Source of the DNA: Nautilus pompilius
Taxonomy: Eukaryota; Mollusca; Cephalopoda; Nautilida; Nautilidae
Assembly (NCBI GenBank): GCA_018389105.1
Contig: JACATO010001123.1
Coordinates: forward strand, 175,001 to 239,000
Direction of reading: 5' to 3'
DNA length: 64,000 nt
Of the stretch, positions 1-64,000 are shown piece by piece (position 1 is the stretch's first letter; each line of letters begins with the position of its first letter). The position numbers and the translations under genes are program-made. The notes below the pieces were generated by a model, which had not been told where the DNA came from, did no database searches, and was given only the letters and a program-made list of their open reading frames with translations.

Positions 1-2204
1 CTCCGGGAGATTGATCTATCTTGGATTTAATTCTGATATTCTCTGAAATAGTGTTAATAGAATTTCAGCCACGTTGCTATCGGTTGGATGTCTTTGAAGT
101 AGCCACCCTTTTTTCCTGTGAGCATGGGGAATTTAGAGAAGAATTACTAGTAGTTGGTCTACTAACCCTGACCCTGAAGATCCTTGGGTAACTTTTGAAA
201 GCCTCTTCTCGCATGCTGATTTTAATTTATTCAAATCGCGGTGTTATTTTCAGACTCAACTCTACTTAATCCTTAATTTTTCGGATGACATGCTTGATTC
301 TTGGGAAAGTTCTCATGACAGGCCAACGTGTCCTGGTATCCATTGCAGTATAAATTTTAAAAATCTTTTTTCAGATAGCTCTCTGAGAACATTAAGTAAT
401 CACTGCTCTTGTAACTCCGAACCAGTTTCCCAGAAATATAGAAAGATACTATCAGATCCTTTTTATATAAAGAAGGCAGAATCCATACTCGTAGAAAAGA
501 AATTTTCTTACTTAAGAAACAGTATGGTTTTAAAAAAAGATTTTGTTTATTTTAGATTTGTTTATCTAATTGAAGTTAACAAATTTCGTCATTAAACAGA
601 ACAGAATCATTTATTTATTTATAAGATATAATTACATAAAGAAGTAGATTTTTAAAGAAATGCTGGTTAGTGTAGATGTTAGCTCGCTTAATCGACTCTC
701 GACGTTTCAGAGAATTATTTTCATAGGCTTCCCAAAAGAAAGCGAGTTCTTTAGCTGTTACTGCAGCTATATCTTAGATTTTCCCTGGTGCCTGATTCCT
801 GAAGATTTTAGTAATTTAGGAAAGGCGACACTTAGACCTACCACACTTACTTTGGTCTCCAAATAGAAAATATGAGGTAAACTATTGAAGTCGACTGGCA
901 TCGACAAAGTAAAGAATTATTTATCGAAAAGGTTTGTAGTCCAGTTTGCAGCATAACCGTGAAGAACTAGCATCGATACTTCATTCCATGTACCCACCAT
1001 TGACTACCAATATTGGTTTTCAATGGAAACATTTCGAATTGTACAGCAGTAACAAAAGTCATTTAGTAAATATTAAATTATACAAACATTGATTTTTAAT
1101 TTTAAAAAAAGAAAAGATTCACCCGTACGTTTAAAGATATCGAAATCTCATCACTAGTACGGCTCGGTGTTTGAATAATTGTTCTGATAGGAATTCAAAA
1201 TATTGCTTGATTTTTGATTGAGTATTATTAACATTATTAAAGTACTGTTTATTTTCAAAAATTGCTTAGGGCCAAAATATGTTCAGTTTAGCAGAAAAAA
1301 CCACGAAATTGATATGAAAAAAAAAAAAACGTAAGATTTTCTCATGTAATTTCCAATCTAAGAAAACAGTAAAATGAAAAAAATTCTAGGCAACAGCCAA
1401 TACAGATTCTTTACCAATATCTTATGATAGTTAATCTCCATATCCATATTTCACGTTCCATTCATGAGTAAAATCTCTGGTAGATATTTTATGCTTGTTT
1501 ATTAATAATCATTCTTTATTTGCATGGTAAACTTTATTTCATTCTGAGAAAGGTAGGAGAACGCTATTTGATATCCAAACTTTACACTCCATTTTTTTTC
1601 TTTGCTGTTTAAAGAAAACGTTTCGACCAAGACAAAAAATAATTCTTCATCAGAGATATGGAAAAAGAGGAACAATGCTTTTAACCTCGAAAATGTATAG
1701 CATGCCGTCATTCTTTTATCAGCCAATAATGATGCATTATTGATTATTGCCATCAATAGAAGACTCGGTGAATGGCGGACAGTGAACGAAAGGCTTATTT
1801 CATTAACGGCCGACAAAGGTAAGAGTCACGCGTAGAAAATCGCTGGCTGATCATTTAGTAATCCTACCTGGACAAAGTCTTCCTTTTAACGTGTGAACCA
1901 CTTTCAGTGTGTTTCGGGTTTTTTTTTTTTTTTTAATTTTCTAAATAGTTTCTCTTACAACTTGAAGGAATCTCATTTTCTCCATCCCAGTAAAGGCGAG
2001 TAAAGTCCATTTTCTCATGACGTCCGCTGACATGTCAAGCAGGAAATTCCTTATCTGTGCGGTCGCGTGTTCACTGACAGGATCTGTTTAGCGTCGATCA
2101 TCTGAACCGGACAGAAATGATGGATAAATAGCTTCTGGTTTTGTTTTTTAAATTTTTTTTTCAAACCCGAATCTCTTTTCCCTCCTACCTATCGAACCGA
2201 GGAG
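1..2204. other. AT-rich unique DNA, no gene seen
   Basis: The stretch is mostly AT-rich single-copy-looking DNA with short A and T runs, for example near 1320 and 1920. Open frames are at most about 100 codons, rich in Phe, Leu, Ser and Lys, as expected by chance in such DNA. No protein family, repeat unit or RNA gene was recognised. Confidence 0.6.
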
Positions 2205-2305
2205 TGTTTAACTCGTAACGGACGCCATTAACACGTGAACAAAAGAGAGTTTGGGTCTTCATCAGCTTGGAATTACGTTCTATTTAATTAACGATTTGGG
2301 CCGCG
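2205..2305. promoter_or_regulatory. Candidate conserved non-coding block
   Basis: This short block differs from its AT-rich surroundings. It has balanced composition and includes CCATTA, CACGTG-like and TTAATTAACG motifs just before the GA array. Homeodomain-type core sites (ATTA/TAAT) in mixed-composition DNA are common in animal developmental enhancers. The regulatory role is an inference from texture only. Confidence 0.2.
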
Positions 2306-2320
2306 ACATCTGACTCAAGG

Positions 2321-2810
2321 GGGAGAGATGGAGAGAGAGAGAGAGAGAGAGAGAGGAGATGAGAGAGAGAGAGAGAGAGAGGAGAGGGGAGAGAGAGAGG
2401 AGTGAGAGGAGAGAGAGAGAGAGAGAGAGAGAGATGGGGTCAGTACCGAGAGAGATAGAGAGATGACGTCAGTACAGAGAGAGGAGAGAGAGAGAGAGAG
2501 ATGGGGTCAGTACCGAGAGAGAGAGATGACGTCAGTCAGTACAGAGAGAGAGGAGGAGAGGAGAGAGATATAGCGAGAGAGAGGAGAGGAGAGAGAAGAG
2601 AGAGAGAGAGATGGTGTCAGTAGAGACAGTACCGAGAGAGAGAGATGACGTCAGTACAGAGAGAGAGAGATGGAATCAGTACAGAGAGACAGAGATGACG
2701 TCAGTAGCGAGAGAGAGATGACGTCAGTACAGAGAGAGAGAGATGGGGTCAGTACCGATAGAGAGAGAGATGACGTCAGTACCGATAGAGAGAGAGGAGA
2801 GAGAGAGAGA
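2321..2810 (+). repeat. GA-rich tandem array with embedded TGACGTCA (array A)
   Basis: Runs of GAGAGA are interrupted at irregular spacing by a core reading ATGACGTCAGTAC followed by AGAGAG or CGAGAG. By hand there are six perfect TGACGTCA octamers, and about five decayed cores of the form ATGGGGTCAGTACCG or ATGGAATCAGTAC. Open frames across it (a 60-codon frame from 2670) are products of the repeat and not genes. The octamer is the full palindromic CRE recognised by CREB/ATF proteins. Whether it is bound here is unknown. Confidence 0.9.
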
Positions 2811-4239
2811 CGGCAAAGTCGCGAAGCTCGAGTTAAAAAGTGGAATTTCTAAGAATGCTGCGATTTTTTCCTCCTCTTCTAGAGCCATTTAAAGCTATTA
2901 CCAGACCATTAGTTTACACCGACAAAAAAAAAATTTGATAACGTAATCTAAAAGATAATAACGTTTACAAAGAAAAAAATATTATTTTTTTAGCGAAATC
3001 AGGATAAAAAGCTTTACTAAATAGAATGTTGTTGAAAAGAAAATTAATTTTATTATGCACAAAATAACGACGCAAAAAATAACGTTGAAGAGATAATAGA
3101 GTGAAGGAAGATGAAATTGACAGGAAAAAAGTTAATGACTTAATTCTGTGTTGTCCCCCCCTTTCTGTGATTCACCACTTCGGTAAAAAAGTATTTAGCA
3201 TTTTTTTTACAGGTCTCTATTAATTTTTTAAAATTATTTTTTTTAAGATCAGATTATTTTCCAATGCTACAGTTTTAAAAAGCTACACTGAAATCAACTG
3301 CGAATCTATTGCGTTGCTTCAATTGTTATTGGGCGGTTACGAACATAAGTCCACCTTTTGTTTGTTCAATTTATCTTTTTTTTCTTAAAAAAAAAGCAAC
3401 AAATTAAATTAAATTAAAGTGTTGCTTACTTCCAGCTCTTCAAAAGTGTTCCCTAAGTCTTAATGCACCGCTTAAAGCGACGAGTTCCCTACAAGCACTG
3501 TTGACGGTGGTTTTGTTGGCCATTCTGTTACGTAAGTTAAGGAGCTTTGATGGTTGCTACATATGGAGGCTGTAGTAAGGTCGGTAAAAAGTAGATGGCG
3601 ATGCTGTTTCTTGTTAAAGCGGATATTAAACTTGACTGTCACACGCCCGACACCGTGACGAAGACAGCGCAAGATTTCGAGGCTAATGGACGACCTGAAT
3701 TCCAACTGTCGGGTAACGCTGTCTCTTGTCCGCGAAATCCGAAGAGGGTGGAGAGAGTCGCAAAGAACTCGTAATCTGTTCCCAGAATCTTCTGACTGGC
3801 CGCTTTATAGGCAAAGTGGATCGTGATGTAGATTCAAAGATGTTAATAATTAACATTTAAGAAAATATATTTATTCTCGACGTTCAGGTGTTTATATTTA
3901 AATTTAAAAAACGTGCCCCCCTTATTCCCCTTTATATATATTAATATAGCAGTTTCGTCTTTATAATAAGGAAAGACAGTATAATTATTTAAGAAGTAAA
4001 GTAACATCAAGGACGGTAGGGAAAACGTTTTTAGTATTTTCAATTAAAGATAAAAAAAAAAACATTTACTACCAAGTATACATAGCTATTGAAAATTGTA
4101 ATAAACAGATAAATAAATAAGAAATAAAGGATTCTTCGGTTAAAGAGTTAGAAGCTTTGTCTGGAAACTACTGGCTCAATCGGAGTTGTGGTAGTCAAAT
4201 GCAATTTTGGGCAATTACATCGGTAATTCGACTTTAAAT
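2811..4239. other. AT-rich unique DNA, no gene seen
   Basis: AT-rich DNA with many short A and T runs. A less biased patch at 3440-3830 contains a 77-codon minus-strand frame (3472-3705). I could not match it to any family and it may be a chance frame or an old repeat remnant. Confidence 0.5.
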
Positions 4240-4545
4240 ACCAGTCTGATCAATACAGACCCTGGGCTAGAAGCAGCGGACCATCAACCCGTTAGTCGAT
4301 GCGGAGGATAAGCCGAGCGGATCAGTCCGTTGCATGTGCCCCTTTCCCGCAATCGCTGCTGAACAGTTGAACGCGACTCTCGCGCCAAGTCATGGAATTT
4401 TAATGGTCCACGAGATGACCGAGTCGCTACAGAGGCCAACGGATAATCTGAAGTCTTCACATTTTCTAAATTTCTGGTCGGTCGGATATGATCGCGAAAT
4501 CGTCGTTCACCCGCCATTGACGCCAAACTTAGACGGCCGGGATAC
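4240..4545. promoter_or_regulatory. Candidate conserved non-coding block
   Basis: About 300 bases of balanced composition lie between AT-rich flanks, with CpG dinucleotides, a GGAATTTTAATGG motif near 4394 and a CCATTGACGCC motif near 4514. The frames on both strands (98 codons plus, 80 codons minus) overlap and have no recognisable motif. I read this as possible regulatory DNA. It could also be an unrecognised repeat. Confidence 0.25.
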
Positions 4546-4761
4546 GTTTAATGTATTTCATATGTTGTGTGTGTGTGTGTGTTTTTTAAATATTTCTGCC
4601 TTGATAGTTGACCTTTTTGGGAGTGGTTGATAGGGAATTACTTCTTTAAACCTCGGCCTAATGAAACGAGGTCGCCAGTTTTCTCTTCCACTGAATATAA
4701 TCCCTAATTTGCACCAGGTACTGCTTTTCCCCTCTCTCTCTTTTCTTTTTTTTTTTCCTGT

Positions 4762-4858
4762 GATGCTCGATAAACTGACAAGGGGACGGGGAATCGAACC
4801 CACGCATTCTGACGGTATGAGAAACCAGCGCTTTAACTCTTCGGCTATCCTAAGTCAT
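4762..4858 (-). mobile_element. tRNA-derived SINE head, decayed
   Basis: On the minus strand the segment has an internal RNA polymerase III promoter. An A-box-like stretch, TAGCCGAAGAGTTAAAGCGC, lies at 4829-4848. A perfect B box, GGTTCGATTCC, lies at 4790-4800. The T-stem pairs over only about three bases and no clean acceptor stem can be drawn, so this is not a working tRNA gene. An A-rich stretch follows downstream on the minus strand near 4740, as expected for a retroposed SINE. The layout resembles a leucine- or serine-type tRNA ancestor, but I cannot assign the SINE family. Confidence 0.6.
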
Positions 4859-5760
4859 TACACTGATGCTCAGAATTATTGCATTACCAGAAATAATCAG
4901 AGATAGTTACTTTATTTGAATCACGGGTTTCGAAAACATGGATCGTGAGAACCTGACCGCTTACGAGCTTTTGTTGATTTAAATAAAAACTCCCAATCAG
5001 AAAGATCCTGTCGCAGCCATAGCGCGTGGGTTTTGTCGCTCAATTTTTGAAATTGCGCGTGCACAGCACGATGTTGTACCCAACAACGCGCTCGCGCGCC
5101 ACGTCCCTGACCTTCTGATTCTCGGAAGGGCAGAGGCGAGACATGGACTTCGGAACATCTCCTGGGATTGAAATCCGATTTCCGAGAATTTCGCAGCACC
5201 ACTGGTTAATCTGTTCAGAGTGAGAATTTTAAAGTCGCGTCTCTTCATCAGTACTGGCCGTCATTTCCAAAAAGAGTTCCGCGAATTTTCCCTGAACCTC
5301 TTCATCCTTCGTCTACGTATCTGTGTTGCAGAATTTGGTTTTCTTCGCTTACTGCTCAACTTTAGAGACCGGCGGAGATTCCAGTAATGGGGCCGCTGGC
5401 AGAGAGTCATCAATTGTTGTTCCGATGTTCGTTTATTCGCTAGTAGAGCAGCGATACGGTACTCACTTAAGTAACCAATACCCTACGTTTACCGAAATAA
5501 TATAAAACACGAGTTCCACGCAAAAACACTATTTTTAAAATTTGTTTTAGGATGGAGGAGATTCTACTTGGACAAGAATCTCCGAGAGAGGTTGAGGTAG
5601 CAAGAGAAATTTGTCATCTCCGGTTTAATTGCAATGAAACTACGAATAATTCGTTAAGTACTTTTCTTTCTGTTTTATGGTTTGTAAATTTCTTAAACAT
5701 TCGTTACCTGGGAGAAGCAGCATCCCGTTTGCATTCCTTTTGTACTAAAGTGCGAGGATA
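4859..5760. other. Mixed-composition DNA, no gene recognised
   Basis: The part from about 4920 to 5300 is CpG-containing and balanced. It carries two overlapping minus-strand frames of 93 and 83 codons in different phases with no recognisable domain. The rest is AT-rich and leads into the 68-bp minisatellite. Nothing here is supported as a gene. Confidence 0.4.
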
Positions 5761-6644
5761 GAGACGACAGTGAGAACTGTACAACAGACATTGGAGTCGG
5801 TCGGGTGTCCATGAACCTGACTTTGTGAGAGACAACAGTGAGAACTGGACAGCAGACATTGAATTCGGTCGGGTGTCGATGAACCTGACTTTGTGAGAGA
5901 CGACAGTGAGAACTGGACAGCAGACATTGGAGTCGGTCGGGTGTCCATGAAGTTGACTTTGTGAGAGACGACAGTGAGAACTGGACAGCAGACATTGGAG
6001 TCGGTCGGGTGTCCAAGAACTTGACTCTGTGAGAGACGACAGTGAGAACTGGACAGCAGACATTGGAGTCGGTCGGGTGTCCAAGAACTTGACTCTGTGA
6101 GAGACGACAGTGAGAACTGGACAGCAGACATTGGAGTCGGTCGGGTGTCCAAGAACTTGACTCTGTGAGAGACGACAGTGAGAACTGGACAGCAGACATT
6201 GGAGTCGGTCGGGTGTCCATGAAGTTGACTTTGTGAGAGACGACAGTGAGAACTGGACAGCAGACATTGGAGTCGGTCGGGTGTCCAAGAACTTGACTCT
6301 GTGAGAGACGACAGTGAGAACTGGACAGCAGACATTGGAGTCGGTCGGGTGTCCATGAAGTTGACTTTGTGAGAGACGACAGTGAGAACTGGACAGCAGA
6401 TATTGGAGTCGGTCGGGTGTCCATGAAGTTGACTTTGTGAGAGACGACAGTGAGAACTGGACAGCAGATATTGGAGTCGGTCGGGTGTCCAAGAACTTGA
6501 CTCTGTGAGAGACGACAGTGAGAACTGGACAGCAGACATTGGAGTCGGTCGGGTGTCCAAGAACTTGACTCTGTGAGAGACGACAGTGAGAACTGGACAG
6601 CAGACATTGGAGTCGGTCGGGTGTCCATGAACCTGACTTTGTTT
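5761..6644. repeat. 68-bp minisatellite, 13 tandem copies
   Basis: Thirteen head-to-tail units begin at 5761 and every 68 bases after that (5829, 5897, and so on to 6577). Units differ mainly at one short segment. Three variants occur: C (CCATGAACCTGACTTTG), A (CCATGAAGTTGACTTTG) and B (CCAAGAACTTGACTCTG). Their order is C C A B B B A B A A B B C. The unit has no stop codon in any minus-strand phase, and 68 is not a multiple of three. Three long overlapping minus-strand frames (326, 271 and 262 codons) therefore run through it and are almost certainly artefacts. Confidence 0.95.
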
Positions 6645-8762
6645 AGCTCGTTTTCCACGGTCACGGCGGCCATCGTGTTCTTGTTTTTTACAGTAATGCG
6701 AGCGTGATTTCCTGTTTTTAAAAGTAAATCTTTGTTTTCTAAATATTTTTAACTAACATAATTTGTTACATTTTAAAGCCTTGGTAGTTTGCGAGTCTAT
6801 TTATTAAAAATATTTAAAAAATGATCAACATCTTAAAAATAAAGAGAAACCTTTCTGTCGAAGTAACGGCTGCTGTCGCTTCCAAAGCCTCCAGTGAGGT
6901 TCTCCGTACGAGGCGTCAATGCCTGCGATGTCGACGTCTACTACGTATTAAAGTTCCGATTCTGCCACTTGGGAGAATAGGGTGGACGTACCCCGTTGAG
7001 GGTTACCCTGGAAGTACGTTAATTAGAGCGATGCACAAGAACAGCGCCTCTCCTCTCTCCCCCAACACTCTGAGTGCGGAAGCATTAACCGGCACTGACA
7101 AATCCACGGGTTGGCCACGGACCCGATATTGACACGGTTGGCGTGAAAAAAGAACAAAGCCCTCCCGACTCGAGCAGCTTTCTTTCTGCCGAATAAAATG
7201 AGTGGGAAATACGTCGCCCTGCCATTACAGCTCTATCAGCCGTTCCTGTTTAACAATTAGCGTGACCTTCACGTGTAAAATACGTTATGGCGCCCATTAG
7301 AACACAATCAGCAGACTAGATTTGTTTTAAAATCAGTGATTTCAGTTTTCCAGATGTGAACAAGTGAAAATCCTTGTATTCAGCGAGTTAAAGATGCGAA
7401 AGCTATAACCACAATTTTGTTTTTTTATATTTTAAATTTTTTTTTTTTTTTAATTTTTAAATGTTCAGCAAAACCTAAAGCAAACAAAACGACAAAGTCG
7501 CTTTAAAAAATATTTTATACCAATACAAGAACAATGATAACTGTTTTGTTTTACTAAGAAATATGCCGTACTGAAATATTTTGGGTTTTCGAACATTTCC
7601 AAAAAACAAAGAAGAAAAAATCAACTGAAAATTATCCTCCCTGGGAAAATTGTGTGACGTACATCGAGGCGCAATGGAGGCACGTGGGCTGTTACCTTAA
7701 CGGTAAATAAATAGAGAAAAAAAGCATATACAACAAAAACAAAGCTTGATACGTACCACTACGCAAACTAAAATCTCCATTAGAACATATACTGGTGTAA
7801 ACTCGAAGTCATTCGTACCTAACTATCACGTTTAGAAATATTCATCATCCTTAACATTTGTTTTTAAATTGCTCTTTATGATAATTTCATTCAAAGTGGT
7901 CCGTTGTCTAGTAGTTTGACTACTAAATTGCCCGTGTACGAATTCCAGCAGACACGGACTCAGTTTGGAATGGCGCTCTTGGAACCCCAGCAGGAACGGA
8001 CTCAAGTTTGGTATACCTCTTTTGGCTTTGTTTCTTCTCCTCCTAATTCGCTAGCTAGTCCGGTGGGTTTTCTCTCACGTCTGAAGATAAAATGCGTCGG
8101 CAAAGTATTTTTCCTGCAGTGGTACGTCTTGAGTGCTGGTTACTGGTCCACAGCCGTAAGGCTGTTTTACTCTCTTCATCATAAAAATCTCGCTACTCTT
8201 CCAGAACAATAACAGTAGTAATAATAGCCACAAGCGCAGCGAAAGTTATGGGATCGCGAAGGAGCAGTTCACGTGACCGCTGAGGCGGTGGAGATTTAGT
8301 GAGTACTCGTTGTCACGTAAAACAGTTCTTGTGAACCACGGCGTGAGAAACATCAGTGGAAGAAAGTTCTCCGTGAAAGCTTGAAAAGACGCGGTGGAAT
8401 AGGAAAGAATCATTGACGCCATAGAGCACCACCATGAAACTGCTACGCAGTGCACAGAAAAAAAAAAACTTAGGCAAAATTGTCTTGTTGATGTCACTCG
8501 ATTAAAACCTTCAGAGAATTCTTTCTTTTTTAAATACGTTTTTATAAACCAAACAATATTTCTTCCTTCATATTGCTTTCTATGCCTTCATCGGTACTCT
8601 AAGTTTTACTAAACTATATAAATTCTTGCGATAAGGTCGACTGGTTTTGGGAAACGTCTCCTATAAAAAAAAATTTCAAATGGATGAAAGTTCCTTCACT
8701 GATTCATGCTTAATCTTCACCTTTTGGGGCAAAACGGCTGTGCACAACTCTTCAGCATGAAC
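6645..8762. other. Unique DNA with a balanced-composition block, no gene
   Basis: From about 6860 to 7330 the DNA is balanced, with a 103-codon plus frame (6821-7132) that matches nothing I know. Motifs such as CCATTACAG, ACAATTAGCG and CCATTAGAAC around 7220-7300 look like enhancer DNA. From 7400 it is AT-rich. Near 7941 and 7983 a stretch of about 30 bases is repeated at a 42-base offset with several differences, a small diverged duplication. Confidence 0.4.
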
Positions 8763-8965
8763 TATAGGGAAGACAGGGGCTAGTTGTTACAGTATCGGTA
8801 ATCCTAATTAAACGTGTAGAGAAGCTATAATCGATATCATATGTTCTGAACTGCTATCCAAAGGTCAAAGCATACGATGTTGATTATAGCTCATTTATAC
8901 GATAGATTAGGAATTACTGGTAGTGTAACTTACCCCTGTAACAACTAGCTCCGGTCTCCCCTAGA
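8763..8965. mobile_element. Foldback/MITE-like element with long inverted repeats
   Basis: The left arm (about 8763-8838) and the reverse complement of the right arm (about 8880-8965) align along most of their length. Both carry GCTAGTTGTTACAG, then a diverged part with GTAAT and CCTAAT, and then AGCTATAATC near the centre. The outer ends read TAGGGAAGACAGG on the left and TAGGGGAGACCGG on the inverted right. The loop is about 40 bases and there is no coding capacity. Ends starting with TA suggest a TA target site, as for mariner-type or other TA-specific elements. The family is not identified. Confidence 0.75.
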
Positions 8966-11099
8966 TTAGCGCTAGAAAACTAAATGAACGTTCACCATAT
9001 CATCGGTTATTGCATTCTTTAGTAAACCTGTAAAAGTAACAAGTAATCAGTGTACCTTCCAGTTACGTAGATAAAATCCACCCGCACGCACAGTAAACCG
9101 GGGGCGACGATGCTGTTATGTAAAATCGTGTCAACTAAATAGGGATCTTCTGCAAGAATGTCTAATCTAGATCAAACGTTGAAAAGTAGGAAGGCGTAAC
9201 TTTTCAAATAAAAGTAGATAGATTATGACTTGGCTTAAAACTGCATCCGATCGTCTTAATCACAATTAAGTGCCTCGAGCATCACGATTCAAGATGTATT
9301 CTAGAAAGACTCTATTAAGATAATCTCTCTCTATGCCGAACTACATTAAGGATAAAACCGAGTCGCTCGCTTTTCAGTCAAGATGGAATAAGTGCACACT
9401 CCACGAGAACCAGGAAGTAAGGCAAAGCAAAGTCAGCTTTAGTTTTGTTTTCATTTTATTTTTCATCCACAAATGTTTTATTAATTTGGTTATTGTTCGA
9501 TCAGATCTTAAGCCCCCACCCACCCTTTTTAGTGTTAACTTAATCATTGAATTAGACGTTGGGCTTATGCAGGCGTTTTTTTTTTAAAAAAAAATATAGC
9601 GAAGCCATTACGATTTCAATCTCTTGTGACGTCACATCTGCCATTTTCTTATGTTAATTTCGGATAATTTCATTTCTGGGTAATAGCATAAAGAGTTTAC
9701 GGATAAAGACTTTCTTGTCATGTCCATTTTAGCTGCTTTCTCGATGCCCTTCGGTAATGAATAGCGAGAACGACAACAAAACTTGCACTTATTCTTATAG
9801 AACGTTAAAAAAGACGACGACACGTTCAAATCGAAATGACGGGTGAGTACAACGGGTTTACTCTACCGCCTGTGGTCCGGGGGGGTAGAAAAAACAGAAT
9901 TGTTCGTCGAATGGAAAAAGCAGGCAAGACGGTGTTATTTCTACAGTGCAGCCAGCAAGACGTATAATTACAAAACCGACAGGTGATAATTAAGATCTGG
10001 CGACACGACAAAACGGAGGAACGGAAAATAAGACAGACAGACAGACAGATATCAGATGATCAGGGAAGACGGAATCAAGGGTTTCCGATGGAATCTCTTC
10101 TTTTTTGCTTTCTTAACACAACTTTTGCTATTGTAAAATTAAGTTTAAAAAAATAATAAACTTACGAATTTAACGTAATTAATTTAAAATTTGAAATATT
10201 GGCGAAAACGATTTAAACTTCGTTAATTGCTTTAAAGTTACCATTTAAGGCATATTCCCTTTTAGTTTTAGATTTCCAACGAACATTGGAATATACTGCA
10301 TAAAATTAACGTCTTTATTCAGTTTTTGTTTGTCACATCCTAAGGCAATAATTTCTGGGGGCGAGATTCCACCGGATAATTGTACTCCAAGGGTTAATTC
10401 TGCGAGCTGCCGCAGGAAAGTACTGTTGGAGAAAAGAGAATAGAATGGAAATCAAATCGCTGTAAAAAAAAAAAGTGTGTGTGTGTTGGGGGGGAGATTA
10501 TCCTTAGGAGATATGATCTGTTACTCGGAATTGGTCTCCGCCACAGATTGTTTTCTCGTCTGTTCGGATTAACGTGGAAAGAAGTGCAGACTGTTTATGA
10601 AGAAAAGTAAAATCGATGATGAAGATGTTTCAAAACTTGTTCCGATAACTTTCACAAATAACAACAACAATAATAATAATCTGTTGATTCGTTATAACAC
10701 CACGATTTGTAAGCTTTTTAATTGGCGTTTTCTGTCATAGAGAGCGATTTCAAAAATTAGAAAAAAATCTGTTTTTAATTTGCGCCCCAAAGCCGCCGAT
10801 ACGAACAGGAATACAGTTTCACTCTGGTAAGATTTCTAGAAAATGCGGTGCTCTACTTTTTTCTTTTTTTTTAAATCGGGTAAACTGTCATTATCATTTA
10901 ATATTTGTCTGGCTTTTTCTTTTCCATTATTAGCCGGAACTGGGGTATAGAGATTTAAGTTTAAGCTACAAATATTTACACTGACTGAACGATTTAACGC
11001 GACATTTTCCTAATTCTTAAACGTGAATAACTCGGGAGGTGGGGGCTTATTTTCTTGACTCCTGACGGTTTGTCCCCCCCCACCCGTTTAGAGACTTTA
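8966..11099. other. Mostly AT-rich unique DNA, no gene seen
   Basis: The only features are a lone perfect TGACGTCA at 9627-9634, a short AGAC tetranucleotide run at about 10031-10049, a short GT run near 10477 and scattered homopolymer tracts. Open frames are short and not convincing. Confidence 0.55.
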
Positions 11100-11883
11100 T
11101 ATACCAGTATTAAGCGACGCCGAGAAAGTCTAGGGTAACCCCCCCCCCACCTCTACCCTGACTTCTGGGTCTTGAGAAATATCTCGCAGAAGGGAGAGGT
11201 GGCCGGACAGCAGCAGCCCTTTGTGACTGAGCAAGTTACTCGGATGCAGATGGGGGAGGGATTTTTGAGCGATGGACAAGGTGCGGAATAGTAAATTATC
11301 TGTGAGAGAAAACCGGAATGCCATAAGAAAACCCACGCGAAGACACCGGCACGAAAAAAAACAATATGACAGTTGTAGGGAGGAGGAGGAGGTGGAGGAG
11401 GAGTAATCAGTTTCTGATATTAACATAAAAACAGCCAAAATGGTTTACCTGTAAAGCCATAATCTCAAGACTTTACTCGTCCCAAGAAATCTGTAGAGAA
11501 GACATGTCGTAGAAAACATGGTTCTATAATCTTCCTTCTTGCTGCTATTATTCAGCCATGCAGTTCTTGCATCGCAGAGGCTGTCTACTATGGCAAACCT
11601 GAATCACGAGGACGCAGTTGTTTATTATTCCTACCCTGTGGAAAAAATTCTTTATTTTTATTTTCTACACTATTTTTTAAATAAAATAACACGTTTAAAA
11701 TATAATAGCGATTTACAAAATTCGAAAGGTCTAAGGCGTATTTAGCCCGAATCTGAACGAGACAGTCATAGTCGTTTGTTTAGTGGCTTTTATTTGTGGG
11801 CAGTACTGTATTTTTAAGCTATCTGGTGTATTTGGGCAGTGATGGCGGCAGTATGAGCGCCGTGCTACGGACAATGGGCCTTT

Positions 11884-12321
11884 ATGGTTCCTTCTTCTCC
11901 ACATCGCCTACTTTCTGGCCTTCAACCCGAGCAGAGCCTCTTTACTTTCACGAGTAACTCCTCTCGATATAAGAGCAGAGGCAGGCGGTACCAACTATGG
12001 CGTGGCGAGTACGGTTCTGGTCAAACGTTTCTGACGGATCTGCTAAAAGCAGTCGCTCATCATCAAAGCCCTGTCATCTTATGCGCATCCCGAGAGCGAC
12101 CAGCTCTGTCGTGGCCATTTGACAGTCTCGCTTCGCGTATCCCCCCCGTGCATCTCGCGCCGACAGGGATGTTTTCATTCCGGAGCAGAAAGTTGGAAAT
12201 TAGCGGGAGCTCCCGCTCGGAAACCCGATCGTCCCTTCAGCTTGTGTCAGCAAGACCCGTCGTCGGCGATTCAGTCGGCCTAATTAACGAGGGGTGGCGC
12301 GGGTCGCACCGCGACATCTGA
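11884..12321 (+). CDS. Unassigned 145-codon open frame in GC-balanced block
   Basis: This is the longest open frame in the window not caused by a repeat. It begins at an ATG three codons after the block turns less AT-rich, and an in-frame stop lies at 11854-11856. The predicted protein is rich in Ser, Arg, Leu and Pro, with no recognisable domain, signal peptide or membrane span. A long frame is easier to obtain by chance in less AT-rich DNA, so the support is weak. It could be a non-coding regulatory block, a 5' exon or a repeat remnant. It sits just upstream of a 33-codon frame at 12323. I do not assign a function. Confidence 0.15.
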   Translation: MVPSSPHRLLSGLQPEQSLFTFTSNSSRYKSRGRRYQLWRGEYGSGQTFLTDLLKAVAHHQSPVILCASRERPALSWPFDSLASRIPPVHLAPTGMFSFRSRKLEISGSSRSETRSSLQLVSARPVVGDSVGLINEGWRGSHRDI

Positions 12322-12322
12322 A

Positions 12323-12424
12323 ATGGCTGGTGGAAGTGGCGGAGCGGACTCGACTGCTGGCTCCGGTTCTTTCTCATACCCGCTGAATCCCGTCCGCAAA
12401 CCGAGTCAACAACACTCTGTATAA
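12323..12424 (+). CDS. Possible 33-codon small open frame
   Basis: The ATG at 12323 has A at -3 and G at +4, a favourable start context for animals. The peptide begins MAGGSGGADSTAGSGSFSYP and ends at a TAA at 12422-12424. It is rich in Gly and Ser with a basic, Gln-containing tail, and has no recognised domain. The frame could be a small peptide, the start of a first exon, or chance in a GC-balanced block. A poly-Gly/Ser start of this kind is common in N-termini of nuclear proteins, but nothing downstream continues it in an obvious way. Confidence 0.15.
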   Translation: MAGGSGGADSTAGSGSFSYPLNPVRKPSQQHSV

Positions 12425-12761
12425 GCACCACCCAGCTGACAGATGTTGAGGATGTCTAGCGGATAAACAAGCCACGCTCGTTCCGTTCATGTCCATTACA
12501 TTCCCTTCGTACTTACCATATACTAATAATACAGCGATTTATCCCATCCGATCTAAGTAAATAAGTCAAAGCACTTTAAATGTGAGTCATCCAAATTAAA
12601 CCTGACAGATTCCGTTTTTGTTTGATTTTTAAAGAGAAAACACAAGGATTCTAAAGTATAACGCTGAAAAATTGAACAATTGTCTTTCTATCTACATATT
12701 AATCTTATAACAACTATATTCTTGTGGTTTTTTCTGCCTCCTCCCCCCAAAAAACCAGTAA
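12425..12761. other. AT-rich unique DNA
   Basis: The GC-balanced block fades out by about 12480. The rest is AT-rich up to the CT array, with no gene or repeat unit seen. Confidence 0.5.
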
Positions 12762-12794
12762 CTCTCTCTCTCTCTCTCTTCATCTCTCCCTTCA

Positions 12795-12826
<32 letters not shown>

Positions 12827-13067
12827 CTCTCTCTCCCTTCATCTCTCCCCCTCTCTCTCTCTCTTCATCTCCCCCCTCTCTCTCTCTCCCTTCATCTCTC
12901 CACATCTCTCTCTCCCCATCTCTCTCTCTCTCTTCATCTCTCCCTTCATCTCTCCCCCTCTCTCTCTCTCTCTCTCCCTTCATCTCTCCCCATCTCTCTC
13001 TCTCTTTTTTCATCTCTCCCTTCATCTCTCCCCGTCTCTCTCTCTCTCATCTCTCCCCATCTCTCTC

Positions 13068-13100
<33 letters not shown>

Positions 13101-13101
13101 C
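12762..13101. repeat. CT-rich microsatellite with CATCTCTCCC interruptions
   Basis: Runs of CTCTCT alternate with short interruptions of the type TTCATCTCTCCC. The phrase CATCTCTCTC also follows TGACGT in the CRE arrays, so this could be a degraded or core-less relative of them. That link is an inference. Long Ser/Leu/Pro frames across it, up to 221 codons including flank, are repeat artefacts. Confidence 0.9.
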
Positions 13102-13492
13102 TAATTTTTGGTCAGAAAAACGCCAATCTATTTATCCGCACATCGCGATAGTTCAACCAAGACGAGGCTGTAGTCGGTTCGGCGGAAGAGGGAATTTCCT
13201 TATACAGACCACGTGGTCGCTCGCCAAAAAAAAGCTCAAAGGATTGCACTACAAAATTAAGAAAAAAAAAGAAATAATAATAATAATAATAATAAAAGAA
13301 AACGTACGCTTTCACGGTGAACGCTACCACTGTAATTGTCGTTAATAAAGTCTCCATAAAACATCTGGAACATTAATACGATTTGCAGATTGTTAAAATA
13401 ATATCGTATTCCATCTGAATTTCAAGACATCCTTCATAATTGTTTGTTTTGGAAGTGTTACAGCCTCAATATTGCGCGGTGCTTCACTAAAG

Positions 13493-13533
13493 TACCGTAA
13501 GACGTCCGTCTGAGAGCGGACCTCTTTACGGTA
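13493..13533. repeat. Interrupted perfect hairpin
   Basis: TACCGTAA (13493-13500) pairs with TTACGGTA (13526-13533), and inside it GTCCG pairs with CGGAC around a short loop. The stem could be a small foldback, a remnant of transposon ends or a dyad binding site. There is no downstream T run, so it does not look like a terminator. Confidence 0.6.
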
Positions 13534-14090
13534 ATTCCTCGTCAACCGAGACCACTGTCATAACATATCCATGTACAGGGGAACCTACTGTTTTAAATGG
13601 TTTCGCTTTACCGCTGAATAAAGCGAGAGATCACTGATCTGCAACTCCTATCATAGCGGCGCAAAACTGTCCAAGACTGACGCTCCGCTCGACAAAGAAA
13701 CAAACACAAACAAAAACAAAAAAATGGACATAAGAAGAGAAGTATCCATAAAGGGCCGTTTCTACACTGGAGCCCCCTCTTTTTGTCGCAATAAAATAAT
13801 TATTGATGTAATTTTTAAAGAACTCTCAGCGTTCACAAACCCAAGCTTCCCGTCTTCTTTTCACGATACAGATAAACAGCTGAACGTAGCATCCTCCTCC
13901 CAACGATAACGCACTTATGGCCTAGTTAACTTTTCTTTAAAGAAAACCTGTAGATCATAAGTTTTTGCCACATTTCGGTAAATACGCCGGTGTGCAGCCT
14001 GTGGAGTCTCATTCTTTCAGAATATAATAAGATTTCATAGCAAAATCGTAAATAAAAAAACAAAAAAAAAAAAAAGAATCACGTGACAGC

Positions 14091-14110
14091 CTAACGTGAA
14101 TTCACGTTAG
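14091..14110. repeat. Perfect 20-bp palindrome
   Basis: The sequence CTAACGTGAATTCACGTTAG is its own reverse complement. A CACGTG E-box-like site lies about 10 bases upstream at 14080. It could be a dimer binding site or chance. No protein is assigned. Confidence 0.6.
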
Positions 14111-15211
14111 AGGCTTTTAGAAGTGTTATTCTGTAAATACTGTCTGGTGTGGAATTGTCTACTTTATAACGGGAAAATGTTCGCTTTCAGGTTTGTCAGT
14201 GCCTAGATTTTACCGTACTGAAAAAGACGGAATAATTCCTTTTTCAAAATGTACATTTGCATATAGCCAGGTCCCACGAGAGGTGGCAATAGGGAGGTAG
14301 AATTTCTAAGGGCCCCCAAACCGAGAAAGGCCTCTTCTGAACGCCGAGTCTGACATTTATTTGATCTAAATAGTTTTCGCATTACTACTGTGAGGTGGAA
14401 AGTCTTTTTAAAGACTGAAAAAAAAAAAAAAAAAATGGGCTAAGAAAGGAGAAGAAGCTCCAATAGTTAGCATCTGATCTCTAAACGAATTTACAGTTCC
14501 ACATCTTCTGTCACGCCACCTACACCGACATCTGAAACTGATAAATGTATGGCAGTTACCGAGCCTATTGATCAAGACAATGAAGCGCCGGGATATTCTA
14601 ATGCAGCAACTGGGGCTGGATTTGAATTTTTGTCTGGTGACATTACCTTTGCTCATACAGATAAAGGAATAAAAGCTACCAAGTTCTTTTATTTTGATGC
14701 AAGCAATTTAGAAGACAGAAAATCATTTTCATAAACCCCACCTTTAACATAGTATAGAAGTGATATGAGGCTATCATTGATTTAAAAAAAAAAGAATTCT
14801 AAGGGACGTAAATGGAGCCCCTTTTTCCTCACATTATTTTAACGTCAAAGCTGAAATCAGACCAGAGATTACTTACTGCCTGTTTTAACAATTGAAGATG
14901 GTTGGACCAAAAGGCAAGAATGGCTGAATGGTGTGCCACAGCACTGTCGAAGCGATTGCCACAAGAAATGTTATCTTAGATGGAAAATGGGTTTTTTGTT
15001 CTATTTTTGGAGAAAGGATTGAAAGTCAAATTAAGATGCGGACAGTAAATGAGCGTGAAAATGGAAGGAAATATTTTAACGAATCTTGGATATAAGGTTT
15101 TTTTTTTTTTTGAGAAAGAGGAATGGTTTTTCTGGGAATAGCTTAAGAATTGGACAGGGGAGGATTCTAGAATTTCTGGCACGATATAATTCCATTCTGG
15201 GAGAGCATCTA

Positions 15212-15581
15212 CCGGGTGAGTCAAAAGTAGCGCCCAATTCCTGTTTTAGGACTGTCAGTTTGTTGTTTGTTTGCCATTTGTATTACAGTGTGCAAGAAGG
15301 TAGAAATAAATGAAAGACGTGTTTTCAAATTAATTATTTCAAATTATTCCATTTATTCAGGGAATAAGGAATTGTAACAGGCTGTTTTACTTTCAATGTT
15401 CAAAGTGTCCTTCCTCGTGATCAATGCACAATTGCAATCGAGCAGGCACGGAGCGACACACAAATTTCCTCAAACTTTTCAGTGATTTTAGCTTTAAATT
15501 CCTCAATAGTACGAGGCTTTTCACGATAAACAACACGAGCATGACTTCCCAGAAACTTGGCGCTACTTTTGACTCACCCTG
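15212..15581 (-). mobile_element. 370-bp mariner-type nonautonomous element nested in the hAT fossil
   Basis: The ends form near-perfect inverted repeats of about 23 bases. The left end begins CCGGGTGAGTCAAAAGTAGC. The right end, read inverted, begins CAGGGTGAGTCAAAAGTAGC. A TA lies on each side (15210-15211 and 15582-15583), the hallmark target duplication of mariner/Tc1 elements. The insertion interrupts the hAT transposase between its GEHL motif and the QNE region, so it is younger than the hAT copy. Inside, the minus strand keeps the last part of a transposase, so this is an internally deleted copy of an autonomous element. Confidence 0.9.
15393..15556 (-). pseudogene. C-terminal remnant of a mariner-type transposase
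   Basis: On the minus strand the frame reads VVYREKPRTIEEFKAKITEK. After a one-base frameshift it continues CRSVPARLQLCIDHEEGHFE and ends in His-stop at 15393-15395. A final block with a basic charged helix, then RL..CI...GHFEH-stop, is the usual C-terminus of mariner-like transposases. Catalytic D residues and the DNA-binding domain are absent. The remnant lies inside the 370-bp element and could not make a working transposase. Confidence 0.8.
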
Positions 15582-17232
15582 TAGATAAAATCACTTTGCT
15601 CAACATGAAGGAATTTGCCTTGAAACTCACTATTTGTTACCCAGCTTCAGCTCAGAATGAAATTGTATTTTTGTGTGCTGCTAAAGTTAAGATCATTAGG
15701 CCGATCCCAGTATTTAAATTAATAGCTGACGCAAAAAACAAGCAGGTCAAACAAGGAACAGACTACATTTGTTCTATGTTATGTTCTTCTAGACGAAGAT
15801 TTGGGATATTTGATCAAAAACTGTTGTATTCAAATTAAAGATCGTTATATATATATGTGTGTTTGTGTGTGTGTTTTAAAATAGCAGAATTCAGTTTAAA
15901 AGATCTCAAGAAAGAAAACAGTGAATGTTCATTGTGTGTAAGGGGCAGACTTTAAACAACGGTGCCAACATGACGGTTAGATTTAATGGTGTTAGGTATA
16001 TTTAATTTTTGTAAATCCATTAAATATATTTTCGAGTTGTGGCAATCACACCCTGCAGCTTGTTGATGTTGATGGTGCTGAAGTATGCTCTCAAGCGATC
16101 ACCCCCCTTTTTTTTGGAAAATTTCAAAGTATTCAACATTTTCAGTAGCAGTACAAGGCGATGGAGCATTGTGCAAAAGCATTGCCCAATGTCTCTTCAG
16201 CGGATCAGTGACCAGATCTTCAGCGCGGAGAGATGCTGTGTCTTCGTGGTCCCCATTTACCAGTCCTCGTTGCTGCTTTTAGCGATTGTTTTACATTATT
16301 AAATCTTACAACAACAACCAATGCTGAAGTTGGTGGAGGCTTAAAATGCATGAAGTCGCGCGAGTGAAGTTTGATGAGTTCGACCTGGTGCGAAGTTTCG
16401 GTTCCGTTTAATCAGAGAAATCCTGTCATTGAAAAACGTGCAAGCCACGTTGGCGTCGGACATAATGACGGTTTATTAAAGAATAATTTGCTGTTCTTGC
16501 GTGAGAGCAGAAAAGTTGCTGTTGAAAAATATTTGCAGTCTCTTTTTCGTGAAATCTTTGGGAATAACCAAAGACGAGTAGTAATCTCTGTGCAATCCTT
16601 TTGTGGAGTAATGCACCAAAGCCATAAACAGAAAGTTTATTGACAGAAGAACTTTATCTTCAAAGCAAATATTACTGATGAAAACGAGGCCACTAGTGTT
16701 CATCAACAAACTGCAGGAAGTGAATTTAAAAGAATCGTTTCCTAATAATATGGTATCAGTTCGAATATTTTGCAGCTTTTCTGCTTGTGGCTACCGGTGA
16801 GAGAAAGATTTCATTACTAAAATTCGTTAAGAAGGATCTGAAATCTAGAATGGACGAGGGGCAGTTATTTAGTCTCGCTACCCTTGCAATCGAACTCGGA
16901 ACAGCAAGAAACATTTATTACACCGAATCAGTTGAGCGATTTTCTAATGAAAAACATAGCAAAAGCTTTAACTCACTAATTTTACTTACATTCAAATAAA
17001 ATACTAGTTAGTAATTAAAACTTTGTTGTTTTTTTGAGTCTACATCTTCATTGTATTTTTACTCCATAGTATTCTGAAAGATGTATGAAATACTAATCTT
17101 AGATTGATAGTATAAACCAATAGTATGTACTATTATTTAGCAAACTATTGCCCGTTTTTATGGGGATTTTCTGGATCTGGAAAACTTAGGGTCTCTGATC
17201 GTATCGTTGTCCCAGAGCCCTACATATAAATG

Positions 17233-17551
17233 CAGTAACTATACGTTTACATTATATAAATAAATTAAATGTATTAATGAAAAGTTTTACATATTGCATG
17301 AAATTTTGTCTCTCAACAATTTACGGTTAAGCATTTATTTCATGCAAGTTGTATGTGCGTGAATTTACACAGCTATTGTTGAATCAATGAAGAACGCCAC
17401 AGCTGCTCAATAGAGCCTTCCCATGATTTCCAAAAATTTAGAATACCCACGTGTCGCGCAGCTCAATATTTTTAAAGATAAAGTTAAATTTTATATGTAT
17501 ACCACAAAACTTAGTTTATCTTTTAAAGGCGTTAACATACTCTTCATTTGC
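17233..17551. other. AT-rich unique DNA
   Basis: AT-rich DNA between the end of the hAT fossil and the SINE. No gene or repeat unit is visible. Confidence 0.5.
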
Positions 17552-17743
17552 CACATGACCCGTAGGTCGTTGGGCTATATCGAGAGTTGTGACTAGGGCA
17601 TTTTACAACATGGCGGAGCCCATCCCGCTTCAGGCTGAGAGTCAAGGTGCTTTGGGCCCTCATCAGCGCCGGCACGTACCTACGAACCCGCAACACAAAA
17701 GATTGACGAATGAATTATCTACCCACTGCGCCACACAGCCACC
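17552..17743 (-). mobile_element. tRNA-derived SINE with body
   Basis: Read on the minus strand, the copy starts GGTGGCTGTGTGGCGCAGTG. An A box, TGGCGCAGTGGGTAG, lies at 17719-17733. A diverged B box, CGGGTTCGTAGG, lies at 17679-17690. About 120 bases of tRNA-unrelated body follow. The TGGCGCAGTGG start is typical of tRNA-derived SINE heads. I cannot name the SINE family from memory with certainty. Confidence 0.65.
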
Positions 17744-18850
17744 TTAACATTCTGCAAACATTTTAAAAAAATTTTATTAATTTAAAATAAATTCTTCAAA
17801 TATAAATTCTCGAATAATATTTAAATAAATGATTTTAGTGATAAACTTCTTTGTTTTTTCAGTCCATAAATTACCAGATCGGCTTGAATTTGCATTTCCA
17901 ACAACACACACACCCTTACTATTCTTTGTCCCTTTAATAAGTTTCGAAAGCTGGTAGGGAATAATTTGCACGCAGCCATTTTTTAAATCACTTCTTTCAT
18001 TATAAAATAAAGAGAGAGGAGTGGGGCAGAGCAGCAAAAAAACCTAACTAGTAATTATGTATATTTTCTTTCATGAATACATAAATAAACTGCCGAAATC
18101 GCACTGCTGTGTAAATATAGCAGTAATAACCAAACATCAATATCCGAAACTGCTGAGACGTCGGAGTTTGTTTTAATAACAAAATCCCTGGAGTTATCCT
18201 ACATCGGGCCATTAGAAGTCATCTGAAGCTCCGACCGTATCTCTTCACGCCTACGACGATCTCGTGCGAAAATAAATGTTGCTTTTACACCCAATACATT
18301 CCATATGTTTTCCCTGTCTAATTGAACAAGATTTCTTTAACCCCATTGACCTGAGAAACGCCAGATTTTATAAGGATACAAATAGCTATTAGACTGTACT
18401 TTATATCACTTTTATTTGTTGGTTTAGCTAGTAGTTTGTTTCAGAGGTGCGCACGTTCGCCCGCCTGCGACACCGGGCTGGAGGTTTTTGAAAGCGGAGA
18501 GTGCGTTGGTTTGCCTTCTCTGACCGCGCTATTATCTGCGCAAGTGCACGTGAGATGTTCCTGGAAACGTGAGTAGCTGGCGAGAGCTGCTTAACTATTC
18601 CTTGAGGTTTTTCGAAATAAAATTTAAAAATTTTTTTCCCCAGAAAATTCTTTCGTAGGGTAAAGCAAAAATAAAACGAGTCAAATTTACTAAGTTCAGA
18701 AAACATGAAATTAGGAAGGTTTTTGTGCCAATCTTATATTTTCTTAAGTTTGATTTCCAGTATTACTACTACTATTACAAGTGATATTAGTAGCACATCT
18801 TTAGATCTTGGTAAAACAAAAAACATGGACCACTAACTCAAAATGGCACA

Positions 18851-18852
<2 letters not shown>
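17744..18852. other. AT-rich unique DNA, no gene seen
   Basis: A mildly GC-balanced patch at about 18440-18600 carries part of a 92-codon minus frame with no recognisable domain. The rest is AT-rich. Confidence 0.5.
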
Positions 18853-18921
<69 letters not shown>

Positions 18922-18962
18922 CAACAACAACAACAACAACAATAATAATAATAATAATAATA
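18853..18962. repeat. Compound TAA/CAA trinucleotide repeat
   Basis: A long TAA run is followed by a block of about eight CAA units and then more TAA. The change between units is a clean block, not scattered point changes. Confidence 0.95.
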
Positions 18963-20639
18963 AATAGTAGTAGCAGTATTAGTAACAAGTAGTAAATAGT
19001 AGTACTAGTTTGTATATATTTTTAGCAAAATAGACGTATCAACTTCCATCAAATATCGCCAGGAAACCAAAGATGGTCGCTACTACACAGCTTCTGACCA
19101 CCCGTTGTTATTCCAGATTAAACGATGGTGCCCTGTTCTGTTTATCTTGTAGCTACATCTACTGAATTCCATTGTTTTCTTCTTTCGCCAGCACAAGCAG
19201 TCGTCATCAACCTCGTTGTGGACGACTCCTTGGATCTGACGAACTTTCTGTGCACACCAACATTTAATAATAGACTATTTCTGGTTCTTCTCCCCCATCA
19301 CTTGTTGGCACCTCTGCTCGTCATTAGATGGAAGTTTCTGACTTTAAGTATGTAAATGGTTGGCTGGAAAGAAGCGAGGAGAGATTCTTGTGGAATTTTC
19401 TGAATTAATAAACAGTAATTTTCTTTTCTCATTTTGAAACCTCTGGGGGCAAAATGAAGGAAAATGGAAGACGGTTAGATCTTCAGTCGCATGTTTCAGA
19501 CGTTGTTAAATTCTAAAAGAGCTTCTGGGGAGAGAAGAGTTGAACTGAAACATTAGAAAAATTAACAGCCCTGGGCGAATTAGACAGCAGGAAATGAAAT
19601 TTAGCAGTCAAGCGGCCTCCAGTGCACATGCGCCTCTGTGCACGACAACAACACAACAAAAATTTTAAAAAAAAAAGAAAAAGAGATAGGAATTCACGGA
19701 TTCCAATATAGTAGGAAAATTATTATAGATATATCTAACAAATTAGATGTATGATTAGATCCAATTGTGCACAGAACAACATAGTCTGCCGGAAGCATTG
19801 AATGCAAGAGATGTCGACACTGTGAGGAATTTGATATGTAGATCGAGTTTTTTCCAGGTTAAATAACGTCCAACTTTGCATACCACTTATTTTCAATACA
19901 TTTTGTGTTAAATTTTGGTCTCCACTTTACTACTACTACTGTTGCTGCTGCTAATAATAATAATAATAATAAATAGATAGATATATAAATGATATAAAGA
20001 TCTTATTAGTTATTTTTAAATCATGGCAGTTCGAATACCGTTAATTGTTACTTCATGTTCGTGTCACGGCTCTCAAATTCGTCACGAAGACAATTTGTCA
20101 ATCTTATTATGTATTTATCTTTTTTTTTATTTAGTTTTTTTTTTTTATTATGCAGTACGTTCTCCATCCGTGTTCGCTCAGAACAAATATTCCAAAATTA
20201 TTGAATAATTCATCAGAAATCACTGCTCATGCGTGGAAAAGACGCTTAAGATTTCAATAAGTAGAGTCGCTCGGTCGGGCTGAGGGGAGACAACTCATCC
20301 GCCAAGCTTTTCTGTAACGTCACACATAGTTACGCGTTACGTAAGATTCGCGTCACCAAAGCTGTAAGTCAGAAGTTCCTTTTATGGCGATGCGCTATTC
20401 CTGAGTCGAGTGAGGGATTAACTTAAAATTGCGTGTGACTTTCTACGCTGGCTGGGTGGCAGTCTTCGTAGGTCCTCTCCCTCCACCGCCAGAAAAAAAA
20501 AAACAAAAAAAAAAAACACGGGGTTACCCGCGGGCAAGCTGGCGCTGCTGTCGTCTTTCTAACATCTTCAGCCAAAATGTTACACAGCAAAACAGCTTTT
20601 AATTCAGCTTGGAAGTTTTTTTTTTCTTCTCAAACATTC
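18963..20639. other. Unique DNA, no gene seen
   Basis: AT-rich DNA with a short TAA run near 19950-19973. The part from 20220 to 20560 is more balanced. Its frames are short and carry no motif. Confidence 0.5.
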
Positions 20640-20765
20640 GCCCGAGCTGAACGGAAACTTCAGCAGCCATTAACATGTTTAATTTTAATGGATCATTCTT
20701 CTACCTCCAGCAGATGCATTAAAATCTCATCAATCAAGTAGTCGCAGAACTCCGACTAAAGAGGT
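20640..20765. promoter_or_regulatory. Candidate conserved non-coding block
   Basis: The block contains CAGCCATTAACATG, TTTAATTTTAATGG, GCATTAAAATC and ATCAATCAA in close order, a density of homeodomain- and PBX-like sites typical of developmental enhancers. It is followed by a pure GA run at about 20776-20795. The regulatory role is inferred only. Confidence 0.25.
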
Positions 20766-20795
20766 CTGGAATCAGAGAGAGAGAGAGAGAGAGAA

Positions 20796-23201
20796 CAAAA
20801 GGGGAGGGGTGGGGAAGAATCTGCGGTGTACACTCTCAGCCTGAAACTGACTGAAAGTTGATACTGCAGAATTGTTATTAGTGGCTGTTAGTTTTTATGA
20901 TAAATGAGAGGATGAAAACACGCGAGTTTTGGATTACGGCAGAAGAGCAAGTCTCGGGTGTTGTGTATTATTTCTAATTCTCTGTGTTTCTGGATTTCTT
21001 TTTTTTTCTTTCCTGATTTAAACCAAAAAAAAAGGGGGGGTTGCTCCACGGAAAGCAACCTGACACTGTACACAAAGGAATCACGTGGAAGCACACACAC
21101 AAAGAAAAGGAACTATTTCCAAAAGGTGTTGGGGATTCCTCCATACGCCAATTTCCACTGTATTTCTAGACCGGGAAACGTAGGAGAAGAAAACGGAAAC
21201 CATTTTATGTTGGGCGTCTTTCCTTGCCATTTACAAGACGTTTACCTCGTACCACGTGGAATGCCATGCAATGGTCTTTTGGGTCTTTAATGCACCAGAA
21301 TAAATGACTTAGCTATTTATATATGTATATATATATATATATTATTACAGATGGAATGAACCCGTTCTGTTTTTATATCGTGGAATAGAAGTTATAATGA
21401 ATTTTCCAGCGAATTAATTTACGTCTAAAAGAGCTCATTCATCACACAAATTGAATTTTTACCATTTTTCAAAACCCCTGACTCAGCAGATTTTTATTTT
21501 TTTCCGGGCGTAAGGAACTTAAGAAAAAGGGTCACTTTCTCTCCGCGAGAGGGTATTTTCCATCCCGCAGCGAATATTTAAGCTTGTGTCGGATTAAGGT
21601 TACCTAAAAATGTATCGATGGCGTATCGAATTAACCTTTATGGTTACAGTATCTGACCCACGTTTAACTTCGGACCGGGAGAGTGGAACAGTAGCTTTGG
21701 CTGCGAAGAAGTTGTAAATTTTCTGCGGAGGCTTCGCTAACAGAAGAAGAAGAGGGGGGGAAAGAAGGAAATAGAATCCCGTCTATATCGATTCCGAAAG
21801 AAAAACCGTAAAAATTTAATCTGATCCGTCTCTCATGAATAAAGAATTCCTCCGGTATAGCTCGGCTGTTAGGCGTTTAATGTTCTCCTATTCGTCAGAG
21901 ACGCACCGTACTTAGTGGGGGCGCAAGGATATTTGAACAATAAAGTTACGTATATTGCCGGAGCGGACAACAAGCGAGCACTGTCGACGCTCAGTGTGCG
22001 ATATAGCCGGAGAAACGTCACGTGTCTGTAATAATCAAGCATGGTTTTTAGCAATTCTATAAAGGAAGCATGACGGACCACCAACTCGCTAAAATGTCCC
22101 ACTCACATCCTTGTGTTTTGGGACATAAAGCCGATACCGCCGCCAATAGGCTGTGAAAGCAATATTGCTAACAAGGACGGAGTAAAAGTATTGAATCGTG
22201 CAGGAAGCTATAAAAAGTAGAATGGTTTTATTGTCAATCTCTACAAATTGGTTTACATTTCTCGGCCAGTCGGGCTTGGGAAATAGATATTGGCACCGCA
22301 CAGAGCGGAATTGGTCAAAGACATATGATGGTCGTGGGGTAGTGGTTATTAGTTACCCGTGGGAAGAATAACAAGTAGGACCCGTTTATGAGATAATCGC
22401 AGGCAACGTCGGTTACAGAGAACGGATTAGACTGGCTCCAATCGATAAACTATTGAAGTGTCGTCTCTAAAAAAATTTTCACTCTCTTCCTTATTAGAAT
22501 ATCTTCCCGATTTAAAAGCCGTCACCATCAAATGCTAACTAGCACGCAGAAGTCTTTGCTCTACGTTTGCTAGCGTTAGGAGTTATCTACATGCATTATT
22601 GTTAAAGCTTGGATGAATAATAAAGAAAGACATTAAACCTTACATTGATTTTAAAGTATATTTATTTGGCCTTTTGATTTATGTTTCAGTGACAGCCTGC
22701 TAGAATTACGACTGTGACTGTTTGCAGCCCCCGTTTGATTGGATGGCATAAACACGTATTTAATATTGTTGAGAATATTTAAGAAAACAACGTAAGAGAT
22801 GGTATTCAATTTTAATAACAGATTAAATATATAAATGCCATATATTTTGAAATTTTTAAATGTGAAGTATTGCATTAAAAATACAATGAATTATAAAAAT
22901 GAATGGACAAAGGAAGAAATAGATTATGAAAGCATGGCATATTGTGTGATATACTTACAACATTTGGCCCAGAAAAGAATTTAAGGTAAAATACATTTAG
23001 ATTTCCACGTCCATCTTTTAAGTTTATTAAATTATATTTAGTTTTTATGATTCACGAGTTGGATAAATTATATTATGCTAATATTTAAATGTTACCGATT
23101 AACACTAAGAATTGTATTTTGTTTTACTTTTATCTTTCAAAATTTCTTTGTATTTAATATCATTATTAACTGATTGGTTTTAGTTTTATTCGGCTTTTAG
23201 C
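20796..23201. other. Unique DNA, no gene seen
   Basis: Mixed to AT-rich DNA. It contains a TA dinucleotide run at about 21320-21342. A 110-codon plus frame (20958-21290) and several minus frames below 80 codons have no recognisable domain. Confidence 0.45.
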
Positions 23202-23537
23202 TTCTCTCTCTCTATGGATTGACGTCATCTCACTCTGTGGATTGACGTCATCTCTCTCTCTCTACTGACGTCATCTCTCTCTGTGGATTGACGTCATCTC
23301 TCTCTATGGATTGACGTCATCTCTCTCTCTGTGGATTGACGTCATCTCTCTCTCTGTATTGACGTCATCTCTCTCTCTCTACTGACGTCATCTCTGTGGA
23401 TTGACGTCATCTCTCTCTCTATGGATTGACGTCATCTCTCTCTCTGTGGATTGACGTCATCTCTCTCTCTCTATGGATTGACGTCATCTCTCTCTCTCTC
23501 TACTGACGTCATTTCTCTCTGTGGATTGACGTCATAT

Positions 23538-23571
<34 letters not shown>
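23202..23571 (-). repeat. CT-rich tandem array with embedded TGACGTCA (array B)
   Basis: By hand, 14 perfect TGACGTCA octamers lie in about 330 bases, each usually followed by TCTCTCTC and preceded by GTGGAT, ATGGAT or CTAC. It is the most regular and least decayed array in the window. Read on the minus strand it has the same polarity as array A: GA run, TGACGTCA, short spacer, AGAGA. Confidence 0.95.
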
Positions 23572-24140
<569 letters not shown>

Positions 24141-26644
24141 TTGAATATTTATTTATGTATTTAAAATTAACGTAACTGAAGCAGAATGGACAAGCTAATG
24201 TACTAACACAGTAATAAAGAAATAGAGTGATTGCGTTCAGTATCTGGTAGGAGACATTTTTTGTAAACTTCTATAACTGATGGTAAAGTTGATTCTACTC
24301 AACTGTTACTAAGTTATTTATATCGTTACCTTTGATTGCACAACAAAGTCTTATTTATATTTATTAATTTAAGAAAGACGACTGTATTTTTTTTTCATTT
24401 TTTTCTTCCTTTATAATATATATATATCTCATTTATTCACTCGAAACTGACTTAATCACATCAAAGGCCAGCAATCGGTACATTTGTTAAATCTAAAAGT
24501 CAATGAAAACTTAACTCGTTCAGGTGCTTTTGTTCAAAACCGACAACTCTGTTTAGGGTTCACGACTACAAGAAAGGTACGCATGTTTTTTGTGTAATAA
24601 AGTGTGTCGACAGTAGTTTTGGTCTTGAACCTATCGGCACACAGACCTTTAGTTTTGTCACGATCTCGATTTCGAGTTTCATCCGGGAAGCTTATTAAAA
24701 ATCAGACCCTTTTGAATCTGGACTTTCAGATACAGTCGATGTGCTTCCGGTAGACTCCTCTGATGTGTGCCGTCTTTCAGCCAGTTTCTGCTCCTGCAGT
24801 TCGTGGGAGACCCTAAGTATTGGGTCATATGAATTATGGGCGCGCCCCGAAACACGTTAAGTTCATTAAAACCATATCTGTTTTTTGTGTCGATATTTAC
24901 TTCAGGATGAGCCTTGTGGAATATATGATGAGTTGGACGCCATTTTGTACCAGACAAAAGCGAACATGAGAGATTTTCTATTTTCAATTAAATATTTACA
25001 CATCTGTGCTCACACCAAAAGCTTATCAGCAGTCAAAATAGTTTAGAAGACAATAAGGTACGTTTATAAATATGCATTTTGCCATTGTTGTTTTTACTTA
25101 TTTTTGATAGATGAATTCAAACGGTAAATAAGAAGCTTTAGTATTTGCTTAATTCCTTTCTTTAGCAGACAGAACTCGGTACGTAGATACATCTAAATAA
25201 ATACAAACAGCAGCTAATGTATGTAAGTGGGCACTAATTCGTCTCGAAGACCAACTTATTAGCTTTCATCTCTCTCTAGAAAGCCTTTTAAAAGTTTGGA
25301 AGTTTAAAAAAAAATTTCCTTTTTTTTTCTTTTTGCGTAGATATTCATGTTGACTTGCGTTTCATAAAATATTGATTTTGATTGTTAGTATTGGATGGTG
25401 TGCTCAGCACGAAATGTTTTGTCACGATTTCTCCATCTAATAGACGAGCAGCTGGCTTGTGTGTGTGTGTGCTAGGATCACACGACCAAACCCGGAAGTT
25501 GCTTGTATACTGGTTTCAGTAATCGAACAAATCCATGTCGGGAGACCGGAAATCTTCTAATGCGGAGGCTTTGTGCCATTCGTCTTGCCTCCAGTTTAGA
25601 ACTGGCTTTTCACTTGATTTTACACACGAGAGATAATAGCGTAATTAGTCTCTATTTGGAAAGAAGAAATAAAATAAAAACAGAGTGGGGCAGAAATCGA
25701 ATTATAAACGCGCTATTTTATGCTCTCAGAACGAATATGGTTTTTCATGCAGAGAGAGAGAGAGAGGAGAGAGGAGGAGAGGGGGAGAGTTGTACAGCGG
25801 ACATGGTAGCGTTGTGCAGGCAAAACGTCGATAAGATTTGTAAACACTTCGATAATGAGAAAGCACTTTAAAAAAGGGGGATGAGAAGAAAGAAATCCCT
25901 AATACAACAGTTTATAAAGTCCTTGAACTTTTCAAAAAATTGCAGCTATTAGGAAAACCTACCTATAAACGATAAAACGCGAACAAGAGTTAATAAAAAT
26001 AATAATAAACTATATTTATTTTAAAGTGCTGGTTAAAAATACGCAAAGATAAATCGGTTATCTTTTTCAGATGCTAGTATGTTCAGGTATGAAGAAAACG
26101 GTTGCTGATGTTACTGAGAGTAATCGGTTGGTACCAGTTAAATAAAGCGGTGGTTTGGTGAACAGCAGGCCGGTTGGTTCACTGGCTACTGACGCAACCC
26201 CAGACCGGTCTCTTCACACTCAGCTTCGAAAATCTGGAAATCGTTTGGACTGAGTGAGTCTCTGAAGACAAAGGCGTAGTGACGTGCTGCGCTCTAGAAA
26301 CGGTGGTTTGTTGTGGCACCTTCAACGTAGTCAAGTGATGACTGTCTGAGCCTTTCTCCGCCGACACACACACACACAAGAGTAATTGAGCTTTCGAATC
26401 TGCTCATCTGAACAGTTCGAGGCGAAATGTTCTCCAACCATCTGTGGCACTAAGAGGAACGATGAACTCCTATCCATAAGCCAAGATCTACGTAGCTGAC
26501 CATTCCATCTGAACTCTTTCATTCCATCTAGTCTTTCTGACAGATGTGCTAACATTAGGTCGAATCACTAGGTTCCTATTTATATATCTGTGCAAAAATG
26601 TACGCCATATTTTCTTCATGGAGTTTCGAGACGTGCATCTGCGA
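24141..26644. other. Unique DNA, no gene recognised
   Basis: AT-rich with a TA run near 24416 and a GA patch at 25750-25790. Frames of 102 codons (minus, 24679-24987) and 122 codons (plus, 25503-25871) are present. The second runs into the GA patch, and neither shows a known domain. A short CA run lies at about 26365-26378. Confidence 0.4.
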
Positions 26645-27028
26645 TCTCTCTCTCTCTCTCTATGTACTGACATCATCTCTCTCTCACTCTCTCTCTCTCT
26701 CTGTACTGACGTCATCTCCCTGTCTCTCTGTACTGACGTCATCTCCCTCTCTCTCTGTACTGACGTCATCTCTCTCTCTCTATGTCCTGACATCATCTCT
26801 GTCTCTCTGTACTGACGTCATCTCCCTCTCTCTCTGTACTGACGTCATCTCTCTCTCTCTATGTACTGACATCATCTCTCTCTATGTACTGACGTCATCT
26901 CTCTCTATGTACTGACATCATCTCTGTCTTTCTGTACTGACGTCATCTCCCTCTCTCTCTGTACTGACGTCATCTCTCTCTCTATGTACTGACATCATCT
27001 CTGTCTCTCTGTACTGACATCATCTCTC

Positions 27029-27090
<62 letters not shown>

Positions 27091-27160
27091 ACGTCCCCTC
27101 TCTGTACTGACACCACCTTTCTATATACTGACCATCATCTCTCCATCTCTCTGTCTGTCC
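26645..27160 (-). repeat. CT-rich tandem array with TGACGTCA and TGACATCA (array C)
   Basis: By hand there are eight TGACGTCA and six TGACATCA cores. The intact core is usually preceded by CTGTAC. The mutated core is almost always preceded by TATGTAC, so two linked subunit types alternate. A pure CT run of about 60 bases follows from 27030. Plus-strand Ser/Leu frames and minus-strand Arg/Glu frames here are repeat artefacts. Confidence 0.95.
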
Positions 27161-28539
27161 CACCCCACTCCTTCCTAAACCCCGGTGACTCCGCCTTGCT
27201 GCAATCCGGTTCGCATTCATTGACGGCCGTCTTGCTCATGTCGAAGTAGCCTCGATCGGTTTAGGAATCTTAAGGGTCAAGCGAGTTTCCCCCGAGATGT
27301 GGTTTGTCAAACCAAGTGAAATTTTCAGAGAGTTAGTCCTTTCTTGACAACAAGTATATTTGCTCAACTATAATTGGAGATTTTAGTTTGCTCCATAAAT
27401 CCCTTTCCTGAGCTTTATGATTTTCTTATGTTGTATTTTCTGCTTTCAAGAACGATGGAAACAGTTTTTTTTTTATTTTTGTGTTAGGGTAAAATATTAA
27501 TATTGATAACTGTGAGAAATCTACTTGCAACCGTCTTACTATCATTTAAACGTTATTTAAAACAAATGAAGCAAGAAGATTTTAAAAAAAAACATAAAAG
27601 GAAGATATAATTCAGTTTTGTGTGTTGTTTTAATACATTAAATACGCACGTCCACTTTCACTTTATCTTTTCTTTACCTTTGACGACAGAGATCCTAGCA
27701 CGACACTCGAGTGGACTTACACGCGATAGCAAATATCTTGTAGATTCCACAATCATTGAAAATGAATTAAAAGCTGACTTTTCGGTGAAATTCTTGATCT
27801 AGGAAAAGGCGAGTCACCTGTTGCCACAGCCGCCGCCGTAGATATTTTGGTTATTTATTTATGTCAGATCGGTTTTGATTTTGAAAGAATCGCTTACAGG
27901 TAGCGGGACTGTTCTGGCATAGACCAGGAATAACATAAATCCCGAACGCACAAGCGAATATGGCATTCTGAAGGCACCGCGTTCCATCCATCCTGTACAA
28001 GACGTCCTACAACTTCACAGACACCCGACTTCGCCACAGCGCAACGAATTTTAAAAAAAAATCAGAACACCTCCCCCTACCTTTACTGATTGCCTACAAA
28101 TCCCCCAAAGGTCAAGTTGGGCGTAGTGCTTACATGGCTCTCGTTACCTGTCTTTAATAGTTAAAAGGTATTTATGTTAACGTGGCTTCTTTTCATCCGG
28201 TTCCTTAGACCTAAGCGGCAAAAGGGCGCAGAAGAAATGGAAAATGGCGTCTACTGTTGGAGGGGACAAAGAAATACATTTCAATTTTTGAGGCATTGAA
28301 TCATTTTTCCTTCTAGAATTCCCACTGCACCATTCTTATACATATTCACCATTATGGCTACAGCAAGAGAAGAATCTACTGTTATTTCAATGGCTGCGGC
28401 GTCTATATCCACATGTACAGAAATAGGGCGGCGTAAAAGCTATTACTTCGATGTATAATGTTGCCTATAAGCAGATACGTTTTGTACGTTACCTGTCATT
28501 TCCTGTGCGTAAAGTGACAGGGCAGACACGGAGAGAGTC
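27161..28539. other. Unique DNA, no gene seen
   Basis: Mixed composition with AT-rich parts. No open frame above about 60 codons and no recognised repeat. Confidence 0.45.
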
Positions 28540-28780
28540 GTGTCAATAAAAGTTAAATAAACACTAATAATCACTCTGCCCATTAGCTTCTAACCCGGAG
28601 ACAAAATAAAGCTGCCCTGGTTCCAGAGCCGAGCCTGAAGTTACAGCGGATAGGATGTGAAAGGGGGAGAATTATACGCTCGTTTACCCTGCCTCACCCC
28701 CTCTGCTCGGTTCACACTTGGGTTTCTCGGTGTGAGTCAGGCAGCCCGACGCGACGATACACACAGCAGCATGCTGGACG
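28540..28780. promoter_or_regulatory. Candidate conserved non-coding block
   Basis: The block holds CACTAATAATCAC, CCCATTAGC and a GC-balanced run up to the CAGCAGCATGC near 28765. The texture is that of an animal enhancer. No direct evidence of function exists. Confidence 0.25.
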
Positions 28781-28952
28781 GAGAGCGTTAGTGTTCGGGT
28801 TTCAGTTCACCGACAAACAGATTGCTTCGCAACAGCAGAACTCTCGTCCCCAAAGCTATCGCTTTACCACTACGTGTTTCCAAGCACCTGATTTGTTTTC
28901 AGCGCGGGTTAACGTTATACATATCCTCTCCCGGCATCAGACCTTTGTTTTT

Positions 28953-28999
28953 ATTGGCCTTAATAGCCCGCCCTCCCTTTACGCTTCAGAACGGCCAAT
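28953..28999 (+). promoter_or_regulatory. Promoter-like CCAAT pair with GC box
   Basis: An inverted CCAAT box (ATTGG, 28953-28957) and a direct one (CCAAT, 28995-28999) are 42 bases apart, about four helical turns. Between them is the GC-box-like run GCCCGCCCTCCC (28965-28976). Paired CCAAT boxes with a GC box are the usual layout of NF-Y/Sp1-driven TATA-less promoters. A long open frame begins 30 bases downstream. The promoter role is inferred. Confidence 0.3.
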
Positions 29000-29028
29000 A
29001 GGGGAGAGGGAGCTGTTCCGCTTGGTGA

Positions 29029-29418
29029 TGGACCGATAACAGAGATTGGCCTCTTGCGCGTCCCACGACTCCTAGCAGAGCCTTAGAGTACCGAGCTGAT
29101 CTGATACCACAGATAAGTTGCTCGCGCAGGCTCCGCCACCAACACAATAACCCCTCTCATCCCCGGGCCCTTTGGAGCCAAGAGGCTTGCAATGCAGTTG
29201 GCGATCTATGGTTTCCTGTTTTTGCTTTCGATGATAAAGACGCCAAAGAACGGATCCGAACATCTGCTTTTGCCACTGTAGCACATGAGTTTGTAGAAAG
29301 ACTGACAGCGGATGATGATGCATATAAATATCCTGCTTTTAATTTCGTTAATAAAACAACCCGTAGGACGGTTTCTAGAAAGGCTATACAGCGCCTGTTC
29401 ACTCCATCTTGGGAATAG
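29029..29418 (+). CDS. Unassigned 129-codon open stretch without ATG start
   Basis: The frame is open from just after a TGA at 29026-29028 to a TAG at 29416-29418. The last 77 codons look protein-like, with acidic and basic residues mixed and few Ser/Leu runs. They include LWFPVFAFDDKDAKERIRTS and KYPAFNFVNKTTRRTVSRKA. There is no in-frame ATG near the beginning. If real, it would be an internal or terminal exon or part of an old mobile element. A separate 29-codon frame starts at an ATG at 29192 in another phase and begins with a hydrophobic stretch. I do not recognise either. The Tigger fossil starts about 360 bases downstream, but this stretch matches no part of a Tigger transposase I know. 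Confidence 0.2.
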   Translation, partial: WTDNRDWPLARPTTPSRALEYRADLIPQISCSRRLRHQHNNPSHPRALWSQEACNAVGDLWFPVFAFDDKDAKERIRTSAFATVAHEFVERLTADDDAYKYPAFNFVNKTTRRTVSRKAIQRLFTPSWE

Positions 29419-29779
29419 TATTAATACACATATATATATTGAAAAGCGTGCCATTTTGTTGCTCTAAACGTGACAGGTAAATAGACTGATTAACGAATTG
29501 TAATTAGCATCTTTCTTTTTTTTTTTTGATTGGTTAGAAACGTCGATGTCTTTATCACAAACCAAAGAATTCTATACGGGTATCCGTAGATTTGCAAATT
29601 TTCGCAAAAAGAACTTTTTTTTTTCAAAATCTTAATCGGTAGAATCAAGTAACTACGAAGCTGGATGTCTTACTAAATTGCAAACAAGGTGCGCAACCGT
29701 CGGTCTGCCTTAAGTTGCCATATCGTACTGTTGCTGTGAAGTGTTCCTTGGTCTTTTATCTTCCGTAATTTATTTCATC

Positions 29780-30390
29780 CCTCGAGATGTCTAGCAGGAG
29801 ATCCTCCTCAGGCTCAGTTGCTGGAGCTCGATCAGAAAAAAAGGGGGCTACGGTGGAAGAAGAAAGTAGCGACACATCACCACTACCGCCAAAACAGTTG
29901 AGTTGTCCGCGAAGAGGCTTGCGGAGGCATTCAGCCATGTCGAACGAGCTGTGATCATCATCAAGGATGACGAACGATCCAGACGTGGAGCGAAGTATTA
30001 AGTGTAGCGGGATAATGGAAGACGCCATACGCTGATATAAGGAGCTGTATCAGGAAGAAGAAAGGAAAGCTGTCCAGATGTCTCTTGATGCATTCCTCAA
30101 ACCTCAACCTTCATTCAGAAAGAAAACGACAGATCCTTCCCATAAAGTGAAAAAAGTGAATAAATTTATTAATGTAAATATTGTTCTTTAGATTTACTTC
30201 TAACAGTATTTCTCATGCTTTATAATGAAAGAAATTGATACCTTCAGATTGCCAAAATTTTGGGGGTAAGGAACGCATTCCTCACATATAACATTAAAAT
30301 AGCAAGTGAAATGTTTTCGATTTACGAATTATCGTTGTACGAAACGTCTTCCAGGAGTTCATCGCTTTCGTAAACTTAGGGATACCTGTA
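29780..30390 (+). pseudogene. Right end of a Tigger (pogo-type) transposon
   Basis: The C-terminal part of a Tigger transposase can be read with frameshifts. LLELDQKK is followed by LSAKRLAEAFSHVERAV, then DPDVERSIK, then YKELYQEEERKAVQMSLDAF near 30041-30100. These match the usual ending of the family, with an acidic linker, then LAEAFS..E, DPN.ER, and Y..IY.EKK..T.Q.SLD.F. The 3' non-coding part at 30310-30390 has repeated TTACGAA-like words (TTTCGATTTACGAATTATCG) and ends in GGGATACCTGTA, the typical right terminus. The DDE catalytic part and N-terminus are missing. A 90-codon minus frame over it is a shadow. Confidence 0.8.
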
Positions 30391-31499
30391 CTTATGGAGT
30401 AAAATTTATTCCTCATCTTTCGCCGGTATTCGACACTAGAATTTTCTTTTTTAAAAAGATTAACCAATTAAGTGTGGAGAGGATGCTGTACTGACGAGTG
30501 AAAACCATGGCATCTGGACGATTTCCACATCACAAAATTAACTTCTATCTGTTTACTAGTGAGAATAAAACATTATTATGATGAAACTTGAGATTGCCCA
30601 AGTATAAATGTACGAGCAAGAATATTTTTTTTAAATTATCCCATATGTTCTGTCAGCAATTGGACGTCTAGTTATTTCGGCAAACCTCAGCCTGCCGACC
30701 GACAAAAACAGGTACCTATTTTTCATTGAGGATTTACAGCCCCTCGAACCCAAAGTTTCCACGAGATGGCAGTTCAGCTGCTTTAATAGAAAGCGTCTCT
30801 TATTCCACCCATTGGTGGCAATGATGGACAACAGGTTTTTCTCAGCCAGACAAATGAATCAGAAGTTTATTGCGTAAGCCACCAGAATTAGTTGGGGAGT
30901 CGGAGTGGGTGATTGACTTTTTCTATTAATGTCGCATCAGAGACTTATTTAAGATTTCGACAAGGTGAAGTTCCGCTCCTGAAAAGAAGAAGAAACAAAG
31001 ATATGGTGCTAGTTTGTATAAAAGTGTGTTATCTTTAATGAAGTCTTTTTTTGAAATATCTTGACGTGCGTGGCACCGTTTCAAGTAAATTAAAAGGAAA
31101 CTGTAATTGTTTGTTTAGTACGTATTACATCTACCAGTATCTTCCATATGAAATTCGTGTAATACATTCCATATGAAATCCACTTCGTATTTTCAGCATG
31201 AGCACAAACATCTACATATCTAAAACTGACGCCATACCATCCACTATCGCCTTTTCACTAATACATTGTCTACTCACAGCTCAGCTGTATCGGGCAGGTT
31301 TTCGCTGTTTACTTCTATTAATTTCTCAGGAAAAACTTTGTCTCTTAGCGAGTTAAGCTCTCAGCTACTTGATTTACAGCGTTAATTTATCTCATCAAAC
31401 CAATAGAAAATTATCAACATTATTTACTAAAATTTTTAATTATGGAATACGAATAATTTGCGTAGACTGCAAAAAATAATATGGACACAGGAAGATCTC
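30391..31499. other. Unique DNA with an unassigned coding-like remnant
   Basis: At about 30640-30860 the plus strand reads a fairly protein-like stretch including RLVISANLSLPTDKNRYLFF and MMDNRFFSARQMNQKF, broken by a stop at the TAA after ...CFNRK-like codons in another phase. I cannot assign it. It may be another transposon fossil. The rest is AT-rich. Confidence 0.3.
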
Positions 31500-31878
31500 T
31501 CGCTAGATAGAGCTCGAGAGCTCTCTCTCGTTCTCAGCAGCTCTCTCTCTTTCTCATCTCACAAAATATCTTCACAGCTCGGCTCTCTCTGGAGCTCTCG
31601 CTCTCGAGGTTTCTAGAGCTCATCTAGCTCTCTCTCTCTCAATCTGATCGCGAGCGCTAGCAAAAGAGTCTCTCTCTCTCATCTCTCTCTGGCGAATAGC
31701 CTCTCAGCTCGTTTCTCATCTCTCTCTCTGTTTCTCATATCTCTCATCTCGATCTCTCTCGCTCTCATCTCTCTCGCTCTCAACAGCTCTCATCGCTCTC
31801 GATCTAGTCTCTCGTCTCTCTCTCTCGAGCTCTCGCTCGATCTCTCTCCTCGCTCTCTCTCCATCTCTCTCGCTCTCC

Positions 31879-31977
<99 letters not shown>

Positions 31978-31984
31978 TCCATCT
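31500..31984. repeat. Degraded CT-rich array
   Basis: From 31500 to about 31870 CTCTCT runs are heavily interrupted by GAGCTC, CGCTCTC and CATCTC. From 31875 to 31975 the run is nearly pure CT. No TGACGTCA is present, but the CTCATCTCTCTC phrase recalls the CRE arrays. Minus-strand Arg/Glu frames are artefacts. Confidence 0.9.
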
Positions 31985-34595
31985 CTGTATTTTAATTCTT
32001 TCGGTCGCTATCAAAGCGATTCGCTTAAATCTGTATCGCGAAACTGGTGCACTGCAGAATCCAGTATTAATTGTAGCTAAGACCAAACTCTATAAACCGT
32101 ATAATTAAAGAGGCAATAACATCGAATTATTAACTCGTAACAGAAACAAAAACAAACAAAAAGGACTAACAACACGATAATACCGTCAAAAGAAATTATG
32201 GCGAGATTCTTCAAAGCAATTGTGCATGTGTAAGAAATACGCGTCACTGGGTTGAGACCGACGAATCGATTTATCAAAATGTGTCTGTCAGCCGGGAAAT
32301 TTTTTCTGGACAAATGATAATTAAAGATAACAACAAAAGAAATGTTGACCATCCTAACCATTTTTTAATGTTCTGGCATTTCTTTAAATGTGGGGAAAGC
32401 TAGCGCTTGTTACGGACCAATGCACGGCTACTCGATTACGTTTCGTCGAAGAATTAATGAGGATTCTTAGGTAAATCTGACAAATTAATAAAATATCTCC
32501 CCTGTTTTTCCTAACTGAGGAAGGAAGAGTTAGTGGATTATCGCCTATTCTTGGTTCAACATCTCGACGCTGGCATTACAACCTGTGTAAATGTTTCTTT
32601 CCGTTGTTGTTCGTTACAGGTACTCAGCGGTGGGGGGGGGGAGATAGCCGGTTGGAGAGGGTTAAACACAGAAAATTTTAAAAAAAAAAACGGGTATTTT
32701 GAGGTAACTGCTAGTCAACGCCGTGTGTTCTGTCGTCACTCGCCCACAGATAACGGCTGTCATGAGGACCCCAGGAAGAGATTTTTAAATGAGGTGGGTC
32801 CTCATTAACGACAAAATTGAAAAGAGCTATCTAAATGTGAACTTTTCACAGCATTTACTTTCATACTTAAATGTCACGCATATACTAAGTAAGGATGCTT
32901 TCTCCTGGCACGGTCGCAAATCACGGGAGAAATTTCTCTAGGATGAATATTAATGGTATTTTTTTTAAAAAATGTGGGCATGGAATTGGATGTTCGATGG
33001 AAATCTCATCTTATCTTCTGAACGCTCGCGAAAAAGCATCAGCTGCTTTAAGCTTCCGCAACCGCAACAAATCGAGGGGAAAGATTAAATAACGTTAAAT
33101 TCTTAATTCCAAATGACATTTACTTTAATCGGTACCCTGAAGAACAGAAACAGGCGATCTCTTCGAGGATGAGAAAAGTTCGTATTTACAAAACATCCAA
33201 TGAGATTCTGCACTTTAAGGGGGGGATTCTGTGCCCTGGAGTGGTCACTCTGAACAGGTGCAGGCAGATTAAATTAAGTCAAACTGTAAAATAATTTCCA
33301 GGTCCGCACGTGAACCAGGTTATTCACTGCTTTCTGCTGAGTTGAGTGTCCGCAAACTTCGAATAAAAGCTGCCCCTTATTCAACGAATCAAAGGGGGCC
33401 TCAGTATTCCATCAGCAGTCGGAGTCGAACGAAGAACAACGTACACCGATAGAAGTGAAGTGATCACGTGAATGAAAATTAATTATACATTCAATTATTA
33501 TAATACATTGATATTAAGAGACAGTTTAAATTTTAGAAAATTTTAAAAAGAATTTTAAAAAATTAAAAAAAAAAAAAATTCCACCGCTTAGTCTCGTCAT
33601 TTTAAGTTGTAGCAAAGACTCGGATCTGCCGATCTGGAAACTTTAACTCTTCAACTGTCGCTGAATAGCTGCGCTCAACTCTCATAGGCTGAGTAAGTCG
33701 TCGTGATATGCCACTCAAAAGCATGATGCTGCCACATAGTAGGCTAGGGAATCTCCTCGCGTCCCTTATAATCAGAATGGCATTTCTCAAGGGTCCACTG
33801 GTTTCTTTCAGACCACAATAACTGCCATCAAGCAGAAGCACGGGTGATCATTTAAAATACGCTAAGAGTGAGGGATCTTCCAAAGCGCCGCAGATGACGA
33901 GTAATCTAGCTGTTCGATAATCCCCTAATCTCTATAGTTTTGTTTCATAATCGCTGTTACGGCACAAACTAGACGTAGTGTGTATTTCCCTTTGACGCTG
34001 TGGAAGTTGTTTGGCTACATACTCTCGTATATCGCCGCAATAAGTTCATAGTTTCCGCCCAACTAACAGAGAAGAAAATTAAATAAAAGTTTTATCCATC
34101 AAATAAAGTAAATGAAATTCAAAGCGATGCTACCCATGATCTCAATCCTAGAATCATAGATAACTACAATTTTTTTTTTTTTGAAAAAAAAAGAAGAAGA
34201 CATCTGCAACCTTCAGAAGAGTAAAAAGATATTGGTGTCAATATGGGATCTACAAAGGATTAGCTGAGTATCAGATAATCCATGTCGTTTGTGGTGTAGT
34301 GTTTTTTCAAAATTAAATTACTTACACACTATGCCGGATTGTCCTAGCGCGCTCACTCGTCATGAAGCTGCAAAGGCAAGACTTTAGTTGGTATCCGGTT
34401 TTGGCTGCACACCAAAATGGAGATTTAGGGTGGGGGTCGGCTCTTTTACTGCGGTTTCTTCCGGGTAGTCCGATTTCTTAGATTAGTAGTAGGTTCTTGA
34501 AAAAAAAACACCTTTACCTTTGAGGTCTATTCAGTGAATACAAAAGAATAAAGTTTTAAAAAGTGGTGCAAAAGCCATACTATGGTAATCGTGAC
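31985..34595. other. Unique DNA, no gene recognised
   Basis: Mixed and AT-rich sequence. Frames of up to 94 codons (minus, 32077-32361) and 91 codons (plus, 32533-32808) have no known motif. A B-box-like GTTCGACTCC on the minus strand near 33422 is too isolated to call a SINE. Confidence 0.45.
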
Positions 34596-34981
34596 GGAAT
34601 TTAAAACGTGACGTCATGCATGGTTAGCGCCTTTCAGACGGAATTTAAAACGTGACGTCATGCATGGTTAGCGCCTTTCAGACGGAATTTAAAACGTGAT
34701 GTCATGCATGGTTAGCGCCTTTCAGACGGAATTTAAAACGTGACGTCATGCATGGTTAGCGCCTTTCAGACGGAATTTAAAACGTGACGTCATGCATGGT
34801 TAGCGCCTTTCAGACGGAATTTAAAACGTGACGTCATGCATGGTTAGCGCCTTTCAGACGGAATTTAAAACGTGACGTCATGCATGGTTAGCGCCTTTCA
34901 GACGAAACGTGACGTCATGCATGGTTAGCGCCTTTCAGACGGAATTTAAAACGTGACGTCATGCATGGTTAGCGCCTTTCA
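34596..34981 (+). repeat. 44-bp minisatellite, nine copies, each with a CRE
   Basis: Seven full 44-base units begin at 34596 and every 44 bases to 34860. A 37-base unit follows at 34904 and a 41-base terminal unit at 34941. Each unit contains ACGTGACGTCATGCATGG, in which the CRE palindrome TGACGTCA overlaps an ATGCAT palindrome. Eight copies have the perfect octamer and the third has TGATGTCA. The units are otherwise nearly identical, which suggests recent expansion. Confidence 0.95.
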
Positions 34982-35697
34982 CGCAGCACCATATAGACTA
35001 GATTTCTTCAGCCCGCTTGGTTCAGACTTCTTGAAAACTGACGGTAGGAAAGATGACGACATGTTAACGCCCCTGAAGTTGACGGTAGGAAAGCAACAGC
35101 AGGCAACCGACAAGCAGTACAGACATTGGAGGAGAACAGATGAAGCAGAACAGCCGAAGTGAATCTTGCTAAAACTGAAGCAGTCGTGATGAGTGTTGTT
35201 AGGGTTCCGCTATTGATTCTATTTCTTTTGAGTCTGTGGATAAATGAATCTATTAGGAAGACAACATCACATTAAGTGGCGTATTTCTAATGGCTGCATT
35301 TATTCAGACCTAACGAGATATAAACGCACTGACACGGTCACTTTTATTAAAGTATTTATTCGTAAACTTTTCTGATTCCACAAGGGCAGAAACTGTTACA
35401 GCGACAGGTGGGCTAAAGATGAAGATCGCACTTGTTTGGAGGTAAAACACGAAGCTGATCAATAAAGAGAAGTTCCAAACCTAACCCTAAATTTTAAAAA
35501 AAAACAAACAAAAAAAGCAGCTAAAGAGGTTTTCTTTATTCAAAATACTGACTACCCTGGCACTTAAAATTTAATATGGTCAGAGATCCCCAATATCAAA
35601 CAATTTCTTTCTGGTTGTGTTGAGTCAAAAAAGCAAATTGTTTGGACTTGATCAACCGGATATAAAAAACATAAAGAAATTCTTTCTATTGTTTCAT
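34982..35697. other. Unique DNA, no gene seen
   Basis: A 69-codon plus frame starts in the last minisatellite copies (34953-35162) and is probably chance. The word TGACGGTAGGAAAG occurs twice, near 35039 and 35079. No domain is recognised. Confidence 0.4.
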
Positions 35698-35699
35698 TT

Positions 35700-35755
<56 letters not shown>

Positions 35756-35766
35756 ACTACTACTAC

Positions 35767-35852
<86 letters not shown>

Positions 35853-35876
35853 TATTATTATTATTATTATTATAAT
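35698..35876. repeat. Compound ACT/ATT trinucleotide repeat
   Basis: About 20 ACT units switch to a long ATT block at about 35768. Thr, Tyr, Ile and Ser homopolymer frames over it are artefacts. Confidence 0.95.
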
Positions 35877-36661
35877 CCAGTGCCAGGATCCTGCCTTGAT
35901 GAGCAAGAATGATCATCAGAAGGCTTGCTAACATATCATGTCCGTTATTACCAAATGATTTTCATTCGTCTCGACTCGAAACGCTATTTATACGATTACT
36001 TAAACGTGATAGATGCCAACTGATGAAAGGGGTAATGCATAAATGAAGTCCGCATACCTTGATCACTACTGTCGGAGTTAGTAAAATGTCAGCGCCACTG
36101 TAGTTAACAGATAGAAATAGTTCAGTGCCCCCCTTCCCTCATAAATAGACACTAACTACGCGTAACCTGTGTCAGTAGACTGAACGCTTTTGATGAGATA
36201 TCTTCCAGTCCACTTCCTACTTTAGCGCGAGGCAAGATCCGAACAACAGCTTCGGGTAGCATGATAAAGTGATCATCAAAAACAGCAGCACACAGAGTAA
36301 GTAGAATAAACAGAAACATTTGTCAACCAAAATATCCTTCTACTGGCTGCAGACATCACAGCAAAAATTGATTCGGCAATGATAAGTAAAGTCCATTAAA
36401 GAAAACAAGCTGTTCTTATTCTGCAACAAATATAATGGCATATTAAAAAAAAAAAAAAACTTTTATAAAGCGCCAAGAAGGCAACTTTGGAAACTATTGA
36501 GGTTAATAACTTATTTTACTTGTTTTTTTGTTTTTTTAACGTCATTTTTATTACTTGTTTTGCCAGATATTTCAACCATGGCATTCAGCAGTGTCGCACA
36601 AAGGCTCAGTAAGAAGTACGCCAGCCGGCCTTAGTGCCCACTCCGTTAATATCAACAATAG
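35877..36661. other. AT-rich unique DNA
   Basis: No gene, repeat or RNA gene recognised. Confidence 0.5.
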
Positions 36662-36740
36662 AGTCTTGCGGCCGGGTGGTTAATCTCTTAGACTGCCGAA
36701 ACTGAGGGTTGAGTTCGATCACCGATCGGCTCGATTTGGC
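36662..36740 (+). mobile_element. tRNA-derived SINE head, decayed
   Basis: An A-box-like GGCCGGGTGGTTAAT lies at 36670-36684 and a B-box-like GAGTTCGATCACC at 36711-36723, with about 30 bases between as in tRNA genes. The B box has two changes from consensus and no acceptor stem is visible, so this is a retroposed relic. Confidence 0.5.
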
Positions 36741-38117
36741 GAATCTGGAGCAGGATAGGCAATGCTCTCTAGCGGACAATTTCGTCATCAGGTTAGTAGT
36801 TGCCTTCAGTGTAAAGAGGTTTACGACAGTGTTTACTGATAAAGATGGACTTTACATATGTATTTACATGTACTTGATGAAGAGATCTTGCAAAGCGCAT
36901 CCCAAAAGAAATCGACAAAGATCGAATTCTAAAACGCATATTTTAGAAAACATCGTTAACTCATAGTAAAGTGATCGAAAAAACAATAAAATTCTGCTAT
37001 CATAAGCAGACGCTCTTTCATTTTTGTTTGCAAATGTTTTAACATTTGTAGCTCTTCTGATTTTACTTGATGATTCCATTCTTTTTCAAAGCGACAGGAT
37101 AGAAAAATAGAATAAAGAATCACTTGCTTGAGCAGAGTTTCAGACTTTTTGCCGTTGTATATGGCAACTGCTACAGTGTTAAAGATTACAAATCTACGAA
37201 TTACGAAATGCAGGTGCGTGTGTGATAGTTCAGTGCTTCCGTGTTTCGAAAATCACCGCCTTGCGTTTTCCAACCTCTCTTGAAGTCAGTGTGAAAGAAA
37301 AATCAGACACCAGAACCCACGATAGCAAAACACAGCACGCCATCTTGCACAAATGTGGCAAACAGAAACCGGTTTATGGTCTTCCTGACAAGAGACCTAT
37401 GAATTTGCAGAAGCGTAATTTTCATTTTTCATGCAAAAATAATAAATTGGCCCCGAAACTTTACATTCTGTTATACGTGATTTATTATCTTTTTCTTTCG
37501 ATGATAGATTAGTGACAACAAAATGCCCAATTTTCTATCACAAAACATAGTGCACTATTTAAAATGAAAAAGAAACGAATATAGACGATAAATATTAAAC
37601 TATATTCTGATTCATTTATATTTATTTACTTATATACTTATTCTTTTTATTAACTATAATATATTTCCCAAATAGCTTTCTTTTCTTTAACTAAACATGG
37701 TGTGGAAACTAAGCAATTTTCGAAACCGCTTCTCTGTTTATTCAATAAGACAAAGGTTCTTTAACAGCATTCTAAAGAATAAGTTTGTGTGTGAAAATGG
37801 GAAAAGGCTACATTTTCCTGCAGCTTGGTCAAGGTGTGGGCGTGTGCTTGTGTGTAAAGGAAGTTTAGGATACACAACATGTAGTTGCATAGTAGAAAGA
37901 TGATCGTTAGGAAAAATCATATATTTTTACAGTATGTGCTATTTCATCATGGATTTTAAAAATTGACAATTAACTTAAGAAAATGCTGTACTTGGCTTGC
38001 AGAGCAGTTTCAACATTTTCTCATTTTCAGCTACTGTATCGTATGATTCATTTAAAAAAAAAATTAGTTCAAGATTTGCTGGTCCATAGCGTGCTTTTAG
38101 TACATCATTGCTAATAA
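36741..38117. other. Unique DNA, no gene recognised
   Basis: AT-rich, with a 96-codon plus frame (37222-37512) and shorter ones, none with a known motif. Confidence 0.45.
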
Positions 38118-38126
38118 GTCTCTCTC

Positions 38127-38180
<54 letters not shown>

Positions 38181-38561
38181 GTACTGACGTCATCTCTCTC
38201 TGTCTCTCTCTTCTGTATCTCACAATCTCTCTGTACTGACGTCATTTCTCTCTCTCTCTCTGTCTGTCTCTCTGTACTGACGTCATTTCTCTCTCTCTCT
38301 GTCTGTCCTCCTGTACTGACGTCATCTCTCTCTCTCTCTCTCTGTATCTCACAATCTCTCTGTACTGACGTCATCTCTTCTCTCTCTCTTCTGTATCTCA
38401 CAATCTCTCTGTACTGACGTCATCTCTCTCTCTCTCTTCTGTATCTCACAATCTCTCTGTACTGACGTCATTTCTCTCTCTCTCTTCTGTATCTCACAAT
38501 CTCTCTGTACTGACGTCATTTCGTTTCGCTCTGTGACTGACGTCATCTCTCTCTCTCTCTC

Positions 38562-38625
<64 letters not shown>

Positions 38626-38626
38626 C
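38118..38626 (-). repeat. CT-rich tandem array with TGACGTCA (array D)
   Basis: By hand there are nine perfect TGACGTCA octamers. Five are preceded by a longer spacer, CTGTATCTCACAATCTCTCT, starting near 38213, 38342, 38391, 38439 and 38487. This makes a higher-order unit of about 46-50 bases. A pure CT run of about 80 bases closes the array. Confidence 0.95.
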
Positions 38627-38969
38627 TAGTTATGGATGGAAGAATACGCATTTACTACTTAACATACATAGAACACTTCCCGAAGCTTTGTTTCAGTTAT
38701 TTTCGCTATTTTCACTACATTTATTTGAAAGCAACAAAATTAATGTAATAGAAAAACGAAATCATAAAAACATCTAAGCTTTTCTCCGTCGCAGCTACCA
38801 CAGCTTCAAGCAGTCAGCCAAAAACAAGCAATTTTCTTCCTTTTTTTTACGGACGAAGTATCAAAAAATTAATTAAATATAAGTAAACTGTAAAGTCCCA
38901 GCTAACGATCTGGGCGAAAGAGATTGCAGAAGCGCTGCCAATAAACTAATTAATATTCTTTGACAAGTA
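38627..38969. other. AT-rich unique DNA
   Basis: No gene, repeat unit or RNA gene recognised between array D and the balanced block. Confidence 0.5.
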
Positions 38970-39335
38970 AATGGATTTTCTGCTCGCTTACTCCACGTGG
39001 CGAAACCGGCTGAATATGAGAGGCGGACCGTCACGAAGACATCAGGCGCATCAATTAGTTTATTGGCACCGTTTTCACAACGTCTTTAATTTGTTGGAAA
39101 GTGTCCGATGGACGCTTTCAATGGCGTTTGCGGCTTGCGTGGCCGGTAGCCAGGGTTATTTAGACCGATCGGGCTCAGAGGCATCCAAAGGTCCGTGGCC
39201 GGAGGTGCTACAGACAGAGGACACGGACCGCCCCGGTGTAAAAGCCACGACCGATTCCCCGCTCGTCATCACCGGGCGCCGTTCGCCGGGGTTAGGGTGG
39301 CGAGCTGTAGAGAGACGATCCACGCGATAAGAGAA
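38970..39335. promoter_or_regulatory. Candidate conserved non-coding block with 119-codon frame
   Basis: A CpG-rich, GC-balanced block with CATCAATTAGTTTATTGG near 39049 and CAATGGCG near 39119. A plus frame of 119 codons (38971-39330) runs through it without a recognisable domain. I favour regulatory DNA over a gene because the frame has no obvious splice continuation, but a 5' exon cannot be excluded. Confidence 0.25.
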
Positions 39336-40344
39336 TAAAGAAAAAAATTATTATTATTTTTTTAATGGGAAACGTTTTAAGCGAATGGTGGGTGGGTGGG
39401 AGGCTTCTTGACAGATGCCCCCGTAAACCGATCAGATTCACCTCCACATTGTTACGAAACACTCGGAACCACAGCTGACCGATAAGAGGAAGGTGACGCG
39501 TTCCAGACTCGGGCCCGACGCCGATACGGTCTAGCGTGTCTCGGCCTGCTGTGTCGTGGCCGGCGCACACCACAGACGGTTCCAATCAGTCCCTTAAATC
39601 AGCCGAAGGTGACACGGATTCTGGGAATCTGTACGACATGGTCATGGACCTGATTCCAGAATTCCGAAACATTTTTTTCCTTATAAATGGAAAAGGATTT
39701 TGTAGAATTTAAAAAAAAAAAAAGCCTCAAACTTATATAGTTTTAAAACAACAACAGGTAAACTCGAATATATAACGGCTGCGACTTGCACGGAATGGGA
39801 AAGATCGGGTCGGTTATATTCAAAGGCCTTGGAGCTTCTGCGGAGAAAACTGTCAATAGCAGCGAGACTACAGACGTCCGTCCATCATCATGATGCTATT
39901 CGTATTTAGTCCGCTTATATTATAGAGTTCGCGATTTATGTGAGAGTGTAACGTTCCAGAAACAGATTAATATGGAAAAGCGGAAGACCAAATATCTAAA
40001 AGTCATATATAAGTAAATAGAGAAGATAGATACGAATTAGCGCTCAACACTGTGATTTTTTTTATCTCGTATTTCATATAAAATTAAATTTCTTCCTCTT
40101 CCCTTCTTCCGATTTCAGCAGATGAGGCACCCAACCGCCAAAGGAAACCAGCCCCCTAGTGTTAGTCTCCTGAACCAATCGGGAGGGGTGGTACAGAATG
40201 CGGAGGTCAGCCGCACACCTACTAAGGCAGAAAATCCCAACAGGAACTCTTTCTTTTATGGAGGTAGGAGGAAACGGAATATCTCGAAGAAAAAGTATGC
40301 GGCCGACTCGAGAAGGAAAGCGAGATAAATGTGCATGCAAGAGT
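39336..40344. other. Unique DNA, no gene recognised
   Basis: Part of it (39440-39640) is again GC-balanced, with a 97-codon minus frame lacking any motif. The rest is AT-rich. Confidence 0.4.
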
Positions 40345-40420
40345 GGTACTCCAAACTCAGTTCCGACCGGGATTCGACCTACAGTCGAATGGCCGTCTTA
40401 GGGAGCCACAAATATTTCAT
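40345..40420 (-). mobile_element. Probable SINE head remnant
   Basis: On the minus strand GTAGGTCGAATCCCGG around 40367-40382 is a near-consensus B box, preceded by GTGGCTCCCTAAGACGGC, which looks like a shortened A-box region. The spacing between boxes is compressed, suggesting a deletion. Confidence 0.4.
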
Positions 40421-41706
40421 CACCCGAAATAGCGCTAACTTCTAAAAGTGTAATCATATTATGACTAATGCCGTCTATTTATTTGTTTGCTTTGAAAAAA
40501 ATCACTTAGGTCCGAGCGTGCTTAATGCGTGCTTGTCTGACGCCATGGCGACGTCCGGAAGAGTTCGTAGGTCGGACGAGACGGAAGCTGTCGAGAAAGG
40601 CAGCATCTCAGCCTCTTTTTCTTCCGTTCTTTCTTTACTTTACCGCTGCGTTCGCGTTTTGCTTTGGTGGTCTTCGACGAGCTTGGAGCAGGAAGAAGCG
40701 GAGGAAGAAAGTTATCTGAACTTGGCCGCTATGATGTTTCATCGAGCCAACAAGATAGAGAGAATCGCCAGATGAAACGTTATCTTTACTTAGTAGTTAA
40801 TGACTCTCATAAAGAGCTGGAAAATGTACATTTATATTATATATATACACAGACACAAACCCAATAATTTTTTAATGGTGCTGAGGTGACATTTACTATC
40901 CATCATATCGACGAGTGGCATACATTAAATAACTACGTCAAGATGATGCTTTGTTTTCGTCTACCATTTAAATATGGATGGCTGACGTGTCGCCCAGTGC
41001 ATAGACCAACTACTATATACATGATAGCTTGGAATGACTATAAATAGCATTGCTTTCATTGTTTGCTCTTACATTGCGATTTTGGGGAGCTCCTGACTGA
41101 AGCACCATCAGGCATGGCTAAAAGAGTCAGAACGGCCTCGGGCTAAGAGCAGAATCTGGAGCAATCAAAATGTAAATAAACTGAACGATTGCTAATATTC
41201 CTCTGACAATCGAACAAACAGGGTTAATTCATCCATGGGGTACTCTGTATAAGCCAATAACGCCTCCACTGTTTTCTAATAGCAAATAAGTCAAGTAATC
41301 GCGAGCTGACACACGCCGTTGCTGTTTGCTTTATTGTTGATGCGTTGTGTGGTACGAGACGTCTTCGGTTAGTGATTTGGTGAACCTCGGACAGAGGGCT
41401 CGGCTCCACTCGGGAACTGTCGGTGCCTGTTCGGGTTATCCGAGACATTTCTCACAGATTCCATGTGAACGTTTTGCCGGCGGATAAACCATTTTGTTTC
41501 CGTAATTGTCTAGCCAGCCGACCTTACAGTTTGTTTGTTGTTGTTTTTTTGGTTTGTATCTTTAATAATAAAGTTAGATGTTTAATTTAATTATTGCATT
41601 TCATATTTAATCAATAAGAAATAATAGTAGTCGTGTTGTTCAAATATAACCCGTCTGAATAACATCATCGTATTATGGTATCCGGCCTGGTTCATTTGAA
41701 CACCTC
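40421..41706. other. Unique DNA, no gene recognised
   Basis: A 104-codon plus frame (40461-40775) and a 74-codon minus frame (41224-41448) occur in mildly GC-balanced patches. Neither carries a known motif. Confidence 0.4.
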
Positions 41707-41947
<241 letters not shown>

Positions 41948-43390
41948 TCAGCAGCAGTAGAAGTATTATTAGTAGTAACGTTGGTATCAGGTCGAATAAA
42001 ATTAACGTTACCATAATCGTAAAACCAATAAAAATACCTGAGCTTTTGCCACATGAACTTATGTAGACGAGCTGGCCCCTTTGTTCGGCTCTACGTACCC
42101 CTTTTAGGCGCTTGGAGCCCGACCGAAGCTGCAGGTGCAAACTAGGTTGACCACTTGATGCGACAGGTGATCCCTGCAGCAACAGACTTGTGTGTACGGA
42201 TGAACCACCGGCAAACCAAACAAACTTGAATATTTGGTTTTATTGCTGTCATGTTCGCTTATTTTTCCGACTTAACACCGCTAAGCGTCGGACAACCTGC
42301 GGGGTCTCTTTCGCTATCTTGGAAGAAGGACAAAAATGGGGGAAATTCCGCTGCCACCACACACGGCATCTCACTGCCGATATGCACCAATCCGCAGCTT
42401 TCCCCGAAAACGTCAACCTGCTCTGTAAGTCCCCGTTACGTTAACGAAGGTGTTGACACAATTCGAGTTTGCATCTCATGAAGCGAGCGCTTCATCCGTA
42501 TTATCCCGGACCTAATATAGTATACCATCTTCACTTCTATGAACGGTTACTAACAAACAAGTTTGGTTTTTTTGTTTTTTTTTTTAAATAAATAAAAGGA
42601 TTCACGGCGTTACCCAAAGAGTGTAAGTGATTGCTTAGGTATTTTGCCGTTTAAATGTGTTGTCTTTCTCATTGTGACGCTTCCATCCGGGTCTTAAAGC
42701 CCGTTCGTTCAGACTGCTCATAGTTGGCGAGCTTTATCTCTTACTTTATGCCATCTTACGTGGGAGGTAAGCTGCCGTGATATCGCCCATTCTTAAATAT
42801 CCCCGCGTGTTTTTGCGCTAATTGGCAAAGTTCACATGCTCTCGTATATCTTCGATGCCAGCCTTCAGGTATTTTCGTATAACGGTTTCGCCCTATCTCG
42901 GAATAAAATCCCTGGAGAACAATTAAGACTCATTTTTCAGAAAAGCGGTGTGGGATATCAACGGGAAAATCACGAAAGGTTAGAAGAGAAGATTGCAAAG
43001 GAGCACCACCTAGCGGAAAAGATGGGTGAACTTCATGAACGGAAACAAATGCATAGCGCCAACGTGCCGAGCATCGTAACTAAGAATTGTACTTAAAAAA
43101 GGAATAAACCAAGTATTTTTTAAAACGTTGGATTCATGGCCATGAACAATAGGTTTTGTTTGACACGTCCTATGGTTAGTAAAGTAGCGATTGCTTTGAT
43201 ATCTTTATTGTCTGATGTTACGTAATGAAAGTTAGCCGTTACATAATGTGTAAAGAAAATTTTAATTCAACGGGAGCCATTTTGCTCACATTATTAAATA
43301 AGTGTGGGTGGGTGTAAGCACAGAGAAGCAGGTGACATTTACTAGACACGAATGAGCTAGGTAAATATTTCGTGTGGTTCAAACAACGTG
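41948..43390. other. Unique DNA with an unassigned 87-codon frame
   Basis: The plus frame at 42836-43096 has a charged, helix-like C-terminal half (ERLEEKIAKEHHLAEKMGEL) that looks more protein-like than most frames here. It has no domain I recognise. The rest is mixed, with a balanced patch at 42060-42440. Confidence 0.3.
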
Positions 43391-44062
43391 GCGAGAGAGA
43401 GAGAGATGTGACGTCATACACAAAGAGAGATGGCGTCACCACAGAGAGAGATGACGTCAATACACAGAGAGAGATGGCGTCAATACACAGAAAGAGATGG
43501 CGTCACCACAGATATATGACGTCAATACACAGAGAGAGATGGCGTCACCAAAGAGAGAGATGGCGTCAATACACAGAAAGAGATGGCGTCACCACAGAGA
43601 GAGATGGCGTCACCACAGAGATATGACGTCAATACATAGAGAGAGATGGCGTCACCACAGAGATATGACGTCAATACATAGAGAGAGATGGCGTCACTAC
43701 AGAGAGATATGACGTCATACACAAAGAGAGATGATGTCACTACAGAGAGAGATGTGATGTCATACACAAAGAGGGATGGCGTCAATACACAGAGAGATGA
43801 TGTAACCACAAAGAGAGATATGACGTCAATACACAAAGGGAGATGATGTCACTACAGAGAGAGATGTGACGTCAATACACAAAGAGAGATGATGCCACCA
43901 CAGAGAGAGATGTGAAGTCACCACAGAGAGAGATGTGAAGTCATACACAAAGAGAGATGATGTCACTACAGAGAGAGATGTGAAGTCATACACATTGAGA
44001 AATGGCGACACCACAGAGAGATATATGACATCAATACACGGAGAGAGAGGGAGAGAGAGAGT
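43391..44062 (+). repeat. GA-rich tandem array with TGACGTCA, TGGCGTCA and TGATGTCA (array E)
   Basis: By hand there are eight perfect TGACGTCA octamers in the left two thirds, alternating with TGGCGTCACCACAGAG and similar units. The right third contains mostly TGATGTCA and TGAAGTCA, so decay increases to the right. Spacer words are CAATACACA, CACCACAGA and CATACACAA. Confidence 0.95.
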
Positions 44063-46900
44063 TGACATTGAGAGCAGTCCATTGGTATTTGATTAAACAA
44101 AAATGGCATTAATATCAGCCTATTCATTGAACTGCACTGACATGTTCCCTGAAAGCCCGTCAAAATGAACCTAAAAACGATGCATAATTCGCTGAAACGC
44201 TTCAAAAATTATTTCTCACTTGTCGAAGAAGACAGATGGCATGTAAAGTATCAACTAGTAAATGTATTGGAGAAAAGGACTTTGCTCGTCTTTAAAAAAT
44301 GGATTTTTATTAAGCGTGATGGGTGTGAATTATTTTTGCGTTGAATGAAAGCTTATAAAAATGTATTAAAATGACCACTTTGTGTTTATATTTATAACAA
44401 TTCTAACAAATAAGTATAAATGTAACACTGGATGCTGACATCACGTATTAAAATGGACGTGCGTAGCCGTTGACGGCAGTGTAACAGACATCCAGCAAAG
44501 TTCGTTAAGCGGCAATTGTGATACAGAAACGTTTATCCTTTGTTGGTTTTATTCAGTAGCTGAGTTGCTCCAGTTCATTCCCAGGCAATCAGAAGATCAC
44601 GTCAAAGGTTCAGTTTTCTTCCCTTTGAAGAAAAGGGATCAGAAATGAATCGCCGAATATGCAGAGCGATCCTTAATGTGGCTTATTTAAACAGACAAAA
44701 CAAGATCGCGTGATAAAAATTTCTTTTAAAAGTATTCATTAAAAAAAAAGAAAAGATGCTAGTCATAAGGTTACCTTAAGGAGATACAGGGCATGGCTCA
44801 CTCAACTATCCGCGTACAGAGCCATTTCTCGGAGTTATTCTTGGCCACCGTGGATCGTTCAACTTGTCTGACTGGTAAACACGGCTTGCGTGATGCTTTC
44901 TTCGTAAGCTGAAGACGGTTTGCATGAAAGGCCCGGGAAGCAGAGACCGCGTGCATTAGTTTTGACTAGTGTACCACTTCCCGGCCTTGTTTCATCTAAA
45001 GCAAGGCTTTTAACCGACTGGCAGAGCTCTCGTGAAGGAAATCTCTCTCCGCAACTACTTGTCGAGTGCTTGCACGTCCCTGGCCGGAAGTCGCCGTATT
45101 TGGTGAATGTCAGCAATTGACTGCAACTCGATCGCTTTCGGTCACATCAAAAGAGTTTCTACTCCGGCGTCTGGCTTTCGCTGTTTCAATGCATCTACGC
45201 CGGCGAGACGAAGAAGAGCGGCTGCTATGACGAATGCTGCTCGCCCCTGTAGTGAACTGGCGAATAAGGAAATGTTTTTGAAATTAGAAGTAAGTTTCTA
45301 AAAGTTGGCGCGACTGACCAGAGCCGTTTTGAAATTTAAAGAAACCGATGGGAGTCGCTTGCGTGCAAGAAAAAAAGTTTCAGATTGTCATATACCGTAA
45401 TTTTTTCACGTGAAAAAAAAAGAAATTTTAGTAACACGTTAGTCACCACGAATAATACTATGCGGAAATACAGTAAGTAATACGTGCGTTTGCCTGGTGA
45501 ACGGGAGCCAGGAAGATGACAGACGCTTGCCCGATGCAAGTCTGGCGGGCACGTTTAGAACGAAGTATCGCAGAAACTGGTTCTCGCGAGGTTTGCGGTA
45601 AGATTATTTTCTGGGGACAAAGGCGTTCTTCCGGTTTTCTTTACTAAGCAGATTTCAGGACCAATTAACGCGTTTACATATCATTTACCATCATCGGTGC
45701 CTAATGACCTAAAAGCCATGGTTCTATAATGGATCACTGATTTCTGGTAATACAGACGTCATTCACTTACTATCGACTGAAACGTTTTTTTTTTTTAATG
45801 AATTATTCTCATTGTTGATTTCAGAAGAATCTAAATAGACTCGAATTTTCGATGCTTCTCAAAAACTGCAGAGCGATGCCACAAAACTACTTCGTATGCC
45901 TCAGTGATGGCGAGCTGGGTGACTTTCGTAGCATACACGTTCTGGACTAACTACATTTTTTCACTCTCACGACAGAAGAGCTAAAACAAAAGAAAAGGAA
46001 AGCAAGATCGCCGTCTCTCCAAGGAATTCCAAAATCTTACATGCCATAATTATTTGTTCAAACGAAATGGACTCCAGTATTACTTTCACAGTCAACAAAC
46101 AGCGAGTTAAGAAAATAGACTAAATATTTTTTTTTACAAATAATCTAATTTTCATATAATACGCATAATAATTTTCTCTTTTTAGCTCTCTAGAGTTTCC
46201 TGATCATACAGAATTCTGTCTACCATATTTCTAAAATTATTTTTACTTATCGAAAGACGCGATCTCTACAAAAATAAGGAATTAATTGCGGAATACAAAT
46301 TAAGTACTTTCTGAATGAAAATGTCATCTGTACAGCTTTATTAAAATGAAACAACTGACTGAAAGACGAGAGAACTAAAAGATTTTATATTTATATGCAG
46401 AACCTTAGAAATGTTTTTGCTTTGTTCAGTACTTAGGCATCATTTTGCATTTATTTGGACTAGAAGAGGAATATAATCGAATATGATTATTTAAACTGTA
46501 CTCGCTTCAGAAAAATATAAAGGAAATTGAAAATAAATAAATAACAAAACTGATTCGTGTTTAATTATGCAAAATCATTATTATTATTATTATTATTAAT
46601 TAAGATTTTCCAAAATTAGCACCCAGTGCAATCCCAGCAAGGTAATTAAATCGAACATGAGTCATTAATTGATTCCTCGTTAGGCGCTTACAGAGAAATC
46701 TTAGAGATTTTTTTGCACACAGACTAAAATAAAAACTAAAAAAGAGAACAAATAGACCAATTCTTTCAACAATTTAATTAGGCTGACTTCTCTCAAATAT
46801 TTTAAAACACTTGATGTAATCAATCATTTCTTAATAACTAGGTTAAGAAGCGTTTTGATTCGCTTTATGAAACAAAAAATCATTTGAAACTTTTCTCTTT
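44063..46900. other. Unique DNA, no gene recognised
   Basis: From 44770 to 45260 the DNA is GC-balanced, with two frames of 85 (minus) and 66 (plus) codons lacking motifs. This may be a further regulatory block. The rest is AT-rich, with a short TTA run near 46577. Confidence 0.4.
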
Positions 46901-46913
46901 CCCCCCCCCCCCC
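46901..46913. repeat. C13 homopolymer run
   Basis: Thirteen consecutive C bases, unusual in such AT-rich surroundings and prone to sequencing error. Confidence 0.9.
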
Positions 46914-48779
46914 AGCCAGCACAAATATAATTTTATTCAATTTACGACTTAAATATCGGGAGGCTGAAAGAAAAATGCGACTGAACGGAGCAGTCTCTTG
47001 CGAAATTCCGAGGTATCAGCTTCTGAAAGAAAAAAGTAGCTTTAAACATGGAATCGGCCAAATTGTCTGCTTATTCCAAAAATCATAATTCAAATTAATG
47101 GGAATAATCTCTGGAGAAACGATAAAATGGGTTTTGAGAAGTTTAATTTGTCTCGCCGTGGCTTTGTTTTTATATATTATTTTTTTAATAAATGTAATTA
47201 ATACAACTGTTTATTTGTTATTCACCGTATTGTTGTTTTTTGGCTTTACTTTAAAATACAACAATATTTCTGCTTATAAAGAAAAAATAAAAATCACGAA
47301 TTTAGAATTTAGCCAATCTAATAATCTAAGATTCTGTTTTTCAAACCAATATCAACAGATTTTTATACCTACAATTTTATTAACAAAAAGTATAGAAGTA
47401 AAGCCATCAGAATTTTATATATAAAATGCTGAAATTATATAGAAGTTAGTTTCGAAAAGTCTTTTTTTCTTATTTGAATATTGTAAATGTCCAAACGTTT
47501 CCAGTATGGCACATCACATACATTTCTTACACAGAAAGACTGTCTCACGGTTTCTCTTGCTGACATGCCTTTTTGTATTTTCATCTGCAATGAACAATTT
47601 ACACTCGAAAACTTGACGAATAAGCTTTTTTTCCTTTTCTTCTGCAGGAAAAGAACTGACCAACAGTTTCAGGGCATTTGTGTGTTGTGTGGGTAAGGTG
47701 CTCGCTATCCCGATGGAGGAGGCATTCGACGACGACTATACACGAGCAGGCCGAACATCGCCTACATAAGACGGACTGTCCTGATCGGCAGAAGAGAATC
47801 GAAACGTCCGCACGATATGAACGGCTGGCAACGAATACCGAGAAAACTTGCCGCTGCGTAACGACTGGAGCCACAGCTGTCGGTCGCGCATGGACGGGCT
47901 GTCGTCTAAAGCTGGCCTCGTCTTCGGATCGTTCTCGTTCCTTTCACCCTCGGTAGTCGAGCTCCACCTTTTTCAAAAGCGAGAAACCACTTTCGTTTCG
48001 TGCAGAAACTGCAGACTTTTTTGGGGGGTTATTTGGCTTTAAAGCTGTTGATAATTTGAGCGATACAATCCAAGATATGGTTAAAAATTCTGGGGAATTA
48101 TTAAGTAGCTGAAAATTAATATCTGGAAATGAAAACGTTTCTTATATAACAATATCCAATAGTAAAGGAAAACTGCCTAAAATATAAAAATCTACATCAT
48201 CCCGAACGTGGCCCAGAGTATCAAGCGCAGCAGTAGAGTACGTACACCTTACAGGGTATTGTCTAATAACGGGCCTCTCTTCCATTCTCATCTAACAGAC
48301 GGACCATAACCGTCTTATGGCTGGTGCAAATATTTCTATTTTTTGCATAAAAAATATACTGATTGGCCAAAGGTTCTTGCAATATATATCTTAAAAGTTT
48401 ATTTGCAGATTTTGTTTATATATATATTTATTGTGGAGAAGAGAAAGTGGGGTTATTTTTCGGATTCTGTACGGCTGACTCCTGTTGATTTACTAACGTA
48501 AGCAGTACACAAAGTTAGGCAAATATACAAGTAGAGTTTCCATAGCCGCCATCGCGACGAAATATTAACGAGTCAAAGCACCAGTAGCTAACTTTCGTTT
48601 GCCCTCCCTATTGCGCCATACGGTTTTACTAAATGCGTTAGAATTATTATTAAACACATACCGGGTTGTATTTCTAATTTAAAGATCAATGTAGCACTTG
48701 TCCGCTCCGAAAGGAAAGTCCGCCTATAATAACATAAGTATTCATGGGTTTACGCGGAGCTAGAAATTTTTCCGGTCCG
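46914..48779. other. Unique DNA, no gene recognised
   Basis: A 108-codon plus frame at 47098-47424 has a hydrophobic N-terminal half (LFLYIIFLINVIN) that could form membrane helices. Such frames arise easily from T-rich DNA. At 47690-47960 a GC-balanced patch has overlapping frames on both strands without known motifs. Confidence 0.35.
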
Positions 48780-49100
48780 ATGGAAAAGTTGATATACCTC
48801 CAAATTGGCCGATTCCGTGTGAACGGGCAGGCAGTGCGCCGAGCTGGCCAGGCAAGTACGAAACTATACCGTTCCTTCTGCTGTCGAGGTTTTTATACCA
48901 TGGTCGTCTATTATTGCTAATTGCAAATAAAACCCAAGCTAATTCTCTGCTAAATCTTGTTAGCTGACAATGCCGGCTGAAGGAACGCGGTCTCCAGGAT
49001 TTCCATTCTCTGTTTTATTGCTTTTGCATCAGCCCCAGCGGATGGCGCCCGGTTGTAATGGAGTTCAGAGCGTAACGAGAAGTCGCGAGAGTGGGGCGTG
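48780..49100. promoter_or_regulatory. Candidate conserved non-coding block
   Basis: A mixed-composition block with TTGCTAATTGCAAATAAAAC near 48914, which combines a homeodomain site and an octamer-like ATGCAAAT-type site on one strand. TGTTAGCTGACA near 48958 and GGTTGTAATGG near 49052 follow. It is one of the best regulatory candidates in the window by texture alone. Confidence 0.3.
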
Positions 49101-51998
49101 GTTTTGGAACTACGAAAAGTCGACTTCATAAAAAGAAAATGCAATACATTTCTACAGATAAAAAAGCAATATATTTTGGTCTGTTTTTAATTAAAATGTT
49201 ACTGCCACATTTCTAAATACTCCAAACGACATAACTTTTTATTTTTCTGCTTTGAAATTTGCATATCTTTAAATATTACGGTATTGCAAAACTTGCTTTA
49301 TTTGCATAAATTAATTTAGCGTGGGTTTTTATTCAAGAAGATCAAGTAGGTTTTTAATAGGGATACCGTCTCTGTCTTCAGTTTTACTGTCTCGAAACTG
49401 TACTTACATACAGAGACGTCACAGCGATAATTAGACACTCGGAATTAAAAGAAGATGTTCATTCCGAAACCATACATAGCGCTGGTTAAGTAACGGTAGA
49501 ATTAATACTTCGTGATACGGTTCTTTGTCTTGTGTAAGAGACCCATGCGCTGATGCACAGAGTAGGGAAGCGGTTTTCTGGAACGCTTTCTCGAAGATCG
49601 GTCGAGAATAACTGCTGACATAGGCTCAATGAAGTTTTATCCAGCGATTAGCCAGGCCATGTTATAGTTGCATTGCTCTGACTCATTTTCCACTACTACG
49701 GAACCATCTTCTATAAGAATGCTAGTCTCCATCAGTTCCGTGACCCATGGCTGTCTGCAGGTTAAGACTTCGTTCACACACATATGAAAAGTGTAATCTA
49801 TGTGTTGCTTGCTTATTTTCCGGAAGAGTTTGTAAAAATACTAGTTCGCCTGAAATTCTGAAGAGTCAGCGAATAAACATATAGCCTTCTGTAGTAGGAT
49901 CGGTTGTCTTCTCTGATGATACTAGAATTTAACGAAATCAGAAGAGTAGTGTAGTTAGTGTGAAATTAACTACAACAACAACAAATTTCTCTCTAAGTGC
50001 ATTTATGATATTTTCCGAAGGAAAATTAAAATGTTTGTTGTGTCACTCAAAGAAATAACCGGTTTCGTTGTAGTTAATTGGCTAACAAGTCAAGGCGGAT
50101 ATCGTGTACTTAGGCTGGAATTTCATGCCATGTCATCAATTACGCTAATTTCTGTCTCTCGGTTCAAAACACACATAAAACTCAATTAGTATCCCAAAAC
50201 CTCTGCTTCAAAGGCTATCGTATTAAAAAGTTATTCTGTGTTGTTGTTGTTTTTTTTAAATATAATTCTCAGTATTTAAAGCGACGTGACGGCATTTCGC
50301 AGCCATTGAGTTAGAATTTAGAAATCGGTCTGTCCCTTTATAAATTTGTCTGGAGCATCGTTCCTGACTTAATAAACTCTCTGTTATAAAGGATGTTTAA
50401 ATTCGAGTAATGACCAACTTTAATATAATGCACACAACGTAAAAACCGCGGATTATGTGGACGTTCGCACAGGCATTAGGATGTAGTTTAGTAGCAGAAT
50501 GCAATATCGTATCTGAAATTTTAAAACGATTATAAATGACTTAAAGAAATTAAGATAAATGCGTGAAATTTGGGATTCGTGGTACTTACATTCCAGCCAG
50601 TTTATAGAGAACTGCTCGGAAGAACTTGCAGTGATGCCAATGTAAGGTTACAGCAGCATCAATGAAAAACCATTAAGCTTCAAAGAAAACATCTTTGAGC
50701 ATTCTTTTTCATTTTCCCAATAGTTATTGTTCCTATAGTTTTGAGTTCATAAAGACTCGTCTTGTTAGTTCTTTGTGGGCTAGTAAAACGGTAATGATTT
50801 TTTTTAAAAAAAAAAAACTACCGATGATACAAGAAGGAAAAACAAGTTTCAGCTCAAATCTAAAGGCGTTTATTGATTTCTGAAGCCGCAGGGGTTGATG
50901 CATTGTAGAGCTTCACTAAAGAATGAATTAATATCGAAACTGAGCTAATCTAACAGATAAGACGGCAACACAGTAATAGATTCTACGAATGTAAGTCTTA
51001 CGTTATTCCTTCGACATACCCAGCTTCGTGTTTTTGTTTGGCTATTAAAGTTTGAAGTGTCCACACTCGTAAAATGTACACGCGTATTCTTAATATCAGC
51101 GTTCGGCGATACATAGTAATCAAAACAATGAAAGATGTGGGAGATCTTCAGATTTTTGTATGGCTTTTAAAATAGGAAAATAAAAAGAGTTTAAAAATAA
51201 TTACGTATTTCATTACCTGCGTTGGAATTGGGGTATTAAGCATTGTAACTAATTTAAAAATCTAAACCAGTCGATGATCGATCACAACCAGTTTATTTCC
51301 ACTTTATATATATAATGAAAAAACTTGTTTGATAACAGTGTGTATAAACAGAACAGATGTGGTCTTTAGACCAGTTTTCGGGTAAGGAAACTGAAAGACA
51401 ATGAAAAATATTTCAGTTGTCTTGAGCATAAGATTCCTACATTTTTGTGTTAAAACATCAGCTTCTTATTTCTGCTTTTGTCCTCATTTTATTCAGAATT
51501 GCTGTTATCGTTTTATTTTATTTATTTTTTTGTCTATAAAATATTGGGTCTCTTCTTGCAGTCGATCGGTGCTGATTATAATATCCATAGTGAAACACTT
51601 GGTTACAAAATGTTTTTTTTTCCAATCTGTGAACAATCTGATAAATCTGAACAAAATTATTGTTGACCATGCTATGCATGCATCCATGTAGACATATGTT
51701 TATGTCTGTGCGCTCAACAAATTGGTATTTTTGTATGAGACCTCTTGTACTACCATTTACAATCTTCCCTGCTGTTGTAGAAGGTGTCTATCATCTGTAA
51801 CTATTTGTTATTCCAATGCTTGAGTCATTTGACACTCTACTGCTTTAAGTACTGCACGTATTTCTTTGTGTCTGGGTCAGGTGTACTCACTAAGCTCACA
51901 CACTGTCGAGTGATACCAAATCTGTATACGAATGGTCGAATCGGGTATAAAACCCGCCAAAAAATGTTCTCATAATGAAATGAATGTACATTGAAAGT
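49101..51998. other. AT-rich unique DNA, no gene seen
   Basis: Nearly 3 kb of AT-rich DNA. The longest frame, 96 codons at 51401-51691, is Phe/Ile/Ser-rich and looks like chance. No repeat unit was seen. Confidence 0.5.
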
Positions 51999-52963
51999 AT
52001 GGCGCTTGGACGACGATCTACAGACGAACAGTGATATCTAGCCATAGCTAGATTATAGATCGGAAGTAGACAAACAGATGTGGTTACTGAACTATGTGTA
52101 GCGCCAGAGAAATATCAGCTGACTTTGCAGAGGTACAAGGAAACCGGTTCAGTTTACAAAAGACCTGGTAGGAGGCGCCACAGCAGCCATGACCGTCGCG
52201 TTAACCGCCACATCACGTGTCTGGGTTGACGAAGCCGCACTGTCTAAGCAGATTCAATCCCGAGCGAATTCAAGCAAGTCCGTCGGACTCTGTCTACAAA
52301 CAAACGGTACGAAATCGACTACACACAACTAATCTACATGCTAAACAGCAAGGCGAAATCGTACTGTCTTAGCCCCCATTTCTGATGGTATTTTGGAAGA
52401 TTAAAGATGGGTTCTCCTCTCTGATTTTACTGATGGTAGTTTACATTTCTGGGAAAAGCAAACCAACTAAATGGTAATTGCAGGGTGTTTGAAAGACCGT
52501 TTCTGAATTGACGGTGTTCTACTTTAGCGTATGTAATGCGATTTTAAAATTGAAAGTGATTTTCGATAAAACTGTTACAGGTTAGCACTACATGGATACG
52601 GCCATTAACTCTGTCTTTATGTCGTTTGTAAGCAGTCACGTAATTAGCTAAATTTAATGGATGAATAAGCAAAAGAACTATAATACAAGAATCATCGTAA
52701 ACCACCTTCAAGAGGAAAATGTCTAATGTTGTTACGGGCTTGATCGTTTCCGACCTAACCTCTCTGTAACATACCTGCAGTAAACTATCAAGCTCCAATG
52801 GAAGCACCGATGGCCTTTGGACTGTTCCGGAACCGCATCAAGCCTTGAATGGAATGTACTGCCACACGACTGCTCCAGAACACCAGTGGAACGGTATCAG
52901 ATGCAGGTGCAGTGCTGTAATGAAAGACAGAAACGCTCATTCACGCTACTAAAGATCACATGA
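51999..52963 (+). pseudogene. Dead Tc1-like transposase gene
   Basis: The reading starts at an ATG with MALGRRSTDEQ, breaks at a TGA, and continues through the helix-turn-helix region to YKETGSVYKRPGRRRH, the hinge motif (TGSV..RP..GRPR) of Tc1 transposases. Farther on DFTDGSLHFW corresponds to the first catalytic D region. From about 52847 EWNVLPHDCSRTPVERYQMQ matches the C-terminal EWN.IPQ...R.L..SM-type ending, and the frame stops at a TGA at 52961-52963. Length (about 965 bases) fits a full Tc1 gene of about 340 codons. Stops and frameshifts throughout make it non-functional. I could not see clear terminal inverted repeats. Confidence 0.85.
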
Positions 52964-55057
52964 CTTTTTGGTGCGTGGCAGGGTCTATTCGTTGTCATTA
53001 TGATGTCACTAAATGCATTGAGCAATGTTCAGATATTGTGCAAAATGAACTCAATATATGTCAAAGTTTTTGGTCACTTTTCAATTGTGTGAAAATATTA
53101 TCTGCCCATGAAATCAAAATGTATCTATATTATTTTATCTGTTTATCCGATTTACTTTCGCCTGAAACCGTTTATATTAAAATAAGAAGTATATATTTGA
53201 ATGGCGTTCGCTGTTGTGAGTGTTATTCCGTATTTTAATTTTTCATTTGCATTCTATCATTAAATTCCTGCAAATTCTTGATGTATTGATGTCTTTTTAC
53301 TGCTGTATTACACTCGATGACAACCTATCTTCTGTGCACGACCACTTTCAGAGTCATTTATGCAGAATTTGAGCTCATATACAAATATCAATATATATAT
53401 TTACCAATGTGTGATTGCGGGCCCTTTTAACCCTTTGCTTCGTAAATTACCAAACTAATATAGTTACATAATACTCTTTACCGTCCGCAAAATTTCCACA
53501 TTAAAAAAGCGGTGATCGATGAAATATGGTACTAACCATCCAATATAATGGAAAATGTACATATAGGAAATAAGGAGAGCAAGTGAAATTTTTTTATCTA
53601 TTATTGAAAACAATTATTGAGAAGGAAGGCACCTGACCTGAGTTTGGTTTTATTTGAAACCTAGGTTACATCTTATTTAGAGCACCTGGTTCAGGCTTAA
53701 CGTATCTATCTTACTGGCGATTTAGACAGTCTGGTGAGGCTACAAAGACGATATTATCATTATAATTTGGTGATAAAAAGATCTTCGCTATTCTGAGCGA
53801 TTAACTAAAATGAACGTTTCTAGTCTTGCGTATCAAAGATTGAGTTTGGAGAATCCAGTTGAGACATTTATGTGAAGAATTAGTAGACAACTCCTTTTTT
53901 ATTATTATTTTTAGGTGTTAGGTGAAGTCGTTCACATCCTGAGGGTTTATTTGTCATAGCAGGCTGGACCTTCGTAAATCATTTATTTCTATAATAAAAG
54001 AGTATGTACACGATGTACACGTAACAGTCTGTCCGTGGAAGTTCTTCAATGTAATGCAGTCACGTGTAGAGTCATATGGGAAAGATGATTTAAAGAAACG
54101 GAAGCTTTATATATATAAGCTGAAAGTCTTCCTGCTTTCTTGTGAATAGCATCTTTTATAACTGAACCAAGATTATTAGACAATTAATATAGGGAGCTAG
54201 TTTTTAAATTCAGAACTTCAGAAAGTGAAAGTTCTCAAATGCGGTTCCGGGGATAACCCATAATAAGAACAAGAAAAGCAAAGGAAAGAAGCATAATAAA
54301 AGGTACAATTAGTAATAACAGCAACAAAAACTTGGAGTAACATGGGGGACGACATAAATTAGGAGTAATTTGAACACAATAGTATCAAGAACAAGCGCAA
54401 AAACTAATGTATCATAATGTATATCCAAAGCCATTTTCTTGTGAGGGCCTTAATAAGATCGTTTCTAGGAGCCCACTTGGCTTGGAAAGCTTCTCATAGA
54501 ATGATTTTGGATTGCTCGGTACTAACCGACAGCGTGGGCCTTTCCTGGTTATTCTGGACTCATTCTTGTCGCTGGTGAACAGAAAATCTGGTATGGATTT
54601 TCCTTTTCTTATTGAAGACGGAAATGCTAAAACCTTGGCTCAGAAAAGGCAACGTTTTGTTACCGTTAACCAGCGTCATGAGACAAGTAAAGAGAGTTGT
54701 AAATAGGAAGAAGATGCGTGGAATGCGTTTCTACAGTCTTGTGAGTCCATGCACATTTTATCGAAATAATTATACGATTTTTTTTTTAAAAAGACAATTA
54801 GATTAAAGAAACAAATAGAAAAGTTATGACGGTTAATATTTTAGATTTTTAAAAAGCACCTGTCATAAAGCTGGCTCTAGAAAAGTAACCAATTATAAAT
54901 TTAAAATAAAAAAAACTATTCGCTTATCAAGAAAATCCGATAACTTTATTTAGATAAATGCTCCTGAATTGTAAGAAATAACTTAGTTTAGCGGTTCAGA
55001 TCTAATCAGTCGTCGATAATTACAACATTTCCTTTCAAAGTCAAAGCCGGGCGTACT
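52964..55057. other. AT-rich unique DNA, no gene seen
   Basis: The part next to the transposase fossil (to about 53250) may be the element's 3' flank and carries a 92-codon frame that starts inside it. Otherwise nothing is recognised. Confidence 0.45.
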
Positions 55058-55086
55058 TTCTTCTTCTTCTTCTTCTTCTTCTTCTT
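55058..55086. repeat. TTC trinucleotide repeat
   Basis: About nine TTC units followed by a T run. Confidence 0.9.
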
Positions 55087-56332
55087 TTTTTTTTAGCTGC
55101 TCGACATGGACGGATGGAGTGTCCGCCGTATTCGGTTAACACCGACTAATTTTATTTGATTGGCTGATTGATTGGTTGGTTAGCTAGGAAAATCGAGTCA
55201 CGGCCGGCTCAGAATTCGGGCGTCTCCCGACGCAGCTCGAGAGCTTCTCGCAGACGCCAAGGGCTCAGCCAGGGTTGGCCAGACGGTTCATTTCTGATGA
55301 GCTGTTTAAAATGTCGAGTCCTGATGCAGAGATATAGGAGAGTAAGACGGCATTGATAAGTATATTGCGATGTACGCGGCGTCTGCTGAAACGAGTACAA
55401 AAGAATAAAATTCCACCGAGACATTCGATTTTCTGCCAGAGTGTATCGCCAAGTGGAACTGTAGTGGTATCATAAGCTACAAGCCGAGTTCCTTGAACCG
55501 CTCTGAGTTTTTTTTGTTTGTTTTTTTTTTTCTTTGGCCTTTTTCTTTCAGGGAGCGCATCTTCGAAGGTTTGGTTTTCCATTTAAGCAGGAAGTTTGCA
55601 GTACATTTGATGTAAGAAGCAGCGCGATGTTCCTTCATTTTCTGTCCATTTATTTTCTGTCCATTAAAGTCATCGTCGCTAAAGTTTCTCTGTCGCGATT
55701 TAAAAAAAAAAAATTTACACTTACTCACCCTTTTTGATTTATCAAAAGAAAATGCTATTTTATTGTTCTTCCTCGACTTTTTTCTTGTTACATTTCTTCT
55801 TTTCCTTCTTGTTCTTAATTTATGCGAATCCAATTTGAATAACGCCAAAATATTGGACCGATCTGGCCAGCACCTGGGCCTTCACATCTCTGGATCTGTT
55901 TATTAAAGAGCTACTAGAAACCTTCCTCAAATCATATGACGTCATTTATAGCTCATTTATGCCTTTAACTTAGAATTGTGGCCGCTGAAACAAGCAGCTC
56001 CGCTCTCTTATACTAATCTCTTTCGCACATTTTTCCATTGAACATTTTGACATAATCACTTTTTCTTTTGAAAATTTTTGGCTAATCTACCAGAACGGAA
56101 GCGCATCGAAAAGAGTTTTCATTCGTTGCATATACAAAAAGAAAGCAAAAAATGATGGGAGGTTTGCGCATGGTTTCCATGGTATTTGACCAAAAAAATG
56201 TTTATTTATTTCATCACTACCTTTTCCGCCTGTTGTGTTATCTGCTTATGTTATGTTGCAAGTTCAGCGTAACCAATAGATACCCAGACGCGCAAAAAAA
56301 AGAATTTAAATTTGCATACAATTCTATTTAAA
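55087..56332. other. Unique DNA, no gene seen
   Basis: A GC-balanced patch at 55120-55330, then AT-rich DNA. A 123-codon minus frame (55477-55848) is Lys-rich because it lies in T-rich DNA. A lone perfect TGACGTCA sits at 55937-55944. Confidence 0.45.
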
Positions 56333-56653
56333 TCTCTCTGTCTCTCTGTCTCCCTCTGTACTGATGTCATATCTCTCTCTGTACTGATGTCATATCTCTC
56401 TCTCTGTACTGACGTCATCTCTCTCTCTCTCCCTCTCTCTCTATACTGATGTCATCTCTGTCTCTCTCTCTGTCTCCCTCTGTACTGATGTCATATCTCT
56501 CTCTCTCTGTACTGACGTCATCTCTCTCTCTCTCTGTCTCCCTCTGTACTGACGTCATATTTCTCTCTGTACTGACGTCATCTCTCTCTCTGTCTCCCTC
56601 TGTACTGACATCATCTCTGTACTGACGTCATCTCTCTCTCTCTCTCTCTCTCT
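56333..56653 (-). repeat. CT-rich tandem array with TGACGTCA and TGATGTCA (array F)
   Basis: By hand there are five TGACGTCA, four TGATGTCA and one TGACATCA cores. Most are preceded by CTGTAC or CTGTA and often by the spacer CTGTCTCCCTCTGTACTGA. The TGATGTCA cores are usually followed by ATATCTC, so again a mutated core is linked to a flanking change. Confidence 0.95.
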
Positions 56654-56999
56654 GTAATATTATATTTTAAAAATTATTACAAATGTAGTAGTTAAATATT
56701 ATTCTCCCGGTCATTGTGCTGGAATCAGTGTGTGCATGTTTTGATTATTTTTTAAAATTTCCGGTGGACTTTTCATCGGAAGATTTCATTTACCTCTCTG
56801 CATTGATTAGCAGGTCTTCTGCCCCACGCTCCCCTTTTAAAATTTCTCTAGTTCTTTATTCTGGGCTATGCCAACTTCAAAACAATGGCCTCCAGAACAG
56901 GAAAAATCCTTCCGACATCGCTCACAGTCGAAACCTCGCCTACATACTCCAGTAATCCTAGCACTCAATTAACGGCTAAGGAAGAAGAAAAAAAATAAT
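56654..56999. other. AT-rich to mixed DNA
   Basis: A 79-codon plus frame (56716-56955) has no recognised motif. Nothing else is seen. Confidence 0.45.
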
Positions 57000-57440
57000 G
57001 AAAAAGAGAGAATAGAGCGGATTTGACAGGTTTTCCACTGTAAACGTTACAGAGCTCGGATGTTGGCCGATCAGCTCTCGCTAAAACCCGACCCACGCTG
57101 CCGGGGGAAGATCCCAGTGTAAACCGACGCATGGTTCATTAATCACCGCCAATCACTTCCACTTGTCCCGCCGCTTGGTTCTTGGCTTCGCGGTTATGAC
57201 TGAAAACTAAGCCGGTGTTAATCCGCGCAGAATTGATGATTAGCAATGCCGCTCGTAAACAAACATGACAAGGTTTCCGCTTAAGCTGTTTTATTTCCGT
57301 ATCCGCTGCTGTCTAACGTTCGCATCTTCATTAAGGCTATTAATTAAGCTATTTCCAGCACGGCTCCTTGCCGAACCTCTTCTGGCCTCGTAGAAATTTT
57401 TGGATTTCAGATTTGGTGGAGGGCGAACACAAACACAGAA
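57000..57440. promoter_or_regulatory. Candidate conserved non-coding block
   Basis: Balanced composition with many core sites: GTTCATTAATCACCG near 57133, GATGATTAGCAATG near 57236, AAACAAACA near 57257 and TATTAATTAAGC near 57338. The density of ATTA cores plus a forkhead-like AAACAAACA is typical of developmental enhancers. Inferred only. Confidence 0.3.
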
Positions 57441-58395
57441 CCCCTGCTGCAGTGTCGCAGATTAGCTATAATTTAGCTGAATTTTTCTTCTTTTTTTCAT
57501 TCTGCTCAATGGATTCCTCTGCGTTTATCTCCGGTCCTAAATCATGAGTTCAGTTATCTCTGCGCCTCCATGTCCGCTTATGTTTCTGGTGTATATATTG
57601 CGCTAGAGCTTCTGACGAGCAGATCGGTGATTGATTCCACCAAACAGCGCAAAAGAAGGAGAGAAACGGTCGTTTACTTTCTCGGCTCCAAGTGATGCTC
57701 TGCCAATTTGCGGGGTTTGGAAGATCTGGCAGAAATGAGTACAAAAAAACGAATAATGCAGCTAAGATGTGATGTGATCGTTTAGTAAATAATACGTTGA
57801 TTGAACTGAATAGATTTCTTGATGAAACGTCTTAAGACACAACTATGACGTGCAAAAGGCTAAAATTAGCATAATTAATGAATATTCTAATGAGTGGCCC
57901 CTAAATGTTCCACTGTTCTATATTCCATCTACGACATTACTGTATATTTGGTGGCAGTGTAACTTTAACCCTTACAACACGGCGTGCATTCTTCTAGAGT
58001 GCAATCCTTCTATTGTATTACGGGGATGGAACGGATCGAGTGCGCGCGTGCGTGTGTTTACTATATGTAATACGCATATTTTATATCTACTTTCGTATTT
58101 CGTTTTTACCAATCCAAAAGCCTGTTTCTTATAATTATCGTAAAGGTAAACAATGTCGTTCTTTTCCGCAGTGTGTCACGTTTAATGAGACATCGGATAT
58201 TGCACAAATAATATTTATATATTGGGACGCAAACGATCAGCTCGCACCTACATTATCCACTGCTACTGGACAGTTCATGAGGCGAATTCACCCGTCCCTC
58301 ACTTAAAGAAACACCACAGACCACGCAGGGGAGTGGGGAATAAACGGATAGCAGTCACCTTGTGTTTTGAGGTCTGCGGAGGTGAAAGTGGAAAA
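57441..58395. other. Unique DNA, no gene recognised
   Basis: Frames of 94 and 97 codons (57850-58134 and 58013-58306) overlap each other on the plus strand and lack motifs. Confidence 0.4.
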
Positions 58396-58485
58396 AAAAT
58401 TGCGTAACGTTGCAAACAGTAAGTATTGCACAACTATGACGCAAGACCCGATACCATGACGCACTTTGCACATCGATGACGCAGC
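58396..58485 (+). promoter_or_regulatory. Cluster of bZIP-type half sites at 20-bp spacing
   Basis: ATGACGCA occurs three times at 58436, 58456 and 58476, exactly 20 bases apart, about two DNA turns. Just upstream, TTGCGTAACGTTGCAAAC (58400-58417) resembles C/EBP- or PAR-bZIP-type sites. The intervening bases differ between repeats, so this is not a simple tandem duplication. Confidence 0.4.
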
Positions 58486-60420
58486 TGCTGGTGTTCTCGA
58501 TAAATGAGGTCTGCTCTTGCTGCCTGAACTGGATACTGGAAGCTTAAATATATTAGAATTTTCGCTTAAAATGCAATCGCACGGGGGAGCTATTACAAAA
58601 AAAGAGAGAGGGGTAATTAGTTATGGATGAGGATGAATCTGTTTAACAGCGAATTTTTAAAAAAAAAACAAAACAATAAAGTAAAAACTGTCCGCGTATT
58701 CGAATACCGAATTACAGAGAGCAGCAGTGAAGATTTTTAAAAACCTTGCTCGCAGACTAAAGCAGAACGTAAACGATAAAAGGTAGGGGGACGTGTAAAC
58801 GACCGAAGAGCAGACGATTAGGCCAAATATCGCCGACTTCAGGGAGAAAAGAAGCTAGCAGAATTTGTGTTAGTTGTGGGGTGGGAAGAAGCGGGGGGTG
58901 CATAGTAAGAGAAAGCATTCAGCTACAGGTTTGTTGCTTTTGTTACCTGTCGTACAAATTTACGCAATAAAATAGGATGTTGAAGCAATCAGTTTGTCTA
59001 AGATGGCCCCTTCGTTGTTTAGAGATACAATAAATAGGTCGAATAACTCGTTTCGAAGGAAACCCTAAGACACAGAAAGAGTTTTGAGATTTAGCACCTT
59101 GTGTGTGCAGGACACACCCACGACCTACAGAACTCTCAGCCACCGTCTCGGGTCCTGTCACTAGATACTCTCCTCCTGTTTCTGTAAAGGCGGAAGAGAA
59201 GTGCTTGCGTCTCCATCCTCTTGAGCGTGCAATACGAAGAGTTTGAGAGCCTCAGAGTCTCTCAAACCCCAAAATCTCCCTGTTCTCTCCTGTTAGGTGC
59301 GAATAACCGATGAAAATGGACTTTTTAAATGAAAAAAAAAAAAAAATTATAAACAGAATTAAAACCGAGTATGGTTTCAGCGAGTAACATAAATGAAAGT
59401 GCACTGAACCTTCCGAATCAACGTGTACCGCCACGAACCCTAGCAATCAACTTTTCAACGACTTGCCCTCTTGGTCGCTTCTTTCTATTTTTGTCTTTTA
59501 CAACTAACATTATTTATGATAATAAGATTCATTTTAACCAAAATTATTGACTTAAGTTCGTGTTAACGTAGCATTGCTATTTACGACCTGTGGAACATGC
59601 AGTTTCTCTAAATTTCCATCTTGGCCTGATGCTTTTTATTCTTGGCCATTTCTGAATCAATGGTCTGCCGTTTCTTGCAAAAGACCGTCAACACATTCAC
59701 ATCATTGCTTTTCCAATACCTGTTGACACACATTTCGCATAAACAATAATAATCCATACAAGAAAGAAAAAAAGTATGTATCTCGGCAATTGGTGGAAGA
59801 AATATTGAAATAAATAGCAGTATTTATATTGATTGTACTTTCTAAGTAGTAGCTAAGAGAAAAATCTGGCAGTTTGTAATGGTTGATTGACTTGAATGAT
59901 AACAGATGGCCAACGAATGAAAATATTATTATGCTAATCACAGAGTCCGATATAATGGGCAGTTAAACTTTGCTGTTTAGAGCTACGAAGTAAGCAGGAT
60001 TGATTATTTATTAATTAATTCACCATTTTAAATTAATATTTCATTAATTATTTATTATTTAGTCTTTCAAATATTTTAAAATTTATTTAACAGTATAGTC
60101 TTTGGTACGTTTTTTTTTAAATTATTATTATATTGGTTTATTTCTTCTTCACTATTTTATTCATTTTTCAAATTTCTTTAATTTTAAATTTAGATTTTAA
60201 ATACTTTATTATTCATTCATATTTAATATTCAATTTCTATTTTGAACTGGTTTTCTTTTATTCATGTGATTTCGATATTTTACAACATTATGTCTGATCA
60301 TGTAAGTAACCTTTAATTTTTTATCATTTGTTTTTATTGATTTATCTTATATTTATTTTGCTAGATTTTATTTGTTGAATTAATTAATTAAATTGAAATT
60401 GTGTATTTGAGCGTGAGTCT
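58486..60420. other. AT-rich unique DNA, no gene seen
   Basis: Strongly AT-rich after 59500. Small frames only. Confidence 0.5.
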
Positions 60421-60630
60421 CTGTGTGTGTGTGTATGTGTGTGTGTGTGTGTATGTGTGTGTGTGTATGTATGTGTGTGTGTATGTGTGTGTGGTGTATG
60501 TGTGTGTGTGTATGTGTGTGTGTGTATGTATATGTGTGTGAGTATGTGTGTGTGTGTGTGTGTGTATGTGTGTGTGTGTGTATGTATATGTGTGTGAGTA
60601 TGTGGTGTGTGTGTGTGTGTGTGTGTGTGT
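60421..60630. repeat. TG dinucleotide repeat with ATG interruptions
   Basis: Mostly TG units broken by TATG and GAGTATG. A segment with GTGTATGTATATGTGTGTGA occurs twice, near 60521 and 60577. Cys/Val/Met frames over it are artefacts. TG tracts of this length can form Z-DNA. Confidence 0.95.
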
Positions 60631-61229
60631 AAATATGTGATATCCTCGTAAGTAGTGTATCTGTGTGTGTTGCTTGTCAGTACTTGTGTGAGTGAGTGTA
60701 TGTTAGCGCCCCATGTATCCCTGACGTTTTCAATATCTTTTAACTATTTTAAAGTTTCAAACATTAAAAATAATTTTATTTAAAATTTCCTTAAAATACA
60801 GTAGAAGATAGAATTATTATTGTTGAATAAGAGTAAAGCTGGTGAAATAAAATGGGGAAGAGAAAAATTGTTGGACTGTGAAGCCAGTCCACAACCCGCT
60901 GCCAGCCACCGTTTCTTGGATGGAAGTTCCACCAGTCGCCACATCATGCAGCAGATAAAGAAAGAAAGCTCGGAACCAATACAAGAGGTAACCGACTGTA
61001 ACTATAGAAACTGTTTGCTGTTTTTCAGGAAACGTGCAGATGTAATCACTTTTTGAATGCGAGTATTTGATCCTTCTCAGTCAATTAGATATATCTTAAT
61101 AATCAACGACTGATGAGCCAACATGTCTCCACACGTATTCATCAGTGCTTCCAGTGAGTGGATGCTACTTTTAATGGCGCTATCTATGTTTAGACAGCTC
61201 TGTGCTTTCCAATAACGACTGCAATGATC
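60631..61229. other. AT-rich unique DNA
   Basis: A 78-codon plus frame (60820-61056) without known motif. Nothing else. Confidence 0.45.

Positions 61230-61294
<65 letters not shown>
61230..61294. repeat. ATA trinucleotide repeat
   Basis: About 21 uninterrupted ATA units. Confidence 0.95.
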
Positions 61295-61295
<1 letters not shown>

Positions 61296-61559
61296 CCTTT
61301 ATTTTCTGAAAATATTAGAAATAAGAATAAATAGATAATATCCAAATTACGCCTTTCATATCGCTTATGGGCAATAAATGGCTGTCTGTCCCCACAGTTT
61401 ACCGTGAGGTTAAATGATTTTCGTATGTATTTTGTGCTAAAAAACGCTGATTAAGGAGCAGCATTGATCTATCGGAAAAAAAAAACTTGTTATCGATCAT
61501 CAGGTAAAAATTCTATATATTTTTTTTCTTTTCTTTCTGAAACCCAGTTCTGTGGCTCT
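61295..61559. other. AT-rich unique DNA
   Basis: No gene or repeat unit seen. Confidence 0.5.
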
Positions 61560-62460
61560 GCACGAACGTCAGATTTTGTGTTATTTAGTCGGACTTGAAG
61601 CCGTAGTTAGGTGTTGGCGGCCGTTTAAGATGCTTTAGTAGCTTTGGGTTCAATACTTAGCTGTAGTTCGAAGCGAAGTAACCTTTCCACGCATAAATAA
61701 CCGCCTCAAGTCCGTCTGTACGGCCAGATGGCAGAAGAGTCGCGTCCACAGGCCTTGCTGGGATCGTGTCACGGGCCTCCCGACGCGCAGGTGCGGGTAC
61801 TTATCCACAGCAATTGCCCGCGTGTGGTACATTGAGACATCAAACCGCTTCTCGTTCCAGTTAACGCGAGTTTTCACGCCAGCCATCATTCAGGCTCGCT
61901 TTACCTCGCCACCGCGCTCCCTAACTCTCAAACCGTGTCCGGCAGTCGAGACCCCGCTTCCATACATCTTCATTACACTACACGGCTTGGGTAAGGTATA
62001 GACACACCATCCGTCACGCTTGAGCGGTCTCCGAGCAGGCGCGGCAACAGCTTCCCAGGCGCTGTCAGAAGGGGCCCCCGGTGCAGGAAGCCGATCGATA
62101 GGGGCACTCGTTTAACGGTGCCGTAATTACCGCCGACCGGGAAGACCTCGCCAACTAGATCGCCGGGCGCATCGCGATGCTTCGCCTAGCTAAAGTGGTC
62201 ATCACGTGTCAGCGAGGCAGAGATTTATGAACGACAGTTCAGGAGTCCTCGCGTTAAAACGAGTAATAGATAGACGGCTCGGTCAGGAGTCGTCGAAATC
62301 CGCTCGGGAAGGCGACCCGGAGAAAGGCGACCCCTGCCTGAACGCAGAGCAGGGGGTCGCCGGCTCAAGGGTCGATATTACAAGGAATAATTGCAACCGA
62401 AACGAGAGCCGCCACACGTTAATAATTCCTCCGAGAAGCAAAGAAAAAAAAAACACAAAT
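61560..62460. promoter_or_regulatory. Longest GC-balanced, CpG-containing block; candidate regulatory DNA
   Basis: About 900 bases of near-balanced composition with many CpGs, quite unlike its AT-rich flanks. It includes a perfect 12-bp palindrome GCATCGCGATGC (62169-62180), a CATCACGTGTCAGC site near 62202 and GTAATTACCGCC near 62121. Frames of 79 (minus) and 88 (plus) codons have no motif. It could be a CpG-island-like promoter region, an enhancer cluster or an undetected 5' exon. Confidence 0.3.
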
Positions 62461-63346
62461 AAAAGTAACTAAAAGATTTTTTGTTTGTTTTTTTGTTTTT
62501 AAAGAAAAGAAAATAAATAAATTAAAATAGGGAAACCGATGAAGGGATTATCTGCCGATATTTTGTCTGTACTCGGGTAAAATTCGCTTTTAAAAACATC
62601 TATACGTCAGGAATCGATCGGAGATTTTCAGAGGTGAATAAATGAAAGACACTAACTTAAGGAGGTTCTCCCTGCTGCTGATATAGTTGTTGGCCTTGTG
62701 TCGTACGCCGAGGAAGCGTAGTGCTGCGATTACCCGCTAGGGCACGTTGCCGATTCTGCGCACGAGGGAGCCAGCCCCCCCCCCGGACTTCCGATCGCGG
62801 CAGGGGAAATCCCTACTACAACTTTTCAGTCGGTCCTAAGCAACCCGCGAGGAAAAAAATCTGGCGAGTACTTGCAAAGTCGGCGCCAGGTTGGTTTGCG
62901 TAATTTCCGGCAAAGGTGGCGTCTCCGTGAGAATATCTGCTGCAGTTATCTCCGCCACGACCGTTTATCAAAATCGTTTACCATGCATTAATAGGTAACT
63001 GGCCACATGTTTCTTTCACAGGCAGAGCAAACCCTAAATTCTTAGGAACCATCGGGGTCAGTCTGTTCGAGAAGAGAAAGACGACGGTATGACAAGAGTT
63101 TTTTTCGCCGGAGCATGAGGATGAATCTATTCGGGTTTGAGGACTTATCTCAGCACACTGCTCCTGGAGACCTGATTATTAAAGTTGGAAGTAACCTGAA
63201 ACAGGTGAGACAGTGAAAGCAGATCATGGTCTCGAGTTTATCATAAAACTGATAATTAAAAACTTGTCCAACAGGTGATATAACTTTACCTTCAGCAAAA
63301 TGTTTTAATGATAAACTTTAACAGTAAACAATAAGTCTGCTTAGAG
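62461..63346. other. Unique DNA, no gene recognised
   Basis: A second, smaller GC-balanced patch at 62690-62960 carries a 60-codon plus frame without motif. The rest is AT-rich. Confidence 0.4.
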
Positions 63347-63446
63347 GCCAAAAATTAATTGTAGATAGTCTTTAGTTGACAATAGGTTGATAGAGAGCCA
63401 AAAATTAATTGTAGATAGTCTTCAGTTGACAATAGGTTGATAGAGA
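63347..63446. repeat. 50-bp tandem duplication, two copies
   Basis: Copy 1 is 63347-63396 and copy 2 is 63397-63446. They differ at a single base (TTTAG versus TTCAG), which suggests a recent duplication. The short GAGAGGGCCAAA after it could be the start of a third, broken copy. Confidence 0.9.
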
Positions 63447-64000
63447 GGGCCAAACAAAACAAAAGAAAAAATGCTTGTGAACTGTGAGAAGCTCTGCTGT
63501 CTGGAGAAACATAATAGCTTAGTGTAAACTTGCAAACAAGTTGATAACTTGTGCCCAGCAAAGACAACGTAAAGATGACATTCCACTCATTAAAAGATAA
63601 AGGTGTACACACGATTTATTGTGATATTGTGATTTTATTGAAACGAGTCTATGAAAAATACCATCATTATACGGCGATAAACTAACTTTCTGAAAATGGA
63701 ATTATTCTGAACAATTTTAAGTACATTTTAGAAAAACGGACTTATTTAGTTTATTAAGCTGTTTTCGTAATTAATTATTCACCGGTTCCGTGCATTAGAG
63801 TGATTAATCTACAAACTCATTACCCGAAGTTAATTATGTTAAAAACGGCCCACTTAACTCTACTGAACAACTTCCAACTAAGCAGATTTCCATCTGACTG
63901 GTTTTAACTACTAGGTCCCCCGCTGATCAGGTTCACCCCACTAATCTTTTTTTTCTTTAGTAAACGTTTTCACCTTACCAAACAAGTTTCGTCCGGCTAA
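63447..64000. other. AT-rich unique DNA to window end
   Basis: No gene, repeat unit or RNA gene recognised. Confidence 0.5.

Follow-up and report, generated by a model that had tools for sequence, protein, structure and literature searches.

A dispersed CT-rich minisatellite carrying the CREB/ATF-type palindrome TGACGTCA, and further copies of the same site, in Nautilus pompilius

The window analysed here, a stretch of 64,000 nucleotides from the genome of Nautilus pompilius, contains the exact palindrome TGACGTCA, the site of CREB/ATF (bZIP) transcription factors, 60 times. The question raised by this locus is whether the octamer itself is favoured, as a selected site, a target of the amplifying process or a trap for a bZIP factor, or whether it is carried by the repeats in which it lies. 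By exact word count 58 copies are within seven tandem arrays and two are single, in exact agreement with the first-pass annotation, which had placed about 58 copies in arrays and lone ones at 9627 and 55937. Its chance expectation of about one copy per 64 kb also turned out to be accurate: dinucleotide-preserving shuffles of the window give a mean of 0.95 copies and a maximum of 7, none of the 100 shuffles reaching 60. The octamer is the most frequent 8-base palindrome of the window, and all seven arrays are detected by Tandem Repeats Finder. The arrays and the single sites are the following.

2323-2799, minus strand (the CT strand): CT/GA minisatellite array with 6 intact TGACGTCA at 2464-2778 (Tandem Repeats Finder and word count)
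23203-23572, plus strand: CT minisatellite array with the GTGGATTGACGTCAT variant and 14 intact octamers at 23220-23534, spaced mostly by 23 or 25 bp
26645-27103, plus strand: CT minisatellite array, GTACTGACGTCAT units mixed with TGACATCA units, 8 intact octamers at 26707-26972
34593-34981, plus strand: 44-bp tandem array, unrelated to the CT family, 8 intact octamers at 34609-34961 in GTGACGTCATG context
38130-38625, plus strand: CT minisatellite array with a 48-bp higher-order unit, 9 intact octamers at 38185-38545
43400-44048, minus strand (the CT strand): CT/GA minisatellite array, 44-bp dimer of TGACGTCA and TGGCGTCA forms, 8 intact octamers at 43409-43874
56333-56656, plus strand: CT minisatellite array with several TGATGTCA units, 5 intact octamers at 56410-56630
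9627-9634, strand not assigned: lone CRE in the context GTGACGTCAC
55937-55944, strand not assigned: lone CRE in the context ATGACGTCAT

Scans of the window for non-coding RNA and tRNA genes gave nothing at the thresholds of the tools, and the protein-domain search of eight window open reading frames gave a single match, below the curated cut-off.

One family of the form (CT)n-GTACTGACGTCAT-(CT)n, repeated head to tail, accounts for six of the seven arrays, and two of these (at 2.3 and 43.4 kb) are in the opposite orientation to the others. On the CT strand the unit consists of a CT run, GTAC (or GGAT, or GTAT), TGACGTCA, usually a T, and another CT run; unit variants begin with GTGGAT... or GTGTAT.... 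Most octamers in the window arrays are spaced at about 17-50 bp. Because the six arrays share one unit they are related, and the earlier description of seven unrelated arrays has to be abandoned: the six count once. The array at 34.6 kb, which had been described as a different 44-bp unit with the same octamer, is exactly that, with 9.0 copies at 95% matches, 8 intact octamers and one TGATGTCA.

In the whole assembly, 727.6 Mb in 2558 contigs, TGACGTCA occurs 93,914 times, compared to 19,528 occurrences of the reversed word and about 9,300 expected from base composition. This corresponds to 0.129 octamers per kb, and the window lies 7.3 times above this genome mean. Close pairs of octamers, 6-36 bp apart, number 35,143 genome-wide, against 88 for the reversed word. 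Octamers followed by the 3' flank YNTCTC number 22,972 and 22,120 on the two strands (42 and 31 in the control), so that about 45,092 of the 93,914 octamers, in nearly equal orientations, carry the flank of the CT family. Up to 48% of all octamers thus have the family 3' flank, and this is an upper figure because an octamer flanked on both sides is counted twice. A set of 238 kb, composed of the window and sampled DNA (144 kb and 30 kb), was examined locus by locus. The motif or a variant of it is present in 19 of the 28 CT/GA loci that span at least 60 bp, and the exact octamer in 16 of all 62 CT/GA loci. CT arrays that lack the octamer also exist, for example at 12762-13100 and 31500-31990 of the window. 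The sample is rich in octamers relative to the genome, with 0.45 per kb in the 144 kb and 5 octamers in the further 30 kb, against 0.129 per kb. Two reading frames in the sampled DNA presumably correspond, by their look, to heparan sulfate sulfotransferase and ECSIT. With its head-to-tail unit copies and its many loci in one genome, the CT family is a dispersed minisatellite or satellite. Viral contigs gave no match to one word of the CT family or to one from the 44-bp unit, no description of the repeat appeared among the papers that literature searches listed, and none of the published papers in which four unit strings were sought contains any of them.

Satellites in short arrays dispersed over the genome (pattern b) have been described in invertebrates such as the Pacific oyster, and those of oyster are dominantly inside Helitrons, according to the part of the report drawn on here (PMC10048060). 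Carriage by a transposable element is therefore a known route for short dispersed arrays, and the arrays of the CT family might be internal repeats of an element that disperses them. Like the satellites in that part of the report, the family forms short head-to-tail arrays that are scattered genome-wide, and its copies have diverged between loci. Unlike them, it shows no carrier at the array tested, lies within CT/GA microsatellites and has a unit built around a full CRE. The array at 23.2 kb was used as a genome-wide query together with about 500 and 415 bp of its flanks; 40 of 1250 candidates were scored and gave 100 matches. All 99 non-self matches among these scored candidates are inside the array (query 503-885, corresponding to window 23202-23584), have 72-98% identity and occur in both orientations. 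Since the matches are confined to the array, no carrier element with shared flanks is seen for it, which contradicts carriage in this one case. Common flanks were sought among the window arrays and none was found, and in the 238-kb sample no repeated sequence was found within 150 bp of the 16 arrays with two or more octamers. Transposon carriage was rejected on these three comparisons and is very unlikely.

The CT family would have spread without a carrier element. Its units may have passed from one CT/GA microsatellite to another through gene conversion, through break-induced copying or as excised circles that were reinserted. The CT arrays would then have grown locally by slippage and unequal exchange, with the octamer passively carried.

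Selection could also maintain the arrays, because they act as bZIP sinks or as clustered enhancers and would titrate or recruit CREB/ATF factors. Full CRE sites are dense in them, most being some 17-50 bp apart, and are very numerous genome-wide. The conservation of the octamer was analyzed in 180 family units, collected with a 16-base model from which they could differ at no more than 4 positions. The positions of the octamer outside its CpG are conserved at 0.87-0.99 and those of the adjacent GTAC at 0.79-0.94, a slight advantage for the octamer, although the search model favours both. The CpG guanine, however, is the least conserved position of the octamer (0.74, the CpG cytosine being at 0.89), with changes from G to A in 36 units and from C to T in 20. 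The exact TGACGTCA is retained in 85 of the 180 units and 95 are without it, the commonest other forms being TGACATCA (29), TGACGCCA (10) and TGATGTCA (9). The left flank (-1) of the octamer is C in 143 of the 180 units, whereas the genome-wide excess described below is of the R...Y form, a flank preference that the CT family thus does not share. Furthermore, the arrays sit on DNA that is not shared between them. With 85 of 180 units intact, special protection of the octamer within the family is unsupported, and selection for the exact site has left no strong trace in these units. The proposal that the octamer itself is selected finds no support inside the family, and a role of the arrays as sinks or enhancers is improbable.

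The octamer was also counted outside the arrays, after tandem repeats and CT/GA surroundings had been masked in the window and 18 sampled stretches, leaving 212,032 bases. The masked DNA contains 22 copies of TGACGTCA, whereas Markov models of order 2 and order 3 predict 1.9 and 3.7 (Poisson p < 1e-10); without the window there are 20 in 156,680 bases. Under the order-3 model no other complex octamer is as enriched as TGACGTCA, and several simple-repeat words outrank it under the order-2 model when low-complexity words are still included. The enrichment proposed at the level of the octamer thus survives removal of the satellite family, contrary to the refuting outcome named in the first-pass annotation. 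Next in rank come the E-box words TCACGTGT and CACGTGAC, indicating that factor-site words in general stand out. CpG words in general were rejected as an explanation, the near variants TGACGCAA, TGACGTGG, TGACGTAA and TTACGTAA being close to their expected counts in the masked DNA. Half-sites are somewhat raised there, with full sites contributing to their counts (TGACG 323 against 235-308, TGACGT 115 against 64-95).

CREB/ATF-group bZIP factors prefer a purine at -1 and a pyrimidine at +1 of their site. A purine is found 5' of the lone sites on 34 of 44 half-flanks (p = 0.0002), and R...Y flanks characterize both the lone class and the 44-bp array. Genome-wide there are 24,126 RTGACGTCAY, against 4,561 for the reversed control, and 3,466 YTGACGTCAR, against 4,902 for its own. 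Arrays contain part of the RTGACGTCAY sites, and the excess of lone sites is therefore smaller than the raw number. The same word forms 4,059 close pairs; of 50 listed places, 38 were judged by eye to be CT-family DNA, and the other 12 fall at 3 loci outside the family.

It might be argued that there is no effect at the level of the octamer at all: one CT unit has spread, the 44-bp array has the site by luck, and the lone copies stem from chance, an old interspersed repeat or decayed arrays. Six of the seven arrays do reduce to one family. Near-matches are somewhat clustered beside the lone sites (9 within 200 bp against 3.8 expected), so that a few of these may be array remnants. Decayed arrays were rejected as the sole source, the exact word being present 22 times and each of its twelve one-change neighbours 4-14 times. 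Chance alone is contradicted by the flank-specific enrichment, seen genome-wide and after masking. None of the 22 lone sites is within a repeat shared in the 238-kb sample, a comparison that low-copy repeats would escape. An explanation without any octamer-level effect is thus quite unlikely.

The observations are best explained by two layers, a CRE-bearing minisatellite dispersed through the genome and, besides it, an abundant bZIP-like site found again in independent arrays; the probability of this reading is put at roughly 0.6. In the first layer the CT family most likely multiplies and spreads as repeat DNA, taking the CRE with it. In the second, the lone copies of TGACGTCA would, in the simplest reading, be a large set of real bZIP sites, some of which were probably caught in local duplications.

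The 44-bp array is a single-locus feature, because a 1001-bp query consisting of the array and its flanks matches only itself genome-wide. We infer that it arose where single-copy DNA with such a site already in it was duplicated locally in tandem. Another non-CT array, with a 42-bp unit and 11 copies of GTGACGTCAC, is at C1:1046291-1046720. The sample contains 15 complex arrays, of which three were removed by eye as pieces of the CT family. The exact octamer is present in 3 of the 12 that remain: the 44-bp array in the window, an 85-bp unit in which it occurs twice (locus L021) and an array of 36-bp units with a single exact octamer (locus L019). The 85-bp unit is in a low-copy dispersed repeat, with 46 matches including itself when 40 of 155 candidates were scored. 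These three arrays hint at a tie between the CRE and tandem duplication, although the numbers are tiny. The reading in two layers lacks such a tie, and the 3 of 12 count against it.

Recombination hotspots at CRE-type sites are known from yeasts. In fission yeast the heptamer ATGACGT, together with Atf1-Pcr1, opens chromatin and creates a meiotic hotspot (PMC9775316), and in budding yeast three tandem copies of M26 raise recombination about 4-fold over a matched control (PMC3534124), as set out in the portions of the two reports used here. On an M26-type hotspot model for the cephalopod, a germline ATF/CREB factor on the CRE would likewise open chromatin and attract breaks, whose repair would make and enlarge arrays, so that CRE-bearing sequence would amplify itself. 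The GA strand of the CT-family unit reads ATGACGTCA, which contains the M26 heptamer ATGACGT, and CRE arrays with unrelated units exist (44 bp and 42 bp). Moreover, among the 467 words present at least twice in ten short-period non-CT arrays, only ATGACGTC, GACGTCAC and TGACGTCA are common to two arrays. The number of arrays is tiny, however, and a looser count (12 arrays, any copy) gives 64 octamers in at least two arrays, with ATGACATC equal to TGACGTCA at three. The E-box palindrome TCACGTGA shows a similar though weaker pattern, with 254 close pairs against 14 in the control, in several unrelated units; the tie to independent tandem arrays is therefore not unique to the CRE. Palindromes as such were rejected as a cause: close pairs number 88 for the reversed palindrome ACTGCAGT and 14 for AGTGCACT, so few that being a palindrome does not by itself make arrays. 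Also against self-amplification, the octamer is intact in 85 of the 180 family units, and the 85-bp unit comes from a low-copy dispersed repeat. In the yeasts themselves, the same portions of the reports state that a CRE in the ade6 gene is not a hotspot (PMC9775316), so the site alone is not enough, and that single motifs had little effect in a budding-yeast open reading frame (PMC3534124). It is thus unlikely that such hotspot activity lies behind the arrays, or that the octamer, perhaps together with bHLH factors at TCACGTGA, drives tandem amplification and has given rise, in a CT-borne version, to a hotspot repeat that spreads through the genome by promoting itself.

The first-pass annotation had taken two repeat types to converge on the octamer. 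Part of this stands, since there is enrichment beyond the family and there are further non-CT units with the site; the six CT arrays, on the other hand, are a single case. Of its three readings, that of a target of the amplifying process is the most interesting candidate.

Tandem repeats that bind transcription factors are exemplified by the GGAA microsatellites bound by ETS fusions. The CT family is similar in that a simple repeat presents many copies of one factor site, and differs in that the site is a CpG-containing bZIP palindrome within a longer unit and is a candidate binding site. The resemblance to the ade6-M26/CRE hotspot of fission yeast lies in the ATGACGT of the family unit and in the activity of three tandem copies in budding yeast (PMC3534124). 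In the parts of the reports used, the hotspot is known from yeasts only (PMC9775316, PMC3534124). A survey of CREs from worm to human found, in the section considered, a bias towards promoters in vertebrates only, and not in sea squirt, fly or worm (PMC1796609). As in those genomic sets (PMC1796609, same section), the exact palindrome occurs here together with TGATGTCA and TGACATCA forms.

If the CRE only hitchhikes on the CT family, tens of thousands of perfect CREs in tandem repeats are a natural experiment on how bZIP factors deal with many possible decoys. Should the site instead further its own amplification, an idea whose direct evidence comes from yeasts in the reports as drawn on above, it would link the binding of a transcription factor to the birth of minisatellites in an animal genome.

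The E-box palindrome TCACGTGA is likewise contained in several unrelated tandem arrays elsewhere in the genome, and in a genome-wide count it forms 254 close pairs, compared to 14 for the reversed word, a control octamer with the letters read backwards. Examples of these arrays are:

C84:1174703-1175004, array with the E-box palindrome
C95:2898432-2898656, array with the E-box palindrome
C294:2555-3226, array with the E-box palindrome
C309:683486-683661, array with the E-box palindrome

Two further tandem repeats are:

L019 6678-7496, 36-bp repeat containing ATGACGTCGAT
window 5760-6642, 68-bp-unit array, 13 copies, 96% matches, without the CRE

A unit related to the 36-bp repeat is present at C326:215997-216078, where TCACGTGACGTCGAT replaces the start of ATGACGTCGAT.

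The lone CRE site at L012:562 and the 44-bp unit (window 34609-34981) have TGACGTCATGCAT in common, and L014:9594 and L015:417 have ATGACGTCATAATTC in common. Both may be composite sites.

On the minus strand, window 4770-4860, containing GGTTCGATTCCCCG, looks like the head of a tRNA-derived SINE; ARAGORN called no tRNA in this interval.

The CT arrays at window 12762-13100 and 31500-31990 are similar in size to the CRE-bearing CT arrays and contain zero copies of TGACGTCA. They are natural controls, useful for comparison with those CRE-bearing arrays.
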